Shown: in pieces, positions 1-64,000 of the stretch
Position numbering within the stretch: position 1 is the first letter of the stretch
Layout of the letters: each line of letters starts with the position of its first letter
IMG/VR virus record: IMGVR_UViG_3300025012_000028
Location: 62,001-126,000 of that record
Source of the DNA: a virus
Reading direction: 5' to 3' (one strand)
Length of the DNA: 64,000 nt
The notes under the pieces: generated by a model
The model's database searches: none
Seen by the model: only the letters and a program-made list of their open reading frames with translations
What the model was told of the DNA's origin: nothing
Made by a program: the position numbers and the translations under genes

Positions 1-866
1 CGTTCTGATTCATTGTCGATTAGCAATCTCAAATTCTCATACCAGTTTTCAAATAAGCCAGTCTCATTTTCCAAGATGGTGTGGACGTATGGGTAAACTC
101 TGTCTGAGATAGTAGCGATGGAGTGTAGAGAATATTCTAAGAACTTAATGTTGGATTTACTTTGGTTGAATAAATTATTTTGACAGGGGATCAAACCTAT
201 ATCCAATTTTAATTTATCTATTGTGTTGTGGTATTCATTCACTTCTGTCCAAGGTTGATTTGTGATTTTGATGTGGGACAAGCAATCTGGGATTTCACCA
301 TAAATTATAATCTCAACTTCTTCTTGAATTCTTTCCAGAGCAGTTATAAGTTCATTAGAGAAATCCCCATTGTGTGAACGACTTCCTACCCACCCAACTT
401 TTAGTTTTGTGTTGTGGTGTGGTGTTAGTGGTCTGGATTGAATATTGTTGGGTATTACTATGACACGTCTATTGAAATGATCGTGGATATATTGTGCCAG
501 TGGTTCGGTGGAACATATCACCCCATCTACCAATTCAATATTTGTTGACAGGATTTTTAATTTGTTCTCTGTACAGAACCTTTTTGCAGGATTATAATCT
601 GGAAGTTCAAAGAGATTATCATCCACGTCCACATAAACCTTTTTAATTCGTTTTCGGTTTCTCAACCAAGGGTATAACTTTTCGTGGTAAAAATCCGAGA
701 ATGGTCTTTGGATTATAAACAGATCGTAGTTTAAAAGCTGCAAATCAATTTCTTTGGGAGTTTTTAATATTGAGACGTTGTGGTTTTGAGAAAGGTAATT
801 GGATGGATAACTTACCCGATATAATCCACACCCTCCGGTATCGTCTGTCATAAAACAAATATTCAT
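1..866 (-). CDS. Glycosyltransferase, GT4-like (3' end outside window)
   Basis: The minus frame is open from an ATG at 866 to the window edge, giving about 288 residues without a stop. The N-terminus (MNICFMTDDTGGCGLYRV) resembles the nucleotide-binding start of GT-B glycosyltransferases. The stretch around SNIKFLEYS resembles the conserved acidic motif of the C-terminal Rossmann domain of family GT4. It probably transfers a sugar from an activated donor, either to modify phage DNA or a virion protein or to remodel host surface glycans; the sequence does not decide which. A late box lies 38 nt upstream, so it is probably a late gene. The acceptor is unknown and the C-terminus is missing. Confidence 0.72.
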   Translation of the reverse strand, partial: MNICFMTDDTGGCGLYRVSYPSNYLSQNHNVSILKTPKEIDLQLLNYDLFIIQRPFSDFYHEKLYPWLRNRKRIKKVYVDVDDNLFELPDYNPAKRFCTENKLKILSTNIELVDGVICSTEPLAQYIHDHFNRRVIVIPNNIQSRPLTPHHNTKLKVGWVGSRSHNGDFSNELITALERIQEEVEIIIYGEIPDCLSHIKITNQPWTEVNEYHNTIDKLKLDIGLIPCQNNLFNQSKSNIKFLEYSLHSIATISDRVYPYVHTILENETGLFENWYENLRLLIDNESE

Positions 867-874
867 ATTTTCTC

Positions 875-903
875 TTGACTTTAATTTAAAATGGTGGTAA
901 TAT
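875..903 (+). promoter_or_regulatory. Early sigma70-like promoter
   Basis: TTGACT (875-880), 17-nt spacer, TAATAT (898-903), with TGG just before the -10 (extended -10). It drives the plus-strand small-gene cassette starting at 931. Its -10 lies directly beside a minus-strand late box. Confidence 0.75.
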
Positions 904-911
904 TATTTATA
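904..911 (-). promoter_or_regulatory. Late promoter box (TATAAATA)
   Basis: Exact T4-type late box on the minus strand, 38 nt upstream of the glycosyltransferase start. It abuts the -10 of the divergent early promoter. Confidence 0.6.
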
Positions 912-930
912 CCAACAAGGAGGAGTGATT

Positions 931-1140
931 ATGAAACGAGTTAAAGGACATACTGCATCATATACTCGCACTGGTGCCAACGATTCGTATCATATGGTAC
1001 GGTGTTCTTGTGGATGGCAACCCTCTCATTCGCGCAACACCAAAGAGGGAATTGTGGCAGCGTTCGATAACCACAAAGCCATCATAATTTCCGAAATGGA
1101 AAATATAACTGTGTTAGCAGTTTTTCAAAAATATTCTTAA
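931..1140 (+). CDS. Small early protein, 69 aa, unknown function
   Basis: I chose the ATG at 931 over an in-frame GTG at 925 because AAGGAGG at 917-923 is ideally spaced for it. The protein is polar and contains a CSCGW motif after residue 25, compatible with half of a metal site, but it has no complete zinc finger. It is the first gene of a plus-strand cassette of short genes with strong Shine-Dalgarno sites, a typical host-takeover arrangement. I do not recognise a family. Confidence 0.65.
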   Translation: MKRVKGHTASYTRTGANDSYHMVRCSCGWQPSHSRNTKEGIVAAFDNHKAIIISEMENITVLAVFQKYS

Positions 1141-1150
1141 GGAGGAAATT

Positions 1151-1318
1151 ATGAAAGAATCCATCTTCAAAGTCGGTGATGCTGTCAAATATTGTCCCAA
1201 AGATTCGATGTTGGTGTGGTATGGAACGGTGGTTTCCGTGGGTAAAAAATATATGAAAATAAAGTATAGTGATGAAACCATTGAAAAAGTTGCCATCAAT
1301 TTAGTAAATTTCGATTGA
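1151..1318 (+). CDS. Small early protein, 55 aa, unknown
   Basis: ATG at 1151 follows GGAGGAAATT. The product starts MKESIFKVGDAVKYCPKDS and is rich in Val, Lys and Tyr. The pattern of alternating hydrophobic residues around 'GDAVKY' and 'WYGTVVSVG' suggests a small SH3-like beta-barrel, as in many phage early proteins, but this is inference. Its TGA overlaps the -35 box of the next promoter. Confidence 0.6.
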   Translation: MKESIFKVGDAVKYCPKDSMLVWYGTVVSVGKKYMKIKYSDETIEKVAINLVNFD

Positions 1319-1342
1319 CTTTATTTTAAATCCTGATATAAT
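1315..1342 (+). promoter_or_regulatory. Early sigma70-like promoter
   Basis: TTGACT (1315-1320), 16-nt spacer, perfect TATAAT (1337-1342). It lies upstream of the gene at 1372 and reboosts transcription within the cassette. Confidence 0.75.
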
Positions 1343-1371
1343 CTTTCCATAAACCAATGAGGGAGGAAGTT

Positions 1372-1566
1372 ATGGAAGAGAAAATGGTCGAGGTTGAAAT
1401 GTCGTGTGGCTGTTTTTTTCAAGTTCCCGAATCCATTTCCGAGGATATGGGGGAAGTTGAAGGTTATCTTCTCGATGAAAAATATATCAACGTTCAACAA
1501 ATGGACGTATCGCGCTTCGATGCGGTCTGCTCCAAATGTCATAGAACCATAATGAAGGATATTTAA
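1372..1566 (+). CDS. Small zinc-ribbon-like early protein, 64 aa
   Basis: The start is the ATG at 1372 after GGGAGGAAGTT; an upstream in-frame ATG at 1357 lies before that ribosome site and is rejected. Paired cysteines (SCGC near residue 12 and CSKC near residue 54) can form a four-Cys zinc site. Between them is an acidic segment. A nucleic-acid or protein-binding role is plausible. I do not recognise a family. Confidence 0.6.
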   Translation: MEEKMVEVEMSCGCFFQVPESISEDMGEVEGYLLDEKYINVQQMDVSRFDAVCSKCHRTIMKDI

Positions 1567-1791
1567 ATGGAACTGGTTAAAGTGGTTGTTCACACCATCT
1601 TTGAACATGATGGTTTGACCTTCAGTGTAAGTGTGACTGCGGTTCAGAAACACAAAGAAATCATCGGGGTCTATGTTGATCGTGAAGGGAATCAGAATGA
1701 TCTGTACGCTAAATCAATCTATGGTAAACAAGTAATCGAAACGTTGGGGGCTTATACTAAAGAACATGGAATTTTAAGTAAGGAGAGATAA
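1567..1791 (+). CDS. Small early protein, 74 aa, unknown
   Basis: It begins at the ATG immediately after the stop of the preceding gene (TAA-ATG), suggesting translational coupling. The beta-rich N-terminus (MELVKVVVHTIFEHDGL) is followed by a short helical tail. No catalytic motif is visible. Confidence 0.6.
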   Translation: MELVKVVVHTIFEHDGLTFSVSVTAVQKHKEIIGVYVDREGNQNDLYAKSIYGKQVIETLGAYTKEHGILSKER

Positions 1792-2226
1792 ATGGAAAAT
1801 CTTGGGTGTAAAGTTAAACTAATACATTCTCGTTATGGGTTTCTTATGATTAGGAATGTCACAGAAATTCATTTCAACCATCATCACGTCAAAGAGCGGT
1901 TCCTGAAAAAGATCAGTCTTGCAATCGAATCTGATATCCACGCGACAGGCGGAACGTATGATATGGATGAAGTAATGGAATTCGAAACTGAATTGGAAAT
2001 CGAGAAAGCAGAGAAACCCGAAGAGTATTATACAGACGAAACCTTTACTAATTTGGTGGATGATGTTAAACCCACAATGGCTGTTCAATTTGAGAAACAT
2101 TATAATGTTAACCATCTGCTGTCATATATGATTGGAAACCAATCTAAATTTGATTGTGATAGTAATTATCTATATATAGAGTTCTCCGATGGTTCAATAT
2201 TCAGACGGCATTTAAAGGAGATATGA
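1792..2226 (+). CDS. Early protein, 144 aa, unknown
   Basis: ATG directly follows the previous stop, after GGAGAGATAA. The middle is acidic (runs of Glu near residues 55-75). The C-terminal third (LYIEFSDGSIFRRHL) looks like a small beta-hairpin module, the kind seen in KTSC-like proteins, but the match is weak. It is part of the coupled early cassette. Confidence 0.6.
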   Translation: MENLGCKVKLIHSRYGFLMIRNVTEIHFNHHHVKERFLKKISLAIESDIHATGGTYDMDEVMEFETELEIEKAEKPEEYYTDETFTNLVDDVKPTMAVQFEKHYNVNHLLSYMIGNQSKFDCDSNYLYIEFSDGSIFRRHLKEI

Positions 2227-2463
2227 ATGAGTTTAGATAGAAGTTCTACCAAATGGAGCAAGATATTGTTGGGAATGTCGCAAACCAGTTCTCAATTGTA
2301 TTGATTTGATTCCAATATGTTCTGCCGAGAATGTCACGACAAAATGATTAAGAAAAGTCAAGAAGCTTTATCGGATTATTGGGAAGGTAAAGGAGATATA
2401 ACTTCAACGATTGTAAACAAATTGTCGCTGTGGATAGGGCAACCGGTGATCAGTATGTCATAG
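2227..2463 (+). pseudogene. Small Cys-rich early gene interrupted by in-frame TGA
   Basis: ATG at 2227 follows AAGGAGATATGA. After 25 codons the frame meets TGA at 2302-2304. It then stays open for another 52 codons, containing a CREC motif (residues around 33-36). Read through the TGA, the product would be about 78 aa with LY-x-FDSNMFCREC, and a Cys at the TGA position would extend the zinc-like cluster. A TGC/TGT/TGG to TGA change, or stop readthrough, would explain it. A sequencing error cannot be excluded. Confidence 0.4.
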
Positions 2464-2636
2464 GCTCCAAAAAGATTATAGATGGGTATGGGGATGTTAA
2501 GACTGAGTTCATGAACTACACCTTCGAACTCTATGATTTAAGGATTGATTATTTTCTGAAAAAACCTTGTTTCAGAGTCGTAAGATGTAAAGAGACAATT
2601 GGCAACCAAGAAACTATGGATCTTATTTTCGAATAA
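2430..2636 (+). CDS. Small early protein, start uncertain
   Basis: The frame is open from 2391 to the stop at 2636 but has no ATG near the good ribosome site AAAGGAG at 2389-2395. The first usable codon is GTG at 2430, which has no Shine-Dalgarno site. A one-base deletion that destroyed an ATG near 2398 would explain the arrangement. The protein has alternating hydrophobic residues (YTFELYDLRIDYF) typical of a small beta fold. Function unknown; it may be decaying together with the preceding gene. Confidence 0.4.
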   Translation: MDRATGDQYVIGSKKIIDGYGDVKTEFMNYTFELYDLRIDYFLKKPCFRVVRCKETIGNQETMDLIFE

Positions 2637-2650
2637 AAAAGGAGTGAGTT

Positions 2651-3025
2651 ATGGAACAGAAAATGCCGAAGCTTGATAGGGATGGGTTTGCTTATTGGTT
2701 TATTCTTGCGGCTGTATCTAGGAAAGCCAAAAAAACATCTCCTGATGCACCTTATCCTAGCACAAAAGCCGTCATTGGGTGGGAAGACCTATCGTTTGAT
2801 AATTGTAACATTGAATTTAAAATTAATGGTGTCGATGTTGATTTCCTCGACATGATGGAAAGAATTGAGGAAAGTCATGATCATGCAATTAAAAGAGTTG
2901 CGGAAGATTTAGTTAAAGATAAACTCAAACAGATCGATGATGAATTTGAGGACATCAAAGATATGACTCTTCGGGCAATCAGAGAGAAGTTTGAAAATAA
3001 AGAAGAAAGTGATATACATGATTAA
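2651..3025 (+). CDS. Early protein, 124 aa, charged, unknown
   Basis: ATG at 2651 after AAAAGGAGTGAGTT. The N-terminal half is mixed (DRDGFAYWFILAAVSRKAKK). The C-terminal 45 residues are strongly charged and helical (KRVAEDLVKDKLKQIDDEF), likely a coiled coil. The stop overlaps the next ATG. No family recognised. Confidence 0.6.
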   Translation: MEQKMPKLDRDGFAYWFILAAVSRKAKKTSPDAPYPSTKAVIGWEDLSFDNCNIEFKINGVDVDFLDMMERIEESHDHAIKRVAEDLVKDKLKQIDDEFEDIKDMTLRAIREKFENKEESDIHD

Positions 3026-3233
3026 ATTCATTTCTCTTGTGTTAAATATTATCATGGGAAGTATGGTGGTGGTTTTAGTCTCTATTCTCCTGATTAAACT
3101 TTATTTTTCTTTCATGTCTTTCATTTGTTTTAATTTTGGTCATAAGTGGAAACATGTTCAGGAGTATAAGGGTCTGTTTGTTTACTGTTCTCGGTGTGGT
3201 GAAGAGGGTCTTGATTTGGGTGAGACGAAATAA
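3018..3233 (+). CDS. Small membrane protein with C-terminal zinc ribbon, 71 aa
   Basis: The ATG at 3018 overlaps the end of the preceding gene. Residues 3-40 form one long or two short hydrophobic segments (IKFISLVLNIIMGSMVVVLV). The C-terminus has CSRCGEEG, half of a Cys4 site, preceded by a single Cys in CFNFGHKW. A membrane-anchored metal-binding early protein is likely. It ends the cassette at a strong terminator. Confidence 0.6.
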   Translation: MIKFISLVLNIIMGSMVVVLVSILLIKLYFSFMSFICFNFGHKWKHVQEYKGLFVYCSRCGEEGLDLGETK

Positions 3234-3267
3234 AAAACCCCACTAAATTTCTCTAGTGGGGTTTTTT
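3232..3267. terminator. Bidirectional terminator
   Basis: Perfect 14-bp stem (AAAAAACCCCACTA with TAGTGGGGTTTTTT) and an 8-nt loop, with a T run on either strand. It separates the plus-strand early cassette from the convergent major capsid gene. Confidence 0.9.
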
Positions 3268-3284
3268 GGTTATGAACTTACCTC

Positions 3285-4895
3285 TTAAAAGAAGTAAGTA
3301 TCGTTGATGAAGCTGGAACCGGTGAAGTCACAGAGAACTTTTCTGTAATACTTCTCTGCGCCCCAAATGCTACCCATGATGGCGTCTCTCGACTGGAAAC
3401 CGATTACGTTGGCAAAGGTGTTAGGATCGGTTACTTTGATCATCTGAAGCGGGATGTATGGGCAGTACATGATACCAGAGTCGGTATTCGCGCTTCCTTT
3501 GTAGCCCACGATGAAGTAATCACTCCAAGAGAAGGTATCGAGATAGACACTAAATCTTCCATCCAGAGTACCAACTTTAGCAACACCAAACTGAGGCTCG
3601 ACATTACCGGGAACCTGAGAGTACATAAAGTTACTCAGAGTCTCAAGAGCGGTTACGACATTCAGAGAAGCCAGAATGAAGTTAGCGGGACCACGGCGAG
3701 TTGAGAGAGCAACCCTGTTTGCTTCGTTCACGATACGGGTGTACAGTGAGCGGAATTTCTCAAGTTCCCAACGACCATCAGCGGTCTGTGCAGTCTGACC
3801 AGTAAGATCAGAAGGTTTGCCCATGATCTGACCCGGAGTTCCGTAGAACCAAGAACCAGCGTTGGTTGCTACACCGTGGATGGTATCAACGATATCCCTA
3901 TCCAGTTCAGCAGAGATTTCGTACTCAAGAATGTTAATCAGTTCTGCTTCAGCATTCAGGCCGAACTGTGCTTTAAGATCCTGTGCCAGTTCCATTGAGT
4001 ATTCTGCTTTGTACTTACGAGTTTCAGCGGTGACACTGAATTTCTCAACAGAAACTTTCATAGACTTCATTGCGGAACGCTGCATATATTCGGCAGATGC
4101 AGTTGTCTGATAAGGAGCGTAAGCAGTTCCGAACAGCAGGTTGTAACCAGCTTCGTTGTTGAACAGACCACGGATGTTGGTATCCGTTCCAAGTTCTACA
4201 CCAGCGCCACCGAAGGAAACGACTGCACCAGTAGCGAGTGCGGTTTTAGCAGCAATCGAATCTTTACCGGCTTTAAGCTGAATCAGCATTTTGGTTACGT
4301 TCTGACCAGCATCATACTGTGCGAGAACCACGTTACCCCAATCGGCAGCAGCGCCAGAAGCAGCACCATCAGCATCAATGGTAAAGTTGTAAGTGTTGGT
4401 CGCATCGGTGATTGCAACGGCAGCAGCAGGAATCTGACCACTCACAACAACACCGATGGACTGGAAGGACTGATCAGGAAGTTGGGTGCGTGGATTCAGT
4501 TTGTTGGTGCTCAGATTACCGGGATAATCAGCGGTGTTGTAATTCTGAAGGTTGTTCTTAGCAGCGCCCTTAACACCAGTTTCGTACCCATTGCGGATTG
4601 CAAACACAAACCCGTTAGGAGAATTCATCGGCTGAACACCAACGAGGTCATTAGAAACAAGGTTGGGGAAAATCCTACGAACAGCAGGAACCAGAATCGG
4701 GGTATACTGAGTGAAGTCGTTCAGGGAAGTCGAACCATCTTCCATCAGGTAATTTTGCTGATTCTCAAGCAGACGTGCCAGCGGCTCTCTCATGTCATGG
4801 CGGATAGGTTTGATTTTACCTGCGACATTAATTTCAGGATTTTTATCTGCATCCAGAATCGGTTTCCACTCTTCGACTAAAAGTTTTTCGGACAT
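3285..4895 (-). CDS. 23: Major capsid protein, T4 gp23 family
   Basis: This 536-aa protein (T4 gp23 is 521) forms the hexameric shell of the head. Family hallmarks are visible: VGVQPMNSPNGFVFAIRNGY near residue 85, ETRKYKAEYSMELAQDLKAQ in the middle, GPANFILASLNVV, and a C-terminal YKGSANTDSGIMYCPYIPL. The N-terminus (about 1-50) is the delta region. It offers cleavage sites for the prohead protease: LLE at residues 42-44 or LME at 50-52 fit (L/I)xE. An Ala/Gly-rich stretch around residues 150-230 resembles the gp23 insertion domain. It follows gp22 and gp21 as in T4 and has a perfect late box upstream. Confidence 0.95.
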   Translation of the reverse strand: MSEKLLVEEWKPILDADKNPEINVAGKIKPIRHDMREPLARLLENQQNYLMEDGSTSLNDFTQYTPILVPAVRRIFPNLVSNDLVGVQPMNSPNGFVFAIRNGYETGVKGAAKNNLQNYNTADYPGNLSTNKLNPRTQLPDQSFQSIGVVVSGQIPAAAVAITDATNTYNFTIDADGAASGAAADWGNVVLAQYDAGQNVTKMLIQLKAGKDSIAAKTALATGAVVSFGGAGVELGTDTNIRGLFNNEAGYNLLFGTAYAPYQTTASAEYMQRSAMKSMKVSVEKFSVTAETRKYKAEYSMELAQDLKAQFGLNAEAELINILEYEISAELDRDIVDTIHGVATNAGSWFYGTPGQIMGKPSDLTGQTAQTADGRWELEKFRSLYTRIVNEANRVALSTRRGPANFILASLNVVTALETLSNFMYSQVPGNVEPQFGVAKVGTLDGRFSVYLDTFSWSDYFIVGYKGSANTDSGIMYCPYIPLQMIKVTDPNTFANVIGFQSRDAIMGSIWGAEKYYRKVLCDFTGSSFINDTYFF

Positions 4896-4936
4896 TGTAT
4901 ACTTCTCCTTATTAAGTTTTGATGATTAGTTTCTTT

Positions 4937-4944
4937 TATTTATA
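4937..4944 (-). promoter_or_regulatory. Late promoter box for capsid gene
   Basis: TATAAATA on the minus strand, 42 nt before the gp23 start, matching the T4 late promoter that drives gene 23. Confidence 0.8.
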
Positions 4945-4959
4945 ATTCTCAAAAAGTTT

Positions 4960-5643
4960 TTACCACTTGAATTGTTTAACCTTGTCTTGTGTCTCAGCAA
5001 TCGGAGGAGTTTCTTTCTCTTCAATGATCACAATCTTCTCTTCTTTTTTGCTGAACGGTTTCTTCTCTTCAGTCAGAACAGTGGTGGAGAAAGCAGCAAC
5101 TTTCCTTTCGAACAGTTCATCAAACGGAAGCTTCTTGGCATACTCAACCAGTTTAGATTTCTGCATGTCAGTATCAAGTTTAGAACAAGCTTCAGTAACC
5201 AGAGCAGCTTTTTCACGCATCTTGATTTCTTTCTTTGCTTCAACGAGTTGGTTGGTAACTTTGTTCAGTTCAGCTTTAGCTTCAACCAGTGCTTCTTCAT
5301 CCGTGACTTTCTTTTCGTCCAGTTGAATATTAAAATCTTCAACGATCTGATTGAAAGCTTTGAGTACACGTTCAGCAGTTTTTACTTTTACAGACTCTTC
5401 GATTGTCTTAGCATTTTCTTTGGTGAATTCTTCAACAAAGAGGTTGATATAATCGTCAAGTTTGTTGGTAAGGGATTCTTGGAACTGTTCAGTATCGATT
5501 TTGTTCTTAGCTTCCAGTTCTTCTTCTTTTACCTTAACGGCTTCGTTAATAGCATTTTCAAAAAGAACCGCCATCTGAAGTTTTACATCTTCAGTAAGAA
5601 CATCGCTCTGAATGGATTCAAAAAGTTTATCGATGTCGTTCAT
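4960..5643 (-). CDS. 22: Prohead core scaffolding protein, T4 gp22-like
   Basis: The start is the ATG at 5643 preceded by AAAGGAGAGAT; a longer open frame upstream to 5757 lies inside gene 21 and has no such site. The 227-aa protein is almost wholly charged alpha-helix or coiled coil (EVKVKEEELEAKNK-like segments) with little hydrophobic core, as expected of the gp22 internal scaffold. It should assemble the prohead core and be degraded by the gp21 protease. Identity rests on composition and on its place between gp21 and gp23. Confidence 0.85.
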   Translation of the reverse strand: MNDIDKLFESIQSDVLTEDVKLQMAVLFENAINEAVKVKEEELEAKNKIDTEQFQESLTNKLDDYINLFVEEFTKENAKTIEESVKVKTAERVLKAFNQIVEDFNIQLDEKKVTDEEALVEAKAELNKVTNQLVEAKKEIKMREKAALVTEACSKLDTDMQKSKLVEYAKKLPFDELFERKVAAFSTTVLTEEKKPFSKKEEKIVIIEEKETPPIAETQDKVKQFKW

Positions 5644-5672
5644 GTTTAATATCTCTCCTTTGTACTTTGTTT

Positions 5673-5680
5673 TATTTATA
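5673..5680 (-). promoter_or_regulatory. Late promoter box before gp22
   Basis: TATAAATA on the minus strand, 30 nt upstream of the gp22 start, in the short 21/22 intergenic region. Confidence 0.7.
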
Positions 5681-5705
5681 AAATTGAAAAACTTTTTTCT
5701 AATTC

Positions 5706-5713
5706 TATTTATA
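5706..5713 (-). promoter_or_regulatory. Second late box between genes 21 and 22
   Basis: A further exact TATAAATA on the minus strand, just after the stop of gene 21 and 33 bases from the first. Tandem late boxes could raise scaffold and capsid output. Confidence 0.6.
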
Positions 5714-5719
5714 AAAGTG

Positions 5720-6406
5720 TTAAATGTGTTTTGTCTTAATTTTGTTGATGGTTTCATTGAACAGTTTCAGGAAAGCGCCTTGACGATCCTCTTTTGAGAA
5801 TTGGTGTTCTAAAACTACCTTATCAACTTCAGCAACAATGATGTCGCGTTCCCTTTCTGTGAGCAGACCATTTTCAAAAACCCACTCTTTATTTTCACAG
5901 ATATTATCCAACAGACAGGAAGGACCGGAATTGTCATGAACCAGATCATTTGTTTTCCAAAACCAATCACCCTGAACAATCGAGTTCTTGACTGTGCCGG
6001 TTCCCCTAGTGGATGTTCCGACCTTAACACCCTCATCCATCAGAGACTTGATCACTTTACCAAGAGGAGTATCCAGAACTAATGAACGACCATATGCAAT
6101 ATTACCATCCATCTTAAGTTCTTTGATAAGGTGACTGACTCTCTCATAAGTAATATCTACATTCTGAGGATGTCCACATTCACCAAGTAATCTGTTCTGA
6201 GGAATTTCTTTCAGGTTCAATCTTTGTACATTCTTTTCTACTACAACTCTAGGATAGGTACGACCATTCCCATTTTTAATTTCACTGTCGGCGTGAGGAC
6301 CATTGAGCCAATATTTTTTGATTGGTTTACCATCATTGGTACTTTCGGTGATGATTTTGTTTTCCACACTCTGAAAATCAATTTCTTCTATCAGAAGTTC
6401 TGCCAT
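5720..6406 (-). CDS. 21: Prohead maturation protease, T4 gp21 family
   Basis: This 228-aa serine protease (T4 gp21 is 212) degrades the prohead core and trims capsid and internal proteins. Catalytic motifs are visible: GECGHP with the His near residue 78, and GTSTRGTG with the Ser near residue 132. The fold is of the herpes-protease-like type. The N-terminal motif GRTYPRVVVEKNVQRLN is typical of phage prohead proteases. It lies directly before gp22 and gp23. Its expected (L/I)xE specificity connects it to the tagged proteins at 20.9-26.6 and 48.8-52.3 kb. Confidence 0.93.
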   Translation of the reverse strand: MAELLIEEIDFQSVENKIITESTNDGKPIKKYWLNGPHADSEIKNGNGRTYPRVVVEKNVQRLNLKEIPQNRLLGECGHPQNVDITYERVSHLIKELKMDGNIAYGRSLVLDTPLGKVIKSLMDEGVKVGTSTRGTGTVKNSIVQGDWFWKTNDLVHDNSGPSCLLDNICENKEWVFENGLLTERERDIIVAEVDKVVLEHQFSKEDRQGAFLKLFNETINKIKTKHI

Positions 6407-6436
6407 ATGTTATTCTCCATTAATAAGAATTTCTTT

Positions 6437-6444
6437 TATTTATA
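6437..6444 (-). promoter_or_regulatory. Late promoter box for gp21
   Basis: TATAAATA on the minus strand, 31 nt upstream of the gp21 start. Confidence 0.7.
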
Positions 6445-6453
6445 TTCTGAAAT

Positions 6454-6461
6454 TATTTATA
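6454..6461 (-). promoter_or_regulatory. Tandem late box for gp21
   Basis: Second exact TATAAATA on the minus strand, 17 bases beyond the first, just before the divergent early promoter. Confidence 0.6.
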
Positions 6462-6468
6462 TTTTGGG

Positions 6469-6497
6469 TTGACTTAATTCTGAAATGGTGGTAATAT
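6469..6497 (+). promoter_or_regulatory. Early sigma70-like promoter
   Basis: TTGACT (6469-6474), 17-nt spacer, TAATAT (6492-6497) with extended TGG. Spacer end and -10 are nearly identical to the promoter at 875. Confidence 0.75.
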
Positions 6498-6532
6498 TAT
6501 TTTGTAAACCAAATCCACTCTAGGAGGAAGTT

Positions 6533-6691
6533 ATGGCAAAGAAACTTGTTTATTGGAAACAACTTGATAATGGTAAATTTGTGATCGTGGATAAAAATGG
6601 TAGACATCTAACCACCGAGCAGGGTTTTAAAAATACTGTTATTGAACTGGCTAAAGTAAATCATCGTTGGGAACTTAAAGGAGAACTTTGA
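6533..6691 (+). CDS. Small early protein, 52 aa, unknown
   Basis: ATG at 6533 after AGGAGGAAGTT. The protein starts MAKKLVYWKQLDNGKF. Its alternating pattern (VYWKQLDNGKFVIVDKNG) predicts a two-to-three-strand beta sheet. First gene after the promoter at 6469. No family recognised. Confidence 0.6.
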   Translation: MAKKLVYWKQLDNGKFVIVDKNGRHLTTEQGFKNTVIELAKVNHRWELKGEL

Positions 6692-6692
6692 T

Positions 6693-7199
6693 ATGGAACT
6701 TTTAGAACATTATCCTTTTTGGGATTTGGTGGCACACACTCTCAAACCTGTAACCAAAACTCCTAAATTGCGCCATTATGGACATGCTTTATCTTTAAGG
6801 TGTAATACCAAGCAACAATTCACCAAATCCCTAAATCTCTTAAATAAATCTGGGGTATTTGAATGTGACACAATCAAAGACACATTTACAATTTACATAT
6901 CACAGAAAGCGTTTTCTCAAAGAAAAATTTTCAAGTTGCCGAAGTCGCTGGCGATGTTGGAACCATTACTTGAAACTATGGGTTACAGGTGGTCTAACCA
7001 TTACATCAACCCAAGCACTCCTAATGATTGTTGGGCAGTAATCAATACTTCATCAAACCATGCGGGACAGGTTGGAATGGATGAATATACTGCAATCGAT
7101 TGTGTAATACGTATGGCGATTACCAGATTGAATTCAAAACAGAAACAGACTGAAGCTTTGAAGACAACTCTGACAGAAGTTTTAGAAGCATTGAAATAA
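6693..7199 (+). CDS. Early protein, 168 aa, unknown
   Basis: The ATG at 6693 overlaps the previous stop region, with AAAGGAG upstream. The C-terminus (DEYTAIDCVIRMAITRLN, then a charged helix) recalls small phage proteins with a 'DpL.AamR'-type motif, but the similarity is too weak to name. It is coupled to its upstream neighbour in the cassette. Confidence 0.6.
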   Translation: MELLEHYPFWDLVAHTLKPVTKTPKLRHYGHALSLRCNTKQQFTKSLNLLNKSGVFECDTIKDTFTIYISQKAFSQRKIFKLPKSLAMLEPLLETMGYRWSNHYINPSTPNDCWAVINTSSNHAGQVGMDEYTAIDCVIRMAITRLNSKQKQTEALKTTLTEVLEALK

Positions 7200-7209
7200 G
7201 GAGAACCTT

Positions 7210-7380
7210 ATGAAATTTAAAATCCGTGGTGACTGGCAACCAGATTTTGTGGAGGTTGATCTTTTGGTTTACCTCGATGTCGCAAACTCGTTGGGCATAC
7301 CTATGAGAAAAGGCTCTCCTGAAAATTTTCAAAAGGCATGTGTGCTCGGATTGGTTGAATATGAAGATAAAGATTTTTGA
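7210..7380 (+). CDS. Small early protein, 56 aa, unknown
   Basis: ATG at 7210 after AAGGAGAACCTT. It starts MKFKIRGDWQPDFVEVD, and the second half is helical (SPENFQKACVLGLVEYED). It ends eight bases before the next promoter. No family recognised. Confidence 0.6.
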   Translation: MKFKIRGDWQPDFVEVDLLVYLDVANSLGIPMRKGSPENFQKACVLGLVEYEDKDF

Positions 7381-7387
7381 AAAATCC

Positions 7388-7416
7388 TTGACTTTTAAAA
7401 TGAAGTCTGGTACTAT
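7388..7416 (+). promoter_or_regulatory. Early sigma70-like promoter
   Basis: TTGACT (7388-7393), 17-nt spacer, TACTAT (7411-7416) with TGG before it. Confidence 0.7.
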
Positions 7417-7450
7417 TCATTTAGATTTTAAACCACACTAGGAGGAAGTT

Positions 7451-7702
7451 ATGATCGAAATCACCATTAACACCAAACAGCAATCTATACAGGTTCAATC
7501 TGCAATCGATGTCGCCACAATAGCACTAACGGATTATAATAAGTTTTCCGGCAAGGAAGAGGGAATTATCGAAACTGTTATGGGTTGGGCAGAGAAAAAT
7601 TTGGAAATGGCTAAAGCCGAACATCTGGACGTTTTCGAACGAGAGAAATATATCAACAAGGCAATTGCTTACGCAAACGTTCTGGAAATCTTAATTCAAT
7701 AG
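7451..7702 (+). CDS. Small early protein, 83 aa, helical, unknown
   Basis: ATG at 7451 after AGGAGGAAGTT. A short N-terminal beta strand (MIEITINTKQQSIQVQ) is followed by two long amphipathic helices. No cysteines or catalytic signature. It is followed at once by another strong ribosome site for the next gene. Confidence 0.6.
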   Translation: MIEITINTKQQSIQVQSAIDVATIALTDYNKFSGKEEGIIETVMGWAEKNLEMAKAEHLDVFEREKYINKAIAYANVLEILIQ

Positions 7703-7713
7703 GAGGTCAAGCA

Positions 7714-8274
7714 ATGAAACTCATTGATATGATGAAACGAGTTGACCGTTCCAAAGGAAATTCAGTTGATGGTGACATTGATGATTTCTGTCGGGAACTC
7801 GGGATTGAAAATTATTTCGGGTGGGATCAGGCTTTTTCTGAGCGGGTTCAAGGATACTACCTGATTAAATGGTTCTGCACCGATTCGTGGGTGGGTGCGG
7901 TTGTTTACATCATGGATGATAAACCTGTCGCAATTTCTTACCAATCTGGAAGAAAGAGTGGTCGTGAATTTGAATTTGTCAGCAAAGAAGCTGTGGAGAA
8001 GGTGAGAGCATTTATCCTGTCTCTGATTGAACAGGAAGATCGTTATTCCCTTCTGAATCTGGAAGAAGAACTTGATGAATTCTACACTGTGGATTATACA
8101 TCACAACTTCTGGTGAATAATGGGTTTGTGGATGGAAAACCCTGTGTGGTAGAAACAAATGTTCTAAGAGGTTGGGAATATACAACTTGCAAAGAGGTTG
8201 GAGTGAAGTTTGAAGATGGAAGTACCAAGACAGTATCAATCAAAGACTTCAAAATTCCCTGTCACTTTATCTAA
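7714..8274 (+). CDS. Early protein, 186 aa, unknown
   Basis: ATG at 7714 after AGGAGGTCAAGCA. The protein is acidic, with aromatic-rich beta segments (YLIKWFCTDSWVGAVVYIMD) and a C-terminus built of short strands (GVKFEDGSTKTVSIKDFKI). It could be a small globular host-interaction protein. Last gene before a bidirectional terminator. Confidence 0.6.
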   Translation: MKLIDMMKRVDRSKGNSVDGDIDDFCRELGIENYFGWDQAFSERVQGYYLIKWFCTDSWVGAVVYIMDDKPVAISYQSGRKSGREFEFVSKEAVEKVRAFILSLIEQEDRYSLLNLEEELDEFYTVDYTSQLLVNNGFVDGKPCVVETNVLRGWEYTTCKEVGVKFEDGSTKTVSIKDFKIPCHFI

Positions 8275-8279
8275 TATCA

Positions 8280-8315
8280 AAAACCCTCTAGAGTTTATAA
8301 ACTCTAGAGGGTTTT
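8280..8315. terminator. Bidirectional terminator
   Basis: Complete palindrome of 36 bases: AAAACCCTCTAGAG arm, TTTATAAA centre, and the mirrored arm ending in TTTT. It lies between the early cassette and the convergent late gene ending at 8318. Confidence 0.9.
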
Positions 8316-8317
8316 GT

Positions 8318-8485
8318 TTAAGCAGTTTTAAATTGTCGCATGACCAGCTTTTCTTTTTCCTTAACAATCTCTCCAATCCTTGTTTTAAGTTTGTCGGCCA
8401 CAACCAGACCAATATTTTGTTTAAAATCTACCGGTGTTTTTTCTGATGCATTGTTAATTGCTTTCCTGATAAGTTCCTTAGACAT
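8318..8485 (-). CDS. 67: Small prohead core protein, gp67-like
   Basis: 55 codons from ATG 8485, preceded by AAAGGAGAAGAAACTA and overlapping the portal stop by 8 bases. The protein is a charged helix (starts MSKELIRKAINNASEKTP). The order portal - small helical protein - gp21 - gp22 - gp23 is the T4 arrangement, where gp67 (and gp68) are small prohead core proteins. Some residue similarity to gp67 (a start with paired Ile-Ala, then xxDF and KLKTRI) supports this. The assignment is mainly positional. Confidence 0.55.
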   Translation of the reverse strand: MSKELIRKAINNASEKTPVDFKQNIGLVVADKLKTRIGEIVKEKEKLVMRQFKTA

Positions 8486-10124
8486 TAGTTTCTTCTCCTT
8501 TAAGATCTGTTGGTTTTTCTGAATCTATTGGTGTTTCTTTTTTGCTGAACGATCCCCCTCCCATTCCCATCGTTGGGGATGAAGAACCTCTACGAGACAC
8601 ATTATATTCGTCTCCAAAATCTGAATTCTCTACGTCCGAGTTAAATTCATCGTCCGATTTGGCAGCATTAGCAATTGCGTTTTCCTGATCAATGCGTTTC
8701 ATCTCTTCGTCGGTCAATCTTAAAATATTCTCTTGAACAAATACTTTTGAAAGGTATCCATTCCCAACCAACTGGTCGGCGTTGTTTGCTGTTGCAATTC
8801 TCATATCGAGAATTTGGTTGTTTTTAATTTCCGAATACTCATTGGAGTTTGCATAGGTGAATTTAATCTTTTCCTGAATCTGCATCCAATCTTCAAGGGA
8901 CATAACTTTTTTAGCAAGCAAATCTTTCTTGAGCAGATCAACAAAGAGATTATTGAAACGCCGTCTGAGTTTCAAAATGAATTTGAAGAATTTCAATTCA
9001 TCCTTTTCAATGTCTACCTGATTAGTTACGGTCATGCGCTGATCAGGAGCGCGTCTAGAGATAGGAACCTTGAGTGACCTATACACCTTATTAACCATAT
9101 AGTCAACGTCTTCAAAAGAGGTAAATCCGGGCGCTGTACCTGCTACATTTTCTACCCTTGGGCCAGAACCACTAGCATCCACCGGAAACCAAAAATCTTC
9201 AAGAACACTAATACTCCTGTTTTTGTTTTCTACTTGTCCAGTATCCAGATTATAAATCTTCTTCTGGCGATATTTATTGATCACCGATTGAAGATATTCT
9301 TCGGCTTTATACTTATTCAATCCCTTGGTCGGAATGTAGAAAGCTCTCTTCTCAGCAGATTTGGTAATCCTCGCAATTACCAAACTATCTTCCACCAAAC
9401 CCAATTGGTTGATAACCTTCATAGCAGAATTTAGATAAGAGATATGAAACTTTTTATCTATACTGGATATTCCAGAATTGATGTGGGTTATCTGTTCATC
9501 TGTATAAAACTTGGTATCATTCTTTATCGATTCACCATAGAAGTATCTCTTCTCTCCGGTGGGAGTAGTAGCTATGTTCATTCCGAAAGGTGTGAGTAAT
9601 ACAAGTTTCTTTATACCATCTCTGATCTTCGCATTATCAAAAACCGATTCAACATTCAACTGTCCATCTACATACCACTGTCTGAATAGATCATCGCCAC
9701 GTTCATTGAAATCCAACATATACAGAATCTTATTCCACGACTCTTGCATTTTTTCTTTGACTGGATCTGGAATCTCGATGTCAGATAGATTCAACTTAAC
9801 TGGTTCTTCGACTTCATCATAAACAATAGCTTCGTTGGCAACTTCATTCACAGCATATTCGACTTCTGGAAGATAAGATGCTTGACGCCATCTCATGATA
9901 CATTCCGTCTTGTTGGTACTTAAAGCTTGTTCTTGGCCGTAAGAGTTGAGAGAGTAGGAGTTGAATGGGTTGTACGAAATGTATGGTGATTCAACTTCCT
10001 TTTCCGTTGATGATTGGGAGCTATCGGGGATCACCATAATCTCTTGTTCAGCCCTTGAATAGAAGGGGAACTTTAGTGTCTCGGTTAAGAAATCCACAGA
10101 CCTTTGTTTAAGTTTATCAAACAT
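8478..10124 (-). CDS. 20: Portal vertex protein, T4 gp20 family
   Basis: This 548-aa protein (T4 gp20 is 524) should form the dodecameric portal used for prohead initiation and DNA packaging. Recognisable family segments: RWRQASYLPEVEYAVNEV near residue 80, EKRAFYIPTKGLNKYKAEEY in the middle, and ISVLEDFWFPVD followed by a Gly/Ser loop. The C-terminus is variable and Gly/Met-rich (SSSPTMGMGGGSFS), then charged. It has a late box upstream and neighbours the gp67-like gene. Confidence 0.94.
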   Translation of the reverse strand: MFDKLKQRSVDFLTETLKFPFYSRAEQEIMVIPDSSQSSTEKEVESPYISYNPFNSYSLNSYGQEQALSTNKTECIMRWRQASYLPEVEYAVNEVANEAIVYDEVEEPVKLNLSDIEIPDPVKEKMQESWNKILYMLDFNERGDDLFRQWYVDGQLNVESVFDNAKIRDGIKKLVLLTPFGMNIATTPTGEKRYFYGESIKNDTKFYTDEQITHINSGISSIDKKFHISYLNSAMKVINQLGLVEDSLVIARITKSAEKRAFYIPTKGLNKYKAEEYLQSVINKYRQKKIYNLDTGQVENKNRSISVLEDFWFPVDASGSGPRVENVAGTAPGFTSFEDVDYMVNKVYRSLKVPISRRAPDQRMTVTNQVDIEKDELKFFKFILKLRRRFNNLFVDLLKKDLLAKKVMSLEDWMQIQEKIKFTYANSNEYSEIKNNQILDMRIATANNADQLVGNGYLSKVFVQENILRLTDEEMKRIDQENAIANAAKSDDEFNSDVENSDFGDEYNVSRRGSSSPTMGMGGGSFSKKETPIDSEKPTDLKGEETNV

Positions 10125-10154
10125 TTCATTTCCTTTAGGAATTAGGTTTTATTT

Positions 10155-10162
10155 TATTTATA
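10155..10162 (-). promoter_or_regulatory. Late promoter box for portal gene
   Basis: TATAAATA on the minus strand, 31 nt upstream of the gp20 start. Confidence 0.7.
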
Positions 10163-10173
10163 AAAGAAAATGG

Positions 10174-10201
10174 TTGACTTTTAGATTCAGACTGATATAA
10201 T
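10174..10201 (+). promoter_or_regulatory. Early sigma70-like promoter
   Basis: TTGACT (10174-10179), 16-nt spacer, perfect TATAAT (10196-10201). Same arrangement as the promoter at 1315. Confidence 0.78.
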
Positions 10202-10233
10202 CAATTTATAAATTAAACTTACAGGAGGAAGCT

Positions 10234-10551
10234 ATGGTATCCAAAACTGAATTTTACAATAATTACATCAGCAGAATTGGTTTCAAATTAAATGGTGTTT
10301 ATGTTCCGAAGGGTACTATTGCGGATCTTATTCACATCTCCTGCGACAAACATAAAAAATGTAAATGCCCTCATATTTACCGTTTGCAGGGTCTTGTTAA
10401 GAAAGATATACACTCGGTGGGTAAACCATTTAGTGTGGATATCATCAACCAAGACGATGCTACAAATTATGGGTTTGATGCTTGTTATTCACTTGCAGAT
10501 TATCCAACCAGCTTTTCTTATTTTCATAATCCTACGGAGGATAGAATATGA
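10234..10551 (+). CDS. Early protein with Cys/His cluster, 105 aa
   Basis: ATG at 10234 after AGGAGGAAGCT. Residues near 35-50 hold a dense Cys/His cluster (HISCDKHKKCKCPHIY) that can bind zinc. The remainder is rich in aromatics. The TGA overlaps the next ATG (ATGA). No family recognised. Confidence 0.6.
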   Translation: MVSKTEFYNNYISRIGFKLNGVYVPKGTIADLIHISCDKHKKCKCPHIYRLQGLVKKDIHSVGKPFSVDIINQDDATNYGFDACYSLADYPTSFSYFHNPTEDRI

Positions 10552-10757
10552 TTATGAATAGAGAAACATTCGAATCGATTCTTTCTTGTAATCACCACAT
10601 CCAAATCGATTGTCCGGTATGTGAATACACCTATGCTGGTGAGGATGATGCACAAACCACTTGCCATGTTTGTGGGAAACCTCTGGGTGAGGGGAAGATT
10701 ACACTACTCGAATTTGTGGATATGATCTTAACTAAAATTGGAGGAGAAAGGAAATGA
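10548..10757 (+). CDS. Small zinc-ribbon early protein, 69 aa
   Basis: ATG at 10548 overlaps the previous stop, with GGAGG seven bases upstream. CPVCEYTY and CHVCGKPLG form a classical Cys4 rubredoxin-like knuckle pair (residues about 24 and 42). It is coupled on both sides by ATGA overlaps. Likely a small nucleic-acid or protein-binding early product. Confidence 0.62.
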   Translation: MIMNRETFESILSCNHHIQIDCPVCEYTYAGEDDAQTTCHVCGKPLGEGKITLLEFVDMILTKIGGERK

Positions 10758-10960
10758 CACATAAAGAAAACTGTCCGTGGAAAGAGGGTTTTAGTTTGCT
10801 GGTGACTGCAAATAATCCCGGTGGTGGGGATGAATATATCTCTATCACAGACGAAAGCATTTATTACAGATCCAATTACCACACAATCAACGATGATGAT
10901 CAATATATCAGCTTTGATTTTTGCCCTAAATGCGGGGCTTCTCTAACTCAGGAGGATTAA
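10754..10960 (+). CDS. Small early protein with CPKCG motif, 68 aa
   Basis: ATG at 10754 overlaps the preceding stop. NCPWKEG near the start and FCPKCGASL near the end supply up to three Cys for a metal site. The middle is acidic and Tyr-rich. Function unknown. Confidence 0.6.
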   Translation: MTHKENCPWKEGFSLLVTANNPGGGDEYISITDESIYYRSNYHTINDDDQYISFDFCPKCGASLTQED

Positions 10961-10967
10961 AAAGAAT

Positions 10968-11375
10968 ATGGATAATGAAGATTTTACAGTTGAGGAACTA
11001 GAGATAGCTTTAAAAATAGTTTCTTCAAAAGGAAATAGTTGTCTCCACTCTATATGTGATGGGCATTATAGACTTAAAAAATCTTTAGAATTTGATGTAG
11101 TGGTTGCGAAAGCTAAAGATTGCAAAATCCAGAAGAAAACAATCTGGGTTTTGGATCACTACGAAAATTCGTATGAAGGTACACAAGGTATCATTTGTTG
11201 GTGGTCTGAAAAGCCCACATATCAACAACTGTTTGATAAGCTTTTGTTCTTGAAAGCTTTAGATGAAGATCAGAAGGATATTTATAAAACGGCTGTTGTG
11301 ATCAGTCTTCTTGAAGGTATAGAGGTTAGATGCCACAACACAGATTATACTCTATGGGTAATGGAGGAAGGTTAA
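10968..11375 (+). CDS. Early protein, 135 aa, unknown
   Basis: ATG at 10968, twelve bases after AGGAGG. The N-terminus is helical and acidic (DFTVEELEIALKIV). A Cys/His group (CLHSICDGHY) follows. Later segments are beta-like (IWVLDHYEN, GIICWWSEKP). It overlaps the convergent gp4-like gene by four bases, with no terminator hairpin between them. Confidence 0.55.
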   Translation: MDNEDFTVEELEIALKIVSSKGNSCLHSICDGHYRLKKSLEFDVVVAKAKDCKIQKKTIWVLDHYENSYEGTQGIICWWSEKPTYQQLFDKLLFLKALDEDQKDIYKTAVVISLLEGIEVRCHNTDYTLWVMEEG

Positions 11376-11848
11376 GTAAAGGGGAAATCTTTCTCGGTTA
11401 ATACACTGAAAAAAATCACCCTTCCTTTTTTCCTCTCGGATTCACACCACGCTTCTGCTGCTTTCCATTTCACTTGATTTTTGATAAAAGTGTTTACCCT
11501 TTCCTTGTATGCTTTATTCTGCCTCTTAGGAACCTTGGGGGGGAACCGCTCCGCTTCGGGCTTGATTTCTATTAAATGTTCTACTATCTTTCCTTCTTTG
11601 GTTCTTACGGACATTAATATATCAGGAAAGTATCGATGTACCTTACCGTCTACAGGATAGAAATAATTTATAAAAAAATCTTCTGAAGACCAATTCACCA
11701 CATCAGATCGTCTATCTAAGAACTTCATAATAAATTGAATTTCCCATCCTGAACGAGCCGTGATAACTTTATTCTCAGAAAGGTACTTCTGGGGATTCTT
11801 AAGATGCTTATACATGTCACCAATCTGCAAATAATTCCTAGCCACCAA
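11372..11848 (-). CDS. 4: Head completion nuclease, T4 gp4 family
   Basis: This 158-aa protein (T4 gp4 is about 150) resembles the gp4/50 head completion family with a TnsA-like PD-(D/E)xK fold. Visible elements: Tyr-rich N-terminus with LKNPQKYL, then SGWEIQFIMKFLD (Glu), VVNWSSEDF, HRYFPDILM (Asp) and HLIEIKPEAE (Glu-x-Lys). The family is needed to stabilise filled heads before tail joining. The start is GTG at 11848 after GAGAGGG. The gene sits with tail-tube genes rather than in the T4 position. Confidence 0.8.
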   Translation of the reverse strand: MVARNYLQIGDMYKHLKNPQKYLSENKVITARSGWEIQFIMKFLDRRSDVVNWSSEDFFINYFYPVDGKVHRYFPDILMSVRTKEGKIVEHLIEIKPEAERFPPKVPKRQNKAYKERVNTFIKNQVKWKAAEAWCESERKKGRVIFFSVLTEKDFPFT

Positions 11849-11976
11849 ACCCTCTCAGTTTCTATCCATTGTCCTATAATAAAAGGCAGTAGATGTCTAT
11901 GTCCTAACGGACAAGATTATTTTAACTCCGAAATCCGTAATTGTCAAATAATTAATGATTATTTTTCTTTAATGTT

Positions 11977-12456
11977 TTAATTGTCAGCTTTTTCAATAAC
12001 ATAGTAATCATATTTCGTTCCGATGGTGAAAGATAAATTATTATCATCGGTGGAAGTGGTCATGAACTGAATATCCGAAACAGTTTCGATCCACATGTTG
12101 AAAAATGTAATTTTAAATGAAACGTTATTCTTGTTGGTTGTGATAAACAGAATGCCATCAAACATCGGTTCTTGACTCCGCAACACGTTATCAATGGGAT
12201 CATGTGCCAACGTGAGTGCTTCATAAACTTCCATATAACTTTTTAATTCTTCATCGAGGAGGATGGTGACAGCTAGATCGTTATAGGTTAAAGAATCTCC
12301 CGGTATTTTTCCTCTCATAGATTGGAAACCACTTTCAATAGTTCCAACAGTAAAACCGGGAATACTAGTTTCAACATTGAAGAATGTCAGTTCCCGCTGT
12401 TTGGGGAAGATCATTTTAAAGTTACAGACTTTAAGTAAAGATTGTTTACCTGCCAT
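11977..12456 (-). CDS. Tail-tube-like protein, third gp19 paralogue
   Basis: 159 aa, located immediately downstream of another gp19-like gene. It has the tube-protein architecture: a beta-rich N-terminal arm, an 'IPG...G.....R' motif (SIPGFTVGTIESG) as in gp19-type tube proteins, and a C-terminal strand-rich half (SFKITFFNMWIETVS). T4 uses tube-like domains in gp48 and gp54 at the tube base, so an initiator or terminator ring is possible. The exact role is inference. It has no separate late box and is read with its neighbour. Confidence 0.6.
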   Translation of the reverse strand: MAGKQSLLKVCNFKMIFPKQRELTFFNVETSIPGFTVGTIESGFQSMRGKIPGDSLTYNDLAVTILLDEELKSYMEVYEALTLAHDPIDNVLRSQEPMFDGILFITTNKNNVSFKITFFNMWIETVSDIQFMTTSTDDNNLSFTIGTKYDYYVIEKADN

Positions 12457-12465
12457 AATAAACCT

Positions 12466-12972
12466 CTATTCGATAATAAAACGTGTGAAAGAAAAGGTGA
12501 CTGTAAATTCTTCAACCTGATCTGCACTATCCATTGACAGTTCTATTTCAGAAATTTCTTTGGGGTGGGCATATAACAGAACATAAGTTTTTACGGTGTT
12601 GCCCAAATTATCTAACTGAGAAATATGAACGGTCGATTTATATAAGTCGTGGGGGGTTTGAATATTATCTTCACCCGAAATTATATTGAACCAAGTTTCA
12701 AATTTATCTCTAATACCAATTCCATTCTGATCGATTGTATTATAAAAATGGAATGTGATATCATTAAATTGGACATCAGTTAAGATTTTATATTTGTAAC
12801 CCTGCCAACAAAGTTCAACTTCTCCGAATGTCTTACCGGGGATAGCACTACCCTTACAGGTATAGAATTCTCTCTCATCAAAGAGTGTATTATCGATGGA
12901 AATTGAGAAGCGATTGCCTCTCAAGAATTTACCTATATTACTTTTAAAATCATCTAATCTAATAGAAATCAT
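12466..12972 (-). CDS. Tail-tube-like protein, second gp19 paralogue
   Basis: 168 aa starting MISIRLDDFKSNIGKFLRGN, parallel to gp19's IKLDSFKSQLKSGCRPN. It shares DLYKSTVHISQLDNLGNTVK with gp19's DFYKASINVQQLGNVGETIK, and a closing 'ELSMDSADQVEEFTVTFSF' with gp19's 'ELSHDSSDTLEDLSIDF'. It is a clear paralogue of the tail tube protein. It may form a specialised ring at the baseplate or the tail end. It has its own late box. Confidence 0.75.
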   Translation of the reverse strand: MISIRLDDFKSNIGKFLRGNRFSISIDNTLFDEREFYTCKGSAIPGKTFGEVELCWQGYKYKILTDVQFNDITFHFYNTIDQNGIGIRDKFETWFNIISGEDNIQTPHDLYKSTVHISQLDNLGNTVKTYVLLYAHPKEISEIELSMDSADQVEEFTVTFSFTRFIIE

Positions 12973-12990
12973 ATCGAACCCCTTTCAATT

Positions 12991-12998
12991 TATTTATA
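12991..12998 (-). promoter_or_regulatory. Late promoter box for tube paralogues
   Basis: TATAAATA on the minus strand, 19 nt upstream of the gene starting at 12972 and two bases from the divergent early -35. Confidence 0.65.
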
Positions 12999-12999
12999 T

Positions 13000-13028
13000 T
13001 TGACATTTATGGTGGGGTCTGGTATATT
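13000..13028 (+). promoter_or_regulatory. Early sigma70-like promoter
   Basis: Consensus TTGACA (13000-13005), 17-nt spacer, TATATT (13023-13028) with TGG before it. Confidence 0.78.
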
Positions 13029-13059
13029 ATATTTAAATTAAACCACCGAGGAGGAAGGT

Positions 13060-13284
13060 ATGGATTGGCATTATGAAGAAGGCCAGAGGGTAAAACAAGA
13101 AATAGATATTTATGACCCAAGTAGAGGTACGAAGAAAGGCACCATTATTGGTCGTTATTCAATACCCGAACATACAATTGGGTATGTGGTTTTGGGTCCA
13201 TATCCCGAACTTTATAAAGTTAGATTTGATGATGGGTCTGTCGAACAAGGGTTCTTCTGGTTTGGATTAACACCCATTAAATAA
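13060..13284 (+). CDS. Small early protein, 74 aa, SH3-like
   Basis: ATG at 13060 after GAGGAGGAAGGT. The pattern 'EEGQRVKQEI', 'GTIIGRY', 'YKVRFDDGSVEQGFFW' is the usual layout of a small SH3-like barrel with repeated Gly turns. Related small proteins are common among phage early genes. The function is not assigned. Confidence 0.6.
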   Translation: MDWHYEEGQRVKQEIDIYDPSRGTKKGTIIGRYSIPEHTIGYVVLGPYPELYKVRFDDGSVEQGFFWFGLTPIK

Positions 13285-13296
13285 AAGGAGGAAGGT

Positions 13297-13440
13297 ATGG
13301 AATTCACGAAAGAAGAGTTGGAGTTGTTGAGGGGTGCGGTATTTCATACGATTTGTGACCTCAACCACCCACCGGAGAGAGAAAAGAAATTGGATGCCTT
13401 ATATGAGAAGCTGATGGAAAGTGTTTTGAAAACAGATTAA
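13297..13440 (+). CDS. Small early protein, 47 aa, helical
   Basis: ATG at 13297 after AAGGAGGAAGGT. It starts MEFTKEELELLRGAVFHTI and consists of two charged helices. Its stop leads directly into the terminator hairpin. Confidence 0.55.
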   Translation: MEFTKEELELLRGAVFHTICDLNHPPEREKKLDALYEKLMESVLKTD

Positions 13441-13476
13441 AAAGAACCCCGATGAAATCAATCATCGGGGTTCTTT
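13441..13476. terminator. Bidirectional terminator
   Basis: 15-bp stem (AAAGAACCCCGATGA with its complement) and a 6-nt loop, between the early pair and the convergent tail tube gene. Confidence 0.88.
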
Positions 13477-13481
13477 GGTTT

Positions 13482-14006
13482 TTAAGCGACTTCCCAAGTA
13501 TCAATACAGAAATCAATACTCAGATCTTCTAATGTATCAGAAGAATCGTGGGAAAGTTCAATCGAGTTCATTTGTTTCGGCCACGCACCTAAACATTTCC
13601 AACCCTTAATAGTTTCCCCCACATTACCCAACTGTTGTACATTAATAGAGGCTTTATAAAAGTCAGGATCGGAGCGAACATTTTCTGTACCTTCCATCAT
13701 TGCAATACTTTCCATCCACACTTCAAAATATTCTTTGATCCTCATATCTTGATCCATATGACAAACCATCGTCACATCTGAGACTGTCATATCACCAGCA
13801 ATTTTGGCGGTCTGACCCATAAACGGAACAGAGATTTCACCAATTGAACGATCAGGAATCGGGAACGATTTAACAAGAAATGAAAAGGGTTGTTCAGCCC
13901 ACGAAGCATCCCCCTGTCTTCCGGTGATTGTTACCCAGAATCGGTTGGGTCTGCAACCCGATTTGAGTTGTGATTTAAAACTATCTAATTTAATATTATC
14001 AGCCAT
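13482..14006 (-). CDS. 19: Tail tube protein, T4 gp19 family
   Basis: This 174-aa protein (T4 gp19 is 163) polymerises into the inner tube through which DNA passes. Features: SGCRPNRFWVTITG near residue 16, FPIPDRSIGEISVPFMGQ near residue 50, DFYKASINVQQLGNVGETI and the C-terminal DSSDTLEDLSIDFCIDTWEV. Its position between gp18 and gp20 matches T4. A late box lies upstream. Two paralogues follow at 12972 and 12456. Confidence 0.93.
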   Translation of the reverse strand: MADNIKLDSFKSQLKSGCRPNRFWVTITGRQGDASWAEQPFSFLVKSFPIPDRSIGEISVPFMGQTAKIAGDMTVSDVTMVCHMDQDMRIKEYFEVWMESIAMMEGTENVRSDPDFYKASINVQQLGNVGETIKGWKCLGAWPKQMNSIELSHDSSDTLEDLSIDFCIDTWEVA

Positions 14007-14046
14007 TCATATTCTCCTTTATGTTAACATCGACAAACTTTTCTTT

Positions 14047-14054
14047 TATTTATA
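14047..14054 (-). promoter_or_regulatory. Late promoter box for gp19
   Basis: TATAAATA on the minus strand, 41 nt upstream of the tail tube start. Confidence 0.7.
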
Positions 14055-14070
14055 ATTCTAAAAAAGTTAA

Positions 14071-14099
14071 TTGACTTGGGAGATATACCAATGTAGGAT
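14071..14099 (+). promoter_or_regulatory. Early promoter, weaker -10
   Basis: TTGACT (14071-14076), 17-nt spacer, TAGGAT (14094-14099). It is the least canonical -10 of the plus-strand series but has the same position relative to a late box and a small gene. Confidence 0.5.
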
Positions 14100-14121
14100 G
14101 GATGAAAATTGGGGGATATCT

Positions 14122-14298
14122 ATGGAAAGAAAAGAGTGGTTGGAAAGATGTGCTGCGAGGTTTGTTGAAAGAGCCGAAGTTTCCCAAGAATTTGCTGCGG
14201 AATGTGCTTTAGCAGCATATGAAGAAGGTGATGAAATTTATGAAGATTTTACACCGGAAGAAGCTGCTGATGAAGAAATGAGTTATTGGGGTGATTGA
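14122..14298 (+). CDS. Small acidic early protein, 58 aa
   Basis: ATG at 14122 after GGGGGATATC; an in-frame TTG at 14071 is inside the promoter and rejected. The product (MERKEWLERCAARFVERAEV...) is helical, with a very acidic second half rich in Glu and Asp. Unknown function; acidic early proteins often mimic DNA or bind host polymerase, but nothing here proves that. Confidence 0.6.
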   Translation: MERKEWLERCAARFVERAEVSQEFAAECALAAYEEGDEIYEDFTPEEAADEEMSYWGD

Positions 14299-14323
14299 AT
14301 ATAAAAACCAAGGAGGGAAGTAA

Positions 14324-14542
14324 TTGAAGAACATCGTGATAGCAACAGCGGCACTTTCCAAACGTATTTATGCAGGACGGCTAAACAAGAAGGGCAACGC
14401 TTTCACCGATGGCAAACAGGATGTAACCAGCGATGTACTCAAGGCCATCATCGACAAGATCGGGGTAGGAAATACTGAAGTGGTACACGTTGATGGCAAA
14501 CCCCAATTTCAAATTGAAGTGCGAGAGGCGGAAAATGAATAA
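14324..14542 (+). CDS. Small early protein, 72 aa (TTG start)
   Basis: TTG at 14324 lies seven bases after AGGAGGG and is the only start that fits. The sequence (IVIATAALSKRIYAGRLNKK, then GNAFTDGKQDVTSDVLKAII) resembles a widespread family of short phage proteins of unknown function that start with a 'LSxRIxAGRxNKxG' motif. The stop runs into the terminator. Confidence 0.65.
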   Translation: MKNIVIATAALSKRIYAGRLNKKGNAFTDGKQDVTSDVLKAIIDKIGVGNTEVVHVDGKPQFQIEVREAENE

Positions 14543-14573
14543 AAGAGGGAGGCCAAATAGAACCTCCCTCTTT
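14542..14573. terminator. Bidirectional terminator
   Basis: Perfect 11-bp stem AAAGAGGGAGG with its complement and a 10-nt loop, between the early pair and the convergent gene ending at 14585. Confidence 0.85.
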
Positions 14574-14584
14574 ACTGAAATCTC

Positions 14585-14965
14585 TTAACGAGAGTTCGCT
14601 GCCTGTTGTAACTCGGGGTTCTTTTTGGGTCGCCCAACACCCCTTTTAATAGACGGAGGAGTTACGATGGGTGCGGATTGGGTCAGTTTTTTGGGCCGAC
14701 CAACGGGGCGCTTACCTTCCTGTGGAACAGTTTTGGCTTTGCGAGTGTCTGAGGTTTCCCCTATGCTTTCGATGATCGATGCGAATTTGAAACCCGCATT
14801 GATTTCGTCGGAAAGGGATTTGACAGTCACATCACCATTCTTATGATCCTCGATAACTTTGGTTAAAAGGTTTGCAACAGTTTTATCGTTGATGGACAGG
14901 CCGGAAGATGCTGCTGCATTTTTGATGTCCTGCATTGCAAGAAAAATCATGTCGTTGAGTTTCAT
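14585..14965 (-). CDS. AT-hook DNA-binding protein, 126 aa
   Basis: The start is the ATG at 14965 with AAAAGGAG upstream; a GTG further up lacks a ribosome site. The N-terminal two thirds are helical (MKLNDMIFLAMQDIKNAAAS). The C-terminus carries two AT-hook motifs, KRPVGRPKK and KRGVGRPKK, separated by a Pro/Thr linker, so it should bind the minor groove of AT-rich DNA. Uniquely among minus-strand genes here it is preceded by an early-type promoter, so it is probably made early, perhaps as a nucleoid or transcription modulator. Confidence 0.7.
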   Translation of the reverse strand: MKLNDMIFLAMQDIKNAAASSGLSINDKTVANLLTKVIEDHKNGDVTVKSLSDEINAGFKFASIIESIGETSDTRKAKTVPQEGKRPVGRPKKLTQSAPIVTPPSIKRGVGRPKKNPELQQAANSR

Positions 14966-15119
14966 TGTTGGTTCTCCTTTTAAAAGGTTGAAAGAATTGT
15001 GAAGAATAACCAGTATAGAAGACACTAATCATATTTCATAGTTGCACCCCTTTCGTGGTCCATTCCCATTTTTACCACTTGTCTAATTTTTCAATCATTT
15101 TATTTTCCAGATAGTTATG

Positions 15120-15147
15120 ATCATACCAATATCAAAATTTATGTCAA
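15120..15147 (-). promoter_or_regulatory. Early promoter on minus strand
   Basis: Consensus TTGACA (15147-15142), 16-nt spacer, TATGAT (15125-15120) with TGG extension. It reads toward the AT-hook gene through a leader of roughly 150 nt. Confidence 0.72.
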
Positions 15148-15169
15148 GGAAAAAACGCCATATAACGAA

Positions 15170-15199
15170 AAAAGGCTAGGTCAAATGACCTAGCCTTTT
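15170..15199. terminator. Terminator after tail sheath gene
   Basis: 14-bp inverted repeat AAAAGGCTAGGTCA with a minimal loop, followed by Ts on either strand. It ends sheath transcription before the early promoter of the next gene. Confidence 0.85.
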
Positions 15200-15224
15200 G
15201 TAAGTACACGAAGATACTTGTTTT

Positions 15225-17948
15225 TTATGCCGCCTTTTTACCGACCGATTCGGTAAATGTTACAGAGTTCCCATAAATATTCATATTGAGTTGGATGTAT
15301 TCCGCAGTTTTGTTAGGGAGAATTCCGACATCCATAACCAAACCGTTGCGCTCAATAACCTCTGGGGTATTATTAGTACCATCACATGTAACGTCATATA
15401 ACACCACACCACGTCTAGCTTTGACCGTTCTCAAGAATGGTTCCACTATGCCCTCTAATCTGGCTCTGGTGAATGCATCATTGAAATCGAATATTGCAAA
15501 CTTAACAGCAGTTGCAACAGCCTTTTCAATTGTCAGCAGCAACCTACGGACGTTGGACCTATCAGTGGCAGAAGGTTTGTTGGTTGCGGTTTTATTACCG
15601 AATTTGATTGCAGCACCTTCACCATTAATGTTGATGATCGGGTTGATGGCGTTATCATGCAGATCATCTTTGTTGGTTTTGTTCGGGTTGAACGCAAGCT
15701 TGATGCAATTTTTAATCTTACCTCTATCCAGACCCGCAACAGCCCACCAATCATCATGGGTAACTCCGGTCTGAGCATAAAGACCAGCAATATCACCACC
15801 AACAGACATCCAACGATTGACATCATTAAATTTATCATACTGGTATTTCAAGTTGCCCTGAATTTCCGAGTATGTTCCAAACGTGGTGAACGCTTCAGCA
15901 GCAGAGCTACCATTATAAGCCGTCTTAGTACCGAAGAAGTTTAAGAAGTTTCCGGTAGCATCATTGGGAGATTTGCCCACCAGCAATTTAATGAAGTCAG
16001 AACCCGGTGCAACAATTGCAAAACAATCTTTACGATCTTCAGCAATGAGAGACATACCATTAATATCCAGTTCATGAGAAACCAAGAGGTTGATGTCAAA
16101 TGAATCAGCATCAGAAAAGGCACTCTGAGCATTCATGATATCCGCTTTGCTATATCCATTCGGATTGTAGAAAGCATTACCATTTTTAAACCCGATGGGG
16201 TAGACGTTACCATACACCACATTTTCCTGATTGGTTCCAGTACCCAAATCAGATTTAAATTCCACAATGGAAATGTTGGAGGTTTCTACTTTAGCTAACG
16301 TTTCGTCTTCAGTTACTTTGCAGTAAACGAATTTGGAGTTGTAGTAGAAAACTTCGTTAGCAAAGATGTTGTGGTTCTGATGATCCCTACCATCCGAATT
16401 ATAGGAAGCTAAAGTTTTATCTACAATTTCAAACTTATTCGAAGCATTTTTCTGAAGGGTAACAACCACAAACTGATCATCCACCCACACCGGCTCATAT
16501 TCGAACAGTTGGTTATAAGTTACTAATGATTCTTCAAACAGGTTCACATTCTGCTCTGTCTCCACATCAAACAAGGTAGTGGCAGTTTTCTTGATGATAG
16601 AATCGTCAAAAACGGTCGAATAAAGGTTGATACCACGGAGGATGGTAGGGTTGGTAGCAATGTCCTTAATTAGTGCGTTAGAAACGGAAATTTGGGCGTC
16701 ATTGGTAGTACCATCACCAAGCACACCGATTCCCCTATCCAAAGTGATTGTGTTGTTGATGGTATCAACAGCGATCACCTGAAAGGTTTCAACGTTGGTA
16801 GAATTACCTTCGTCTAATGGATTCATAGCATCGTGAACGTCTGTGGGGTCACTATAAGTTCCAGCGGTATTGAGCAACTTAACAAACCCACCAACAGGCA
16901 TGTTAAAACCATCTTCGACTTTGATGGTAGAAGTGCTGGTAGGAACAATGTAATCATTCCCATCAAAATAATCAGAAGACAGATTGAAGAAATAATAATC
17001 AGTGTTAGAATAGAGTTCACCGGCTACTAAACTGTAAGCTGCACTACCAGTCGATGTTCCAATCTTGGTGAAGGTCAGAACAGGATCAGCATCGGCTGAA
17101 ATATCAGTCACATAAAACAGAGCATCATCAATGTAGAAAATATTATTCAGAGAGATGTTAAATCTTTTAGTCGAGTCGAATACGGCAGTAAAGGAAGCAG
17201 CAGAGGTATCAACGTTTCCGGTAGTTTTCACCGACCCATAATATTTTGCGATGTCACCCCTAGTCAGGGAAGTATTTACAAGAATGTCGCCATTCGTGTA
17301 GGTCTGTTTAACAGTGACAACCTTATTGCCGTTGATTTTAAACTTAGAACCAACGACCAGAGTGCTACCGGAGTTCAGACGAATTTTGTTGGAAGCTAAA
17401 TTAGCACCACCAATTTCATTAGTGGTTGCGGCAGTAGTACCATCATAACTCACAACACCATTGAACTGGTTGGCGATTGGGTTGTTCCAAGTCGCAGAAC
17501 TAGAGCATACCGAAAAACCTACGTTCTGTTTAGAAGTGATGTAACGATTGAAGAACGAAAGTCTGTCAGTCGAATTCAGTGCAGAATCCTGTAAAGACAG
17601 TTCAGCGACATCGGGGTTGAACATATTATCAGCATCAGCAGCGACAAATGTAGAACCAGTAATCTTAACACCAGCGTTCTTGACAGTAGCGTTCATCGGA
17701 CGCACAAGGAAACCGGAAGAAGCATACTGTGAGAAGTTCCAGCAGTTGTACCAATCGATGTAGTTGTATGCTGTCGGTTTACCTAAGAGAGTAAGCAAAT
17801 CCCCTTCGGAAGTGAACGGAAGAATTTTATTGCAATATCCGGTATCTGCTCTAACAACAAAACCAGTCAATGCAGACGGAGGACTGATCACATATTGAGA
17901 ATAGTTATTCTCATTGACTGTGACACTAGGGATGCCAGTAAATTTCAT
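15225..17948 (-). CDS. 18: Tail sheath protein, T4 gp18 family
   Basis: This 907-aa contractile sheath subunit is much longer than T4 gp18 (659). The N-terminus (IPSVTVNENNYSQYVISPP...) and the C-terminal core (FAIFDFNDAFTRARLEGIVE, then the cross-strand segment ending YGNSVTFTESVGKKAA) are typical. The region around residues 150-420 is a large beta-rich insertion with repeated 'VGSKFKINGN' or 'GDILVNTS'-like strands, probably an exposed decoration domain. The gene lies between gp17 and gp19 as in T4, with a late box 51 nt upstream. Confidence 0.93.
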   Translation of the reverse strand: MKFTGIPSVTVNENNYSQYVISPPSALTGFVVRADTGYCNKILPFTSEGDLLTLLGKPTAYNYIDWYNCWNFSQYASSGFLVRPMNATVKNAGVKITGSTFVAADADNMFNPDVAELSLQDSALNSTDRLSFFNRYITSKQNVGFSVCSSSATWNNPIANQFNGVVSYDGTTAATTNEIGGANLASNKIRLNSGSTLVVGSKFKINGNKVVTVKQTYTNGDILVNTSLTRGDIAKYYGSVKTTGNVDTSAASFTAVFDSTKRFNISLNNIFYIDDALFYVTDISADADPVLTFTKIGTSTGSAAYSLVAGELYSNTDYYFFNLSSDYFDGNDYIVPTSTSTIKVEDGFNMPVGGFVKLLNTAGTYSDPTDVHDAMNPLDEGNSTNVETFQVIAVDTINNTITLDRGIGVLGDGTTNDAQISVSNALIKDIATNPTILRGINLYSTVFDDSIIKKTATTLFDVETEQNVNLFEESLVTYNQLFEYEPVWVDDQFVVVTLQKNASNKFEIVDKTLASYNSDGRDHQNHNIFANEVFYYNSKFVYCKVTEDETLAKVETSNISIVEFKSDLGTGTNQENVVYGNVYPIGFKNGNAFYNPNGYSKADIMNAQSAFSDADSFDINLLVSHELDINGMSLIAEDRKDCFAIVAPGSDFIKLLVGKSPNDATGNFLNFFGTKTAYNGSSAAEAFTTFGTYSEIQGNLKYQYDKFNDVNRWMSVGGDIAGLYAQTGVTHDDWWAVAGLDRGKIKNCIKLAFNPNKTNKDDLHDNAINPIININGEGAAIKFGNKTATNKPSATDRSNVRRLLLTIEKAVATAVKFAIFDFNDAFTRARLEGIVEPFLRTVKARRGVVLYDVTCDGTNNTPEVIERNGLVMDVGILPNKTAEYIQLNMNIYGNSVTFTESVGKKAA

Positions 17949-17998
17949 TTGTGTTTCTCCTTATTTGTAAAATTTGTTAGTCTGGTGAATTTTTACTT

Positions 17999-18006
17999 TA
18001 TTTATA
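17999..18006 (-). promoter_or_regulatory. Late promoter box for tail sheath
   Basis: TATAAATA on the minus strand, 51 nt upstream of the gp18 start. Confidence 0.7.
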
Positions 18007-18067
18007 AAATTCATAATTATTTATGTTTTTTAATATGAGGGGTCGAGAAATATAAATAATTAATTAC

Positions 18068-18096
18068 TTGACTTTCAGTGGAGAAGTGGGTAGAAT
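18068..18096 (+). promoter_or_regulatory. Early sigma70-like promoter
   Basis: TTGACT (18068-18073), 17-nt spacer, TAGAAT (18091-18096) with a TGGG run before it. Confidence 0.72.
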
Positions 18097-18125
18097 TGAT
18101 TAAACTAAACCAAAGGAGAAAGGTT

Positions 18126-18257
18126 ATGTTCAAACTCATATTTGAAAAGGATGGTCGTGCGATTTGGGTAAAACTAGTAAATAAAAACGGTGATGTGATG
18201 CAGTATGGTGTTGGTTCGACCAAAGAGAAAGCCTTAGCAGATTTTAATGTTCAATAA
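18126..18257 (+). CDS. Small early protein, 43 aa, unknown
   Basis: ATG at 18126 after AAAGGAGAAAGGTT. The product starts MFKLIFEKDGRAIWVKLVNK. It is beta-rich at the N-terminus with a helical tail (STKEKALADF). Function unknown. Confidence 0.55.
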   Translation: MFKLIFEKDGRAIWVKLVNKNGDVMQYGVGSTKEKALADFNVQ

Positions 18258-18268
18258 GGAGAGTAAGA

Positions 18269-18415
18269 ATGGATTTCCAAACCGCAATCGATCAGTGGCG
18301 CAAATGTGCTAATGACTCCACATTTCCACCAGCATTACAACGAACAGCACAGGCACTAGAAATTCAACGTGATACTGGTGTTGCTGTGTGTTCGTGTTGT
18401 CATAAGAGGGTGTGA
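18269..18415 (+). CDS. Small early protein with CSCC motif, 48 aa
   Basis: ATG at 18269 after AAGGAGAGTAAGA. A helical body (MDFQTAIDQWRKCANDSTF) ends in VCSCCHKRV, a compact Cys/His cluster. It ends 19 bases before the convergent terminase stop, and I see no terminator hairpin there. Confidence 0.55.
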   Translation: MDFQTAIDQWRKCANDSTFPPALQRTAQALEIQRDTGVAVCSCCHKRV

Positions 18416-18433
18416 TGATACTGGTAGAAAAGT

Positions 18434-20083
18434 TTAATTAAACAACCAAGCCCATTCCGATGGGAGTGCAGTTGGTTGATCCATATAATCGCCCATCTCA
18501 GGAAGCACAACCAAAATTGTGGGTTCTTGTGACTCACTATCTTCTTGGGTTCTTTGAAGAATACCTTTAGCATAATCTAAATTGGCTTCATCAAATCCTT
18601 CGAAGTCTTTAACTTGCATGAAGAATATAGCACCAATAAGCGCCATAACAGCATCGTCTTTATATGTTTTATCTGCTTTATAAGAAGTACCAGATTTAAT
18701 AAAAGTTCCTATTTGTGAAATGGTATCAAAATCATTAATGATCAATCTTTGGTTTTCTATTAAGAGTTTTAAATTTGAACATCCAAGTTTTTTAGTTTTT
18801 CTTGAAGTTTTATATCCCGGTAAATTGCCCTTCTGATAAAAAATATTTTCATATTCAAATTCATCGACAATTTTATTTGCAATCTCAAGACCCGTTGAGT
18901 TTTGTTCTACAAATATATAACCAGTGTTATAAAACTTAGCAAATTCAACAACTGGTTCGGGAACCTCTAAATAGTTTATTCCCTCACGGATCAACATACA
19001 TCCAACCTGAACAAATGGAAATGTTGTGATATCCAAAATTTGAAGTGATATCGAATCGGATGTTGAATCTTCTTGCATCTCAGAAGAATCTAACCCCAAG
19101 GCATATGTATGTTTAGGTTTAGGTAGTTCATATAATTTAATATGTTTGTGATATCGTTCATGAACATTAAGATTGGTTGGAATTTTAATAGGTTCCTGAA
19201 ATGTGAGGTTAGCAATGTACTTACCACTAATTAAAGTTAGTGCAGACCCAAGGAAACTACAGTCTTGTTCCTGTGCAAAACTAAGTTCAGAAGTTTTGGC
19301 TATTTCATTAGTTTTCCAAGCTTCATCACGTCCCGGCACATCTTGCCAATAAACTCGGATTGGATTATAACCGTTTCGTTTTTGGATCGCCTCTGTCCAA
19401 ATTTTATACCAATGATTCAAACCTTTGGCAGTAGAGGAAAGAAATATTTTAGATTCTTTAAATGATGAAAGAGTTGGAAAGTTACTGTCATAAAATTCCC
19501 AAAATTTATCTTGGCTGATTAATCCAATTTCATCCATGTAAAGAATGTTAATGGATTCGGAACGAAGACCAGAAGCAGATGTTGTATCTGCAATGATGGA
19601 ACACCCATTCTCTAATTCAATATATCCAGCATTCCACACTTTAATACCCTGTTGAAGAAAATGGGGCAGGTATTCGTATGCTCTTTTTATATCCTTCAGA
19701 ATTTTTCTAGCTACCCTACCTTTGTTGGCGAGAATAGCCGCTTGTTTTTGATCTGAGAATAAAATGAACCAGAGAATATATAATTGGACAGATGTGGTCT
19801 TGCCACATTGACGTGGTGCGAGTAAGCAGTTGTACCTAAACTCATGAAAATCATCAAGAATTTTATTCTGATAATCTCGCAGTTTAACAATTTGCATTCC
19901 CTTTTCAGTGAGAACACGACAATATTTTTCAATGAAGTATCTATAATCTTCACTACATTTCTTATATTCTAAAATATGTTCTTTAGTCCAAGGGAGAGCG
20001 CAGTTAATTGGTTTTAACTTAACGTTCCGCTCAAAATGAATCTTTTTCCCATTAATATCTACATCAAAATCTTTTAAATACAT
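18434..20083 (-). CDS. 17: Large terminase subunit, T4 gp17 family
   Basis: This 549-aa packaging motor (T4 gp17 is 610) has an N-terminal ATPase and a C-terminal nuclease. The Walker A variant APRQCGKTT is at residues 89-97, Walker B ILYMDE at about 180-185 and the coupling motif LSSTAKG near 215. The nuclease domain begins near HTYALGLDSSEMQ with the first catalytic Asp, followed by GYIFVEQNSTGLEIA (Glu) and the late Asp in TYKDDAVMALIGA. It packages DNA into the prohead with gp16 and gp20. A late box lies upstream. Confidence 0.96.
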   Translation of the reverse strand: MYLKDFDVDINGKKIHFERNVKLKPINCALPWTKEHILEYKKCSEDYRYFIEKYCRVLTEKGMQIVKLRDYQNKILDDFHEFRYNCLLAPRQCGKTTSVQLYILWFILFSDQKQAAILANKGRVARKILKDIKRAYEYLPHFLQQGIKVWNAGYIELENGCSIIADTTSASGLRSESINILYMDEIGLISQDKFWEFYDSNFPTLSSFKESKIFLSSTAKGLNHWYKIWTEAIQKRNGYNPIRVYWQDVPGRDEAWKTNEIAKTSELSFAQEQDCSFLGSALTLISGKYIANLTFQEPIKIPTNLNVHERYHKHIKLYELPKPKHTYALGLDSSEMQEDSTSDSISLQILDITTFPFVQVGCMLIREGINYLEVPEPVVEFAKFYNTGYIFVEQNSTGLEIANKIVDEFEYENIFYQKGNLPGYKTSRKTKKLGCSNLKLLIENQRLIINDFDTISQIGTFIKSGTSYKADKTYKDDAVMALIGAIFFMQVKDFEGFDEANLDYAKGILQRTQEDSESQEPTILVVLPEMGDYMDQPTALPSEWAWLFN

Positions 20084-20111
20084 AAAACCTCAATTAATTA
20101 TTTTCTAATGT

Positions 20112-20119
20112 TATTTATA
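20112..20119 (-). promoter_or_regulatory. Late promoter box for terminase
   Basis: TATAAATA on the minus strand, 29 nt upstream of the gp17 start, two bases from the divergent early -35. Confidence 0.7.
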
Positions 20120-20121
20120 TC

Positions 20122-20150
20122 TTGACAACCAAACTAAAATCCTATATACT
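20122..20150 (+). promoter_or_regulatory. Early sigma70-like promoter
   Basis: Consensus TTGACA (20122-20127), 17-nt spacer, TATACT (20145-20150). Confidence 0.75.
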
Positions 20151-20182
20151 CACCATATAGAAAATAAACCAAGGGGTCAGTT

Positions 20183-20424
20183 ATGAAAATTTATGTGATG
20201 GGTCCTGAAGTATCGTTGGAAGAACTTCAGGAAGATGTAATTGCTGCACGCCAAAAGGGTTATAGTGGAAATTCGCTTTCACTCCCGAAACTGTTCAAGC
20301 ACTTATCGACAAGCTAAATGGGATGGAATTGCTTCTCAAAGATGCAATCGATTTGGTCGAATATCGTGAAGGTGTTGGTTTTGGATATGATGAGATTTCT
20401 GAAAAATATAATAATTTCAAATAA
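20183..20424 (+). pseudogene. Small early gene split by a one-base frameshift
   Basis: The ATG at 20183 opens a 44-codon frame ending at 20317. Adding one A in the AAA run at 20269-20271 joins it to a second frame that continues FTPETVQALIDKLNGMELLL and ends at 20424, just before the next ribosome site. The joined product would be about 80 aa: an N-terminal beta/helix part and a long C-terminal helix. Either the gene is broken or the base is a sequencing error. Alternatively a 33-aa product starts at the ATG at 20323. Confidence 0.5.
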
Positions 20425-20436
20425 GGAGAAACTAAA

Positions 20437-20646
20437 ATGGCATTTTCGAAAAGGGAATTTGGGTATGTGACAGTATGGACCGAAGATGTAGGTTCATTTG
20501 GAGTAGATAAACCTACTGTCGAAATTTCTTGGTCAAGTGTGGGGAGTGTATCTATTATGGGTGCCATTGAGTTTGCTGAAGACATGACCAAGGCAATTAG
20601 ATTCGCAGCATCAGAATCTAACAGACTTGGGATTGGGGTTAAATGA
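20437..20646 (+). CDS. Small early protein, 69 aa, unknown
   Basis: ATG at 20437 after AAGGAGAAACTAAA. The N-terminus is a beta hairpin (KREFGYVTVWTEDVG). The C-terminus is an alpha helix ending SNRLGIGVK, which lies inside the 57-bp duplication. Function unknown. Confidence 0.58.
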   Translation: MAFSKREFGYVTVWTEDVGSFGVDKPTVEISWSSVGSVSIMGAIEFAEDMTKAIRFAASESNRLGIGVK

Positions 20647-20735
20647 TATGAAACTCGAAATTGGAAATATGTATCTAACAGACTTGGGATTGGGGTTAAA
20701 TGATATGAAACTCGAAATTGGAAATATGTATCTAA
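20616..20735 (+). repeat. 57-bp tandem duplication across a gene junction
   Basis: Copies at 20616-20672 and 20673-20729 are identical, plus six more matching bases. The unit holds the last codons and stop of one gene, the spacer, and the start codon and first codons of the next. Because 57 is divisible by 3, the second gene simply gained 19 N-terminal residues. Confidence 0.95.
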
Positions 20736-20872
20736 GTGAAAATGATGATGTGGTGGAAATAATTGGTTTCCATGCAGTCGATGATTTATATGAGGGTGAT
20801 GATGGGCATTTCTATGAAGAAGATGGGATAGGGTTCACTTCACCATACGACCTGATTGGGGAGATAGACTAA
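20648..20872 (+). CDS. Small acidic early protein with duplicated N-terminus
   Basis: The first ATG is at 20648; an equivalent second one at 20705 comes from the 57-bp duplication. Either start has the same upstream sequence TTGGGGTTAAATGAT, so a 74-aa and a 55-aa form may both be made. The core (DVVEIIGFHAVDDLYEGDDG) is acidic and beta-rich with Gly turns. Function unknown. Confidence 0.6.
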   Translation: MKLEIGNMYLTDLGLGLNDMKLEIGNMYLSENDDVVEIIGFHAVDDLYEGDDGHFYEEDGIGFTSPYDLIGEID

Positions 20873-20883
20873 TCTATCTCCCC
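20858..20883. terminator. Hairpin at cassette end, weak terminator
   Basis: 11-bp perfect stem GGGGAGATAGA / TCTATCTCCCC around the stop codon at 20870-20872. There is no T run on either side, so termination would be factor-dependent or the hairpin may protect mRNA ends. Confidence 0.45.
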
Positions 20884-20934
20884 TCATGACCAATAAAATT
20901 GGCTAAGTCTTTGACCATTTGTTTTTGAATGGAT

Positions 20935-21855
20935 CTATCTATCTATTTCAATATCATCTACAGTATCTACCCATTTACCAAAGTTTACAGTTTTGTTTGT
21001 ATAGTTGAGTTTGGTCAAACCATCCTCAATCATATCTTTTCGCCACGGATCAGTGCTAATGATAAAGATTTCTTTGATGGTAAATTTATCAATAAGAACC
21101 TCATTATACGATTCATTTTGTTGGTGTTTGAATTTCCGCGATATTTCTTTAATTTCTTCTTTATTGTCAATTAAGAACTGCTTACAAAAAATATAAAACT
21201 CATGTTGGATTTTATAAAAGAATGCGCTTATTAATCTGGACGTTTGATTATTTTCTTTTTTCAGTTCTTTTAATAATTTATAATTTTCCCACGGACTTTT
21301 ATAATTGCTTATTGAAGAAGATTTTAGACCCCCATGTTCGGAAACTTTAATATACTGAAGGGTTGGGTTGTCGTTTATAAATTGCTTAAACAAATTTTCT
21401 ATTAAAATACTTTTTGGATAATGATAATTAACATTCAGACCATTAAATAAAAAATGTACTCCTCTGGTTCCTTTTTCATCTGGAACCGAATAAATATCAT
21501 CATCACCAGCAACTACAAGTTCCCCACTTAATTTACATAAAACATCATAAGCCCTCACATCTTCTTTATAATTTCCTGAAAATGTTTGACCGATAATATT
21601 AGCAGGGTGGCTCAATGACGTAAAAGAACTGACACTTTTCCTAGTATGCTGAATCGCTTTTAAATTTCTAAGACCGTTGATTGTCGTTCCATGAAAGCTT
21701 TCTATTTCCATTTCCCCCAATATTTTTTTGGTTGTTGTGGGCGGAAGATAAAAATATCCGTCTTGTCTAACGATATGTTCAAGATAAGTTTTCTTCCACG
21801 AAATATCCCAAGGATCGATTGGTGCTTCAGTCAGGTATTGTTTGAAAGAAATCAT
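20935..21855 (-). CDS. Predicted packaged head protein, paralogue A
   Basis: The start is ATG 21855 (MISFKQYLTEAPIDPWDISW), aligned with the neighbour's start; a GTG nine bases upstream is rejected. This 306-aa protein is a paralogue of the upstream gene: shared WDISWK, SFHGTT.NGL..L.AIQHTRK and VSSFT blocks, 'FSG.YK', and an 'IPD.KG.RG'-type block. Residues 8-11 (LTEA) fit the gp21 cleavage site, so the first ten residues may be a capsid-targeting tag. The HGTT and QHTRK elements are vaguely like ADP-ribosyltransferase-type folds, but no family can be asserted. It lies in the head module just before terminase. Confidence 0.6.
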   Translation of the reverse strand: MISFKQYLTEAPIDPWDISWKKTYLEHIVRQDGYFYLPPTTTKKILGEMEIESFHGTTINGLRNLKAIQHTRKSVSSFTSLSHPANIIGQTFSGNYKEDVRAYDVLCKLSGELVVAGDDDIYSVPDEKGTRGVHFLFNGLNVNYHYPKSILIENLFKQFINDNPTLQYIKVSEHGGLKSSSISNYKSPWENYKLLKELKKENNQTSRLISAFFYKIQHEFYIFCKQFLIDNKEEIKEISRKFKHQQNESYNEVLIDKFTIKEIFIISTDPWRKDMIEDGLTKLNYTNKTVNFGKWVDTVDDIEIDR

Positions 21856-21857
21856 AT

Positions 21858-22760
21858 TTACCACTGTTCCTTTTCTGGTATATGACTTATAAACTCTATA
21901 AGATCAGGTAAAATTATTTCTTTTAATTGATATCGATCGTAGTCGTGTTGATCCATAATTTGAAACCATTTATCTTTATTAACAAATTTAAGCTGGCCTA
22001 GTTTTGTTATTACTTCCGTGATATGATCGACACGTTCTTTTTGTGGGCATATCAACATCACTTCTTTTATGGTGAAGTTGCTAATGAGATATTCATTATA
22101 AAAAATATGTTTCTGTTCTTCCGCATAATGTGTGTTGAAAATTTCTTCACGGTTTTCGTTTAAAAATTCGTCTAACATTTTATGATAGAGTTGAATGATT
22201 TTTAATTTATATCTCTTAACTGCATTTACACTGATACTGCTATTCAATTCCTCTTCGATGCGGTAGCTACTGGTGGCAGGTTCACCCATTATTTCTCGGA
22301 ATGTTTCCAAACACATATTAGTAACTTCACTTCTGAAATCTGTGAATAAAGATAAATTAGCTATACCCGCCCCTCTCATTCCTTTATGATCCGGAATTGA
22401 TCCTATATCACTATTCCCCGGAAAAATTAATGTGCCTTGAAGTTTAGCGACAACATCCATTCCACTATGTTCATCTTTATAATCGCCCGAAAAGGTTCTA
22501 AAAAGACTAGCCGGACTTTCAATCTTGGTGAATGAAGAAACGGTTTTTCTGGTGTGTTGGATTGCCCTCAGTTTATACAAACCGTCTATGGTAGTTGAGT
22601 GAAATGATGTGACCACTTTTCCAATTAGGTGTTTCTTAACGAGACTAGGTGGAAGATAAATTTGGGTTCTATCAAGAATTATCCTCCACGCATCTCTTTT
22701 CCAAGAAATATCCCAAGGATCGATTGGTGCTTCTGTCAAAAATGATTTAAAAGTGATCAT
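21858..22760 (-). CDS. Predicted packaged head protein, paralogue B
   Basis: 300 aa starting MITFKSFLTEAPIDPWDISW. It is a diverged tandem duplicate of the next gene: identical tag, then shared SFHSTTIDGLYKLRAIQHTR, KTVSSFT and FSGDYKDE blocks, with the C-terminal halves less similar. LTE/A at residues 8-11 is a prohead-protease site. The arrangement between the gp24-like protein and terminase and the absence of its own late box suggest co-expression with capsid proteins. Function after delivery is unknown; an enzymatic effector is my inference. Confidence 0.6.
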   Translation of the reverse strand: MITFKSFLTEAPIDPWDISWKRDAWRIILDRTQIYLPPSLVKKHLIGKVVTSFHSTTIDGLYKLRAIQHTRKTVSSFTKIESPASLFRTFSGDYKDEHSGMDVVAKLQGTLIFPGNSDIGSIPDHKGMRGAGIANLSLFTDFRSEVTNMCLETFREIMGEPATSSYRIEEELNSSISVNAVKRYKLKIIQLYHKMLDEFLNENREEIFNTHYAEEQKHIFYNEYLISNFTIKEVMLICPQKERVDHITEVITKLGQLKFVNKDKWFQIMDQHDYDRYQLKEIILPDLIEFISHIPEKEQW

Positions 22761-22768
22761 AAATTCTC

Positions 22769-24124
22769 TTATTTAAAATTAGGGATTGATATGTTGGCAA
22801 AGTTTTTCAATTCGGTTGTACCATAATCAATCAACATCATCTTAAAGAAGTCAGAATTGCTTTCGTTATCGGAATGCCAGATATTATCTTTGTTTATATT
22901 ACCGACATCCTGTGGATGTCTTGTCATGGCGTAGCGGTCAAGGTAAAGAACGTTCTCTTTCAGATTCGTGTCAGTCACTTGATGGATGGATGTGTTGTAG
23001 GGTGAATAAACCACACCAGTATCACCGTCACCATCATTATCACCCTGATATCCCACTAAGATGAAGTATTCCCCCACATCAGAAAACAAATCGCTGTAGA
23101 GGGGATATGTGCCAACCGTACCTACTTTATAGGGGTTCTGTTCATCCGAGTATGCTTTAGTCACCACAGCATTTGTCTGAAGGAATGCACAAGTAACCGG
23201 ATCAGCAAGAACAAAAATTGTCCTGTTACGTTTGGTGTCACGAACAATTTGCTCACCAGCTAAGAAAATGTTAACCACAAGATCATCAGTGACATCTTTT
23301 AATCCACCACCACCAACAGCAATTGAAGACTTCAAATCAATTTTGGTTGGGGGCAGAACAACATATGATGCGATAAATTTAAGATAAGAAATAAATTCCT
23401 TATCAATCTCCTGTCTGATTTCGTTGGCAATCGATTCGGAAACTAAATCAATTCCCTTTTCCTTATAAACTGCTAACCAATCCTGAAGTTGTTCCTGAGA
23501 CAGTTTGGATTTCAGTTTCCTAGATTTGGCTTTAATATCAACAGTTCTAGTTTCAAAACCAATGAACCTGACTTGGGTATTATCATCATTAGAATAGCCC
23601 ACAAAATTACCATCGGCATCTGTAGTACCAGAGTAACCATGAAACAATTTTTTGATAGCTGCTCTGTTAAATGTTGCATATGAGGCGGTGAATGTGGCAG
23701 AATTGAAAGTATCGTCTTTGACTGGAACACCCTCACCGGAAGTTCTGGCAACCAACAGTTTCTTACCTTCAATAAATCTAATGGTAAATTCAGATGAATC
23801 GGAATCGGCAGTCAATACATCATCGACACTCATACTGCTCACATCTTCTTCCACTACAATTAGGAAGGATGAATCAGGATGAGTATTGGTTTCTGCACTT
23901 GAACCCGAACCAGAATAAGTAGAAAAGAGACTAGCAATTTTACCGACCGGTCCTTTCAGTGGTTGAACATCTGCGACTTGACTGATTAAAGAGTCCAGAT
24001 ATATCTTTTTGAGTAGAGGTAAAATCAGTTGAGCAAAAACGGATGAATCGGCAGAAGATGATAATGCAGATTCTTTAAGAAAATTTTGCTCCAATTGCTC
24101 TAACATCATTTCTATTTTTCTCAT
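22769..24124 (-). CDS. 24: Second capsid protein, gp24-like vertex protein
   Basis: 451 aa, close to T4 gp24 (427), and clearly related in layout to the gp23 family. An N-terminal segment with FLKE/S (site near residue 18) is followed by the P-loop-like LISQVADVQPLKGPVGKIAS, matching VGVQPMNSP of gp23. Later come TVDIKAKSRKLKSKLSQEQL (gp23: ETRKYKAEYSMELAQ), RTIFVLADPVTCAFL and ILVGYQGDNDGDGDTGVVYS (gp23: FIVGYKGSANTDSGIMYC). It probably occupies the eleven pentameric vertices. It is far from gp23, unlike T4. Confidence 0.8.
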   Translation of the reverse strand: MRKIEMMLEQLEQNFLKESALSSSADSSVFAQLILPLLKKIYLDSLISQVADVQPLKGPVGKIASLFSTYSGSGSSAETNTHPDSSFLIVVEEDVSSMSVDDVLTADSDSSEFTIRFIEGKKLLVARTSGEGVPVKDDTFNSATFTASYATFNRAAIKKLFHGYSGTTDADGNFVGYSNDDNTQVRFIGFETRTVDIKAKSRKLKSKLSQEQLQDWLAVYKEKGIDLVSESIANEIRQEIDKEFISYLKFIASYVVLPPTKIDLKSSIAVGGGGLKDVTDDLVVNIFLAGEQIVRDTKRNRTIFVLADPVTCAFLQTNAVVTKAYSDEQNPYKVGTVGTYPLYSDLFSDVGEYFILVGYQGDNDGDGDTGVVYSPYNTSIHQVTDTNLKENVLYLDRYAMTRHPQDVGNINKDNIWHSDNESNSDFFKMMLIDYGTTELKNFANISIPNFK

Positions 24125-24152
24125 GTATGATATCCTTATATAAGTTTTATTT

Positions 24153-24160
24153 TATTTATA
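24153..24160 (-). promoter_or_regulatory. Late promoter box for gp24-like gene
   Basis: TATAAATA on the minus strand, 29 nt upstream of the start at 24124 and inside the end of the short gap after the 801-aa gene. Confidence 0.7.
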
Positions 24161-24164
24161 AAAA

Positions 24165-26570
24165 CTAAATAGAGCGAACCGGAATACACCAGTTGGCGTT
24201 GAACTTTACTGACCTTGCATCAACCTCTCCATTTTTAAAACTGAAAACAAACCTAACCCGATTAAAATCACCATTTTTTAGTTCAGGATCATCACACCAA
24301 CAAAACATATCTAAGTTTAAGTTCCTGAGTTTATTTTTATGTTGATATAACATCTGACATTCTTTCACCGATGGTAATCTCCAATCAGTAAAACCACCGG
24401 CGTTAAAATTGAAACAGAAATTGTCTGCCTCTTCGAATGTATAATATTCATTTCTATATTCGTAGAAGTTGGCAAGTGTCATAATGTTTTCGATTGTCAC
24501 TACGGAATTTTCATCCTTACCTTCCAACGCATTGTTATTCTTTTCAATCACGTCTGTCACCAACATCAGTGGTGGTTTACTGTCTTCTTCGAAGAATATA
24601 ATTTCTTTCCTTGCCATTTGTTGTTTTGTGATTGCTTCTTTAAACAAACCCATCAGTTCCAAAAATTGGTCTGATGTCTCAAAAATTCTTCTGAAATAAC
24701 TCATCAGAACATCCCACATAGGATAGAATAACACATTCTTTGTAACTCTGTCCGAGAATTTCAATTCATCTAATACCATATAAATGTGGTTTTCCATATC
24801 AACGGGACGTTTCAATTCGGCCTCGTATAATTTAAAAAAGTGTTCCGTCACTATCGGCAAGATTTTTACCTGTGGATAAGATACTAAAGTTCCGATGGGA
24901 GATGGAAGTTTATTTAAATCTTTCACACCAAGAAGATATTGGTTCAATACTTTAGTCAGTTTTTTCCCTTCGGGAGAATCTGGTTGCATATTGACAAATA
25001 TTTTGTAAAATTCGTTGGGATCTTTAGTAATGAGTTCTGGTCCGATCTTATTATAATCTATTTTAGAAATTTTGGAATCATTATTATCCTGATAAATTTG
25101 TTTCGTGTTCAGACAGTAGATACCTTCCTTCTTGCCCTGTTTAGAATCCAACCATTGCTGAACAGTCTCTCTAAATCCTTCTATATGTCTTCCATAAACT
25201 GATTCAGAAACATAAAGGAATGTATCGTCGGGATTATCCTCATTGTAATATGGGATAATGAGGTAACGAGCAATTGGATCTTTTAGTGGATCTTTACTTG
25301 TTGGATTTTTTTGTAGACCATATTCTTCGTATAGTTTTGGATACTCTTTTTTAATATCAATTAATGGAAAAATAGATAAAAATTCGTCCTTAAAATAAGA
25401 TTTCCAATTTAATGTAATTTTTGTTTTAGCATCTTGGAGTCCTAATATTTCAAAAAATAAATTTTCTTTCATTGAATCACTAATTTTTCCTACTTCATTT
25501 ATTTTTTTATTGATTACATAAGCAACCAAACACCCCTCATTAATCTCGGTTGGTAGATAATGGCGGTTACTCCCATCTTCCAGATTCTTACAACTGTGCC
25601 ATTCTTTATCATACGATTGCCCTAATATATCATATGGGTGTCGGCTAATTACTACTTCATATTTGTCCGTGTTATCATCTGCGACTTTACCCCTGAAACG
25701 TTCATTGAATTTTTGAAGTAAATCAGATTCACCTTTAGACTGTAATAGTTTCCCGATGCGCATCTGTCTAGAAGAATTAGTAGCCTGAGCTAGACCAGCT
25801 TTCCAATCTACTATCTTATAATCAAATTCACTTAGCTTATCATCAATCTCAACATAAAGATCAGAACTTAAATCCTTATTAATCGGAAGGAACTTGCGCC
25901 ACTTACCATCGAACCATTCTTTATACCGATGTTTATAATCCTCAGAAATACTTTTCCACCATGTTCTACCATAGATGTCTTCATTTGCACCATCTATCAC
26001 TTTTCTATTTGAACCTTTCTTAATCGGCATGTGCATCGCATTACGGTAAGTAGAAAGTTTTATGGCTTCTAACATCAATTTATCACCAATACGATCAACT
26101 AATGGTATATTCCTTTCATCACACCACTCTTTAATTACTTTTGCGTCTTGGTGAATATGTATATGATCTATATTTGGTTTAAACATAATTTCTACAATAT
26201 AATCACTCAGGTTTTCGATACTGGTAGATAAAATTCGTTCTTCCATTTCATCAATTCTATCTTGAGCAGATTTAAACCCAAAATATTTAAAATCATGAAA
26301 AGGTACTATCTTATATTTGTGAGAAAGTTTATTACCATCCAGAGCAATTCTAATATCGGATGGTACACCAGTCCCATGAACTCTTCGATGAAAGTTTTTA
26401 TCTCTGGTTACGGATATTGATGCACCACTTAACACAGAATTATATGATAATAAATCAATTGATTTTAAACTATTATCTTCCAAAATTGATTTACCATTTA
26501 AAATGGTGGTAAAATGGTAAACAATTCCAACCTGTTTCGCTTCGTTGATATAATTTTTAAATGGGATCAT
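24165..26570 (-). CDS. Large predicted packaged protein with DUF1566-like C-terminus
   Basis: 801 aa. The first residues MIPFKNYINEA carry the head-protein tag with INE/A at residues 8-11. Residues 15-70 (VYHFTTILNGKSILEDNSLK, later SGASISVTRD) resemble the N-terminal half of ADP-ribosyltransferase-fold proteins such as Tpt1/DarT types (YHxT...I...L); the resemblance is weak. A middle block WHSCKNL...G.LVAYVI recurs in other tagged proteins here. The last 130 residues (YTFEEADNFCFNFNAGGFTD, then WRLPSVKECQMLY) match the C-type-lectin-like DUF1566 domain. I infer a multi-domain injected protein. Confidence 0.6.
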   Translation of the reverse strand: MIPFKNYINEAKQVGIVYHFTTILNGKSILEDNSLKSIDLLSYNSVLSGASISVTRDKNFHRRVHGTGVPSDIRIALDGNKLSHKYKIVPFHDFKYFGFKSAQDRIDEMEERILSTSIENLSDYIVEIMFKPNIDHIHIHQDAKVIKEWCDERNIPLVDRIGDKLMLEAIKLSTYRNAMHMPIKKGSNRKVIDGANEDIYGRTWWKSISEDYKHRYKEWFDGKWRKFLPINKDLSSDLYVEIDDKLSEFDYKIVDWKAGLAQATNSSRQMRIGKLLQSKGESDLLQKFNERFRGKVADDNTDKYEVVISRHPYDILGQSYDKEWHSCKNLEDGSNRHYLPTEINEGCLVAYVINKKINEVGKISDSMKENLFFEILGLQDAKTKITLNWKSYFKDEFLSIFPLIDIKKEYPKLYEEYGLQKNPTSKDPLKDPIARYLIIPYYNEDNPDDTFLYVSESVYGRHIEGFRETVQQWLDSKQGKKEGIYCLNTKQIYQDNNDSKISKIDYNKIGPELITKDPNEFYKIFVNMQPDSPEGKKLTKVLNQYLLGVKDLNKLPSPIGTLVSYPQVKILPIVTEHFFKLYEAELKRPVDMENHIYMVLDELKFSDRVTKNVLFYPMWDVLMSYFRRIFETSDQFLELMGLFKEAITKQQMARKEIIFFEEDSKPPLMLVTDVIEKNNNALEGKDENSVVTIENIMTLANFYEYRNEYYTFEEADNFCFNFNAGGFTDWRLPSVKECQMLYQHKNKLRNLNLDMFCWCDDPELKNGDFNRVRFVFSFKNGEVDARSVKFNANWCIPVRSI

Positions 26571-26578
26571 GATTTACC

Positions 26579-26607
26579 TTGACATTAAATTAGAGTTGTG
26601 GTAATAT
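26579..26607 (+). promoter_or_regulatory. Early sigma70-like promoter
   Basis: TTGACA (26579-26584), 17-nt spacer, TAATAT (26602-26607) with extended TGG. Confidence 0.75.
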
Positions 26608-26615
26608 TATTTATA
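26608..26615 (-). promoter_or_regulatory. Late promoter box abutting early promoter
   Basis: TATAAATA on the minus strand directly next to the early -10, 38 nt upstream of the 801-aa gene. The same fused arrangement occurs at 898-911. Confidence 0.65.
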
Positions 26616-26638
26616 TTAATTTTTTAGGAGGAAGGGGA

Positions 26639-26911
26639 ATGAAATTTCAAGATATGTCACATGAAGAATTTTTGTTTTTCTTGAAGTGTGTGGTGGATAA
26701 CACCCACCAACCCATGAAAACTACTACCAATCTAACATTTCAGAAAGTATATGAAATGATGATTGGTAGCAGAGAATTCATGAGTATTAAATATTTCAGT
26801 GATACAGCAATAAAAGAAGTTTTGAGAAATAATTGTTTAGCAATGTGTTATATAGAGGCAAGAAAACGTTATCAAAAATTCTTTAATGTCAAGACTCTGG
26901 AATACTACTAA
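26639..26911 (+). CDS. Small early protein, 90 aa, unknown
   Basis: ATG at 26639 after AGGAGGAAGGGGA. It is mostly helical with aromatics (MSHEEFLFFLKCVVDNTHQP). A single-gene cassette that overlaps the convergent small terminase gene by 23 bases, without a terminator. Function unknown. Confidence 0.58.
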   Translation: MKFQDMSHEEFLFFLKCVVDNTHQPMKTTTNLTFQKVYEMMIGSREFMSIKYFSDTAIKEVLRNNCLAMCYIEARKRYQKFFNVKTLEYY

Positions 26912-27443
26912 CATCAACTATCTTTCCATTGCCCTGACCTTGGATAATACTCAACAGATCGGCTGTCGATCCTGAAAAAACATTGATGGTCTGGTTCAAA
27001 TCTCCATTTACATTAGGGACATCTTTGGGTGTCCCTTTTGGTGCTGGTTGTTGTCTTGATTTCTCGATTGCTGCTATATCTTTATAACTTGAAAGCAACA
27101 ATTGAATGTTACTTCCTAAAGCAGTTTGTAATTGAGCCAGTGCCATAAGGTGACTTGGTTTCAGATCGTCCAATTCTACCACACTCACACCATCCAAAAT
27201 CCTATTTCCGGCGTTGACAACCTTCATGATGTTCTGTCTGACTATCTGAAAATCCATTTTAAGTTGATTTAAATCTAAAATAGATTCGTTGGGTTTATAT
27301 TCCACCAACTCTCCACCTGTTTCATAAGGAGCGGGAAGAAGATCGTCCGTGGAAAAATCGTCCACCAGTTCTGAAAGGTCTTCAACCAGAGTTTGAGCAA
27401 GAGAAAACTTCTCTTCTAGTCTTTGTAATTTTTCGTTTTTCAT
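26889..27443 (-). CDS. 16: Small terminase subunit, T4 gp16-like
   Basis: 184 aa (T4 gp16 is 164). It contains the gp16 central pattern: LDLNQLKMDFQIVRQNIMKV, then LKPSHLMALAQLQTALGSNI and LLLSSYKDIAAIEKS, aligning with DDYGVVRRNM..., ...VFSTLMGQMTTTN and HKEMKDI of T4. The C-terminal INVFSGSTADLLSIIQG parallels the T4 YEGTPTELLRLVG tail. It binds DNA or regulates the gp17 motor. Its order after gp15 and before gp17 is that of T4. Confidence 0.82.
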   Translation of the reverse strand: MKNEKLQRLEEKFSLAQTLVEDLSELVDDFSTDDLLPAPYETGGELVEYKPNESILDLNQLKMDFQIVRQNIMKVVNAGNRILDGVSVVELDDLKPSHLMALAQLQTALGSNIQLLLSSYKDIAAIEKSRQQPAPKGTPKDVPNVNGDLNQTINVFSGSTADLLSIIQGQGNGKIVDVSSIPES

Positions 27444-27502
27444 TTAACCGTCCTTAAGGTGGTGAGGCAGAGCGCCAGAATCAGGTTATAAAATAGTTTC
27501 AT
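27440..27502 (-). CDS. 20-aa coupled peptide before gp16
   Basis: ATG 27502 follows AAGGAAAAA. The 20-codon frame (MKLFYNLILALC then TTLRTVK) ends in an ATGA overlap with the gp16 start, so gp16 translation is probably coupled to it. The N-terminus is hydrophobic. It may be a true micro-protein or a translational leader. Confidence 0.35.
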   Translation of the reverse strand: MKLFYNLILALCLTTLRTVK

Positions 27503-27511
27503 TTTTTCCTT

Positions 27512-29194
27512 CTAACGAATGAAACATTTAAATTTAGCACGGTGGGCAGTGCTGGTTGGGGGGGCCGAACCTCCATAAATCTCAGGAGGAATCTGATTTC
27601 CCAAAGACTCCCAAATATAGGAGGTTAGCGTAACGGGGTTTATACCATCGAGCCGTTTTGCAGTAGCCGAAGCAAAACCCCTAGTTGGTGCTGGCATTGC
27701 ATCCCCACCAATAACTGTATCTGCTGCCGCCATTTGAGCTTTTACCCATTCTTCTAAAGGCCAAGGCCATAAATTCCCTTGTGGCGTATTCCAATCAGTA
27801 CTGCCATATTCTGTTCCATCAATGCCTAATTTCTGTAAAATATTAGCTCCTACCTGCCCGCCATTTCCAGCCGTAGCAAGAGGAGAACCTGTTTCAATTC
27901 TAACCGGATAAAGTAAACCGTTTGTAAATGGATTTGTTGTTATTTTTGTCCCGGCATAGGTTCCAAGACTGGTGTTATAGTAATTTAAATTATTCCCTGT
28001 AAAATTCGGAGCTGAAAATTGAGCAACGGCTGTTCCGGTATCTACAATAATAGAATCATTTATAGATTGTTGTGGACTCCCCCCGCTATAATAACCCCAT
28101 CCACATCCGTCTGCACCGCATAAATCGGTACTTAGATTTACAAAAGTTGTCCCATTAGTCTGATAGGTGAAATTATCTGGCCGGATATGTGCCATTGTGA
28201 CTCGGTTAGAACTAGTGCCGGAATACAAAACACCACCCCCGATATTAATCCCTGCTACGTCAATAAGATTTATCCCAGTCGCCCCGTTATGCTGGCTAAA
28301 GACCAAGGACTTTCCGTCATTAATAGCAAGACTTCCTTGAATAGTAAACTCTTGATTATCTTCATTATTTTCTTCAGAAAAAGCAGCTTGAATAGCAGAA
28401 CCAGTTACCCAGTAGTTAGGATCTCCGTCTATAACAATGCTATTTAAAAGCGCAACTCCGTGGTGATGATAGATAACAAATCCGCCTATAGGATCATTAT
28501 ACCCGGCGTCTACATAATCTTGCCTAGCAATACATCTTCTGCATACAGAATGGGTATTTTTGCCCGTATAAGAATCATCGAACCATACCATGTTAAATCG
28601 GCCTTTTCCATTAATAATAAAATCCTCAAAAATTGTATAATCCGTTTCATCTACAGAAATACCAGGATTATTCCCGTCCTTATCTCCCTGTACTGCGCAT
28701 TGTTTGAAATACCAATGAGTCGGCCCCCATATATTTTGCGTTTGTTTAAACCAAAGACCCTCAAATTTTACGTAACTGGAAGAAACTTTGCTACCTTGCC
28801 AAATGCCAGTTTCAGTGGCACTCCCCGGAGTACCAAAGATTACTTTTAACGGTTGTGCGCAAGCAACTCCATTCTGACAAGGAATATTACGAGCTTTGAC
28901 TATTGTATACTTTGCGTCTCCTTCTCCTGTCCCAGGGCCGTTAGGCGGTTTATCTGTAGTTTGTATTACATCCGTAGCTTTGTTATAAATCCCATCATCA
29001 ATTGTAAGCACATCCCCGCTGGACATAGCACTCATAGCAGCCTGAAGGTTGTTATAACAATTAGCATTTGTCCAATTGCCAGCAATAGATTTGCCGCTAG
29101 TTTTTGTCCCTGTTGTGGACATATAAACATCGGCCGCAAAAGTTGTAGTCGGGAGTAATAACCAAACAAAGAAGAGAGCAGTTATTCTATCCAT
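27512..29194 (-). CDS. Beta-helix tail spike/fibre with signal peptide
   Basis: 560 aa. Residues 1-20 look like a Sec signal peptide (FFVWLLLPTTTFA-AD). The rest shows the pattern of a right-handed parallel beta-helix: 'NNLQAAMSAMSSGDVLTIDD', then 'YTIVKARN', 'SYVKFEGLWF', 'YTIFEDFIING' and 'GVALLNSIVIDG' turns. Such folds occur in tail spikes that bind or cleave surface polysaccharide and in secreted pectin-lyase-like enzymes. Its start overlaps the stop of the fibre frame upstream by 13 bases. A signal peptide is odd for a virion protein. Confidence 0.65.
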   Translation of the reverse strand: MDRITALFFVWLLLPTTTFAADVYMSTTGTKTSGKSIAGNWTNANCYNNLQAAMSAMSSGDVLTIDDGIYNKATDVIQTTDKPPNGPGTGEGDAKYTIVKARNIPCQNGVACAQPLKVIFGTPGSATETGIWQGSKVSSSYVKFEGLWFKQTQNIWGPTHWYFKQCAVQGDKDGNNPGISVDETDYTIFEDFIINGKGRFNMVWFDDSYTGKNTHSVCRRCIARQDYVDAGYNDPIGGFVIYHHHGVALLNSIVIDGDPNYWVTGSAIQAAFSEENNEDNQEFTIQGSLAINDGKSLVFSQHNGATGINLIDVAGINIGGGVLYSGTSSNRVTMAHIRPDNFTYQTNGTTFVNLSTDLCGADGCGWGYYSGGSPQQSINDSIIVDTGTAVAQFSAPNFTGNNLNYYNTSLGTYAGTKITTNPFTNGLLYPVRIETGSPLATAGNGGQVGANILQKLGIDGTEYGSTDWNTPQGNLWPWPLEEWVKAQMAAADTVIGGDAMPAPTRGFASATAKRLDGINPVTLTSYIWESLGNQIPPEIYGGSAPPTSTAHRAKFKCFIR

Positions 29195-29808
29195 AATCTA
29201 ACCCCAGTAGTTAACGGAGAGTTGCTTTGAAGAGTCAAAGTGGTCGGGGGAAAAGAAGCAAAAGCACTATCTGCAAAAACCCCTAATGCTGAACCGCTAT
29301 GAGATTCAGTAGCCCAAGTAGCACTGCATTCGACCATTACATGATAAGTAGTTCCGGAAGTAACGCCGTAGTTACTAATAGTAACATCATTCCAGCCTAC
29401 TGTAGAGGTAAAAGCATTACCAGTAGAAAGCCTGGTAGAATCAGAAGTAGCTCCGTCATAAAGTGCAATTTCACAAGATGCAGAGTTTGTTACCATGTTA
29501 ACAGATAGTTTAGTAACATTCCCTGTTGCTCCTGCTACGATTGGAGAACCGGCAGTATGGGTAGCCCCCCAAGAATCGTTGGTGGTAAAACTACTAGAAG
29601 TCATAGCCGTGGGATAGTACCAAGCCCCACTAGCCGCTAAAGTTGTAGAGGTAAATGTATCGCTTACTCCACCAATAGTTATAACAGTATTTGTAGCCGT
29701 TGAATTACTGCTACTAGATGTATGTTGTGCTCTTACAGTATCTCCATTGGAAACTGAACCACTGCTAGTTACAAAACTGCCACTGCTGTTTATATCATAA
29801 GCCCCCCA
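29182..29808 (-). pseudogene. C-terminal fibre frame separated by G6-tract frameshift
   Basis: The frame is open continuously from the homopolymer (C6 on the plus strand at 29802-29807) down to 29182. Read on from the upstream fibre's SGG with one extra G it gives AYDINSSGSFVTSSGS and VSNGDTVRAQHTSSS, then TNTVITIGGVSDTFT, a repeat-domain continuation of the same protein. The last ~140 residues form a separate beta-sandwich-like domain. An internal ATG at 29604 has no ribosome site, so expression probably needs slippage, a frameshift or a 7-G variant. Confidence 0.55.
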
Positions 29809-31205
29809 CTAACTGTTATTGTTGCAGGACTATTTACCCCTGCAACAGCTATACCTGTAGAGGTTATAAGAGTAGACAAAGCCACGTTCGTTTGATCTGT
29901 AAAGTTAAAAGCATCCGGAGTAGTATCTGTAGGTTCTTCAGGTTCCGAAGGGGTTTCAACCCAAATAGGATCTTGATTAGCCGTTACATAGTGGATACTA
30001 TTTAATGTCGTGATTTTTGCTACTGTTCCGGCAAGGAGTTTAATTCTAGTAGCGGTGTAGTTTTCAAAAGGAGTGGTGGATTTCATCACAGTAAAACCAC
30101 CACTAGTAGCAGCTACTAGGGCAATAGAATAATTTCCAAAAACACTAACTGTGCTTATTCCTTCTGTGTAGTCCTCAAAAGTTTGAGTAGAGGAAGAAGC
30201 CGGAATAAAAGCAAATCCGGATCGAATGAAAGCATCGGTGAAAGGAGTCGGAACTAAACCAGAGTTACTCACAAGAAGATTTATTTGATCCTGGATACTT
30301 GATGTTACTCCATTCAAATATCCAGCCTCAGTAGCACTAACGTTAGGGGGCCAGTCGGAGAGTTCAGAGAGAGAGGAAGCACCACCAGCACTAGAAGAAC
30401 CAATACGTCTACAATTGTTATCAGTCTCACAATAATTAATTGTGGTCATATTGTGAAAAATAACACCTTTAGATCTGGGTCCAGTATAAGGAACATTTCC
30501 ATTAGAAAAATCGCCCATATGTTCACCATTGGGAGTATTTGTTATAAACCCCTTACTAACTATTTCATTATCTTTGAGTGCAGAAGTCATGCGATCAAAA
30601 GCTATATTACCCGTTCCATCTGCTCCTGCTGGACCCTGTTCACCTTGAATTCCTTGTAAACCCTGTTCACCGGTATCACCTTTTAAACCTTGAATTCCTT
30701 GTAAACCCTGTTCACCTTGAATTCCTTGTAAACCCTGTTCACCTTGAATTCCTTGTAAACCCTGTTCACCGGTATCACCTTTTAAACCTTGAATTCCTTG
30801 TAAACCCTGTTCACCTTGAATTCCGGTTGCGCCAGCATTTCCGGTATCCCCCTTATCACCTTTAGGAATTCTAACATCGAAAATTGCTGCTGTCGGTGTA
30901 CCAACATTAGTAAACTGAGCATCACTACCCGCCGCACCAGTTGTCACACTTCCAACAGCGATTGTTGGTGTGGTTCCCGTTTGACCTTGATAATTATTCT
31001 GTATATAAGATAAAATTTGATTCATATTTATAGTATATGCTACACCCTTTCCATCCAATGAATTGTCTGAAGGTCTACCCATTGGCACTTTGTCGGTAGA
31101 TCTAAGTGGACCCACTACGAGTGGTGTATGGGAAATATCAGCAGCAAAAGCACCAATTGTTATTAACAAAAAGAAACTAACTATCACCCAACCTTCTTTT
31201 TTCAT
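29790..31205 (-). CDS. Collagen-like tail fibre with signal peptide
   Basis: 471 aa. Residues 1-21 form a Sec-type signal (VSFFLLITIGAFA-AD). A tail-fibre-type stretch (GSVTTGAAGSDAQFTNVGTP, FDVRIPKGDKGDTG) leads into about 20 Gly-x-y triplets with the repeated unit GEQGLQGIQ (residues about 125-195), which should form a collagen-like triple helix. C-terminal to it are SASSLSELSDWPPNVSATEA, a fibre-type connector, and a beta-sandwich ending at SGGLMI. It ends at a G6 tract where a frameshift continues the protein (see 29182-29808). Confidence 0.68.
   Translation of the reverse strand: MKKEGWVIVSFFLLITIGAFAADISHTPLVVGPLRSTDKVPMGRPSDNSLDGKGVAYTINMNQILSYIQNNYQGQTGTTPTIAVGSVTTGAAGSDAQFTNVGTPTAAIFDVRIPKGDKGDTGNAGATGIQGEQGLQGIQGLKGDTGEQGLQGIQGEQGLQGIQGEQGLQGIQGLKGDTGEQGLQGIQGEQGPAGADGTGNIAFDRMTSALKDNEIVSKGFITNTPNGEHMGDFSNGNVPYTGPRSKGVIFHNMTTINYCETDNNCRRIGSSSAGGASSLSELSDWPPNVSATEAGYLNGVTSSIQDQINLLVSNSGLVPTPFTDAFIRSGFAFIPASSSTQTFEDYTEGISTVSVFGNYSIALVAATSGGFTVMKSTTPFENYTATRIKLLAGTVAKITTLNSIHYVTANQDPIWVETPSEPEEPTDTTPDAFNFTDQTNVALSTLITSTGIAVAGVNSPATITVSGGLMI
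30629..30822 (-). repeat. 27-bp collagen-type coding repeats
   Basis: Near-identical 27-base units (nine codons, GEQGLQGIQ) interspersed with an 18-base variant (GLKGDT) repeat seven or more times. The DNA identity is high enough to allow length changes by recombination or slippage. Confidence 0.85.
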
Positions 31206-32075
31206 TTAACCCTCCGTTATAGAACTGTCATCGTCGTATGTTGCAACATTCCCATCATCGTATGTAACAAAGATGTCAGAAGAATTACCAACCAGATTAT
31301 TAATAATATTTTCAATAACCGGAATGTCCTCTTTGGGAGTATCGGGATAATCAGACGGCAATGGTGTTTTTGCTGTTGCTGTATATTTTTCCCAAAGAGT
31401 ATTAGTATAATCCTTGCAATTAACTTCAACAGTTTCGATTCGTTTGCCAGTTTTTTTCTGAAGATGGTAGTTGGCTCTTATTGTAAAATAATATGAAGTA
31501 GTAAAAAACCTTTCATCGGTTTCAGTAAGTTCAGTAGGCCAATCAAAACTAATAGTATTAAGGCCAATCGGAACCGATTCTGATTCACCAAACAAGTTTA
31601 AATCTAAAGATAGTGTGGGGGAGAAATAAGGAATCAAAGTCTCCATTAACTGTAAAGTATCGTCCAATGACTTTGTGATGATTGAAACTTCCATTTCCAA
31701 GTTGTATGGGACCGGAGCTATAGTATAATCATTCCCCGCCTCAATTCGGTTGAGCTTATTCATGTGCCTATCGGTATCATATAAAATGCCGGTTAGACTC
31801 ACACCAATTCTAGGAACAATGCGTTGCATTTCTACTGGTGCCTGTGAATCTTCGGGTGGAAAGGTTTTCCTAGCAGAAGATGAATTAACAATAGTATAAT
31901 ATTTGTCATGAACACCAAATTGAATTGGAACCTGTAATACTTTTCGGGTCGCGTAAGTTTGAGCGTCGGTGTCCCATGAAAGCTTTTCCAAACGGATATG
32001 ATCGTCCAAAAATTTGAGAAATCCAACAATGATTTTTTTAGTTATAAATTGGTGTGTTATTGCCAAGGGATTCAC
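31206..32075 (-). CDS. 15: Tail completion and sheath stabiliser protein, gp15 family
   Basis: 289 aa (T4 gp15 is 272). It shares the family layout: VLQVPIQFGVHDKYYTIV, then IVPRIGVSLTGILYDTDRHM, PVPYNLEMEVSIITKSLDDT and QLMETLIPYFSPTLSLDL, which aligns with T4's 'IYELSIFTRYEDDMFQIVEQILPYFQP'. gp15 forms the terminal ring on the tail and joins it to gp14 on the head. Its position after gp14 agrees. The C-terminal 60 residues are acidic and variable. Confidence 0.88.
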   Translation of the reverse strand: MNPLAITHQFITKKIIVGFLKFLDDHIRLEKLSWDTDAQTYATRKVLQVPIQFGVHDKYYTIVNSSSARKTFPPEDSQAPVEMQRIVPRIGVSLTGILYDTDRHMNKLNRIEAGNDYTIAPVPYNLEMEVSIITKSLDDTLQLMETLIPYFSPTLSLDLNLFGESESVPIGLNTISFDWPTELTETDERFFTTSYYFTIRANYHLQKKTGKRIETVEVNCKDYTNTLWEKYTATAKTPLPSDYPDTPKEDIPVIENIINNLVGNSSDIFVTYDDGNVATYDDDSSITEG

Positions 32076-32092
32076 TCCACATATTTTTCTTT

Positions 32093-32100
32093 TATTTATG
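32093..32100 (-). promoter_or_regulatory. Late-type box variant (CATAAATA)
   Basis: Minus-strand CATAAATA, one mismatch from the late box, 18 nt upstream of gp15. Confidence 0.45.
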
Positions 32101-32109
32101 ATAATTTTG

Positions 32110-32138
32110 TTGACTTTAAAAGAGAATGGTGGTAAGAT
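32110..32138 (+). promoter_or_regulatory. Early sigma70-like promoter
   Basis: TTGACT (32110-32115), 17-nt spacer, TAAGAT (32133-32138) with extended TGG. Confidence 0.72.
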
Positions 32139-32180
32139 ATTTTAAATTCGAACCAAATAACTAATTAAGAAGGAGTATAA

Positions 32181-32357
32181 ATGATCCAGAAAACTCAGCG
32201 CAGGTATAAGAGACAGGTCAACTCTTATAAACCAAACCACAAAAAGAGCAAAACTTCATCACTCAACCATTGGGAAGTTGTGATACGAGAAACGTGGTGG
32301 TTGCTGGGTATCATTCCTATTTACAGCAGAGACACCATCATCACATCTACCATGTAA
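32181..32357 (+). CDS. Small basic early protein, 58 aa
   Basis: ATG at 32181 after AAGGAGTATAA. The first 28 residues are very basic (MIQKTQRRYKRQVNSYKPNH). The C-terminus is Trp- and Ile-rich (WEVVIRETWWLLGIIPIY) and might associate with a membrane or a hydrophobic partner. Its stop lies within the terminator. Confidence 0.55.
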   Translation: MIQKTQRRYKRQVNSYKPNHKKSKTSSLNHWEVVIRETWWLLGIIPIYSRDTIITSTM

Positions 32358-32397
32358 TAAGAAAAGGCTTAGAGTTTCCTCTAAGCCTTTTCTTATT
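32356..32397. terminator. Bidirectional terminator
   Basis: Stem of about 19 bp (AATAAGAAAAGGCTTAGAG and complement) with TTTC loop and T run, between the early gene and convergent gp14. Confidence 0.9.
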
Positions 32398-33128
32398 TAA
32401 AATAAAGCATCTTCTTCGGTATCATCCACCACCGATTCTGCTTCTGTGGAAATTGGATCGTTGTATGCTGTTTTCTCCTGAGTCTCCACATCATAAATCT
32501 GTTGGTTGATGGTTTTAATTAACTCTAATGCTTGTAATTCGGATGGCATTGAAACATCTGTTGATACTTCGGAATGGTCGTACATATAAACCTTACATTT
32601 TAATTGATAAGCATTCCTATTCCCAAAGATATATCCCAAAGCAACTTCATCTTCCACATGACTCACTTCAAATAGCTTCTTGCTGTTCACATGATACACC
32701 AAATCCCCCTGTTTAGGATAGAAGGGTAGATAGGGTTGGGTTTCATTGGTGGACGGATCAGGATTCGTTTTCGCTTGCGAGAAGGTTATCTTTGGGCATG
32801 TGAATGTTTCTTCATCTGTGGTTCCCAAACCCAACTTAGAATATATATCCGCATTCTGCCAACCACCATTATTATTCAAGTTGTCTGCTTGTAAAAACAT
32901 TCTGGTTGCGGTCTGAAGCTTAGATGTAAGATATTCCCCAAAGATTGGTTCTGCTTCACCAAGATCTCTCTCAATATAGAATACTTCTACACCATGAAGA
33001 CAATTTGATTCATTCCATATATTCGAATACAAATTGGCTTCTCCTAACTCATTTACATTGAAGTTTCTGGTAAATCTAAATTGACCATCGTTGGGGTTAT
33101 TGAAAAATTGGGGTATTTTAGGATTCAT
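32397..33128 (-). CDS. 14: Neck protein, T4 gp14 family
   Basis: 243 aa (T4 gp14 is 256). Matching features: an N-terminal F.....N..E.......NESNCLHGVEVFYIERDL like T4's ESIQMRGVECYYVPRE, then DPIFGE-type EPIFGEYLTSKLQTA, and PKQGDLVYHVNSKKLFEVSH like T4's PKEGDLIYFPMDNSLFEI. gp14 seals the head-tail joint with gp13 and accepts gp15. The start overlaps the end of a homing endonuclease gene, and gp13 lies beyond it. Confidence 0.9.
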   Translation of the reverse strand: MNPKIPQFFNNPNDGQFRFTRNFNVNELGEANLYSNIWNESNCLHGVEVFYIERDLGEAEPIFGEYLTSKLQTATRMFLQADNLNNNGGWQNADIYSKLGLGTTDEETFTCPKITFSQAKTNPDPSTNETQPYLPFYPKQGDLVYHVNSKKLFEVSHVEDEVALGYIFGNRNAYQLKCKVYMYDHSEVSTDVSMPSELQALELIKTINQQIYDVETQEKTAYNDPISTEAESVVDDTEEDALF

Positions 33129-34221
33129 TAATTACCTCCGCAATCAAACTTGTCGAGGTATAAACCATCAATTTAAAATTGAATCCTAAATCCCTCACCC
33201 TTTTAAATTTAGCTTTATTTTTTTCAATATCACAGGAATAAGTATAATTGGATTTCACTTCTATTATTAAATTTTCCGATGGTATGTAAATGTCGGGGTA
33301 ATATCTATGATGTTTTTGATCTAATATATACCAAAAAGAGGGCATATCCTTTCTTGATGTAATTATATCTTCTTCATTATATTTCAATAATAATTCATCT
33401 AAAGCTTTATTTTCATACCCTTGTATTTTGATAATTGTACCTGACGGAAGTACATATTCTTTCCATCGGTGTGATTGTGTTTTTGCATGAATTTCGGGAA
33501 TTTGCATGGTATATTCGACACCATATAATTTCATCATAGTATGTCTATTGATACACCCCTGTGGTTTTGTTTTTTGTAAATTGCTTATATATGATCTATA
33601 TTCTGTGGTCTTGAAAAAACAATCGACACCATAACGATCCATACATGTTTTTCTTTTTCGATCTACCATTCCTTCTATTTGAGAATTAAAAAAAACACCA
33701 TGATTTTTAAATGTAGTTAGTTGACACTTTTTAATATTATTAACAGAACCATATTTTTTAAGTTTTTTATCTGAACTTTCTTTTATAAAAACATCATTCT
33801 GTAAGTTCCATTTTCCACCATGATTTTTTAAATTAGAGTCTTCCTTTTTATTCTTGACTATCATATTATTTGCCGAACATCCATAAGAACAATAAGTCGA
33901 ATACCCGTTCTTATAATCAAAAAAGTGTTTTTTATTATGTTGATTACACGTTGGACAAATTGGATAATCATAAATATCGTTCATAAACCAAAACATTTTT
34001 TCATTGAAAGTAGATGAATCGGGTAATTTTTCTCTACCTATCAACATCATTTGATAAAATTTATCGGGCAAGGTTCTTGAAATATTGCTATTTATTCTTC
34101 CATCATCATTTATCATATAGGTTCTAAATAGAGACCTAAGATCATTTTGTGTTTCAATCAAAGACAATTTATCGACAAATTCTTTCCACTTTTTTCTTTT
34201 TTCTGTTCTTAATAAATCCAT
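33118..34221 (-). CDS. Homing endonuclease, Cys-cluster plus PD-(D/E)xK type
   Basis: 367 aa, inserted between gp13 and gp14, overlapping gp14 by 11 bases and starting one base from gp13's stop. An N-terminal Cys cluster (ICPTCNQHNKKHFFDYKNGY then CSYGCS) could bind zinc. Repeated 'KNHG.....N', 'KYGSVNNIKK' and 'RYGVDCFFKT' units are the Phe/Gly-rich DNA-contact repeats seen in phage homing endonucleases. The C-terminus HHRYYPDIYIPSENLIIEVKS has the D...E-x-K nuclease signature. It is a selfish mobile gene, not needed for the neck. Confidence 0.75.
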   Translation of the reverse strand: MDLLRTEKRKKWKEFVDKLSLIETQNDLRSLFRTYMINDDGRINSNISRTLPDKFYQMMLIGREKLPDSSTFNEKMFWFMNDIYDYPICPTCNQHNKKHFFDYKNGYSTYCSYGCSANNMIVKNKKEDSNLKNHGGKWNLQNDVFIKESSDKKLKKYGSVNNIKKCQLTTFKNHGVFFNSQIEGMVDRKRKTCMDRYGVDCFFKTTEYRSYISNLQKTKPQGCINRHTMMKLYGVEYTMQIPEIHAKTQSHRWKEYVLPSGTIIKIQGYENKALDELLLKYNEEDIITSRKDMPSFWYILDQKHHRYYPDIYIPSENLIIEVKSNYTYSCDIEKNKAKFKRVRDLGFNFKLMVYTSTSLIAEVINES

Positions 34222-34222
34222 C

Positions 34223-35026
34223 TCAACCCACCAAGAATGATACAGGAATTTCCATCGTTTCTCTTAATTCTGTTTCTAGTTTTTCCATACTTTCTTTAGC
34301 TTCAGCCAGAATAGTAGGAACATCCAAAACAACCCCACCGGGAAGTGTGCTACCAGCATATTTCATTAAATTTGTCGCCCATTGATATTTTGCTTTAGCT
34401 ACCGAATAACCTCTTACCCAACCTTCTGAGTAAATATTCGATGATTCGTTTCCCGATTCATCGTAGGTGGGAACGTTCCTCAGATAAGTGTGAACCAACG
34501 CTGTGCTGCTTATTGTCGGTGGTTCGAAAAGTGTTAATGTTCTGGAAATTGAATTGAACTCATAAGAAACCTTTTTACCAAATATAACATCGATGGTACT
34601 TAACATATTATTGACCAATTCATATGTGAGCAAATCAATTTTTCCACCACGATACAAGTCACTGGCGACAAATTGGTTCATGGAAAACATATTGGAAGGT
34701 ACACCACCAATAATCCCCCCATCGACACCCATCATATGAACACCCAAGATTGCAAATGTCTCATAAGGTAATTTATAACTTTGTGTTCCCGCAACAATTT
34801 CTAATGGAACATACCGCTCAACCATACCATCATAAGCATATCTCATGAATAATTCTAAAGCATCATCGATAGCATCATTCAGGTTATCATCCGTCAATTC
34901 CAGATTGACGGCTTCTCCACCCAATTTCCTCCAAATGTATCGCTTCAAATCTGCCTTGGTTTTAATATATGGGGAATAACCAGACAACGACGGTGGAATT
35001 ATAATTGGCGAACCTGTAACTGGCAT
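34223..35026 (-). CDS. 13: Head closure/neck protein, T4 gp13-like
   Basis: 267 aa (T4 gp13 is 309). The N-terminal block KTKADLKRYIWRKLGGEAVN, then ELTDDNLNDAIDDALELFMR, is the usual gp13 opening with an Asp-rich helix. It is followed by the beta-strand PLEIVAGTQSYKLPYETFAI. A C-terminal helix (KAKYQWATNLMKYAG) and TELRETMEIPVSFLVG close the protein. It binds the portal and gp14. Order gp13-(endonuclease)-gp14-gp15-gp16 agrees with T4. Confidence 0.82.
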   Translation of the reverse strand: MPVTGSPIIIPPSLSGYSPYIKTKADLKRYIWRKLGGEAVNLELTDDNLNDAIDDALELFMRYAYDGMVERYVPLEIVAGTQSYKLPYETFAILGVHMMGVDGGIIGGVPSNMFSMNQFVASDLYRGGKIDLLTYELVNNMLSTIDVIFGKKVSYEFNSISRTLTLFEPPTISSTALVHTYLRNVPTYDESGNESSNIYSEGWVRGYSVAKAKYQWATNLMKYAGSTLPGGVVLDVPTILAEAKESMEKLETELRETMEIPVSFLVG

Positions 35027-35027
35027 G

Positions 35028-35342
35028 TTAGATTCCTTTATTTTCGTTGATGATTTTATTTACTTCTGCCAGTTCTTCATTCAATTTGGCGGTCTTATCT
35101 TTTAAATTGGTATAATGGTTTATGATCGTTATGGCGTCAGATTTGTAGCTAGATGAATCTTTAGAAACAACACCAGCAACACCGGCAGATATCAGACCAA
35201 TAGTAATAGCAATGGATTCTTGATTGATTGGAGTTGTTCCGGTATACATTCCATAACCCATTAGAGCAGCAGCACCCAAGGCACCAATGCCACTAGTCGT
35301 TGATTTGGGATCTCTAAAAAAATTCTTTAAATCTATTTTCAT
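35028..35342 (-). CDS. Small membrane protein, possible holin
   Basis: 104 aa. It starts MKIDLKNFFRDPKSTTSGIG, then has two hydrophobic segments (IGALGAAALMGYGMY, residues about 19-33; ITIGLISAGVAGVVS, about 46-60) and a C-terminal coiled coil (KDKTAKLNEELAEVNKI). The arrangement of two membrane spans and a charged tail fits class II holins and similar small phage membrane proteins. It lies next to a lipase and a lysozyme-like gene, which supports a lysis role. Confidence 0.5.
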   Translation of the reverse strand: MKIDLKNFFRDPKSTTSGIGALGAAALMGYGMYTGTTPINQESIAITIGLISAGVAGVVSKDSSSYKSDAITIINHYTNLKDKTAKLNEELAEVNKIINENKGI

Positions 35343-35353
35343 AAATCTCTCCT

Positions 35354-35971
35354 TTAAATTTCATAAATTCTTTTTTTATAAACCGCAATTCCGTGATCTT
35401 TACTATTTACAATTTCTCCATCATGATCACACAAAACTCTATCATCAGATTTGTGGATAAATAAAATTTTAAGTAACATAGGAACAGGATCGTCATCACA
35501 TACAATGCGAGTGTGATTTACATTGGGTGAAGAACCGAATCTAAAATGGACTTTGGGACATCCAAATGTTATTGTGGGCACTTTAAAATATTCCGCAAAC
35601 AAAAGAGCTAATGCACCACCCAACGAATGACCAGTGATGTATAATGGTATATGTTCCTGTCCCTTAATCAAATCGACAACATCAGCAAATAAATCTTCTT
35701 CTGCCTCACCGAAACCTTTATGAATCAAATAACCACATTTAGATTTAGAAGGAAAAATGTTAATATCCGTTAAAACATTTTGAAAATTGGCCGTGCCTCT
35801 GAATACCAAAAAGTTTTTATTGTCCTTTTTAATTAAACCAAACCTTTTATGATGTTTATTAATAAAATTTGGATTTGTATCATCATAACTTAATTCACAC
35901 AATTCGACACATATTTTCCATAGATTATGTTCTTCATCAGACAATACCCACGGTTGACAATTATCGCTCAT
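35354..35971 (-). CDS. Lipase, class 3 alpha/beta hydrolase
   Basis: 205 aa. The nucleophile elbow GHSLGGALALLFAEYF is near residue 115. The catalytic Asp fits DDDPVPMLL and the His fits SKDHGIAVYK, giving the Ser-Asp-His triad of fungal-type (class 3) lipases. FLVFRGTANFQNVLTD holds the usual RGT oxyanion region. It likely cleaves lipid esters and may weaken host membranes in lysis or act in the virion. No signal peptide. A lipase in a phage structural/lysis cluster is uncommon. Confidence 0.82.
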   Translation of the reverse strand: MSDNCQPWVLSDEEHNLWKICVELCELSYDDTNPNFINKHHKRFGLIKKDNKNFLVFRGTANFQNVLTDINIFPSKSKCGYLIHKGFGEAEEDLFADVVDLIKGQEHIPLYITGHSLGGALALLFAEYFKVPTITFGCPKVHFRFGSSPNVNHTRIVCDDDPVPMLLKILFIHKSDDRVLCDHDGEIVNSKDHGIAVYKKRIYEI

Positions 35972-36553
35972 TCAATCCACCTTCTTCGACATTACCGCAA
36001 CCAGATTATTATATCTACGTTTGCAATCGGACGGATGTTCTTTGCCATATTTCGTTTGTGTCAATTTGAAATTGAGAACATCCTTTGCTGTTATGGGCCT
36101 ATTTAATTTTTTATAGTATGCAGCAGAACCTTCGCCCTGACTACCATATTGATTGACATAATCTGCTTCAGCCAAGAGTGCAGCATCGTCGGCCACTTTA
36201 ATTCCATATTTGGCATTAAAATTTTTGGCTTTATCTACACAATATGCCAATTGTTTTTCATCGTAGATTGCAATGATGTCTGCTTTTGCTGCTAATCTAG
36301 GACTGAATTGTTTGACGTCTTCAATAGTTTGATTTACAATTCCTTTTATTTCAGTAGGAGTGAATCCACAATCAGAAAGACAACGTAATGCCGCATCATT
36401 ATTTTTCGTATCAAACTGACATACACCAAAAGACCAACCAGATTTTCCCGATCTAATACCATCTGGATCACTGAACCTATAAATGAATTTTGTGTTACTG
36501 TCTAGTTCGTTTGCAAAAATGATTTTTCTGAATAAAGAATAAATTGTTTCCAT
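35972..36553 (-). CDS. Lysozyme-like muralytic protein (putative endolysin)
   Basis: The start is ATG 36553 (METIYSLFRKIIF); the longer frame upstream runs into the next gene. In 193 aa the N-terminal region holds FRFSDPD-type YRFSDPDGIRSGKSGWSFGV followed by CQFDTKNND, like the 'GxSGWSFGxxQxDxxNN' signature of glycan-cleaving, lysozyme-fold phage endolysins. A helical domain with GFTPTEIKGIVNQTIED follows. It lies between a lipase and a structural gene. The assignment rests on this motif alone. Confidence 0.6.
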   Translation of the reverse strand: METIYSLFRKIIFANELDSNTKFIYRFSDPDGIRSGKSGWSFGVCQFDTKNNDAALRCLSDCGFTPTEIKGIVNQTIEDVKQFSPRLAAKADIIAIYDEKQLAYCVDKAKNFNAKYGIKVADDAALLAEADYVNQYGSQGEGSAAYYKKLNRPITAKDVLNFKLTQTKYGKEHPSDCKRRYNNLVAVMSKKVD

Positions 36554-36566
36554 TGTTTGTACCTCT

Positions 36567-37610
36567 TTAAGTTGTAATTTCTTTTGATGAAATTGTATAT
36601 TCACCTTGTTTGTAAAATTCAACAACATATATCATTCCACTATCAAGATAAATCGGTGAACTCCATCTACCATCTGATCTAGTAGATGATGAACCTTTTA
36701 TGAAAGTTTTAGATTTTTTATTTAACACATAATCTTCTTTTAAATAGACCACAATAGAAGCATTATCAATTCCACTTCCAGTTTCATCAACATACCGCAA
36801 ATTATCTTGAGTTGGAAAATCGTGGCTTATAGGTACACTTCCATCTACAAAGACACCCAAGTTTTCTAAAATGGTGGTGGTTGTTTGATTTAATTGTTGT
36901 GTTGTTGCCAACGGTGTTAAATCTAAATTTATTGTTGCGTTTGCGTCAACTTTATTGTCGGTAAAATTTAATAGATTAGTTTTGTTTTTAATTGTGGCAA
37001 TTGAAGTATTGTCCGGTGCGACATAATCATTTGTGGATAATTTAGTATTGATGATGGCCAGTAAAGCATTTAAACCAAAAGATGTACTTCTAATATCATT
37101 TTTTATAGATATGATATCTGCATTGTTTGGTGCATCGTATGATGCACTTGATAATCTAGTATTGATTGCTGTTAGTAGTGAATCAAGACCATACGATGCA
37201 TCTTGGAGAGTCGATAATATTACACTTATGTTATTGTTATCTGGTGCGTTAACCATATTGGTTGCTATACCAGAAAAGTTAGATTTATCTGTCAATGATC
37301 TAGAAGTATACAACCACATTTCTTCTGGAATATTGTTGAGAGTAGATTGTCTAGCAATATTACCATCAGACAAAGTTATCGTTCCAGTGGTGTAAATGTT
37401 CACATCTGTTGTTAAATGAATGCGAAACAAAGTATCTTCTGTCACGTTTGGATTATCAATCAAATAACACCCATTACCCAATTCCTGTAAAGTAGACCCA
37501 CTGGTCGATACAACAGACCCATCGGAGAATTTGTTAGAGTAATCCCACTCAAAATCATCAATAATTTTACCAATAATTGAAGGTGCAAACTCTATTAAAC
37601 ATTTAGCCAT
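36567..37610 (-). CDS. Virion fibre-like structural protein, 347 aa
   Basis: It is rich in Asn, Thr and Ser with few charges. A unit of about 34 residues recurs two to three times between residues 125 and 225 (YGLDSLLTAINTRLSSASYD, FGLNALLAIINTKLSTNDYV, each followed by APN/DN), probably a trimeric coiled-coil or beta-helix stalk. The C-terminus has an Ig-like segment (SIVVYLKEDYVLNK) that might face the host. Late box upstream. No named family. Confidence 0.55.
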   Translation of the reverse strand: MAKCLIEFAPSIIGKIIDDFEWDYSNKFSDGSVVSTSGSTLQELGNGCYLIDNPNVTEDTLFRIHLTTDVNIYTTGTITLSDGNIARQSTLNNIPEEMWLYTSRSLTDKSNFSGIATNMVNAPDNNNISVILSTLQDASYGLDSLLTAINTRLSSASYDAPNNADIISIKNDIRSTSFGLNALLAIINTKLSTNDYVAPDNTSIATIKNKTNLLNFTDNKVDANATINLDLTPLATTQQLNQTTTTILENLGVFVDGSVPISHDFPTQDNLRYVDETGSGIDNASIVVYLKEDYVLNKKSKTFIKGSSSTRSDGRWSSPIYLDSGMIYVVEFYKQGEYTISSKEITT

Positions 37611-37645
37611 TTTAAAACCCCAAGGACGAATTGATTAATTTGTTT

Positions 37646-37653
37646 TATTTATA
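37646..37653 (-). promoter_or_regulatory. Late promoter box
   Basis: TATAAATA on the minus strand, 36 nt upstream of the gene starting at 37610, just after the terminator of the upstream gene. Confidence 0.68.
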
Positions 37654-37661
37654 ATAATTTA

Positions 37662-37696
37662 CCCCACACCCCTCCAAAATTCAGAGGGGCGTGGGG
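37662..37696 (-). terminator. GC-rich hairpin after 37704 gene
   Basis: 13-bp stem CCCCACACCCCTC / GAGGGGCGTGGGG with one mismatch and a 9-nt loop. It precedes AT-rich sequence on the minus strand. Confidence 0.7.
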
Positions 37697-37703
37697 GTAG
37701 GGG

Positions 37704-38201
37704 TTATGCCGCTGCACCCGCCGTGAACTTGATCGGGTTAACGAGAGTGGGGATGGTGAAGTTGCCAACTCCGGTCCCTGCCGGGGATTTCATCACGTCG
37801 AACTTGCCGAGGCCGAGGACCGGGGAAGTGGAGAGGGTGCCAGTAGCCCGCACGATGGCGTAGGCGTCGGCATTCCATTCTTGGTTGTCCAGGGAGATGG
37901 GGGCGAAGTCAACAGCCTTGCCTCTGGTGATAGCGGCGATGTTTGCACCGGTAAGAGTAATGCCAGTTCCCTTGGTGTACCCGCCAGCGGTAGCGATTTC
38001 GCAAGCGGTCAGATCGTCCCAGAAGTCCGTACCGGCGGCGGTGAGGGTTGCGGCCCCCAGGGAAAGGTTGAGCAGGACCAGCTTGTAGCGCCCTGCTGCG
38101 GCGATGCCTGCGGCGGCGAACTGCCCCTCCACAAATTCATCCACACACTTGTCGGTCATGATTGCTTGTCCTGCTGCGAGTTCTGCGATGGTAGATGCCA
38201 T
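37704..38201 (-). CDS. GC-rich acquired virion-like protein, 165 aa
   Basis: ATG 38201 after AAAGGAGAATAACAAC. The protein is Ala/Gly/Thr-rich with beta character (YKLVLLNLSLGAATLTAAG) and ends IPTLVNPIKFTAGAAA. Its codons use G and C at third positions far more than any neighbour, marking recent transfer from a GC-rich genome. The position among fibre genes suggests a head or tail decoration protein. No recognised family. Confidence 0.55.
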   Translation of the reverse strand: MASTIAELAAGQAIMTDKCVDEFVEGQFAAAGIAAAGRYKLVLLNLSLGAATLTAAGTDFWDDLTACEIATAGGYTKGTGITLTGANIAAITRGKAVDFAPISLDNQEWNADAYAIVRATGTLSTSPVLGLGKFDVMKSPAGTGVGNFTIPTLVNPIKFTAGAAA

Positions 38202-38205
38202 GTTG

Positions 38206-39723
38206 TTATTCTCCTTTTACTTTTAGCCCTGTTTGAGAGCCTTTGATATACATTTTGTAAGTTAATCCGTTCGGGCCTTTGATGGCCGCAAACGGTGCGA
38301 TTGTATTTGTTGCTACGGAAGTAATGGGAGATAAGCCCCCTTCTGCTGAAGCTGTACCTAAGCTTGCTGTGGTGTAACCGCCATGATGAGCAGTTAAGGA
38401 GGTATTTATTCCCTCAGCTAAAGCCTCCCCCAGTGTGGCTGTCACGTAGCAGGCGAAACCAGCAACCAAGGGGCTTGCTCTACCCTCCGCGTTAGAACTG
38501 TAGACTTCAGCGGTGATAAACCGTGAATAGTCGGCAGTTATAGGCGTGCATTGACCTTGTGCCTTGCTTTCAGATAGTGAAGCGGTAGCGTATCGTGTGT
38601 GTTCAGCAGCTATTGGAGTCAATTGTCCATTAGCTTGAACAGAAGATAATGACGCAGATGTGTATCTAGTAAACGTCGCCCCTAAAGAAGTTACTGAGCC
38701 TACCGCAGTAATTGGAGATAACGTAGCTGGAGCGACAAATAGTGGGGATATAGCAGAGGCAATAGCTGCGTGTTCTGCTGCCAAGGGGTGTAAGTGTCCG
38801 TTAATTAGTGAATCCCAACTGGTGGCGTCTATCCATACAAGGCCATTGGACTGAGCTAGCGATTGGATATTTGCCGCTTGTGTTAAGAACATCGGAATAG
38901 GCATGGGTCCAATGCAATATATCATTGCGTTCGGCCACTTAGCCTTGATTGTGTTTATAAATGTCTGGTAGGTGGAGGCAAAAAGAGACGTGCTTGCGTC
39001 GTAGTCGTTTACTCCAACCTCAATGACAACCCAATCAAACACAGGATCATCGTCGGCAACTACGCCCGACATCTTGTATCCGAAGTTATTGGGAAGGATA
39101 GGCATTAATCGGGGTCCGCCAACCCCTTGATTGTGAGGATACCACTGCGTCATGCCCATGCCACCGAACGCCCAGGTGTGGTATTCCATATTATGATTAC
39201 GGCTAACTTGCCAACCGTATGTTTCGCGAGAACCTTTCTTGAGATTGCTTAAATCACCTGCGGCAATCGATTGCTCGCCCTCTATAATAGAATCCCCGAT
39301 CCACAACGCTTTGCCACTCCACTGCCTGTTCCACTGTAGCAAAAGGCCGCCATCATCAACCAAGATTCCCTTTAACTGTGCTCCGAGATGAGCGGACCAT
39401 GCATTGTAATAATATGGAATATTAAATACGATTTCAATGGTATGCTCATTTGCGGATAGACCACTTACGAGGACGACCGGAGTTTCTGTGATTTCACCGG
39501 TCCTGACAAAACTCCCACCATCTACTGAGTATTCAAAGATCATACTCCCACCACCGTTGGTATCTTCAATAGGGTTAAAAGACAACCCTACGGTGGAGGT
39601 ATTCGAAACCTTGAAGTATATACTGTTTCCACTAGAAAAACAGATATGTACCAACTCTGAATTGAGTAGTTCAGTATGCCAGCGACCTGTAAATTTAACT
39701 GTCGATAAATCAGTGTTAATCAT
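38206..39723 (-). CDS. SGNH/GDSL hydrolase tail protein with 24-aa repeats
   Basis: 505 aa in three parts. Residues 1-130 form a jelly-roll domain (IYFKVSNTSTVGLSF, YSVDGGSFVRTGE), as in CE2-type esterases. Residues 140-345 are an SGNH hydrolase: WIGDSIIEGE (Ser), the block III GVND in VVIEVGVNDYD, and a C-terminal DxxH-like region near INGHLHPLAAEH. It likely deacetylates surface glycans as a receptor-binding or depolymerising activity. Residues 355-490 hold about six 24-residue repeats shared with the next gene. Composition is GC-richer than the head genes. Confidence 0.78.
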   Translation of the reverse strand: MINTDLSTVKFTGRWHTELLNSELVHICFSSGNSIYFKVSNTSTVGLSFNPIEDTNGGGSMIFEYSVDGGSFVRTGEITETPVVLVSGLSANEHTIEIVFNIPYYYNAWSAHLGAQLKGILVDDGGLLLQWNRQWSGKALWIGDSIIEGEQSIAAGDLSNLKKGSRETYGWQVSRNHNMEYHTWAFGGMGMTQWYPHNQGVGGPRLMPILPNNFGYKMSGVVADDDPVFDWVVIEVGVNDYDASTSLFASTYQTFINTIKAKWPNAMIYCIGPMPIPMFLTQAANIQSLAQSNGLVWIDATSWDSLINGHLHPLAAEHAAIASAISPLFVAPATLSPITAVGSVTSLGATFTRYTSASLSSVQANGQLTPIAAEHTRYATASLSESKAQGQCTPITADYSRFITAEVYSSNAEGRASPLVAGFACYVTATLGEALAEGINTSLTAHHGGYTTASLGTASAEGGLSPITSVATNTIAPFAAIKGPNGLTYKMYIKGSQTGLKVKGE

Positions 39724-39745
39724 ATTATGTACACCCCATTGAGCA

Positions 39746-41611
39746 CTACCTGAATCCTAACCATGTTAACTGGCTGTGTCCTCCAGTGTAGACTCGAACA
39801 TCCTCTTCAAGCTCCTCGTCGTACTCCAGTACACTCGGACGTTCCCCGAAGTAGATTTCGATATTGTTGAACGTCTGAGTTATTGGAGAAACCCAGGAGT
39901 AAACGCTGTTATCATAAAGATCGGTTAGGCTAACGTATAATTTTCCATCAGATTTAAATTCAAAAACTCCGGTATAGAGCCCATTTGACCTCAGGGAAGC
40001 CCCGCCTAGCGTGGGGACAAGGTTAGAGAAGAAGGCGCCCGGTCCGTAGAACATCTGAGCGCCATTGTTTGCTTTGTTTATTGCTAATCCTATTCTCTGT
40101 AGGTAGGAACTAGCCGCCGACCCAGCCGTGTTCGTATTCATTCCTATGAAAATCTCGCTAGACGTATCAGAACCAAGGGTAATTTCGAACTCAAGTCTTC
40201 GAGTGACTAACGCAGGATCTATCGCTGAAATGCCCTTCCACACAAACCTATAACCATCCCCATATAAAGTATCTGCATACCAAGACCCGTCAGCTATAAG
40301 ATGGTCAGCACTTTTACCCCAGCTATTAGTTGTGAAATCATCACACGTTTCATAGATAATATACGTTAAGCTCTCATAGGAAGCCACAAGTGGTATGACG
40401 GAGCCGCTTGCATTAGCTGATCCGAGAGACGCCGTAATGTACTTGACGGTCGAAGCCGATAGTCCGTTTACGTTACCAACGGCAGACCCGCCTGAAACAG
40501 CCCCCGAGATATACCTTGCAACAACCGAGGATAGTACATCAGAAGTACCCAAACAAGTTCCGCCCGATATGGACGCTGTTGCGTGCTGGGCGAATGCAGC
40601 CGATATCGACTCCAAAGTACCCGAAGCTTCCACCGAACCCAAAGCCCCGGTCAGGTATCGAGCATACTCACCTACAACGGGTTGAACAAAGCCTGATCCT
40701 TCCGCCGACCCTAGCTCTGCTACCACATTAACCACACTGCTTCCCGTAGCTTCCGCAATTAAGGAGTCAACAGAACCTAGCGCCGAAATGGAGGTTATGT
40801 CCGCAACGGAATACTTGGCATACTCGGAAACTAACGGGGAAGCGGCCCCTTCTCCTATGACCTCGCCAACCCCTGCCGTGATGTACTTAGTGAATGAGGC
40901 CGTTATTGGGTCAGACGAACCGTGCGCCGAAATATTCCCTAGAGACGCCGTTACGTTGGTAACCCCTTCTTCAGAGTAAGATGCCAGCAATACTTCAGAG
41001 GAACCACTCCCCTCAGCCGAACCAAGAGAAGCTGTTACATATCGACTGAAAAGGGTGACTATTGGAGTGCAGGAGGCTTCGCCATCGACGCTTGCGATAT
41101 CGCCGGATGAGAACTTGATACTATTCGCAACAAGAGGCGTTACACTACTAGACGCTTCAAATGCGGTAAGGCTACCTTGAATATAGCGAGTGTAAGAAGC
41201 AGCAAGGGATGAAGAACTCCCCATCCCCTCAGCAGAAGAAAGACTGGCAATTACGTATCGCGCTATTGATGCCAGTAATACAGACGCCGAACCAGAAGCA
41301 GTAATAGATGAAATGGAAGCTGTGACACCTTCAACCGTACCGGAAGAGGTATCAATCCAAGCCCAATACCCTACACTACCCCCAGCAAGCCACGCTGCAT
41401 ATGAATCTTTCAGTTCAGGTTCTACAGATCCAATGTAAACCCCACCGTTGTTCCAAAAGTTAGCAGGAGTATTAGAAGGAATATCTACAAACTCAGGCCC
41501 ACTATTGTCTGTTTTCCATCCCAATATTTTATTTGGGACACCAGAAGAAATTAATGGCGCAATATCAATCAATTCCCCAAAAGATTTTGGTGTCCAAGGT
41601 TTACTAGGCAT
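39746..41611 (-). CDS. Repeat-stalk receptor-binding protein, 621 aa
   Basis: N-terminal virion-anchoring part (MPSKPWTPKSFGELIDIAPL, and GGVYIGSVEPELKDSYAAWL), then about 13 degenerate 24-residue repeats with consensus (V/I)TASLGSAxGSGxxxPLxASYxRY (residues about 95-410), then a C-terminal lectin-like beta-sandwich (ETCDDFTTNSWGKSADHL, FEITLGSDTSSEIFIGMNTN). It looks like a receptor-binding fibre with a repeat stalk and terminal carbohydrate-binding domain. The repeats also occur in the SGNH gene next door. TTTTAGGAG precedes the start. Confidence 0.6.
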   Translation of the reverse strand: MPSKPWTPKSFGELIDIAPLISSGVPNKILGWKTDNSGPEFVDIPSNTPANFWNNGGVYIGSVEPELKDSYAAWLAGGSVGYWAWIDTSSGTVEGVTASISSITASGSASVLLASIARYVIASLSSAEGMGSSSSLAASYTRYIQGSLTAFEASSSVTPLVANSIKFSSGDIASVDGEASCTPIVTLFSRYVTASLGSAEGSGSSEVLLASYSEEGVTNVTASLGNISAHGSSDPITASFTKYITAGVGEVIGEGAASPLVSEYAKYSVADITSISALGSVDSLIAEATGSSVVNVVAELGSAEGSGFVQPVVGEYARYLTGALGSVEASGTLESISAAFAQHATASISGGTCLGTSDVLSSVVARYISGAVSGGSAVGNVNGLSASTVKYITASLGSANASGSVIPLVASYESLTYIIYETCDDFTTNSWGKSADHLIADGSWYADTLYGDGYRFVWKGISAIDPALVTRRLEFEITLGSDTSSEIFIGMNTNTAGSAASSYLQRIGLAINKANNGAQMFYGPGAFFSNLVPTLGGASLRSNGLYTGVFEFKSDGKLYVSLTDLYDNSVYSWVSPITQTFNNIEIYFGERPSVLEYDEELEEDVRVYTGGHSQLTWLGFR

Positions 41612-41629
41612 TGATGCTCCTAAAACATA

Positions 41630-41662
41630 AGAAGTAATAGACCTTTACAATCTATTACTTCT
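41630..41662 (-). terminator. Terminator after 41682 gene
   Basis: Perfect 12-bp stem AGAAGTAATAGA / TCTATTACTTCT with a 9-nt loop, then TTATGTTTT on the minus strand. Confidence 0.75.
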
Positions 41663-41669
41663 ATTTATG
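41662..41669 (-). promoter_or_regulatory. Late-type box variant (CATAAATA)
   Basis: Minus-strand CATAAATA, 51 nt upstream of the fibre gene start at 41611, overlapping the terminator hairpin by one base. Confidence 0.4.
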
Positions 41670-41681
41670 ATCTATCTTTTA

Positions 41682-42101
41682 TTAATTTTTCTTCGGTCTT
41701 CCTCTACCACCCTTTTGTTTTTCGGGCGCTTCATCTCCTACAGGCAGAGATTCAGATTCGGTGGTAGGAGTCTCAACTTCAGATTCTTCATCTTGAACGG
41801 GTTCCAAAACCTTTTCATCTTGTGTCGGAACTTCTTCTTCCTCGATAGTTTCGACTTCTTCCTGAGAAGGAATTTCTTCTTGAATGGGGTTTTCAACTTC
41901 TTGGACAGGTGTATCAGGAACTTCTTCTGGATCAGCAATTTTCAAGAACAGTTTAGGAAACAGTTTGACTAATTCATCAATTACTGGAAGTTGTTCTTTG
42001 GTCAAGATCTGCCCACCCACGAATGAATAATTTCCTAATTTACACGAAAGTGAAACATCTGATCTGTTGGTACTGTTAGAATCCACAACGTACTTTGTCA
42101 T
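41682..42101 (-). CDS. Acidic late protein with C-terminal AT hook
   Basis: 139 aa. A small N-terminal domain (SLSCKLGNYSFVGGQILTKE) is followed by a ~70-residue Glu/Pro/Val-rich disordered linker and a single AT hook (KGGRGRPKK). Such a protein could tether DNA, perhaps during packaging, or act as a flexible virion linker. Comparable AT-hook tail at 14585. Function unknown. Confidence 0.6.
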   Translation of the reverse strand: MTKYVVDSNSTNRSDVSLSCKLGNYSFVGGQILTKEQLPVIDELVKLFPKLFLKIADPEEVPDTPVQEVENPIQEEIPSQEEVETIEEEEVPTQDEKVLEPVQDEESEVETPTTESESLPVGDEAPEKQKGGRGRPKKN

Positions 42102-42113
42102 TAGTTCTTTCTC

Positions 42114-42344
42114 CTATCGATTTTTGAGTAATAGACTATCGCTACCATATTTAACTACTATCTGTGAGTGTCGTTGGTTGTTGACCACAACATTTTGAAG
42201 CTCCCTAGTTTCTTCGTGGCGCTGCCACTGTCTGAAGTCGTTTGTCTGATAACCCATTTTAAAAGCAGAATACGCTTCGGGGGTTTCCAATTTGAAAGTG
42301 GTCACATTATTTGATGGATCATAAGTTACTTTTTCGTCCGACAT
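42114..42344 (-). CDS. Small late protein, 76 aa, unknown
   Basis: ATG 42344 after AAGGAGAAAGAA. It starts MSDEKVTYDPSNNVTTFKLE and has a QWQRHEETRELQNVVVNNQR segment; mostly beta and polar. It overlaps the end of the capsid-like remnant. Function unknown. Confidence 0.5.
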   Translation of the reverse strand: MSDEKVTYDPSNNVTTFKLETPEAYSAFKMGYQTNDFRQWQRHEETRELQNVVVNNQRHSQIVVKYGSDSLLLKNR

Positions 42345-42538
42345 TTCTTTCTCCTTAGTTTCAATCTTCGTTGTACTTTAGTTTTATTTATATTTAGAAT
42401 TGGTGTGAACTGTGAAACGTCTCCCAAAGAAGTAGAACCTTCCATATCTTCATAGATGTTTTGTGAGGATGTTTCTTCTAAAAAAGAAACATCGATATCT
42501 TCTTTCAGTAAACCAAGTGCATTTAATAGTTTATTCAT
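42326..42538 (-). pseudogene. Truncated capsid-protein N-terminus (gp23/24-like remnant)
   Basis: ATG 42538 opens 70 codons. Residues 31-49 (NIYEDMEGSTSLGDVSQFTP) align with gp23 residues around 49-66 (NYLMEDGSTSLNDFTQYTP), after which capsid similarity ends and a basic tail follows. LKE at residues 11-13 gives a prohead-protease-type site. The piece is either a decayed capsid paralogue or a small protein keeping only the delta region that contacts the scaffold. It lies against the end of a homing endonuclease gene. Confidence 0.6.
42385..42392 (-). promoter_or_regulatory. Late promoter box
   Basis: TATAAATA on the minus strand, 41 nt upstream of the start at 42344, inside the remnant's 3' end. 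Confidence 0.62.
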
Positions 42539-43340
42539 AATGTTTAAACCCCATAACCCACCCAAGATTTAAATAGGATTGTAATTCGTGGGGATGTACT
42601 ACTTTAATTTTTTTGGAACTGTCGTTATGTATATATTTACGTCCCTTACGTGATTCCGACATCTGCACAGATCTTTTTTGTCTATATTCTTCGTCTTGCC
42701 ACAACCGAATATTCGTTTCACTGACCGATTTACTTTTTCTAACTCTATATTCTTCATTCTCCCATAATAATTTGTTTGCGTTGGATATTGTCTGTTTAAA
42801 TTTTGGGTCTTCGTGGAGTTTTTTCATGTTATTAGATTGAATTGGTTTCATCTTATTTTTAAATTCTTCATTTGACCACATATTAATCATATGCGTCGAA
42901 CTTTTTTCTTTCATTTGAAGTTTGAATAATGGGTTCGTCCACAGTAGACTAATAGATTTAGTCATGTTATTAGATTGGATTGGTTTCATCTTATTTTTAA
43001 ATTCTTCATTTGACCACAATTTTTGTAATGCTTTTCGTGTTACTTCTAATGTAATATGATCAAAACCACCCTCACCTCCCAATTTTATATTATAACAATT
43101 CGGATCGTTGGTTTCTTTGTTTGTGACCAACTCTTTTTCTTTATCTACCATTTGTTGTTTATTTTTCAATTCAAATAATATTTCTTTTTTAAAATTTTCC
43201 CTGCCGTGTTTTTTAATAGCTCTTTTTAGTAACAGACCCGATCCAAGATACCCATCATCTTTGTTGGGAGTTTGGTGCATTCCAATGTAATAATTATTAT
43301 TTATTATGTTTGTGGTTTTATATATAATATAATATTTCAT
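42531..43340 (-). CDS. GIY-YIG homing endonuclease
   Basis: 269 aa. The GIY-YIG nuclease domain is visible at the N-terminus (YYIIYKTTNIINNNYYIGMH, then GYLGSGLLLKRAIKKHG with Arg-type helix, and the Glu in VDKEKELV; the terminal Asn is in CYNIKLGGEGG). Downstream are repeated DNA-binding units: LWSNEEFKNKMKPIQSNN appears twice, with related NMWSNEEF and LWQDEEYRQK units. It is a free-standing mobile endonuclease inserted between 43341 and the capsid remnant. Confidence 0.88.
   Translation of the reverse strand: MKYYIIYKTTNIINNNYYIGMHQTPNKDDGYLGSGLLLKRAIKKHGRENFKKEILFELKNKQQMVDKEKELVTNKETNDPNCYNIKLGGEGGFDHITLEVTRKALQKLWSNEEFKNKMKPIQSNNMTKSISLLWTNPLFKLQMKEKSSTHMINMWSNEEFKNKMKPIQSNNMKKLHEDPKFKQTISNANKLLWENEEYRVRKSKSVSETNIRLWQDEEYRQKRSVQMSESRKGRKYIHNDSSKKIKVVHPHELQSYLNLGWVMGFKHYE
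42825..43018 (-). repeat. 56-bp repeat inside GIY-YIG gene
   Basis: Copies at 42825-42880 and 42963-43018 differ at one base; the offset is 138 bases (46 codons). They code for the repeated DNA-binding unit. Confidence 0.85.
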
Positions 43341-43832
43341 CTAATATCCTCTTTTAATAAAAATATCCAACACACCTTTAACAGTATCTTTTATTTTAAT
43401 AGCGTTTGTTTCCAAATCCAAATGTTGTTCGAAGATAATATTTTTCTTTTCTATGGTAGATATAATTTCATAAAGGAGTTGTTGTTCTCTGATATCAAGT
43501 TCTGACAACTCTTCTTTATATTTTTCTAAGTTTTGATTGAACACCGGAACATAATTTTCTTTCATCAGGTATGCTAATGAGAAGAGGTAAGCAAGTTTAT
43601 TGTCACCAAGGAACTTGGACATTACTCTTTTGAGTTGCCAGCAAAAACGATCTAGAATGTCCCATGAAGCACGTTCTTTTGATGTGCGAGGTCTACGTAA
43701 CCTTTTACCGTCTGTGGACGATATGATACCCAATTTTGCGCTAGGCCACTTATCCCAAGGACGCATGACACGTTTCAAAATCATCCAGACAACCAATGTC
43801 GAGGAAAGTTTTTCGGTTATTAAATAACTCAT
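43341..43832 (-). CDS. Late protein, 163 aa, unknown
   Basis: It starts MSYLITEKLSSTLVVWMILK, has a basic centre (KRLRRPRTSKERASWDILDR) and a long charged helix. Its stop touches the homing endonuclease start. It overlaps the preceding gene by four bases (ATGA type). The order places it in a late block between a structural-like operon and fibre genes; a small assembly or baseplate-associated factor is possible. No family recognised. Confidence 0.5.
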   Translation of the reverse strand: MSYLITEKLSSTLVVWMILKRVMRPWDKWPSAKLGIISSTDGKRLRRPRTSKERASWDILDRFCWQLKRVMSKFLGDNKLAYLFSLAYLMKENYVPVFNQNLEKYKEELSELDIREQQLLYEIISTIEKKNIIFEQHLDLETNAIKIKDTVKGVLDIFIKRGY

Positions 43833-44113
43833 TTGACCTTCTTAATAATGAAAGAAATTTTCTCTCTTATATCTTCTTCGATGTAATATAAAATAAACTG
43901 TTCCGCTTCTTTTAAATCCAGATGATTACTCAACCCAAGAAGGATATTGTAAATTTCTAGTACATATATTTCTTTTCCAGTTCTGGTATATTTCAAATAT
44001 GTATTGTTGATCTTCCTTATACTTTTTATATCCAACTCTAACAGTTGAGTGGACATAAAAACATTATACATATTTGCTAATGCCGCTTCATTATTCACAT
44101 TAATTCCTTGCAC
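43829..44113 (-). CDS. Late protein, 94 aa, helical, unknown
   Basis: It starts MQGINVNNEAALANMYNVFM and is mainly alpha-helical with an acidic C-terminus before a final basic patch. It has a late box 12 nt upstream and is coupled to the following gene. Function unknown. Confidence 0.5.
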   Translation of the reverse strand: MQGINVNNEAALANMYNVFMSTQLLELDIKSIRKINNTYLKYTRTGKEIYVLEIYNILLGLSNHLDLKEAEQFILYYIEEDIREKISFIIKKVK

Positions 44114-44124
44114 TATTTTAATTC

Positions 44125-44132
44125 TATTTATA
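44125..44132 (-). promoter_or_regulatory. Late promoter box
   Basis: TATAAATA on the minus strand, 12 nt upstream of the start at 44113 and immediately after the terminator of the upstream operon. Confidence 0.62.
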
Positions 44133-44137
44133 ATAAG

Positions 44138-44167
44138 AAAGGCACCTGAAAAAGATCAAGTGCCTTT
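44138..44167 (-). terminator. Terminator after 44191 gene
   Basis: AAAGGCAC / GTGCCTTT stem extended by TGA/TCA around an internal mismatch, followed by TTCTTATT on the minus strand. Confidence 0.7.
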
Positions 44168-44190
44168 TGGTTCATCAAATATGTTGGTTG

Positions 44191-45207
44191 TTAAACCACA
44201 TCTTCTCTAGGAAGGACATTCTCTGTTCTAATAATCTTATGAAGTGCATTTGCAATCATAGGATTATTATCGGCCAGTTCTGCAAGCTTACGCAGGAAGA
44301 TGAGAACACCTTGTTTCTGTAAACGAGTAAGTTCAGTCAGTTCAAATGTCTGAAGCAGTTGCATAAAAACAGGAGACATAATTTTTGTTGGTTCGATATC
44401 CAGAAGCATTTTATAATTGAATCTCTGTGCTTTCGCCTCAGTCAGTCTTTTCAGAAATTCACTATATGTTTCTTTGGATTCTCTGAATTCATCCATACAC
44501 TCTTCACCTTCACACTCTTCTTCGGGTGTGGAGAAAAGTCTATTGACATATTTCCTTAAGGCACTACGAAGCAGGGGATCTTCCTCAGTTGCTTGAAGCA
44601 GATTTTTAACAGCAGATGCCATCATTTCAATCGCTTTGGTAGGAAGACGTTTAACATCTTCGGGGTTCAGACCAAGTAATTCGGCTTCAAGGTCAAACAT
44701 GATAGGAGATTTTGGGTGTGCTTTTTTAGCAACTTCAGCAGTAGAAGCATTAATGTCCCTACGTTTGCCCTGTCTCTTTTCCAGAATCGTTTTAGTATAA
44801 AGATCTTGTAAGGATTTTGCTTCGGTCACTGGTTTCTCCTCTCCTTCTATTTTAGTTTCGACCGGCTTTTCTTCTTCAACGGGTTTCTGTTCAGCAGGAA
44901 GAGTTTCTGGTTTTGGGTTGGTGTTGGTAATATCTTTCAGTTCGGGATACTTGGTAAAAAGTTCTTCTTCAGTATTAACCGGATTGGCTTTATCGAAAGC
45001 TTCGACATCTTTGGATGCTGGTTGAAAAAGATACTTAGCTTTGGATTCTGTATCCTGAATTAAAAACAGATCACCTTTAGCTTTGGTAGCATCAAAGGAT
45101 TCTTTTTTGATGAACACGGGCCAGCCAGTAGACTTCCCATATTTCTGAGCATCTTCAAAAGTTTCAAGAGACACAGCTTTACAATTACCATATTGTTTAA
45201 TTTCCAT
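44191..45207 (-). CDS. Probable internal/virion protein with protease-site motifs
   Basis: 338 aa. Residues 1-70 (ALSLETFEDAQKYG-type start, STGWPVF, KGDLFLIQDTESKAKYLF) resemble the W..F..GDL block seen in the 710-aa protein at 50171. The linker (70-125) is Pro/Glu-rich. VTEA occurs at 127-130, and TYSEFLKRLTEA at 247-258 looks just like a capsid-targeting tag with an LTE/A site. The C-terminal 90 residues are helical. I infer a packaged protein that is cleaved in two or three places. Confidence 0.5.
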   Translation of the reverse strand: MEIKQYGNCKAVSLETFEDAQKYGKSTGWPVFIKKESFDATKAKGDLFLIQDTESKAKYLFQPASKDVEAFDKANPVNTEEELFTKYPELKDITNTNPKPETLPAEQKPVEEEKPVETKIEGEEKPVTEAKSLQDLYTKTILEKRQGKRRDINASTAEVAKKAHPKSPIMFDLEAELLGLNPEDVKRLPTKAIEMMASAVKNLLQATEEDPLLRSALRKYVNRLFSTPEEECEGEECMDEFRESKETYSEFLKRLTEAKAQRFNYKMLLDIEPTKIMSPVFMQLLQTFELTELTRLQKQGVLIFLRKLAELADNNPMIANALHKIIRTENVLPREDVV

Positions 45208-45209
45208 AA

Positions 45210-45668
45210 TTACAGATCCTCATCTTTTTCTTCGGGTGGAGTTCTGAACTGATCGTCTGCGCCCCTCAATTCTTCTTCGGTGCTCGGTGGTGCATTCTCA
45301 TCGACTTCATCGGTAGAAGTGGGTTCACCTTTTTTGGAAAGGATATACTCATACTTCAGACCTTTCTTGAACTTATCAAAGTCTTCATAAGCTTTGGTGA
45401 TTGCGTCAACCAACTTATCAATTGCTTTGATGATTGATTTATCAGCGGTAGTAAGTTCAAACTTCTCAAGGTTGCGAAGTTTTTCTTTAATACCTTCTGA
45501 ATCAATTTCGGTTTTGATGGTTGAAGCAAAATCCGTCATGACTGCTTCAACATCAGCATGAATAGAATTGTTAGCTTTAACCGCTTCATCCAATTGACTC
45601 TTCTTCTTGTTAAACATCTCTTGGTAGAGTTTGTTCATCGTTAAGTTTTCTTCTCTAAACAGTGCCAT
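45210..45668 (-). CDS. Late helical protein, 152 aa
   Basis: The start is ATG 45668 with AGGAGAATACC. Long helices (KEKLRNLEKFELTTADKSII) are followed by a disordered acidic C-terminus (EELRGADDQFRTPPEEKDED). LDE/A near residue 26-29 is a possible prohead-protease site. It lies between two tagged or similar genes in one operon. A core or packaged protein is a plausible guess. Confidence 0.5.
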   Translation of the reverse strand: MALFREENLTMNKLYQEMFNKKKSQLDEAVKANNSIHADVEAVMTDFASTIKTEIDSEGIKEKLRNLEKFELTTADKSIIKAIDKLVDAITKAYEDFDKFKKGLKYEYILSKKGEPTSTDEVDENAPPSTEEELRGADDQFRTPPEEKDEDL

Positions 45669-45679
45669 ATGGTATTCTC

Positions 45680-45868
45680 CTATATGAAAGTAATGATTCC
45701 TGATTTGGGGTCGTAATGTCTGCCTCTATGATCTTTTTTAAATTTGAGTGATTTACATTTTTCTTTAACTTCTTTGTCGGTAAGATTCTTTCCAATATCA
45801 AAGGATTCAGAATCATCGGCATTAACTTTTTCTTGTAGGAGATTAAGAGTTTTTATAAAATTATTCAT
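45680..45868 (-). CDS. Small late protein with LQE site, 62 aa
   Basis: It starts MNNFIKTLNLLQEKVNADDS with LQE/K at residues 11-14, similar to the head-protein tags. The rest is basic and short (SLKFKKDHRGRHYDPKSGII). First gene of an operon behind a late box. It may be packaged. Confidence 0.5.
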   Translation of the reverse strand: MNNFIKTLNLLQEKVNADDSESFDIGKNLTDKEVKEKCKSLKFKKDHRGRHYDPKSGIITFI

Positions 45869-45896
45869 TAGTGAATCCTTTGAGTTTATTTATGAT

Positions 45897-45904
45897 TATT
45901 TATA
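45897..45904 (-). promoter_or_regulatory. Late promoter box for 45868 operon
   Basis: TATAAATA on the minus strand, 29 nt upstream of the start at 45868. Confidence 0.65.
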
Positions 45905-45914
45905 AAATAATTTC

Positions 45915-45943
45915 TTGACTTCTGGTGTGGGTTCTGGTAAGAT
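45915..45943 (+). promoter_or_regulatory. Early sigma70-like promoter
   Basis: TTGACT (45915-45920), 17-nt spacer, TAAGAT (45938-45943) with TGG extension, driving the 45970-47546 cassette. Confidence 0.74.
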
Positions 45944-45969
45944 AAATTTATAAAACATTTGGGGGAATT

Positions 45970-46290
45970 ATGAGACAAGGAAAAGTTGGGGATAGATTTT
46001 ATGAAGGTGAAGTGGTGTTAACTATAACCGGAAAAGAAACTACTCCGTTTCCTAAACTGACGCTCGATTCTAACCGCAAGACAATCAATACACTCAAAAG
46101 AGTTGATAAATGGTTGTTGGAAAATACTCAGAAAGAAGCACACTCACGAAACGATGAATTTAATAGCACAACATTTGATAGAATGAACTCCACCAAACTT
46201 AGTATGTCGGATAAAGACACTCTCGAATATTATCTGTTTGGTGAAGATCAACCAGTAGTTCTGAAACCTTTTCTCAAATCACTTTTTTAA
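45970..46290 (+). CDS. Early protein, 106 aa, unknown
   Basis: ATG at 45970 after GGGGGAATT. A beta-rich first third (GKVGDRFYEGEVVLTITGKE) is followed by polar helices. It is the first gene of a six-gene plus-strand cassette. No family recognised. Confidence 0.6.
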   Translation: MRQGKVGDRFYEGEVVLTITGKETTPFPKLTLDSNRKTINTLKRVDKWLLENTQKEAHSRNDEFNSTTFDRMNSTKLSMSDKDTLEYYLFGEDQPVVLKPFLKSLF

Positions 46291-46314
46291 TAAAAATATA
46301 ATATAGGAGGAAAT

Positions 46315-46449
46315 ATGTTTCGAATTGTTTGTTTCAACGGAACCACCGACGAAATTTGGGGAAATTCAATTTCCGAAGCAGTGGAACGGTTTGTTAAAAA
46401 ACACAAACTTCATGAAGTTGATATTGAATCTATAGTGAGGGTAATTTAA
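46315..46449 (+). CDS. Small early protein, 44 aa
   Basis: ATG at 46315 after AGGAGGAAAT. It starts MFRIVCFNGTTDEIWGNSIS and ends in a basic helix and a short strand. Followed by a tightly spaced ATG of the next gene. Unknown. Confidence 0.55.
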   Translation: MFRIVCFNGTTDEIWGNSISEAVERFVKKHKLHEVDIESIVRVI

Positions 46450-46450
46450 T

Positions 46451-46690
46451 ATGACCACCAACCAAATGATTAACGAAATTCGAAACACGGTAGGATATAT
46501 GGAATCTGAAAATAAAAAAGAATTTATTAAAGGTGCCAAGATGGGATATGATATATGTAGTAATGCGGCATGGAAAATGATTGGTGACACACAAAAACAT
46601 GCTGAGTCGCTTGCAGAACTGTTGTCAAACCGTGAAGAAGATCTTCAGACTCTAGCCAACATTATCCAGAAATATACTTCTAATGATTGA
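46451..46690 (+). CDS. Small early protein, 79 aa, helical
   Basis: ATG at 46451, one base after the previous TAA. Nearly all alpha-helical (MTTNQMINEIRNTVGYMESE; HAESLAELLSNREEDLQTLA), probably a coiled coil. Unknown. Confidence 0.55.
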   Translation: MTTNQMINEIRNTVGYMESENKKEFIKGAKMGYDICSNAAWKMIGDTQKHAESLAELLSNREEDLQTLANIIQKYTSND

Positions 46691-46699
46691 GGAGAATAT

Positions 46700-46879
46700 A
46701 TGAACATACCAAAACATCGACACGAAGATGTTATTGCTGTTCTGTGGCAACTTTTAACAGAAGTGGAAGGATCAGTTAAGGAAACTGATGCAGTTGGAAA
46801 AGCGATGGTGGTTAGCGGTTATAACCTCATGAACGATCTGGGTGTAACGGATGCTAGACCTCGTTGGGAATCAAAATAA
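46700..46879 (+). CDS. Small early protein, 59 aa
   Basis: ATG at 46700 after GGAGAATAT. It starts MNIPKHRHEDVIAVLWQLLT; helical, slightly acidic. Unknown. Confidence 0.55.
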   Translation: MNIPKHRHEDVIAVLWQLLTEVEGSVKETDAVGKAMVVSGYNLMNDLGVTDARPRWESK

Positions 46880-46899
46880 CTACTGGTTAAGGAGAATTT

Positions 46900-47181
46900 A
46901 TGAACGAAAATTATAATGAGTTTTATCAGAGAAAGAAACTACCCAAAGGTCTGTGTCGTAAGATGTGGACAGACTATCCTTTTGTGAATTATCTCAACGG
47001 TGCTCTAGTTACAGTTCTCAATTACGATGGGAATAAGTATTGTGATGTGCAGCTTCCTGATGGTACTTTTGCAGATGTGAAACGGGGATACCTACATCGC
47101 ACCATCAAGGATCTGAATGTTTGGCGCAAAAGAATGTTGGGTGACTATTACAGGCGAACAAAACAGAGGATGTATCTATGA
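46900..47181 (+). CDS. Small early protein, 93 aa, basic
   Basis: ATG at 46900 after AAGGAGAATTT. It starts MNENYNEFYQRKKLPKGLCR. The middle (VTVLNYDGNKYCDVQLPDGT) is typical of a small SH3/KOW-like barrel, and the C-terminus is Arg-rich. It could bind nucleic acid. It overlaps the next gene by four bases. Confidence 0.58.
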   Translation: MNENYNEFYQRKKLPKGLCRKMWTDYPFVNYLNGALVTVLNYDGNKYCDVQLPDGTFADVKRGYLHRTIKDLNVWRKRMLGDYYRRTKQRMYL

Positions 47182-47546
47182 ATACTTTTCAGGGTGATAA
47201 TTATCGATTTGATATAACTGCTACCGGTGACGATCTACTTAGAATAGCTATACAGGTAGCTTTCATGAAAGAAAATGAGGTTGTTGATATTAAAGAAGTA
47301 AACAACACTTTAGTTCTTTATTGGTCAACGGAAAAAGCAAATCCTTTCATGACTCTTGATTTTGAAGCAACATTCAAAGTCGTTAAAGAGTGGTTGGATA
47401 AACAAACACAATATCCCAATGAACCCAATCACGATGGAGACAACAAAAAGGGATTTAGGGTTTATAATGAAGCGTGGGGTGAAGTGAAAAACGATTGGAG
47501 AGCATTTTGTGGTATTGAACCAGTGCGGATGATGTATGGTAAATAA
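47178..47546 (+). CDS. Early protein, 122 aa, unknown
   Basis: ATG at 47178 overlaps the previous gene. The order is a mixed alpha/beta N-terminal half (DNYRFDITATGDDLLRIAIQ), a strand (TLVLYWSTEKANPF), then a helix (TFKVVKEWLDKQTQ) and a Trp-rich tail. No signature. Last gene before the terminator. Confidence 0.58.
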   Translation: MNTFQGDNYRFDITATGDDLLRIAIQVAFMKENEVVDIKEVNNTLVLYWSTEKANPFMTLDFEATFKVVKEWLDKQTQYPNEPNHDGDNKKGFRVYNEAWGEVKNDWRAFCGIEPVRMMYGK

Positions 47547-47549
47547 AAG

Positions 47550-47582
47550 AAAACCCTCTAAGATTTCTCTTAGAGGGGTTTT
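47550..47582 (+). terminator. Terminator of early cassette
   Basis: Stem AAAACCC-TCTAAGA / TCTTAGA-GGGGTTTT with a bulged G and TTTC loop. Confidence 0.85.
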
Positions 47583-47601
47583 CTATATTAAAAATCCTTT
47601 T

Positions 47602-47609
47602 TATAAATA
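47602..47609 (+). promoter_or_regulatory. Late-type box on plus strand (leader A)
   Basis: TATAAATA on the plus strand upstream of the GIY-YIG gene at 47705; the same box occurs at 52331-52338 before the other endonuclease. Transcripts would begin near the structured leader. Confidence 0.55.
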
Positions 47610-47691
47610 AAAGAAACGGATAAGTTCAGTTGTTGACGCAACCGAACAACAGGAAGGGGAAACCCGCTGTCTCCGTTCACTTCTATTTATA
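47602..47691 (+). ncRNA. Structured leader A of homing endonuclease gene
   Basis: Predicted three-way junction. Closing stem AACGGA (47615-47620) with TCCGTT (47672-47677). Arm 1: GTTC-A-GTTG with CAAC-C-GAAC (47624-47647). Arm 2: ACAG-GAA-GGG, GAAA tetraloop, CCC-G-CTGT (47649-47670). The outer TATAAATA and TATTTATA (47684-47691) are also complementary. A near-identical element precedes the unrelated endonuclease at 52434; arm 1 differs but still pairs there. Function unknown, possibly translational control or mobility. Confidence 0.6.
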
Positions 47692-47704
47692 TAAGGGGAA
47701 TCTG

Positions 47705-48802
47705 ATGAACAAACCAGAAGTTGTTGAAGTCAAAGCCTACCATATTGTCTACCTCACCACAAATCCTTTTAACAATAAAATCTATGTTGGTAAACATTCA
47801 ACCAACAATCTTAACGATGGGTATAAAGGTTCTGGTAAATATTTAAATAAAGCTTTTAAGAAATATGGAAAGAAACATTTTAAATTCCAAATTCTTCATT
47901 ACTGTCTTACTTTGATGGATGCTTATGAAGTTGAGGGGTGGATTGTAGATCAAGCTTTTATTGATAGACCAGATACTTACAATGTGGTCGTTGGTGGAAG
48001 AATGACCCCAGATTGGACAGGAAAGAAACGATCTGAAGAATGTATAGCTAAACATAAAATGTATAGAGCAACAGAAGAAACAAAGAAATTAATCAGTATT
48101 GCAAATACTGGAAAAATTAAAACTCCAGAACAACTTGAATTAATGAGAACATTATCGACTGGAAGGAAAGATTCGGAAGAGACAAAACAGAAAAAGAGGT
48201 TGGCAAACTTAGGAAGGAAACATACCGAAGAAGCATTAAGAAAAATGAGAGGAAGGAAATTAACAAAAGAACACATTAATAAATTAACCGGAAGAAAACG
48301 TACAGAAGAGACATTATTAAAATTAAAATGTAGAGTTGTAAAACCAGAATCAATTTTACAAGGAGTTCAGACTAGAAGTAATTATTTCCCAAAACTTTTA
48401 TTAATTTCTCCTACTGGTGAAACTCATATAATACAATATTCCCTTCAAACTTTCTGTAGAACGCACAATCTTTCTTATACGACCATTTTTACAAATTTAA
48501 ATAAAGGACCAATTAAGTTTTATTACAATAGTAAAAGTGAAAAATATATCAATTCAATTGGGTGGGAACTAAGAGACGATTCATTTTCACAATCAAATAT
48601 AAAATTACCAAAAGAATATTTGATCATATCCCCAGATGGAAAAGAACATAAATGTAATTATATTTCTTCATTTTGTCGGCAACATAATCTATCCAACCAT
48701 ATTTTATCGAGACATATAGACAAGGGAATTATATCATGTAGAAACGGGAAATCTAAAGAGTATATGAACAATAAAGGTTGGGAGATACGAAGTATAAAAT
48801 AA
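47705..48802 (+). CDS. GIY-YIG homing endonuclease with NUMOD repeats
   Basis: The ATG at 47705 follows AAGGGGAATCTG; an upstream in-frame TTG lies in the structured leader and is rejected. The 365-aa product has an N-terminal GIY-YIG nuclease (YHIVYLTTNPFNNKIYVGKH, then GYKGSGKYLNKAFKKYGKKH; terminal TYNVVVGG). Residues 100-215 hold several NUMOD3-type repeats (GKKRSEECIAKHK; GRKHTEEALRKMRGRKLT). The C-terminus has two NUMOD1-like units with the C-R-x-H-N-L core (FCRTHNLSYTTIF, FCRQHNLSNHIL). It lies alone behind a leader shared with the gene at 52434. Confidence 0.9.
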   Translation: MNKPEVVEVKAYHIVYLTTNPFNNKIYVGKHSTNNLNDGYKGSGKYLNKAFKKYGKKHFKFQILHYCLTLMDAYEVEGWIVDQAFIDRPDTYNVVVGGRMTPDWTGKKRSEECIAKHKMYRATEETKKLISIANTGKIKTPEQLELMRTLSTGRKDSEETKQKKRLANLGRKHTEEALRKMRGRKLTKEHINKLTGRKRTEETLLKLKCRVVKPESILQGVQTRSNYFPKLLLISPTGETHIIQYSLQTFCRTHNLSYTTIFTNLNKGPIKFYYNSKSEKYINSIGWELRDDSFSQSNIKLPKEYLIISPDGKEHKCNYISSFCRQHNLSNHILSRHIDKGIISCRNGKSKEYMNNKGWEIRSIK

Positions 48803-48833
48803 GCAGTTCTATATTTTAGAACTGCTTATTTTT
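48797..48833. terminator. Bidirectional terminator
   Basis: Stem AAATAAGCAGTTCTA / TAGAACTGCTTATTTTT with TATTT loop, between the endonuclease and the convergent gene ending at 48832. Confidence 0.88.
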
Positions 48834-49098
48834 AGTGTTTTTTGAATCTAACGCCCCGTCTTTGTACAATTTTATGAAGCTTGCCATCAGCGCCATAACT
48901 GAAACCCTTACGTCTTGGCTTGTTCTTAATTTTCATTTTATATTTTTTAGAGCGTCTCTTCAGTTTGGATTTATTTTTCATTCTATAACGCTTTGCTAAT
49001 AATTTCTTTTTTTGTGTGAGATGGCGCACCTTTATTATTTTCTCTTCTATCACTTCATCACATAAAACTTCATTTAGAATACTTTCTAATATACTCAT
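48832..49098 (-). CDS. Very basic predicted packaged protein, 88 aa
   Basis: It starts MSILESILNEVLCDEV; LNE/V at residues 8-11 fits the head tag. After cleavage the remainder is one third Lys/Arg (KLLAKRYRMKNKSKLKRRSK), ideal for DNA binding, like the basic internal proteins of T4. It overlaps the preceding gene by four bases, so it is made with it. No family. Confidence 0.6.
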   Translation of the reverse strand: MSILESILNEVLCDEVIEEKIIKVRHLTQKKKLLAKRYRMKNKSKLKRRSKKYKMKIKNKPRRKGFSYGADGKLHKIVQRRGVRFKKH

Positions 49099-49592
49099 TT
49101 CGAAAATGCTCCACCCGCCTCTTCTGGAAGTTTGTCTTCTTCGAATGCAGTTTCATCTTCTTTGGTAGGGGGTTCCTCGTAATATTCTTCATCCGGTTCT
49201 TCCCCAATTTCTGTTTCGATTTCGAAGTAATCGGAAAGAATTTTAATAATCTCCAAGCAGGTAGCATCATCAAACTTATCCGCATACTTGGCAAGAATCT
49301 CAGTAGAAATATCCACACTTTCATCTTCATCGGCAACCTCACCATCAACCAATGCTTCATTTTCCATGATATCCAGAATATTGAAACAGATGTCGCGCAA
49401 CTGTGATTGTGGGGTATCTTCATCTTCTACAACCGTTTCTTCCGGTTCCTCAGTAGGTTCGGTGGGTTCTTCAATAACCTCTTCCTCTTTAGGTTCTTCA
49501 GTAGGAGCGGGTTCTTCTTCAGACGAAAATGCACCTTTCTTTTCTTCGGTTTCCTCAACTGCCTCTTTTAAAATACTATCAAATATATTCAT
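49095..49592 (-). CDS. Acidic predicted packaged protein, 165 aa
   Basis: It starts MNIFDSILKEAVEETEEKKG with LKE/A at residues 8-11. Then an extremely acidic Glu/Pro region (PKEEEVIEEPTEPTEEPEE), a small helical domain in the middle (SQLRDICFNILDIMENEALV), and an acidic tail ending EEAGGAFSK. The contrast with the basic 88-aa neighbour is striking; the pair may form a complex in the head. Function unknown. Confidence 0.58.
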   Translation of the reverse strand: MNIFDSILKEAVEETEEKKGAFSSEEEPAPTEEPKEEEVIEEPTEPTEEPEETVVEDEDTPQSQLRDICFNILDIMENEALVDGEVADEDESVDISTEILAKYADKFDDATCLEIIKILSDYFEIETEIGEEPDEEYYEEPPTKEDETAFEEDKLPEEAGGAFSK

Positions 49593-49595
49593 TGA

Positions 49596-50162
49596 TCAAT
49601 CCTTTTTAGTTAAAGTATAATTATAGCGCCCATTGTCGCCTTTTACATAAGCCCATTCGATCATAGAGAATTTTTTTAACTCATTATAAACTCTCTTCTG
49701 AATCGAATCAAATTGATTTATAGCTTTATTTATATCTGATTTATTTCTAACCTTTGTACCCAGAACTTCATAACTCCCATAGTTCAATTCATTTTTAGTG
49801 TCGTTGGATATCAAAGCTTCCGGTTTGATATTATCATCTCCATCAACCAATATACTAGAAATGTGGTTGTTGATTTTATAATTCACCTTGGCTTTAGCCA
49901 GCGCAGCAGCAACCTCATTTATTTCAGATTGGGAAACACCAACAAAAGAAAGTGTGATTTTTATACTTCCTCGCAACGAAATTGACTTGTAGGAGTAACC
50001 ATGTCTAGAAGGTTCCACATATCCATCCGACGACTTTTTCTCCTTATAAGAGGCAAGAGAGGACTTCCTGAGAACAGATCGGATTGCCTTTATCAAATCC
50101 TCTTCCGTGTCAAACGATTTCTCGTTGAGTGCTTCCGATAGAATTTTATTTAAAATTTTCAT
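49596..50162 (-). CDS. Predicted packaged protein, 188 aa
   Basis: The start is ATG 50162 with AAGGATCATC; a longer open frame upstream overlaps the previous gene and has no ribosome site. It begins MKILNKILSEALNEKSFDTE; LSE/A at residues 8-11 is the head tag. The rest is alpha/beta (KSISLRGSIKITLSFVGVSQ; EINEVAAALAKAKVNYKI). No family recognised. Part of the four-gene operon with the 710-aa protein. Confidence 0.58.
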   Translation of the reverse strand: MKILNKILSEALNEKSFDTEEDLIKAIRSVLRKSSLASYKEKKSSDGYVEPSRHGYSYKSISLRGSIKITLSFVGVSQSEINEVAAALAKAKVNYKINNHISSILVDGDDNIKPEALISNDTKNELNYGSYEVLGTKVRNKSDINKAINQFDSIQKRVYNELKKFSMIEWAYVKGDNGRYNYTLTKKD

Positions 50163-50170
50163 GATGATCC

Positions 50171-52303
50171 TTATGACAAGTAGCAACTAAAATTAAAAGT
50201 TTCCGTTCCTTCGATCTTTGAGAAATAAAGTATAATTACACTATTCATGATCGTTCTTCCATCCGTGGTTATGATATCCAAATCCACATCACCATTATCG
50301 GAAGGGAGAACATAATTCTCATTGGCTAGAGATAAATCATATTTATTTAGAATGTTTTTAATTTCATCCAACGGCAACTGAGGAAGTGGTTGAGCTATGA
50401 TTTGTTTCAGTTCCTCGTTGGCATTGACTCTATCAAATGAAAGAAGTCTAGCAGTTTTCTTTTCGGGACGCTCGACCAGATTGTTTGAATCCAATTCGGG
50501 TTCTGGTTCCTCTTCTGGAATTAATTCTTCGGGTTCCACATCAACAGGTTCTTCTAATGATTCATCTTCCATTGGTGGTTCTTCACTGAAAGCACCTTCT
50601 AACATTATATTAAAAACATTAACATTTGATATTTCTTTACTATTTTCAATAAGATTTATATTTTTCCAAGCTTTGAAATTATCCCATTCTGGAAGAATAC
50701 CAGCACATATCATAGCAAGTTTATTTCCATATGCTCTTGCTTGATCTGAATAATCAAATGCAGTATTGGAAGTATATATAATTAATTGTGAATCTTTCCA
50801 CACTTTACAATCATACATCCCCCCGTCAACTTTAAAAACAGATACTTTAAATCCTTTGGGACATTTTACTTTTATATCTTGTTTATGGTCTTCTGTCTCA
50901 CATAAAGCACCTTCCAAAAGTTTCCCAAATAAATTCTTACTCTCAAATTTAAATTTGAGTTGTTCTGATTCATTATCTTTCATGTAGGTCAAAGAATCAG
51001 GAAGAGGATGAACAAATTTAAAATCGTGTGGGAAAGATTCTAAAAAGAATTCAATGTATGCAAACAAATCTGAATTATCTTCTTTAAAAGCTTCTAAATC
51101 TTCTTTAGTCCAATTGGAAAAAGCAGTATGATAGTCTTCGGTGTGTTGAAAAGATTGTTCATCTGGTTCTGAATCCGATTCCATCTCAATCCAATACATC
51201 CATTTGTCCTGCAATTGATCATAAAAATCATACACCGATTCCTTGGCTTCTTTTTCATGCCAAGCTTTATCTTCATCTTCAGTCGGCCACCAAGGATCTA
51301 AAAACATATCAACAAAACTTGGCATTCTATCGTCGGCCCAATTATCGTGGTGGTGGTATTTATGATTACGGGTGAAACTATATTTAAAAATATCAAACCC
51401 TTCTTTAATCACGCGATCCCAATGATTGATTTGCCATTCTTCTTCAATATTATAATCCTCATATTCATCCTCATCTCTGGGACGATTCAGATAATCATCT
51501 TCATTCTCCCAATTCTCATCCAACATTCTATGTGCTGCTGCTTCTTCATCAAAGATAAACTTTAGCGGAGTTCTTTCTTTTATCTTTCCATAATTTTTGG
51601 TGAAGTTAGGCAAATCTTCGATGATACTATATGGTTTGTTGTCGCTGCGATCATTATAATCCCTACTTTCTTGGATTTCGCCATTCTTAATATAAATCTG
51701 GTATTTTTCGAATGGATCATCCACATTGATGAACTGAAGAAGATCACCACTTCTGCTATATGCTCTCCAATGTGAATCGGTGTTTAGATATGCAGTACAC
51801 CAGTTTGCTTGCGGATTGGTCTTATATTGAGCACCTTTAATATTCCCTTCTTGTGTTAGGGTTTCAATACAAATCCATTCATCGGTAACATCAATGACTG
51901 TGATATCATCTGGCATATTGAAGATATCTTTTTCTTTTTTCTTCTTCTGCCTGTTGGATTCAGTTTCTTCTAATGTATCAACATAAGCAAAGAACTCTCT
52001 CCAAGTTTTGAATGAAGTGAAAGAGACACCTTTAGATAGGCGATGGAATTTTTCAAGATCATCTTTGATAGTTTCATGTTCAGCGACATGATGAAGGTCT
52101 AATTCTTTATCTCTCTTTATGAGATTGATAATACCTTCAAGATATTTACCACGCTGACCATTCTTTGAGGTAGGGTCTTGTGCTGCTAGATCATTGAATA
52201 CATCGAGAGGGATAAGTTTATGATCGACATATGAATCATAAAATTTTTGTAATGAAATCTCGATTAAAAATTGTTCTTCTAATATTTTGTGTAAAATTGA
52301 CAT
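50171..52303 (-). CDS. 710-aa predicted packaged polyprotein
   Basis: N-terminal tag MSILHKILEEQ (LEE/Q at residues 8-11). Two internal segments copy the tag: NLFGKLLEGALCE (457-469) and NVFNIMLEGAFSE (562-574), compared with NIFDSILKEAVEE at the start of the 49095 gene. They divide the protein into three modules of about 450, 105 and 140 residues. Module 1 contains NWCTAYL and SRSGDLLQFIN (168-193), then a long acidic Trp-rich region. Module 3 has a Glu/Pro linker. Late box 24 nt upstream. Prohead-protease processing is inferred. Confidence 0.58.
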   Translation of the reverse strand: MSILHKILEEQFLIEISLQKFYDSYVDHKLIPLDVFNDLAAQDPTSKNGQRGKYLEGIINLIKRDKELDLHHVAEHETIKDDLEKFHRLSKGVSFTSFKTWREFFAYVDTLEETESNRQKKKKEKDIFNMPDDITVIDVTDEWICIETLTQEGNIKGAQYKTNPQANWCTAYLNTDSHWRAYSRSGDLLQFINVDDPFEKYQIYIKNGEIQESRDYNDRSDNKPYSIIEDLPNFTKNYGKIKERTPLKFIFDEEAAAHRMLDENWENEDDYLNRPRDEDEYEDYNIEEEWQINHWDRVIKEGFDIFKYSFTRNHKYHHHDNWADDRMPSFVDMFLDPWWPTEDEDKAWHEKEAKESVYDFYDQLQDKWMYWIEMESDSEPDEQSFQHTEDYHTAFSNWTKEDLEAFKEDNSDLFAYIEFFLESFPHDFKFVHPLPDSLTYMKDNESEQLKFKFESKNLFGKLLEGALCETEDHKQDIKVKCPKGFKVSVFKVDGGMYDCKVWKDSQLIIYTSNTAFDYSDQARAYGNKLAMICAGILPEWDNFKAWKNINLIENSKEISNVNVFNIMLEGAFSEEPPMEDESLEEPVDVEPEELIPEEEPEPELDSNNLVERPEKKTARLLSFDRVNANEELKQIIAQPLPQLPLDEIKNILNKYDLSLANENYVLPSDNGDVDLDIITTDGRTIMNSVIILYFSKIEGTETFNFSCYLS

Positions 52304-52326
52304 ATTTTACCTCTATTATTTTTCTT

Positions 52327-52334
52327 TATTTATA
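52327..52334 (-). promoter_or_regulatory. Late promoter box for 52303 operon
   Basis: TATAAATA on the minus strand, 24 nt upstream of the 710-aa gene. It overlaps the plus-strand copy of the same box at 52331-52338. Confidence 0.6.
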
Positions 52335-52421
52335 AATAAAAGAAACGGATAAGTTCATTGCCTCGGAAACAATGAACAACAGGAAGGGGAAACCCGCTGT
52401 CTCCGTTCACTTCTATTTATA
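52331..52421 (+). ncRNA. Structured leader B of homing endonuclease gene
   Basis: Same element as at 47602-47691. Closing stem AACGGA (52344-52349) with TCCGTT (52402-52407). Arm 1 is GTTCATTG/CAATGAAC with a different loop, and arm 2 ACAG-GAA-GGG-GAAA-CCC-G-CTGT is identical. Flanks TATAAATA and TATTTATA pair too. Only arm 1 changes between copies, with pairing kept, which argues for RNA structure. Confidence 0.6.
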
Positions 52422-52433
52422 CAAGGGGAAGTC

Positions 52434-53504
52434 ATGTCAAAACAAAAACTCACAAATGAAATTGTAGATTTTAGATTGAAAAATAGGAATATAATTAGGC
52501 TTGATGATTATATTAATGCCAGAACTAAAATTAGATTCCAATGTACCATTGACGGTTATATTTGGAATGCAAAATCTGATAGCATATTTCAGGGAAACGG
52601 ATGCCCCGAATGTGCGGGTCTAGCCAAGCTAAACAACAAAATTATAGATGATCGATTAATTAAAAGAAATATTCTTAGAAAGGGAGAATATATAAATAAC
52701 AAAACCATAATTCCATTTCAATGTTTGATTGATGATTATATATGGGATGCTAGTCCAGATTACATTCTTAATGGTAATGGGCGTTGTCCAAAGTGTTCGG
52801 GTAATATTCCAGTAACTAATGATTCTTTGGATGTAAAATTAGAAGGAAGAAATATAAAAAGACTTGGAGATGTAAATGGTCTGACGACTAAAATTTCATT
52901 TCAGTGTTTGATTGATAATCACATTTGGGATACATTACCATCCATTATTTTAGCAGGACATGGATGTTTGGTGTGTTCGGGCAAAAAACCAATTTCAAAC
53001 GAACTTATAGATTTGAGATTAGAAGGAAGAAATATAAGAAGACTTGATGATGTTATTAATGACATCACAAAAATACAGTTTCAATGTACCACAAAAACTT
53101 GTAATCATATTTGGTTCACTACCCCTAATAAAATTACAAGTGGTGCTGGATGCCCGATGTGTAAGAAGAAAAATGAGAAAAGAATTTTAGAATATCTTAT
53201 CGAAAAATATGAGCATGAAAATATAGAACCACAATTTTATATTTTTGCTAATGATAGAAAATATTATATCGATTTTGAAATTAATGGAATTTTAATTGAG
53301 TATCATGGCAAACAGCATTACGAGCCAGTGCGCTTTGGTGGACGTAGTGAAGAGAAAACAAAAGAAGCATTCATCAAACAAGTTAAACGCGACTACGAAG
53401 TTAGAGAATATTGTAGAGAGCACAATATAAGACTGATTGAAATCCCATATTGGCTCTCCCACAAAGAACAATATAAGTTATTGGAAGAATTATTTATAAT
53501 TTAA
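52434..53504 (+). CDS. Homing endonuclease, EDxHD (Vsr-like) type
   Basis: ATG at 52434 after AAGGGGAAGTC. The 356-aa protein has four N-terminal zinc repeats of about 55 residues with CxxC cores (CPECAG, CPKCSG, CLVCSG, CPMCKK) and 'F(Q)CxxDxHxW' elements. The C-terminal nuclease follows: YYIDFEINGILIEYHGKQHY, then VKRDYEVREYCREHNIRLIE. This is the Vsr-like PD-(D/E)xK fold of the EDxHD homing endonucleases. It is a solitary mobile gene. Confidence 0.85.
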   Translation: MSKQKLTNEIVDFRLKNRNIIRLDDYINARTKIRFQCTIDGYIWNAKSDSIFQGNGCPECAGLAKLNNKIIDDRLIKRNILRKGEYINNKTIIPFQCLIDDYIWDASPDYILNGNGRCPKCSGNIPVTNDSLDVKLEGRNIKRLGDVNGLTTKISFQCLIDNHIWDTLPSIILAGHGCLVCSGKKPISNELIDLRLEGRNIRRLDDVINDITKIQFQCTTKTCNHIWFTTPNKITSGAGCPMCKKKNEKRILEYLIEKYEHENIEPQFYIFANDRKYYIDFEINGILIEYHGKQHYEPVRFGGRSEEKTKEAFIKQVKRDYEVREYCREHNIRLIEIPYWLSHKEQYKLLEELFII

Positions 53505-53528
53505 TAATCTCACTCATCCACATAAACT

Positions 53529-53699
53529 TTAAACCTCACACCAATCCACATAATTGGTCGAACCATCCACCTTAATACCGGTAAGTTTCTCAACCTCATT
53601 GGCTAGATAATATTCACCCGGAACTTCAATCACCAATATAGGCGATAACATTATCTTTGTGTGTTTCACGCAAACACATACGAGATAGGTTTTGATCAT
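53529..53699 (-). CDS. Small early protein, 56 aa
   Basis: AAGGAGG is followed by two adjacent ATGs (53702 and 53699); the second is better spaced. It starts MIKTYLVCVCVKHTKIMLSP and contains a GEYYLANEVEKLTG segment, resembling a short alpha/beta fold. It is read after 53711 from the promoter at 53928. Unknown. Confidence 0.5.
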   Translation of the reverse strand: MIKTYLVCVCVKHTKIMLSPILVIEVPGEYYLANEVEKLTGIKVDGSTNYVDWCEV

Positions 53700-53710
53700 C
53701 ATAAACCTCC

Positions 53711-53896
53711 TTAGCGGATTATCCTACCATTCTTGGTGATAAGGAAAGATCTGTCGTTGGGAAATCTTACTGAAATATTTTTCTCATTACATCCCATAGG
53801 TGCGGGAATGTGAACAATTTTCACGGTTTCAATCTCAATTTTGAAGTTTTTAGCCAACCCCGCAATCACTCGTTCTTGGCTCTTTGTAATATTCAT
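53711..53896 (-). CDS. Small early protein, 61 aa
   Basis: The start is ATG 53896 with AAGGAGGATTTAGTT; upstream frame extension lies in the promoter. It starts MNITKSQERVIAGLAKNFKI, and the C-terminus is basic beta (ISVRFPNDRSFLITKNGRI). Directly downstream of an early promoter at 53928-53956. Unknown. Confidence 0.58.
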   Translation of the reverse strand: MNITKSQERVIAGLAKNFKIEIETVKIVHIPAPMGCNEKNISVRFPNDRSFLITKNGRIIR

Positions 53897-53927
53897 AACT
53901 AAATCCTCCTTGGTTGGAATATAAAAT

Positions 53928-53956
53928 AATATACCACCGAGGAGGATTAAAGTCAA
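53928..53956 (-). promoter_or_regulatory. Early promoter on minus strand
   Basis: TTGACT (53956-53951), 17-nt spacer, TATATT (53933-53928) with TGG before it. It lies just past the stop of the polymerase gene. Confidence 0.75.
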
Positions 53957-53965
53957 GAGTTTAAT

Positions 53966-56479
53966 TTAAAAGAATTCGGATAGGTCAACTCTGGTTTCCG
54001 TATCATACCCGATGGTAGAGAAAATCTTTTCTAACGGTGCCATGAAAGTTTTCTGGAACATAACCGGATAATCTATTTCAAATTTAGGTAGCAACTCTTT
54101 GGGCATTTTCTCTAGACACCCAACAATATCACTTTGAATATAGTTCGGTTTCTTGATATAAGCGAACTTAATCTTATCACCATTTTCAATAACCGGATAC
54201 TTCTTTTCCAATTTAAAATCTTTCAGTGCCTTATTGTAGATCAGTGCAGCACGGACCTGAATGGGAATTCCTTTACCCCCCAATGTATGAAGAACAGTTG
54301 ATGTTGTACCAGTTTGTTTATCTCTTCTGTTCCCATAAAGGTTGATACCCCTTGGCATACCAACTTCTTCGAAAGACATCTTATAAAACTCTTTCCTGAA
54401 CTGTTCGATAAAATCAATCAGGATTTTGTTGTCGCCGGTCTGGAAAATTAGATTTAATGTTTCCCTGATCTTTTCCCTGACAACATAAGGTGTGGAAGTT
54501 CTAACAACCTCAATCCCTTTGATTTTCATCTTGGGTTTATCCAGATACCATTTACCATCACAGTAAATCTGACTCATGCAGTATTTTTTCTTCTCGACAA
54601 AGATAACTGCATTACTCAGTCCCTCAAATTCCATTTCCAGACTGAAAGCAAACATGTTGAGGTTTTTATTAAGTTTATCAAAGAAGGTGTTGATGGTTGG
54701 TTCAATCACCTTGTCGTGATATTTAATTAAGAATTTAGCAACTGTCTCTTTGTCCGGTTCCTTTTCACCAAAACGTTTTGTCACGATACCATTAAGATTT
54801 ATGAAAATGGAATCTGTATCCTGATAATCCCATTCAATATCCTGAACATGTTTCATGAGATAAGTTGCAGCACCCCTAGCACACAACTGTCCTTGCCAAG
54901 TAATAGCTGTTGCAATACGGATATCATAATACCTGAAGTGGTGGGACGCCATTGCACCATAGATACTGTTCAGGAAGATCTTCAGGGTGTACTGAAGGTT
55001 GTCCAGAACACTCATCATGGCTTTATCAATGTTGGGATCTTTCATTAGCTTCTTGGTGGCAATACGGCGCTGGAACAACCTACTAACAATCTTCGGAATG
55101 AATCCCTGTTTCTTCTTTGAGAAGAAATGACCATTGGAAGTATAAGTGACATTATGCTTTCTTAATACTTCCGAAATCTGTTCCAGAGAATCTATATCCA
55201 GACACTTCACAACTCCGGTATAAGTTTCTCTAATTTGTTTCAGTTCATCATTTACTTCAGATTCAGACAGAACTGTTTCGGGTGACATATTTGAACCGCA
55301 GATCTGGTTAGGATAGCTGGAAATGATATCATCAACCGATACCCATTTCCTAAAACCTCTTATAGGTTCTTTGACATACCCACCTTCAAAATCCTCTTTA
55401 TGAGATGTTTTGTTGGGAGGACAGAGAATATTTTCCTTGAGCAATTCACAGTAAATAAGCGAATCCCAAGGTTTGGTTGTACCAAAAATATTCTGAGGTT
55501 CACACTTCGCCATGTAAAAGTACATAATGGCGTTGTCGATATACTTTAATTTTTCATCCAGAAGATAGATAAGCTGACAGTCACGAATGTTATATTCCAT
55601 AAACAACTGAAAGTTTTTGTTGTACAAACCTTCTAGAGTATCATATTCTTCTTTATAAGAAGTTTTTTCTTCTCCCAATTCAAATTGAGAAATGAAGTTA
55701 AGGGAATAAGATTCGCGCAAATCTTTGGTGAATTTTTTATATAGAGTCTGGTAATCCCAAGATATGATACCTTCAATGCGGTAAACAGTTTGCATCTTCT
55801 TGTTTACCATCTTTTCGGAACGGACAATTTTCTTTATTGGAGAAAGTTTATTTGCTTCATCTTCCCCCAGAATCTTTTTAATTCGGTTGTAGGTATACCC
55901 AACATCATAACCATCAATGTTCCATCCGGTTATAATATCGATATCCTGTCTGACAAAGAAATCAACAATACTTCTTAATAAATGTGTCTCGTCTTTACAT
56001 TTGAAGTATCTAATATTATCGGCAAAGGGAGTGAAACCTTCCGCATAGGCGAACACATAAAATATGTTAGTATTCATATTTTGGAATGTGATAGAGCGGA
56101 TTGGTTCGGGGGTTTCTTCGGTATCCAAGCTGAACGCTTCTATATCAAAATCATAAATGTTAAATTTAGATTTTCTTACTTCAATTTCATCTGGGTAATT
56201 TTCTCCAATGAACGCAATGGGATATTGAATGTCACCATAGATATCCAACAAGCCACTGTTCTCTTTCTTCCACTTGCTTGCTTCAGACATGTTGGGGAAC
56301 TGAAGTACCTTTAAATTGTTCCCTGCTAGGTCTTTCCAGCCAGTTTCTTCTTTGACCATATACCCAAGGGTGGGTTCATAGTTTGTTGCCTCAAAATGGC
56401 GGGTTCCGTCCGGTGAAATGTATTTGTGGTAGATTTTGTTTTGGTGGTAATAGGCATTGATCAAACTGTTTCCCGACAT
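53966..56479 (-). CDS. 43: DNA polymerase, family B, T4 gp43-like
   Basis: 837 aa (T4 gp43 is 898), the replicative polymerase with proofreading exonuclease. Exonuclease motif I is YDFDIEAFSLDTE, motif II GWNIDGYDVGYTYNRI. Polymerase motif A reads DIISSYPNQICG, motif B LKIFLNSIYGAMASHHFRYY and motif C YQDTDSIFINL (Asp-Thr-Asp). The C-terminus ends FSTIGYDTETRVDLSEFF, where T4-type polymerases bind the sliding clamp. Motif A differs from the usual DxxSLYP by having SSYP, but keeps the catalytic Asp. No frame break is seen. Confidence 0.97.
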   Translation of the reverse strand: MSGNSLINAYYHQNKIYHKYISPDGTRHFEATNYEPTLGYMVKEETGWKDLAGNNLKVLQFPNMSEASKWKKENSGLLDIYGDIQYPIAFIGENYPDEIEVRKSKFNIYDFDIEAFSLDTEETPEPIRSITFQNMNTNIFYVFAYAEGFTPFADNIRYFKCKDETHLLRSIVDFFVRQDIDIITGWNIDGYDVGYTYNRIKKILGEDEANKLSPIKKIVRSEKMVNKKMQTVYRIEGIISWDYQTLYKKFTKDLRESYSLNFISQFELGEEKTSYKEEYDTLEGLYNKNFQLFMEYNIRDCQLIYLLDEKLKYIDNAIMYFYMAKCEPQNIFGTTKPWDSLIYCELLKENILCPPNKTSHKEDFEGGYVKEPIRGFRKWVSVDDIISSYPNQICGSNMSPETVLSESEVNDELKQIRETYTGVVKCLDIDSLEQISEVLRKHNVTYTSNGHFFSKKKQGFIPKIVSRLFQRRIATKKLMKDPNIDKAMMSVLDNLQYTLKIFLNSIYGAMASHHFRYYDIRIATAITWQGQLCARGAATYLMKHVQDIEWDYQDTDSIFINLNGIVTKRFGEKEPDKETVAKFLIKYHDKVIEPTINTFFDKLNKNLNMFAFSLEMEFEGLSNAVIFVEKKKYCMSQIYCDGKWYLDKPKMKIKGIEVVRTSTPYVVREKIRETLNLIFQTGDNKILIDFIEQFRKEFYKMSFEEVGMPRGINLYGNRRDKQTGTTSTVLHTLGGKGIPIQVRAALIYNKALKDFKLEKKYPVIENGDKIKFAYIKKPNYIQSDIVGCLEKMPKELLPKFEIDYPVMFQKTFMAPLEKIFSTIGYDTETRVDLSEFF

Positions 56480-56488
56480 TAACGCTCC

Positions 56489-56674
56489 TTATCTTTCGTA
56501 CCAGCTTTGAATTCTCACAGCACTTATATTTACACGGCGATCATCGAAGTCTTTTCCATCCCATTCTAGGTTATTTTCCATAGCGTTAACCCAACAATAA
56601 AAATCATAATCTTCATCTTCTGGTATGATATACCAATGACCATCATTGTCCGAAATAATTCTTTGTGATTTCAA
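56489..56674 (-). CDS. Small acidic protein, 61 aa
   Basis: It starts MKSQRIISDNDGHWYIIPED and is rich in Asp, Glu and Trp. It lies directly upstream of the polymerase gene on the same strand, with a ribosome site AAGGAG 12 bases before the ATG. It is probably co-transcribed with gene 43. Unknown. Confidence 0.55.
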   Translation of the reverse strand: MKSQRIISDNDGHWYIIPEDEDYDFYCWVNAMENNLEWDGKDFDDRRVNISAVRIQSWYER

Positions 56675-56694
56675 AAAATATTCTCCTTAAATAA

Positions 56695-56725
56695 AAAATG
56701 GCTACTCGATTTCAGTAGCCATTTT
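56695..56725. terminator. Terminator before polymerase operon
   Basis: Stem AAAATGGCTACT / AGTAGCCATTTT with a 7-nt loop and T run, after the gene ending at 56750. Confidence 0.82.
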
Positions 56726-56749
56726 CTCATGGTTATTCAGTTTTGTCTA

Positions 56750-56941
56750 TTATTTTTCTCGGAGGGTTTCCTTGAAAGAGTCGATCAGTTTCCTGCGACT
56801 ATCAGATACATTTTCTATTATCTCCCAACAAAGTGGACACAACCAAAGCCTATAACGGGCCAACCACAAAACTGTGCTTTCTTTCTCACATTCATCACAA
56901 ATACATGCATGTGGGCGACTTAAATTGCGTGGTGTACGCAT
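56750..56941 (-). CDS. Zinc-ribbon protein, 63 aa
   Basis: It starts MRTPRNLSRPHACICDECEK; CxCDEC and CPLC about 22 residues later form a Cys4 zinc ribbon. The C-terminal helix is basic. A small nucleic-acid or protein binder. It follows 56953 with an 11-nt gap. Confidence 0.6.
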   Translation of the reverse strand: MRTPRNLSRPHACICDECEKESTVLWLARYRLWLCPLCWEIIENVSDSRRKLIDSFKETLREK

Positions 56942-56952
56942 AAATTATCCTT

Positions 56953-57393
56953 TTATTTCCTGAGTTCCATCACCCGTTTTTCCAACCACGAAACATATGA
57001 TTCACCGGCTACTCGACTGGTGGTATATTCTTCATACAGTTCATTTTTAGTTTCCGAGTCGATTGAGAAGTAATGAATAACTTCATCATTCCAATCAAAC
57101 CAGACATCTTCCTTTTTATTTTTGGGATAACAATTTGTTTCGTACACCTTCAGGCAAGGCTCACCATTTTTATCGTAGTAGTTTGGCTGATAGAACTCCA
57201 TGTTGTAATCTTCATATTTAGAAAAGTCACACGTCAAACAGATACAATCATGGTCAGTGTGGTTTTTATTGAGAGAAATGGTTGCTCGACAACCTTCATC
57301 GAACATTGTTTCCAGATTTTCAATCCTCTTTTTGAACGTCACTTCAAAGGTGTTGCATTTATCAAAATCCTTCAGTAGCTCTCTGAAATTCAT
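56953..57393 (-). CDS. Early protein, 146 aa, unknown
   Basis: It starts MNFRELLKDFDKCNTFEVTF. Cys-rich middle (HDCICLTCDFSKYEDY) and acidic, Trp-containing C-terminal half. Good ribosome site (AAGGAGGATTT). It is first after the promoter at 57429. No family. Confidence 0.58.
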   Translation of the reverse strand: MNFRELLKDFDKCNTFEVTFKKRIENLETMFDEGCRATISLNKNHTDHDCICLTCDFSKYEDYNMEFYQPNYYDKNGEPCLKVYETNCYPKNKKEDVWFDWNDEVIHYFSIDSETKNELYEEYTTSRVAGESYVSWLEKRVMELRK

Positions 57394-57428
57394 AAATCCT
57401 CCTTGAGAAATTAATTTAAGATAGAAAC

Positions 57429-57456
57429 ATAATACCAGTTTAAATTAATTTGTCAA
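57429..57456 (-). promoter_or_regulatory. Early promoter on minus strand
   Basis: TTGACA (57456-57451), 16-nt spacer, TATTAT (57434-57429) with extended TGG. Confidence 0.75.
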
Positions 57457-57459
57457 TAA

Positions 57460-57483
57460 AAAAGACACCTTCGGGTGTCTTTT
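57460..57483 (-). terminator. UUCG-loop terminator
   Basis: AAAAGACACC-TTCG-GGTGTCTTTT, a stable tetraloop hairpin following the gene that ends at 57486. Confidence 0.88.
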
Positions 57484-57485
57484 CT

Positions 57486-57788
57486 TTAAACCCTTATCGT
57501 GTAGGTTTCTTGCCGTCCGGTAATTCCGTCTATACGGATTTCTTCCAACCCTTCCGCAACAAATCGGGTAGGTTCGATGCGTTTCCACAACATCACTTTT
57601 CCTCGCCATTCGAATCCTAAATTTGTTCCACCAATTTCATCATTCATATTTTTGATGATAATTGCATCGAATTTAAGGTAAGTGCGCCCACCTTCAAATT
57701 CAACCGGATCTTCTAATGGAGAAACACCTTCAAACTTTTTACCAGACAAAAATGCTAATGCCCTTTCAGACAACGACATCTCAGACAC
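57486..57788 (-). CDS. Early protein, 100 aa, GTG start
   Basis: The GTG at 57788 is six bases after AGGAG; the next ATG (57779) is too far. It starts MSEMSLSERALAFLSGKKFE, then beta strands with Gly turns (EGGRTYLKFDAIIIKNMND; GFEWRGKVMLWKRIEPTRF). It overlaps the preceding gene by eight bases. Position beside DsbA-like gene recalls gene 33 in T4, but the sequence does not match gp33. Unknown. Confidence 0.5.
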   Translation of the reverse strand: MSEMSLSERALAFLSGKKFEGVSPLEDPVEFEGGRTYLKFDAIIIKNMNDEIGGTNLGFEWRGKVMLWKRIEPTRFVAEGLEEIRIDGITGRQETYTIRV

Positions 57789-58035
57789 ATTTCTCTCCTG
57801 TGAGCACGTCAACAAGCTGATCGGTTTCGTTAATCTCTTCCAGAAACTTGGTCCGATCCTTCTGCCACTTGAAATACTGCTTCAGTGCATCGTTCAGGGG
57901 CTTTTTCTTGATGTCATGTTCTTTGCAGAATTCATCTTTCACATCCTTGATGTCGGCCATGATATCTTTGCGCTTATCATCAAGTTCCTTAATACAAGTT
58001 GCGAGTGCTACGATCTGTTCCTGAGTGTAATCCAA
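57781..58035 (-). CDS. dsbA: DsbA-like double-stranded DNA-binding protein
   Basis: 84 aa, mostly two helices: MDYTQEQIVALATCIKELDD, then KDIMADIKDVKDEFCKEHDI, KKKPLNDALKQYF and TDQLVDVL. The pattern aligns with T4 DsbA (helical, 'IKDIRIRAKDELGVDGKMFNRLL...'). T4 DsbA binds late promoters and enhances late transcription, so it may help the TATAAATA boxes here. It lies between two small genes. The family call rests on pattern and length. Confidence 0.55.
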   Translation of the reverse strand: MDYTQEQIVALATCIKELDDKRKDIMADIKDVKDEFCKEHDIKKKPLNDALKQYFKWQKDRTKFLEEINETDQLVDVLTGEKCV

Positions 58036-58036
58036 T

Positions 58037-58567
58037 TTACTTCTCCTTCGTGAATTTAGATTTGTTTGCGGTCATGGCATCGTAAAGCCCTACCAGATTG
58101 TAATTGGAATTGCGTTTCTGAACCTTGGCAACCCAATAGGAAATGTTGTCACAATTAGTTTTGTCCCGTTCCAGTTCCTCTTTTCTCAGTTGAATCTTTT
58201 TCTCTTTGAGAGCTTCACCATCACGAAGAATATTTTCCCCTTTGTGATGGTTGTAATATTTTATCCCTTTTTCCATAGTGTAAAACGATACAGTTACAGG
58301 AAGGTTAAACCCTTTGTAGTACCGGTGGCAACGCTCATAGAAAATTGCATATTGATTATAGAGACTTTGAGGAATCAGAATGGTACGCACACCACTTGCT
58401 CTACCTTCAGCAATTATCATCGCTTTATTCTTGGTTGCAACATCTTCATCATCACAAAGGGAAAACCCAATAAGAATATTGTTATCAACACCAACAATAT
58501 TTGCTACCAGATACCCCTTGAATTCACCGTCCCTGATAATCCTTTGCCGCAGCTTGTTTTCGTTCAT
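58037..58567 (-). CDS. Early protein, 176 aa, unknown
   Basis: It starts MNENKLRQRIIRDGEFKGYL. An alpha/beta N-terminal part (LIGFSLCDDEDVATKNKAMI; SGVRTILIPQSLYNQYAIFY) is followed by a charged coiled helix (ILRDGEALKEKKIQLRKEEL). It follows a promoter at 58621. The 'LIGFSLC..ED.atk..g..iA..R'-like block is found in many T4-like small proteins; I do not name a family. Confidence 0.55.
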   Translation of the reverse strand: MNENKLRQRIIRDGEFKGYLVANIVGVDNNILIGFSLCDDEDVATKNKAMIIAEGRASGVRTILIPQSLYNQYAIFYERCHRYYKGFNLPVTVSFYTMEKGIKYYNHHKGENILRDGEALKEKKIQLRKEELERDKTNCDNISYWVAKVQKRNSNYNLVGLYDAMTANKSKFTKEK

Positions 58568-58620
58568 TGCTAATCTCCTTTTTGGTTGTAGGTTTCATAA
58601 AATTCTTTCGCTCGTAATTC

Positions 58621-58649
58621 ATTATGCCGCTTGACTTTATAAAAGTCAA
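58621..58649 (-). promoter_or_regulatory. Early promoter on minus strand
   Basis: TTGACT (58649-58644), 17-nt spacer, CATAAT (58626-58621). It drives the gene at 58567. It lies at the very end of the preceding gene. Confidence 0.65.
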
Positions 58650-58948
58650 ATATTATTTTCCACCATTGCAGCTTTGATGTATTCGATATAATCATTTTCG
58701 AATTGGTCGTGGGTCCAGTTCTGACATTCTTCCAACCCTCTGAGATAATTTCTAACCTGCATCCCTTCACGAAAATGAACAGGGTGTGGAATAAAAGATA
58801 TGCCACCTTTTAAATGTAAATTACATTTCACCTTCATGACTGGATCGACATCACCCTTATACAGTTTAGCGAGAGTACGGAAGAAATGTCTTCCCTCTTT
58901 ACCTAACCATTTATGGAGTTTGGAAACTATAATTGGATCTAACTTCAT
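58646..58948 (-). CDS. Early protein, 100 aa, unknown
   Basis: The ATG 58948 overlaps the stop of the frameshifted gene upstream (ATGA type). It starts MKLDPIIVSKLHKWLGKEGR and is basic at the N-terminus and acidic later (EECQNWTHDQFENDYIEYIK), as in a small interaction protein. An alternative overlapping frame 58570-58806 is rejected. Unknown. Confidence 0.55.
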   Translation of the reverse strand: MKLDPIIVSKLHKWLGKEGRHFFRTLAKLYKGDVDPVMKVKCNLHLKGGISFIPHPVHFREGMQVRNYLRGLEECQNWTHDQFENDYIEYIKAAMVENNI

Positions 58949-59116
58949 AATGGAAATGTCCTAACTGAACTATATTGATGATATCCATCATGCATAAGTA
59001 TTGTTTTCTTTTGGATCAATTCATGTCTGGAAATATACATATTAGAATTAGAAATACACATGACCACAAACAAACATATTGCTCCCAAAAAAAAAGAATA
59101 TAACATTATCAATCAT
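58945..59116 (-). pseudogene. Small membrane protein gene with T9-tract frameshift
   Basis: ATG 59116 after AAAGGAGATTAT. The frame breaks in a run of nine T (A9 at 59097-59105 on the plus strand) after ten codons. Removing one T restores a 57-codon frame MIDNVIFFFLGAICLFVVMC then SNMYISRHELIQKKT, ending TTTCCATTATGA exactly at the next start codon. It would encode one membrane span with a polar tail. The intact frame and coupling argue it is a real gene, phase-variable, recently broken or misread. Confidence 0.5.
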
Positions 59117-59154
59117 ATAATCTCCTTTAATTTATAATTCTTTATTTGGTGGGT

Positions 59155-59331
59155 TCATGCTAATTGTTCTCCCAACAACATTGCCAGAACACGATGAACA
59201 CTTTGTTGGCCGTAACCTTTGGCGCATTGATTACACCAGTTCTGCAAAGCAACCTTTTCTTCTTCGGTTTCGATGGTCAGATGTAGATGAATTGGTTGGA
59301 ACTCAATTGGTTTTATAATTACACATCTCAT
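59155..59331 (-). CDS. Small early protein, 58 aa
   Basis: ATG 59331 following GGAAGG with a loose spacing. It starts MRCVIIKPIEFQPIHLHLTI (beta strands), then a charged helix and QNWCNQCAKGYGQQSVHRV. Short but a clean frame, with the neighbouring gene upstream and an unremarkable 3' gap. Unknown. Confidence 0.5.
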   Translation of the reverse strand: MRCVIIKPIEFQPIHLHLTIETEEEKVALQNWCNQCAKGYGQQSVHRVLAMLLGEQLA

Positions 59332-59337
59332 AATTTA

Positions 59338-59366
59338 ACTTTACCTTCCTTTGAATTATTTGTCAA
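59338..59366 (-). promoter_or_regulatory. Possible early promoter on minus strand
   Basis: TTGACA (59366-59361), 17-nt spacer, TAAAGT (59343-59338). The -10 is poor, so this is tentative. Confidence 0.3.
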
Positions 59367-59372
59367 TTAATT

Positions 59373-60083
59373 CTATTCTCCTTGTTCCACAACACCATTA
59401 ATATATTCCAACCACCACGGACTCATGAGATTGAAATCATAATTTGGTCGAATAGTTTCACCATCTTTTATAAAGAGAGTGCCATTCTTGAATTGTGGTT
59501 CTAGATCATTCCAGTTCTTTCCTTTTTGGAAACACAAATCGTGTAGATCGGGCGTTTTCTTCCCATGCAATTCTTTATGTGAATAAAGAGATTGTGCGAG
59601 CATCTGAATGGAGTTTCTAAGCCAATCCTGATATCTCCACCGGAAATAATTGATAACTTCCTCTTTGGGGATATTAAAACAACGAGAATCGAAATGTGCT
59701 GGCTGATAGAAACCTTTCATATTTCCATATGATATTGTAAAATTTACACTAGCCATCGATGCACTGATGGAACAAATCTTTTGAATATTATAATCAAAAT
59801 AAGCATCCGTATTCAGTTTATCGTAATCGGTAAGAAGCAAACTAATTTCGTCTGATTGAACATAACCCATCTTACATCCTTGGATATTTTCCACCAGATA
59901 TTTACAGGTTTCTTCCATTGATTTGATTATTTTCACATCGAACGGTTTCTGACAACCCTTAGTGAATGTGTGAAACGCCTTACCATCCAATCGAATAATA
60001 ACGGGAGTTCTGCGTGTAAGATGAAACCTAGAACGGTTTTCATAGTTTCCTTTCATGCGATCACCCAACGAATCATTTTTCAT
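59373..60083 (-). CDS. thg1: tRNA-His guanylyltransferase, Thg1-like protein
   Basis: 236 aa. Thg1 proteins add nucleotides 3'-to-5' to RNA using a palm fold. Visible here: the nucleotide-binding PVIIRLDGKAFHTFTKGCQK with Asp near residue 33, and GYVQSDEISLLLTDYDK with the second carboxylate pair near residue 77. The helix ISASMASVNFTISYGNMKG and HFDSRCFNIPKEEVINYFRW follow as in family members. Bacterial and phage Thg1-like proteins usually repair tRNA 5' ends, so it might mend tRNAs damaged by host anticodon or acceptor nucleases. The substrate here is unknown. Confidence 0.88.
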   Translation of the reverse strand: MKNDSLGDRMKGNYENRSRFHLTRRTPVIIRLDGKAFHTFTKGCQKPFDVKIIKSMEETCKYLVENIQGCKMGYVQSDEISLLLTDYDKLNTDAYFDYNIQKICSISASMASVNFTISYGNMKGFYQPAHFDSRCFNIPKEEVINYFRWRYQDWLRNSIQMLAQSLYSHKELHGKKTPDLHDLCFQKGKNWNDLEPQFKNGTLFIKDGETIRPNYDFNLMSPWWLEYINGVVEQGE

Positions 60084-60170
60084 TTATTCACTCCTTTTAA
60101 GTGGGCATCCTGAAGCAACCTTAATATGTGCTATCTTAGGGTAAGACCCGTCTTTATTGATCCTACCCAT
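60084..60170 (-). CDS. Possible 28-aa basic peptide
   Basis: ATG 60170 opens 28 codons (MGRINKDGSYPKIAHIKVAS then GCPLKRSE) up to the Thg1 ribosome site. The frame is open further upstream to about 60215, but without a start codon. It has no good ribosome site at the ATG. It may be a leader or a spurious frame. Confidence 0.25.
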   Translation of the reverse strand: MGRINKDGSYPKIAHIKVASGCPLKRSE

Positions 60171-60198
60171 ACCATTGTTTTTGCGTCTGATTTCTCCT

Positions 60199-60309
60199 TT
60201 AACATAAAATTTGTCCTATACCCACACCGAAAAAGAATGCTGCACCAATAAGAAAAAGGTTTGCCCAAGGGAAAGGAATTGGTTCATACTCATCTATCTG
60301 GTATGGCAT
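60199..60309 (-). CDS. Small membrane peptide, 36 aa
   Basis: ATG 60309 after GGGGAGATATAA. The product is MPYQIDEYEPIPFPWANLFL then IGAAFFFGVGIGQILC, with a single transmembrane helix at the C-terminus. The start overlaps the end of the NADAR gene region (starts one base before its stop). Function unknown. Confidence 0.5.
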   Translation of the reverse strand: MPYQIDEYEPIPFPWANLFLIGAAFFFGVGIGQILC

Positions 60310-60765
60310 TTATATCTCCCCTCTCTTCATTCGTTCCCTGAGTTTCATCAACCTGCTACAGAATTCTTTTCTTGTCAGAACTGTTTCCCTTTCCTTGTCC
60401 CTACCAATAGAATGGGTCAGAACCGCATTTCCTGTCGCCAACAATGCCCTTCTAAAGCTATCGTTGGTAGCAAGAGCATCATAGAGCCTATCAAGCAATT
60501 CTTGGTATTCCTTGGACTCTCTGAGGTATCCCTTACCCTTCCAGAAAAGAATCTGCCGATCCTGCCAGTTGAGAAATTTCCCTCTCTTCTTTGCGGCATA
60601 ACCGACAAGTTTGCACATTTCAATTTGAACTTCGTGGTTCTTTTGTTTGAACGCCTGAAGCGGTCCTTCAGCAGAGTTGCACTTAACACCATCAAAAATG
60701 AATTCGTGGGGCGCGAAATTACTTAATGCACTTGCAGGATAACCACATTTAGATCCAATGTCCAT
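60310..60765 (-). CDS. NADAR (YbiA/DUF1768-like) N-glycosidase
   Basis: 151 aa. Family marks: ALSNFAPHEFIFDGVKCNSA then EGPLQAFKQK (the 'SNF...F...EG..Qa.K' start), FLNWQDRQILFWKGKG, and FRRALLATGNAVLTHSIGRD near the end. NADAR enzymes cleave N-glycosidic bonds in NAD-linked or ADP-ribosyl intermediates, and phage members are thought to counteract NAD/ADP-ribose-based defence. This fits an anti-defence early gene. The exact substrate is not set by sequence. Confidence 0.72.
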   Translation of the reverse strand: MDIGSKCGYPASALSNFAPHEFIFDGVKCNSAEGPLQAFKQKNHEVQIEMCKLVGYAAKKRGKFLNWQDRQILFWKGKGYLRESKEYQELLDRLYDALATNDSFRRALLATGNAVLTHSIGRDKERETVLTRKEFCSRLMKLRERMKRGEI

Positions 60766-60776
60766 TTATTTTTCCT

Positions 60777-60938
60777 TTAACAATTCTTCTCTCTAATAAT
60801 CCTGAGTTCAGTAATACAATCCGAAAGATCATGAGAAATGTTTGTTAGTTCTGGTATTTCTTTACTAATAAATTTCTCCATATTTGAAAGAGTTTTGATT
60901 ACTGAATTCAAATTTAAGATATCTTTTTCATTTAACAT
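60777..60938 (-). CDS. Small helical early protein, paralogue 1 (53 aa)
   Basis: ATG 60938 shares one base with the stop of the upstream paralogue. It reads MLNEKDILNLNSVIKTLSNM, and ends ITELRIIREKNC. It is a coiled-coil-like helix and a tandem duplicate of the next gene (pattern ML.E..I..LNSVI..L...I..L...IT.LR..RE.N). Unknown. Confidence 0.6.
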   Translation of the reverse strand: MLNEKDILNLNSVIKTLSNMEKFISKEIPELTNISHDLSDCITELRIIREKNC

Positions 60939-61099
60939 TATGAATTCCTTTCCCTAAGAAGCCGCAAACGAGTAATGTTGTTATTAAGATCCGTTATTTC
61001 TCTTTGAGAGTTAGAATAAAATAAGTTCAATCTGGATTTGATTTCTTCCAGATTTGCGATTACCGAGTTCAGACATCTAATTTCATCTTCGCTCAACAT
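60938..61099 (-). CDS. Small helical early protein, paralogue 2 (53 aa)
   Basis: ATG 61099 after AAGGAGAACAT. It reads MLSEDEIRCLNSVIANLEEI, ends ITRLRLLRERNS. It is of identical length to the neighbour and clearly homologous. Coupled to it by a one-base stop/start overlap. Confidence 0.6.
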   Translation of the reverse strand: MLSEDEIRCLNSVIANLEEIKSRLNLFYSNSQREITDLNNNITRLRLLRERNS

Positions 61100-61108
61100 A
61101 TGTTCTCC

Positions 61109-61339
61109 TTAATATAAAAGATCGTTGAGTATTTCTTCATCATGTTGTGCTGGTGCAAGTTTCAACGAAACACTTTTACCATACACCTTACATGACCTAA
61201 AACCATCCTTCTCATAAATTTTCACATAGCCAGCAGAAGTTATATTACCCATTCTCTTAAAATCAGAATGGTTTTGGATATCGAAAAAGAGAATGGGCCT
61301 GTCGAAATCTATCATGACATATTTCATTTCGTGTGGCAT
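61109..61339 (-). CDS. Small early protein, 76 aa
   Basis: The start is ATG 61339 (MPHEMKYVMIDFDRPILFFD) with GGAGG seven bases upstream; TTG further up is rejected. Beta-rich with a DFDRPILFFDIQN segment. It overlaps the preceding gene by 16 bases. Unknown. Confidence 0.55.
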   Translation of the reverse strand: MPHEMKYVMIDFDRPILFFDIQNHSDFKRMGNITSAGYVKIYEKDGFRSCKVYGKSVSLKLAPAQHDEEILNDLLY

Positions 61340-61578
61340 GAACAACCTCCAAACATTTTATTGAAACGTTCTTCCACAACATCAGGGTGTTCATCACTCC
61401 AATCGACAATTGACTTGGAACTGAACCAACACGTTTTCTCACCACGAATGGAAATTTTAAAGTCCATTGGGCAACCCTCCACTTTTACATACTTAATTTG
61501 AAAATACTCATCAGGATTCAAACAAGTTTTTGGATGATCGACACTGACCCATTTATTTAAGAAACAGTTATCTTCCAT
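61324..61578 (-). CDS. Small early protein, 84 aa
   Basis: ATG 61578, which overlaps the previous TAA by one base. Basic to acidic with Cys residues (MEDNCFLNKWVSVDHPKTCL; KMFGGCSCHTK at the end). The C-terminal GGCSCH and N-terminal Cys residues could bind metal. Unknown. Confidence 0.52.
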   Translation of the reverse strand: MEDNCFLNKWVSVDHPKTCLNPDEYFQIKYVKVEGCPMDFKISIRGEKTCWFSSKSIVDWSDEHPDVVEERFNKMFGGCSCHTK

Positions 61579-61787
61579 TACCGTTTCCTCTCTGCTCTTA
61601 GAGTGCCACATTTCGGGCAAACAAGAATATGAACACCTTGAGGAGTATCCCACGAATTCTGGGGAAACAGATGGAAAGCGTCCATCACCCGATGGAATTC
61701 TTCATCACCCTTGAGAAGTCCATATGCTCCATCTTCCCCAATACCCCTTTCATATTCGTAACCACAAACACATTTGGCGTTGATCAT
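61578..61787 (-). CDS. Zinc-ribbon early protein, 69 aa
   Basis: It starts MINAKCVCGYEYERGIGEDG; CxCG at the N-terminus and VCPKCGTL at the C-terminus build a Cys4 zinc site separated by 50 residues. Good ribosome site (GAGGTTTAATT). Unknown. Confidence 0.58.
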   Translation of the reverse strand: MINAKCVCGYEYERGIGEDGAYGLLKGDEEFHRVMDAFHLFPQNSWDTPQGVHILVCPKCGTLRAERKR

Positions 61788-61804
61788 AATTAAACCTCCT
61801 CAGT

Positions 61805-61996
61805 TTAAGATTGAAAACCAGCGATCTTTAAAATGTAATATCCAATTGCTTCCGCTTCAGTATTACCATAAGAACCCATAATATCTGTTTCGCTGGTGTG
61901 GTAACAATAATACATCCCACTTTGTGGTTCCACTGTCAAATTCAATTTCGCGTTTAGTAATGTCACCGACAAAGCATCTTTGTTCTTACTTACCAT
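61805..61996 (-). CDS. Small early protein, 63 aa
   Basis: ATG 61996 after AAGGAGGTTTTAA. It starts MVSKNKDALSVTLLNAKLNL; beta-rich with a final helix (EAEAIGYYILKIAG). The layout resembles small one-domain phage proteins with a 'G.t..EAi......' ending, but no family is named. Confidence 0.58.
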   Translation of the reverse strand: MVSKNKDALSVTLLNAKLNLTVEPQSGMYYCYHTSETDIMGSYGNTEAEAIGYYILKIAGFQS

Positions 61997-62022
61997 TTAA
62001 AACCTCCTTGTCATTTTTAGAA

Positions 62023-62050
62023 ATTATAACAGGATTAATTTAAAAGTCAA
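62023..62050 (-). promoter_or_regulatory. Early promoter on minus strand
   Basis: TTGACT (62050-62045), 16-nt spacer, perfect TATAAT (62028-62023). Confidence 0.78.
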
Positions 62051-62086
62051 GAACATATAGGTATGGTAGATTGCCGTATAAACCAG

Positions 62087-62132
62087 AAACTAAGAAGAGG
62101 ATCAGAACTAAATCCAATCCTCTTCTTAGTTT
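62087..62132 (-). terminator. Terminator after DUF932 gene
   Basis: 16-bp stem AAACTAAGAAGAGGAT / ATCCTCTTCTTAGTTT with a 14-nt loop and T run. Confidence 0.88.
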
Positions 62133-62135
62133 TTC

Positions 62136-63080
62136 TTAAAGTTTACCACCCGCCAGTTTAGTAGCTATTTCCAGAGCCTTTTGGTTGGTATTAACATCAG
62201 CACCGAACCAGAGAGAATGGAGACGATTATCTTTGGTTCGCCCCTTATCCCAAGTGAGATATTCGGTGATGGCGTTGTATGCGTTCCATGCTGTTCCAGC
62301 ACCCAATTCATGACCTTTACCAGTTTCATAAAAGAGTTCGATTTTCTCTATAGTGGAAGACCGCAGTTCTTTTACTTCACCTTCTTCCTCTTTACCCAGA
62401 ACGGCAGTGACATACTTTTCCAAATCTTTTTTAAGGATGGATTTGGAAGCGAGAAATTTATATTGTTCCATTGTTGCAATGAAATCCCTGTTTGCCAGAT
62501 CCATTACTTCGCGGACCTTTTCCAGTGTGAGTGCTGCACTTTTGGTATGCTTCATTCTGAGAAGCTTACTGGAACTGGAATTGTGAGCAGCAGACAGAGT
62601 GTTCCAACAAACGACTCGTTGTGGAGTAAAACCAGAACGAATAGAAAGAGTGCCGTCATGTGAATGAGAAAGAAGGATGCGCGATTCTACTTCATCACCC
62701 TTAACCACTTCACCCTTAATCGCGGTTTTGGCTTGAACCCAGATCACCCTACCTTCTTTAAGAGAACCAGCAGTTTCAAATTCAGCAGAACGAGATTCGA
62801 TGAATGGTGCAAACCATTGAAATGCTTCATTGTTTTGGAGTATATGGTATCTGTCACCCACGACACCGAAGATTTTGCCGTCCGATTCCCTGCGCGACAC
62901 CTTGGCTTTGGGGATCAGAGTTCCATCGGAAAGATATGCATCTTCAAGAGATACCTTCCAATCCAGACCAGCAACCTTCATCATCTCCGAAGGAGAGATG
63001 AAACCATTCTGAATTTTAGTTCCAAGACCGTGCCAAGGGGTTCCACCAACGTAACCAATGGTTTCGATTTCTGCGCTCAT
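62136..63080 (-). CDS. DUF932 (phage/plasmid-like TIGR03299) protein
   Basis: 314 aa. The N-terminus (MSAEIETIGYVGGTPWHGLG) and KVSRRESDGKIFGVVGDRYH are typical of the DUF932 family; NGFISPSEMMKVAGLDWKV and ALTLEKVREVMDLANRDFIA follow. Family members are common in phages and plasmids and often travel with anti-restriction or DNA-maintenance genes, but their biochemical role is not known. It is the longest gene of this early block, with its own promoter at 63123 and terminator. Confidence 0.85.
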   Translation of the reverse strand: MSAEIETIGYVGGTPWHGLGTKIQNGFISPSEMMKVAGLDWKVSLEDAYLSDGTLIPKAKVSRRESDGKIFGVVGDRYHILQNNEAFQWFAPFIESRSAEFETAGSLKEGRVIWVQAKTAIKGEVVKGDEVESRILLSHSHDGTLSIRSGFTPQRVVCWNTLSAAHNSSSSKLLRMKHTKSAALTLEKVREVMDLANRDFIATMEQYKFLASKSILKKDLEKYVTAVLGKEEEGEVKELRSSTIEKIELFYETGKGHELGAGTAWNAYNAITEYLTWDKGRTKDNRLHSLWFGADVNTNQKALEIATKLAGGKL

Positions 63081-63122
63081 GTCTATCTCCTTTTACTTGG
63101 TGTGTGATTAACTTATGAATAG

Positions 63123-63151
63123 ACTATACCACCAATCTTATTTAAAGTCAA
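63123..63151 (-). promoter_or_regulatory. Early promoter on minus strand
   Basis: TTGACT (63151-63146), 17-nt spacer, TATAGT (63128-63123) with TGG before it; it drives the DUF932 gene. Confidence 0.75.
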
Positions 63152-63157
63152 GAGTTT

Positions 63158-63391
63158 TTATTTTAAATTTACTTTCCCCCATACATATTTCGGTTTGACG
63201 ATCTTGTTGTTCCGATCTACCAACTCCCCACGGATATATTCTGCCGTAATCCCATCTTTCTCAAGGAGAATCCTAGTTGGTAGTTCCTCACCATTCGGAT
63301 CACCATCGACTCTCAACAATTCAAATTCAACTCCACCTAAAATAAGTTTACTTATTGGGTTATCTCCTATCCTCGATAAGTTTCCTTTCAT
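63158..63391 (-). CDS. Small early protein, start uncertain
   Basis: The frame is open to 63421. I use the ATG at 63391 (MKGNLSRIGDNPISKLILGG), but its ribosome site is weak; the frame carries GGAGAT later, so a downstream non-ATG start is possible. The body is beta-rich (VEFELLRVDGDPNGEELPTR). It overlaps the preceding gene by 32 bases. Unknown. Confidence 0.45.
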   Translation of the reverse strand: MKGNLSRIGDNPISKLILGGVEFELLRVDGDPNGEELPTRILLEKDGITAEYIRGELVDRNNKIVKPKYVWGKVNLK

Positions 63392-63599
63392 CCAGACCAT
63401 CAAAACAACTCGGATCACCAAACCTACGTGCAGAGGCTTCTATCTGGTAAGCACATTCTTCACAATACCACTTGTTGGTAGCTTTGTTATAGAAGTGCGC
63501 TGAGTTAGGTTCTTGACAAGCGGTTCTGTTGCAGTTCTCACCTTGCTTCCCTTTGCCCTCAGAAATTCCAATCCAGTTGCCATGTCTATCACGGCTCAT
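63360..63599 (-). CDS. Zinc-finger-like early protein, 79 aa
   Basis: ATG 63599 after AAGGAGATAACTAA. Cys pattern: GENCNRTACQEPNSAHFY and WYCEECAY form a Cys/His zinc site typical of small DksA/TraR-like or treble-clef phage proteins. Unknown specific role. Confidence 0.58.
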   Translation of the reverse strand: MSRDRHGNWIGISEGKGKQGENCNRTACQEPNSAHFYNKATNKWYCEECAYQIEASARRFGDPSCFDGLDERKLIEDRR

Positions 63600-63611
63600 T
63601 TAGTTATCTCC

Positions 63612-63833
63612 TTATAATGGTTTCACTAGCCATTCAATGAAAGCTTTGACTTTTGGAATCTGTTTTGTTTTTATACAGAACTCATTAACACCCCACACGA
63701 TCAATATTACCATACCCCAAATTATAGTACCGAGAAATAAAACAAAATAACAAATAATTCTGAGACGGTTGATTTTTGTTAAATCACCTTCCAATCCCTC
63801 ACACTCATTAAAAAGATAGAAAGAGATACCCAC
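63612..63833 (-). CDS. Small membrane protein, start uncertain
   Basis: The open frame has a central long hydrophobic segment (IICYFVLFLGTIIWGMVILI) and a basic C-terminal tail (KTKQIPKVKAFIEWLVKPL). The GTG at 63833 lacks a clear ribosome site; translation may start nearer LEGDLTKINR or be coupled to the 28-aa gene that it overlaps. A host-membrane protein. Confidence 0.45.
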   Translation of the reverse strand: MGISFYLFNECEGLEGDLTKINRLRIICYFVLFLGTIIWGMVILIVWGVNEFCIKTKQIPKVKAFIEWLVKPL

Positions 63834-63865
63834 ACCACCATAATTCCAAATTCAGTTTCAGACAT
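63779..63865 (-). CDS. 28-aa membrane micro-protein
   Basis: ATG 63865 after GAGGGAATAA. The product is MSETEFGIMVVWVSLSIFLM then SVRDWKVI, a single membrane helix. It overlaps the next membrane gene's upstream part, suggesting coupling. Confidence 0.42.
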   Translation of the reverse strand: MSETEFGIMVVWVSLSIFLMSVRDWKVI

Positions 63866-63876
63866 TTATTCCCTCG

Positions 63877-64000
63877 TTAATCATCATACCAACCATCATC
63901 ATAGAAGTCAGGAACCAGTGCGGCCCAATTCCTATGACACTGCTGGTAATATTCATTATCCCTCAAATCCGATTCGGAGATGAATTTACGATCAAGAACA
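63877..64000 (-). CDS. 3' end of an unidentified gene (5' outside window)
   Basis: The minus frame enters from the window edge and ends with a TAA at 63877 after 40 codons (VLDRKFISESDLRDNEYYQQ ... PDFYDDGWYDD). It is acidic and Tyr-rich. The start is outside the window. Confidence 0.5.
   Translation of the reverse strand, partial: VLDRKFISESDLRDNEYYQQCHRNWAALVPDFYDDGWYDD

Follow-up and report, generated by a model that had tools for sequence, protein, structure and literature searches.

The large T4-like phage whose genome is examined here very probably places a T4-type capsid-targeting propeptide on an unusually large set of about 20 ejected proteins. The common element, read from the sequence, is a short N-terminal peptide (the tag) of 10-19 residues that precedes mostly unrelated protein bodies, and the tagged proteins are predicted to be packaged, cleaved and delivered. 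The window is a stretch of DNA 64,000 nucleotides in length (positions 62,001 to 126,000 of IMG/VR record IMGVR_UViG_3300025012_000028). Counts were taken over the whole genome of 214,553 bp and not over the window alone; genes outside the window are named by contig coordinate. Genes were called with a home-made caller on overlapping stretches of the genome, and start choices are approximate. A preliminary description had listed seven proteins with Leu or Ile at residue 8 and Glu at residue 10, all of which were recovered at their genes on the minus strand. The tagged genes of the window, together with one further candidate, are as follows (the arrow marks the predicted cleavage point).

20935..21855, minus strand: tagged protein, 306 aa, MISFKQYLTE↓APIDPWDISWK, tag codons 21826-21855
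21858..22760, minus strand: tagged protein, 300 aa, MITFKSFLTE↓APIDPWDISWK, tag codons 22731-22760
24165..26570, minus strand: tagged multidomain protein, 801 aa, MIPFKNYINE↓AKQVGIVYHFT
45680..45868, minus strand: MNNFIKTLNLLQE protein, positions 8/10 not matched, membership uncertain
48832..49098, minus strand: tagged protein, 88 aa, small and basic, MSILESILNE↓V, of the second (ILxxILxE) class
49095..49592, minus strand: tagged protein, 165 aa, acidic, MNIFDSILKE↓A
49596..50162, minus strand: tagged protein, 188 aa, MKILNKILSE↓A
50171..52303, minus strand: tagged protein, 710 aa, MSILHKILEE↓Q, opening a four-gene tagged run

The start of 20935 was placed at the ATG at 21855; the listed open reading frame begins at a GTG three codons farther upstream. 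For 49596, the start was corrected to the ATG at 50162. The seven bodies, initially taken as unrelated, include one related pair, 20935 and 21858, which are paralogs with 41% identity. The protein at 45680, proposed earlier as a possible member, does not carry the residues at 8 and 10 and resembles the genes at contig 194427 and 194697 (MNNFQKTLHLLTE and MENNFNRILKTLTE). The claim of a large tagged set was upheld; its size had been underestimated, with approximately 20 genes rather than seven to nine.

Among 367 called ORFs, [LI]xE at residues 8/10 occurred 24 times versus approximately five at other offsets. The full pattern, in which residues 4 and 7 are hydrophobic, residue 8 is Leu or Ile and residue 10 is Glu, was found in 18 of 307 proteins, all 18 encoded on the minus strand, where 0.29 were expected from internal windows; a column-shuffle control gave a mean of 1.2 and a maximum of 7 in 20,000. 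Furthermore, an unsupervised motif scan returned F4-[FY]7-E10 as the top enriched N-terminal motif of the genome (15 observed, 0.29 expected; 14 versus 0.19 with paralogs collapsed). Two tag classes were distinguished, one MISFKxFLxE-like and one ILxxILxE, with residues 2-3 usually Ile-Ser. A few additional proteins retain the first half of the tag with L-x-E shifted downstream, the (L/I)xE site being displaced in this direction in 139217 and 164893, and the tagged ORF 145059 (MISYKTIFEDL) has no clean processing site. A merely coincidental resemblance of N-termini in a genome with numerous A+T-rich ORFs has a negligible probability: a relaxed pattern does also match an apparently unrelated T4 gene, MKQYQDLIKDIFE, but the excess over expectation and the unsupervised motif discovery already refute a chance match, and the reversed pattern had no match in 37 contigs. 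Counting [LIVMF]xE at any position between residues 6 and 20 was also tried and discarded, as it did not separate protease-bearing from other phages; only the positioned motif did.

Codon-level comparison of 16 tagged genes indicates what is conserved. Amino-acid identity was 86% over codons 2-5, 42% over codons 6-10 and 6% from codon 12 onward, while synonymous codons were unconstrained (F4 encoded by TTT in eight and TTC in eight; L8 by six different codons). Since residues are fixed, codons are free and identity falls to the background level after residue 11, it is the peptide itself that is selected. Shared DNA was accordingly rejected as the cause of the common N-termini, the synonymous codons being randomized. 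It is highly improbable that the N-termini are functionless remnants of gene duplication or 5'-end recombination. The true paralogy of 20935 and 21858 and the arrangement of several tagged genes as tandem neighbors with overlapping ends would fit such an origin, but fixed residues on randomized codons, the collapse of identity directly after the tag, and the occurrence of the same tag in other contigs, where it precedes 63 families of bodies, all speak against it. The expectation that relatives would keep the tag was also borne out, distant homologs retaining it in 3/3 cases for the 198126 protein and 2/2 for the 146233 protein.

The positions conserved here match precisely those on which T4 IPIII depends: residues 4 and 7 for targeting, and residues 8 and 10 for processing (PMC9026906). 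In the T4 record, the corresponding tags are MKTFKEF...ITEA for IPI and MKTYQEFIAEA for IPII/III, and shell-protein propeptides are found in gp23 (FLTEA) and gp24 (MAKINELLRES). The head proteins and the proposed processing enzyme are encoded in the same genome as the tagged proteins.

3285..4895, minus strand: gp23 major capsid protein (alignment with T4 and L014)
4960..5643, minus strand: gp22-type scaffold (core) protein (PF25623, 6.5e-20; phrog_237, 6.5e-23)
5720..6406, minus strand: gp21-type prohead protease, Peptidase_S77 (PF03420, 2.5e-16; phrog_207, 9.8e-49)
22769..24124, minus strand: gp24/gp23-family head (vertex-like) protein (PF07068, 1.5e-40; phrog_138 major head protein, 3e-40)

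By analogy with IPIII, the hydrophobic residues 4 and 7 would dock each protein on the gp22/core complex in the prohead core, and the gp22-type scaffold is proposed as the docking partner. The gp21-type S77 protease, whose own N-terminus is MAELLIEE, is proposed to process the tags and would cut after (L/I)xE at residue 10; the mature proteins would then stay inside the head alongside the DNA until ejection into the host. Candidate cleavage sites are also present in gp23 (NYLME↓D) and in the vertex-like protein (FLKE↓S in the N-terminus MRKIEMMLEQLEQNFLKES), which is encoded between tagged genes. Alternatively, the tag could dock to another structure or compartment, such as the tail, baseplate, replication focus or inner membrane, without being a head propeptide. 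This is unlikely: tagged proteins without a clean LxE site could reflect docking without cleavage, and the tag might form a short amphipathic helix, but its residues agree one by one with the mapped T4 capsid-targeting sequence and with the T4 internal proteins. Moreover, LxE stays at the body junction when the address changes, and a pure docking tag needs no such site. Where propeptide length or address changes, the junction is still E↓A or E↓S. For example, the N-terminal domain of 24165 recurs in the protein at contig 58479-59009, which has a longer propeptide (MTLFEQLIQDILKDEQLYE) and an identical E↓AKQVGI junction.

T4-type late promoters accompany several of the tagged units. The octamer was found at four of them (24165, 146233, 198126 and the 50171 run). 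It also precedes the main head genes, with one copy 36 bp upstream of the head gene 22769..24124.

26608..26615, minus strand: T4-type late promoter octamer TATAAATA, 45 bp upstream of tagged gene 24165
52327..52334, minus strand: T4-type late promoter octamer, 31 bp upstream of 50171 and its four-gene tagged run

No late promoter was found directly before the tagged clusters at 138-142 kb and 57-60 kb. The earlier reading is partly supported as a whole. Its core, a T4-type capsid-targeting propeptide with an (L/I)xE site on many proteins, is supported by the IPIII-matching positions, the gp21-type protease, the tags kept on distant homologs, the selection seen in the codons, the late promoters of some units and the resemblance of bodies to effectors.

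In a DNA scan of IMG/VR, real ORFs beginning with the tag turned up in at least 120 stretches (median 212 aa), versus 12 mostly junk stretches (median 10 aa) for a permuted-pattern control. The S77 protease was present in 15/15 tag contigs of at least 130 kb and in 5/8 random contigs, a modest association, S77 being frequent among large contigs. Of the unselected contigs with S77, none contained more than one clear IP-type tag, and G099 contained none at all. Other protease-bearing phages carry different addresses ending in L-x-E, as in Salicola phage SCTP-2, where M[KR][IVL]xx[IL]..E begins 25 genes (0.45 expected), and in the unselected contig G119 (MRAWEL[YF]E↓N); in G102 the address is M..[FW]..[FW]...[KR]. 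Homologous bodies stood behind different addresses, with the E↓S junction unchanged. We lean slightly toward the broader view that large T4-like phages each use their own N-terminal head address and a common L-x-E site on 10-30 unrelated proteins, which would be injected as an arsenal for counter-defence and takeover, with address and core scaffold co-evolving and the address predicting the whole ejected proteome.

The assigned bodies are a minority of the tagged set. Within this genome they comprise two ART-PolyVal domains, two GNAT domains and a gp0.7-like kinase; tagged bodies in other phages include the anti-CBASS protein Acb1, an S-AdoMet lyase, an ART exoenzyme and a zeta toxin. The Acb1 of T4 itself, gp57B, begins MMEFKDF. 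Several tagged proteins look like host- or defence-directed enzymes, and the phage probably brings in, along with its DNA, a prepared set of proteins that attack the host or counter its defences. One tagged protein elsewhere matches the S-AdoMet lyase profile; a phmmer search with the T3 enzyme gave no match. The middle domain of 24165 is also present in Agrobacterium phage Atu_ph07 and Erwinia phages, its C-terminal domain is Lcl_C-like (below the Pfam cut-off), and 49596 contains a YscJ/FliF-like stretch slightly below that cut-off. Searches of Pfam and PHROG with 20935, and of PDB sequences with a 20935/21858 profile, gave no matches. No relatives were found for 21858 in phage records, for 21858 and 198126 in cultured phages, or, at close range, for 21858 and 50171 in IMG/VR (back-translated peptides). 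AlphaFold2 models were unusable both for 21858 (pLDDT 33, from an alignment of two sequences) and for the N-terminal domain of 24165 (pLDDT 31). A minor but appreciable possibility is that head targeting is real and the cargo mostly structural or DNA-condensing internal protein. The small, basic 48832 and the strongly acidic 49095 resemble T4 core/internal proteins, few bodies are assigned, and DUF6267 and DUF6321 lead the tally of tagged bodies in other phages; against this, takeover and counter-defence domains recur (ART, GNAT, kinase, Acb1, S-AdoMet lyase, zeta toxin).

Proteins injected with phage DNA are known for only a few model phages. With a ten-residue tag readable from sequence, the injected set becomes predictable, and genes of unknown function can be screened directly for new anti-defence and host-takeover proteins. 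The presence of an Acb1 and an S-AdoMet lyase among the tagged IMG/VR stretches suggests that the head comes pre-loaded with counter-defence for the first minute of infection. For jumbo phages, a 2026 review names one anti-defence protein described in them, Tad1 (PMC13282480).

The closest known counterparts are the T4 internal proteins IPI, IPII and IPIII. Both systems share a ten-residue peptide with the same residue classes at positions 4, 7 (hydrophobic), 8 (Leu/Ile) and 10 (Glu), one tag before unrelated bodies, and a gp21 S77 protease, gp22 and gp23 in the genome; IPI also parallels the shifted-site variants. T4 has three internal proteins and Alt, whereas approximately 20 proteins are tagged here, among them multidomain proteins of up to 801 aa in addition to small ones, in two tag classes and usually with Ile-Ser at residues 2-3 instead of Lys-Thr. 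The ILxxILxE class and the SCTP-2 address (MKINELLNE↓S) resemble the T4 gp24 propeptide (MAKINELLRE↓S), which in T4 is on a shell protein and here on predicted cargo. T4 Alt, a packaged and ejected ADP-ribosyltransferase, is matched by ADP-ribosyltransferase-type cargo (ART-PolyVal), although the ART clade (PMC5512222) and the propeptide differ. As in phiKZ and SPN3US, with their inner-body and ejection proteins, a large jumbo-phage set would be ejected with the DNA. Several ejected proteins of those phages are processed by the prohead protease (PMC5694885, PMC13282480), and several propeptides there exceed 100 residues, in contrast to the T4-like 10-19 here. Finally, the polyvalent proteins of phages and plasmids (PMC5512222) share the ART-PolyVal domain and predicted delivery with DNA, while the proteins described here mostly contain at most two recognized domains and bear an explicit head tag.

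The N-terminal tag (about ten residues: hydrophobic at 4 and 7, Leu/Ile at 8, Glu at 10) was confirmed on the seven proteins of the preliminary description, all seven N-termini being present and each having Leu/Ile as residue 8 and Glu as residue 10. The seven are not all mutually unrelated, as had been claimed, since 20935 and 21858 (genes are named by start coordinate) are paralogs with 41% identity. Genome-wide, [LI]xE occurred at 8/10 in 24 of 367 called ORFs and about 5 times at other offsets. With hydrophobic residues at 4 and 7 added, 18 of 307 proteins (60 aa or longer) matched, where internal windows predict 0.29 (binomial p ~1e-26); column shuffles gave a mean of 1.2 and a maximum of 7 in 20,000. 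F4-[FY]7-E10 was the top N-terminal motif of the genome in a scan blind to the tag, and remained so with paralogs collapsed (14 versus 0.19). The biggest tagged cluster lies outside the window and comprises six successive genes with overlapping ends, all starting with MI[SR]FK (contig 138,168-142,508, in coordinates of the whole record).

Pairwise amino acid identity among the 16 MISFK-type genes was 86% over codons 2-5, 42% over codons 6-10, and at background (6%) from codon 12 onward. The same residue was often specified by a different codon (Phe4 by TTT in 8 genes and TTC in 8; Leu8 by six codons). Residues kept while codons varied make it less likely that recent DNA copying or an RNA-level signal mainly accounts for the shared tag. 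Judged by its residues and codons, the tag is evidently a peptide under selection.

The window (62,001-126,000) lies within a virus record of 214,553 bp, and homology identifies a T4-type module of head and tail genes on its - strand:

3285-4895, - strand, gp23
4960-5643, - strand, gp22-type scaffold
5720-6406, - strand, gp21-type S77 protease (PF03420 2.5e-16, phrog_207 9.8e-49)
18434-20083, - strand, large terminase, about 35% identity to T4-like phages
22769-24124, - strand, second gp23/gp24-family head protein (PF07068 1.5e-40)

The closest gp23 found in IMG/VR was only 46% identical, placing this phage far from known ones. GIY-YIG-like homing-endonuclease genes, called by eye on MKYYIIYKTTNIINNNYYIGMHQ and similar sequences, are dispersed in the genome (window 42531-43340; contig 7396, 11905 and 144150).

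Of the 69 copies of the T4 late-promoter octamer TATAAATA, over half lie 10-120 bp from a gene start; its permuted octamers occur 1-5 times each. It precedes gp20-gp24, terminase, sheath and tubes, and tagged genes have it as well: 24165 at a distance of 45 bp, the run beginning with 50171 at 31 bp, 146233 at 35 bp and 198126 at 95 bp. It was not found directly upstream of the tagged clusters at 138-142 kb and 57-60 kb. A third class of address, the targeting half of the tag, is possibly carried by small proteins from window 45680-45868 and contig 194427-195038, whose N-termini read MNNFxKTLxLLxE or nearly so; late promoters precede the genes of two of them.

Both 139217 (MISFKSYILLVE/S, the slash marking the putative cleavage point) and 164893 (MISFKTFLHAPLLLE/A) keep the first half of the tag and have LxE further downstream, resembling T4 IPI. 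The bodies (protein after the tag) of 24165 and contig 58479 are homologous from the same E/AKQVGI junction, with propeptides of 10 and 19 residues. The 139217 body is homologous to Salicola phage SCTP-2 proteins starting MKVKHITQYLFE/SYKDAQ, in which the address differs but the E/S junction is the same. Docking and cutting may be read as two separate constraints on the tag.

Distant relatives of 198126 were tagged in three of three cases (MISFKEFLSE, MINFKDFLLE, MINFKKYIIE), as were two of kinase-like 146233 (MISFKRFLFE, MRFKDFLQE), and an Atu_ph07 gene with the 24165 middle domain starts MQYTDLIE/A; all loci except Atu_ph07 were retrieved via the tag itself, so the sample is not neutral. The preliminary description had proposed a profile search of the tag in related phages; in IMG/VR it does recur: a degenerate DNA pattern for MI[STR]FKxFLxE matched at least 120 IMG/VR stretches versus 12 for the same codons in permuted order. 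The 133 matches among those listed lay nearly all at real ORF starts (median 212 aa, versus 10 aa for the control), and the matches listed held 140 non-redundant tagged proteins in 63 body families. Among the matches listed, all 15 tag-bearing contigs of at least 130 kb had S77, versus 5 of 8 random ones, as did 9 of 45 shorter tag-bearing contigs (14-77 kb) versus 1 of 42 random; large tag-bearing contigs with S77 also encode gp23. This association goes the expected way but is modest, given how frequently S77 occurs in large contigs. A looser pattern matched none of 15 random contigs lacking S77, and reversing it as a control gave no match in any contig scanned.

In SCTP-2, which has S77, 25 of 436 genes begin with M[KR][IVL]xx[IL]..E versus 0.45 expected (L283, L294-L313), including several tandem paralogs starting MKVKHITQYLFESYKDAQ. 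Addresses were further surveyed in five random S77-bearing contigs and three large contigs without S77, a small sample with patterns read after the fact. Several G119 genes (L392-L401) share MRAWEL[YF]E/N or a near-identical start before different bodies; G102 has a set with M..[FW]..[FW]...[KR], G091 a few tags of both T4 types, G071 one or two, and S77-bearing G099 no address. The three contigs without S77 held nothing comparable except one paralog family. A start related to MRAWEL[YF]E, MKIYELFETSQNTGFKLFVDLDGVLVDF, occurs on one HAD-like protein of G119, and G090 (L342-L351, without S77) has a protein family with a striking conserved N-terminal motif, MIQVRxNxFETNSSSSHS. The addresses of SCTP-2 and of the S77-bearing contigs suggest that each phage may have its own head address, with a protease site common to all. 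T4 capsid-targeting sequences, phiKZ/SPN3US propeptides and polyvalent proteins are described in the literature searched; no description of tagged sets this large or of phage-specific addresses was found there, which is weak evidence as subscription literature lay mostly outside the search.

Assignable bodies of this phage were as follows:

138168, ART-PolyVal domain (3.2e-19) fused to a GNAT acetyltransferase
141690, second ART-PolyVal (1.1e-7)
59011, GNAT
146233, resembling the T7 gp0.7 kinase family (phrog_15752, 4e-6)

An N-terminal YHxT domain, ART-like by eye only, is common to 24165, 58479 and 140489. In other phages, an anti-CBASS Acb1 homolog (L041:6884-7333, 3.4e-36) carries the complete tag MISFKQFLHE/NTKPLYV before its Acb1 domain, an S-AdoMet lyase profile match (2.3e-12) is assigned to the tagged set rather than to a member, and other tagged bodies include ART exoenzymes, zeta toxins, amidoligases, cytidylyltransferases and RNA ligases. 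Bodies were assigned only in a minority, so part of the set may instead be structural or condense DNA.

Similar-looking W-C / H-C motifs (such as KWCITESTPAHWNSY, NWCTAYLNTDSHW and MGHCGTGSHG), without a Pfam match, occur in four tagged proteins (window 24165-26570 and 50171-52303; contig 139217 and 164893) and are possibly one common effector domain. The Acb1-like match in Rhizobium and Aminobacter phages falls in genes annotated as portal protein. Acb1 (gp57B) of cultured T4-like phages starts with something like the targeting half, without the LxE site (loci L272:9953-10411, which is T4 57B, L278, L275 and L276; T4 MMEFKDF, POP12 MKSFKDF, KP15 MKSFLEI), and may be a head protein there.

In T4 IPIII, ten residues are enough for packaging, with targeting governed by residues 4 and 7 and processing by 8 and 10 (PMC9026906), the same four positions conserved here. 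The T4 record gives MKTFKEFTSTTTPVSTITEA for IPI, MKTYQEFIAEA for IPII/III, ...FLTEA for gp23 and MAKINELLRES for gp24. The main tag here, MISFKxFLxE, is of the T4 internal protein type, while those of four genes at 48832-52303 (MSILESILNE, MNIFDSILKE, MKILNKILSE, MSILHKILEE) appear nearer the gp24 type. By analogy with T4, tagged proteins would dock on gp22, be cleaved and be ejected, and their activities are likewise extrapolated from T4. The T4 tag loads first-minute counter-defence, IPI acting against GmrSD (PMC9026906) and IPIII being required on ECOR17 (PMC9391042), and the tagged cargo of this and other phages agrees with that known role.

Follow-up and report, generated by a model that had tools for sequence, protein, structure and literature searches.

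A covarying three-way-junction RNA element with a loop matched to the ribosome-binding site of adjacent phage homing endonuclease genes

Two endonuclease leaders with a common junction element

The window analyzed here (64,000 nucleotides) comprises bases 62001-126000 of a 214,553-base IMG/VR virus record, referred to as G000. It contains a family B DNA polymerase of the T4 type, ~35% identical to the polymerases of named phages, and two homing endonuclease genes of unrelated families, each preceded by a structured leader. The motif TATAAATA, which by comparison with T4 we take to be the late-promoter motif, precedes many genes of the minus strand, as a rule at about 10-50 nt 5' of the Shine-Dalgarno (SD) sequence. 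The features of the two leaders are listed below in window coordinates, with the kind of evidence in brackets.

47550-47583, minus strand: terminator-like hairpin to the left of copy c3, usable on the minus strand (sequence)
47602-47609, plus strand: late-promoter motif TATAAATA for the GIY-YIG mRNA (same motif before most late genes of the minus strand)
47610-47678, minus strand: predicted antisense (R-strand) RNA body of c3 with anti-RBS loop (sequence and minus-strand fold)
47615-47677, no strand assigned: three-way-junction element, copy c3, with P1 at 47615-47620/47672-47677, arm 1 at 47624-47647 and arm 2 at 47649-47670 (fold, model R2 match, covariation)
47654-47661, plus strand: arm-2 loop of c3, AAGGGGAA, a copy of the GIY-YIG ribosome-binding site (RBS) (sequence match)
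47684-47691, minus strand: inverted late-promoter motif of c3, TATAAATA on the minus strand, with a predicted start of the anti-RBS RNA at ~47678, leftward (motif)
47693-47700, plus strand: RBS AAGGGGAA of the GIY-YIG gene, the predicted target (sequence)
47705-48802, plus strand: GIY-YIG homing endonuclease, NUMOD3, phrog_314 (domain/PHROG match)
52327-52334, minus strand: opposite-strand TATAAATA for the neighbouring minus-strand gene (50171-52303), overlapping the EDxHD promoter motif
52331-52338, plus strand: late-promoter motif TATAAATA for the EDxHD gene (motif)
52344-52407, no strand assigned: three-way-junction element, copy c4, with P1 at 52344-52349/52402-52407, arm 1 at 52353-52377 and arm 2 at 52379-52400 (fold, model R2 match)
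52384-52391, plus strand: arm-2 loop of c4, AAGGGGAA, RBS copy (sequence match)
52414-52421, minus strand: inverted late-promoter motif of c4, for the predicted antisense RNA (motif)
52423-52430, plus strand: RBS AAGGGGAA of the EDxHD gene (sequence)
52434-53504, plus strand: EDxHD-type homing endonuclease, DUF4379, CapR, phrog_559 (domain/PHROG match)

Both leaders (c3, 47602-47691; c4, 52331-52421) follow the order P1 AACGGA/TCCGTT, joining UAA, arm 1, A, arm 2 and C. An earlier, sequence-only reading had reported these coordinates and sequences correctly and had described the leaders as nearly identical, which agrees with a 26-nt block of arm 2 that occurs exactly twice in the window and in none of 100 shuffles. 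The three-way-junction fold proposed at that time was recovered in both leaders (z = -3.1 and -2.7), with an arm 1 that varies and yet pairs in each, and mirror-image folds of c3 and c4 also form on the opposite strand. The 'GAAA tetraloop', however, is not a conserved tetraloop: the GAAA belongs to AAGGGGAA, a copy of the RBS located ~40 nt upstream of the RBS itself (47654-47661 = 47693-47700 in c3; 52384-52391 = 52423-52430 in c4), and the arm-2 loop sequence differs in other copies, each again matching its own RBS. Likewise, the flanking TATAAATA and TATTTATA are present as described, but they are more than the arms of a stem, being two late-promoter motifs face to face.

Of the two overlapping late-promoter motifs at 52327-52338 (TATTTATAAATA), one belongs to the EDxHD gene and the other to gene 50171-52303 on the opposite strand. 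An open frame starting with TTG (47630-47704) crosses the c3 leader in frame with the GIY-YIG gene and is absent from c4; comparison by eye showed that an upstream open frame across the leader is not conserved among the copies.

An RNA family in front of unrelated endonuclease genes

Copies c1 (12886, minus strand) and c5 (157589, plus strand) were found via other endonuclease genes in G000, and c2 (60819, minus strand), which precedes an HNH gene, with a model built from the two window leaders. Model R2, which describes the element core alone with promoters and RBS left out, detects five copies in G000, seven in G001 (204 kb) and 12 in G002 (IMGVR_UViG_3300002895_000002; 213 kb) with nearly no background; it matches c3 at 47616-47676 (E=3e-12), c3 itself being part of the R2 training set. 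Further copies are present in other viral contigs, and ~60 were inspected in all; the contigs are metagenomic, the patterns that gave the first sets of copies included promoters, and some copies are near-duplicates. Near-identical cassettes precede unrelated genes in two cases (c3/c4, and 64393/50937 in G002). The two outcomes named as refuting the sequence-only reading, a lack of further copies or copies with no arm-1 pairing, were thus not observed, as many copies were found and arm 1 pairs in them.

Pattern scans of IMG/VR yielded additional true copies mixed with chance matches. The exact arm-2 motif had no match in an IMG/VR scan from which G000 itself was possibly left out, and the three matches of the pattern ACGGATAAG..AACAACAGGAAG were all chance occurrences within coding genes. 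With R2, no clear copy was detected in T4, Aeh1, RB16, PVA8, Pam2 or pf16; a weak match in Aeromonas phage 25 (E=0.36) was not counted, the part of the locus that was read containing no such element. BLASTN of three leaders against named phages returned chance matches only, including one of 19 nt in Menderavirus tRNA clusters, and a pattern for the R-strand (defined below) gave only chance matches, as judged by R2, in 84,980 bacterial and archaeal species. In Rfam, no match in the window exceeded the curated threshold, and nothing credible was obtained at E<=10.

Among 17 distinct sequences, all 17 pairs of the model show changes on both sides with pairing kept. The covariation score was 0.84 compared with 0.24 after shuffling, and 88.5% of the paired cells can pair, versus 57% in shuffled alignments and 33-47% with slid partners. 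With helices that covary and a model that finds homologues, as expected of a new family, the element is, on comparative grounds, a large and previously uncatalogued RNA family. In arm 2, the position that precedes UGUC in most copies holds a conserved wobble (A-C in 20 copies, G-U in six, Watson-Crick in two), and this non-Watson-Crick pair suggests a required wobble. Elsewhere, G-U and A-C pairs are equally frequent (24 versus 24) and thus strand-neutral, so that the fold alone picks neither strand and the G-U asymmetry was dropped as a strand indicator. The folding energy is slightly better on the sense strand, being lower in 13 of 17 cases.

The genes behind the element encode GIY-YIG, LEM-3-type GIY-YIG, HNH and EDxHD-type endonucleases and, once, a TnpB. 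In this last case (L059, IMGVR_UViG_3300001592_000525, 4188-4279, minus strand), the element precedes a TnpB gene (OrfB_IS605, Cas12f1-like_TNB) and its loop GGAAGATT matches the RBS; here, a freestanding TnpB seems to have acquired a homing-gene leader. Exceptions among the genes scanned are L053, with a zinc-finger-like short ORF without PHROG match, and L149, with a 316-aa protein without family. The divergent copy L149 4684-4751, and L244 579-1529, are associated with this 316-aa protein, which has no Pfam or PHROG match. Conversely, three GIY-YIG genes in G000 lack the element (7387, plus strand; 105334, minus strand; 144138, plus strand), and the one at 7387 has TATAAATA immediately 5' of its SD. 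Several of the endonuclease genes behind the 12 copies in G002 are broken or short, which indicates that cassettes outlive genes and that part of the family may be relics.

Loop and ribosome-binding site in two orientations

We refer to the strand reading 5' AGGACAG-arm-arm-CUUAC 3' as the R-strand; in the window, this is the minus strand. In class A, to which both window copies belong, the element opposes the gene and the R-strand is antisense; in class B, the element runs in the same direction as the gene and the endonuclease mRNA has the R-strand as its leader. Class B started from two matches that seemingly had no gene and had an endonuclease gene on the other strand.

In class A, the RBS of each copy's own gene recurs at the top of arm 2, as AAGGGGAA in c3 and c4, AGGAGATT in c2, GAGGCAAAT in L047, GGAGTAAG in L068, GAGGTGAAA in G002_6983 and GGATTACA in L254. 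The longest stretch shared by loop and RBS averaged 7.73 nt for the own gene versus 4.66 nt for permuted genes (30 copies; 0/2000 permutations), and 7.59 versus 4.59 nt for the 22 dissimilar copies that remained after removal of look-alikes (0/5000); these permutation tests count copies as independent, although some share ancestry. The same tests gave no own-gene signal for arm 1, the coding start or the upstream flank, and the idea that arm 1 of class A provides another targeting loop was accordingly rejected, no signal being present against either the RBS or the coding start. Complementarity between the sense loop and the RBS was negligible in this class (3.9 versus 3.6), while the duplex of the R-strand arm with the own RBS has a computed energy of -15.9 kcal/mol versus -10.5 kcal/mol for cross pairs (0/10000). 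In L149, where no SD is present, the loop copies the start-codon stretch GAATGACAG; the loop therefore matches the start site rather than the SD motif as such. In four of the G002 copies (181900, 102674, 30361 and 101157), the RBS itself appears to lie inside a small arm-2-like hairpin (e.g., CGGTAAGGAGAAACCG).

In class B the relation is reversed. The loop of the second arm is complementary to the own RBS, with a mean match of 6.71 compared with 4.55 for permuted pairs (0/10000; 21 copies with a usable start), the longest match being 12 nt in G001_161320, with 6-7 nt in others. Controls on 12 copies showed neither a same-sense match nor a first-arm match. The copy L309_12824 scored only 3 owing to a misassigned start (the expected ATG reads ATA), and by eye it pairs with the apparent RBS via one G-U. 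Loop and RBS are thus directly repeated where the element faces the gene, and the repeat is inverted where the two are codirectional. This switch with gene orientation is what pairing by the R-strand predicts, and the complementarity of the R-strand to the RBS in both classes is our main argument for the R-strand as the active RNA. The active strand is therefore likely the one opposite to that considered in the sequence-only reading, which had overlooked the opposite strand.

The promoter motifs also differ between the classes. Of 23 class A copies in G000-G002, 22 have an inverted ATAAATA core that separates the element from the RBS, most of these copies having been found with the promoter-free model, whereas in no class B copy read does a promoter motif occur between element and gene. 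In the first class B set, ATAAATA is present upstream on the R-strand in 8/12 copies, and 4/12 have no clear TATAAATA. The first base varies independently in the forward and inverted motifs and no wobble variants were seen, so that two promoters fit better than one RNA stem. Judged from the motif and its spacing of 5-6 nt, the antisense RNA would likely start with a G that lies at the base of P1, and the late mRNA presumably also starts near this point, if T4 spacing applies. The 3' flank of the antisense RNA is only moderately U-rich (61% versus 48%).

A candidate anti-RBS RNA and its alternatives

We consider it likely that the element is a mobile anti-RBS RNA module that holds translation of the homing endonuclease low, class A copies through an antisense RNA and class B copies through a cis-acting leader. 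The R-strand would be transcribed into a three-way-junction RNA of ~70 nt, in which the junction would stabilize the small RNA and present the anti-RBS loop; pairing of this loop with the RBS of the adjacent endonuclease gene would then block the RBS. In class A, the R-strand would start at the inverted late promoter TATAAATA just 5' of the RBS and act antisense on the endonuclease mRNA; as the sense arm-2 loop directly repeats the RBS, the loop of the antisense RNA would pair with that site. In class B, where the R-strand forms the mRNA leader of the endonuclease gene, the pairing with the RBS would take place in cis. The sequence itself shows the fold and its covariation, both promoter motifs and, in either orientation, the match of loop and RBS; production of the two RNAs, their pairing in vivo and the resulting repression of translation are what we infer. 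Since the antisense RNA of class A is complementary to the leader over its entire length, pairing with the leader could outcompete the shorter RBS match.

Among the closest known arrangements is the par locus of pAD1 (RNA I/RNA II, Fst), whose logic class A shares: convergent RNAs cross direct repeats, and their pairing takes place at the start site (PMC7472228). This locus and related type I toxin-antitoxin loci resemble the element in having convergent promoters and direct repeats, from which a small antisense RNA able to pair with the message at its start site arises (PMC7472228). At the motif level, TATAAATA and inverted TATAAATA converge in the 22 of 23 class A copies from the three phages, and the direct repeats with antisense/start-site complementarity are present. 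As to the shared bidirectional terminator of par(pAD1), a terminator-like hairpin lies left of c3 and the antisense flank is only moderately U-rich, which may or may not amount to a counterpart. In contrast to par(pAD1), however, a homing endonuclease takes the place of the toxin peptide as target (the downstream genes encode endonucleases, and no Fst/Ldr-type peptide was found), the anti-RBS sequence is located in a loop of a three-way-junction RNA, and the element is driven by late promoters and also exists in an inverted, cis-acting form; no sequence relation between the two is apparent. The HEARO/omega RNA of IscB is likewise a structured RNA beside a nuclease gene and guides the nuclease, whereas the genes behind the element mostly encode protein-only nucleases, its loop matches the own RBS, and no Rfam match was obtained.

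Leaders of T4-type homing endonuclease genes (I-TevI, I-TevII, I-TevIII, segB, Aeh1 mobE and seg43 of Aeromonas phage 25) combine late promoters with RNA structure that limits translation (PMC2988022), as the element is predicted to do, and the sequence-only reading had drawn an analogy with such hairpins. This analogy is only loosely right. With the exception of seg43, these leaders hide the RBS within a local hairpin, whereas in c3 and c4 the mRNA-strand folds started from TATAAATA leave the RBS unpaired and the link is a loop of a separate junction that copies it. A T4-type early/late control, in which TATAAATA in read-through RNA would pair with TATTTATA, the stem would extend to the RBS and lower translation, late transcripts would lack the arm and the junction would merely join the arms, is unlikely. 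It is consistent with the outer stem that forms in c3 and c4, with the position of TATAAATA at the 5' end, from which a late mRNA with the predicted start would lack the 5' arm, and with the late promoters known within the RBS hairpins of T4 I-TevI, segB and Aeh1 mobE (PMC2988022). However, the RBS itself is outside the stem, the outer pair does not covary, the first bases of the promoters varying independently, and TATTTAT showed no G-U variants; moreover, class B lacks a downstream arm and the RBS copy is left unexplained. A search for an RBS hidden by upstream sequence in read-through RNA gave no general signal.

The RBS copy on the class A mRNA strand might instead act as a decoy, with the sense arm-2 loop mimicking the start site and titrating ribosomes, a repressor protein of the phage or a nuclease that cuts at GGAG, for instance RegB. 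We regard this as highly unlikely: the matched stretch is specific to each copy and runs past the SD, which neither a single protein nor 16S rRNA would require, the mRNA loop of class B is the complement and not a copy, and L149 has no SD. Improbable to a similar degree, and if anything more so, is a DNA-level signal, that is, a hairpin or cruciform that serves cassette mobility, with an RBS repeat arising from recombination. The near-identical cassettes before unrelated genes of one genome and the strand-neutral wobble pairs would fit such a signal, but it predicts neither the constant RBS identity of the repeat nor its flip to an inverted repeat with gene orientation, and neither end repeats nor target duplications were seen. 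A ribozyme, whether self-cleaving or splicing, favored by the compact junction and the conserved joining segments (UAA, UGUC), is scarcely credible given the few such segments, the freely variable arms and the absence of an Rfam match at a useful score; the 'ribozyme-like' label of the sequence-only reading found no support, with neither an Rfam ribozyme match nor a conserved catalytic core. Its broader proposal, a portable regulatory cassette that is larger than the T4-type hairpins, common to unrelated endonuclease families and marked by compensatory changes, is supported by our results.

The wider version of the anti-RBS module, a portable RNA that moves between unrelated selfish nucleases in either orientation, with its loop retuned to each start site and several specific brakes operating side by side in one phage genome, has in our view about even chances of being correct. 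Within the searches made here and the open-access literature, the element would be the first RNA family common to homing endonuclease families that are unrelated, a TnpB gene among its partners. It would also be a natural case of a regulator that takes on a new specificity when one loop changes to fit another start site. The rule that the repeat flips between direct and inverted would allow a clean search for further RNAs of this kind, and the question of how phages tame selfish nucleases would become directly testable.
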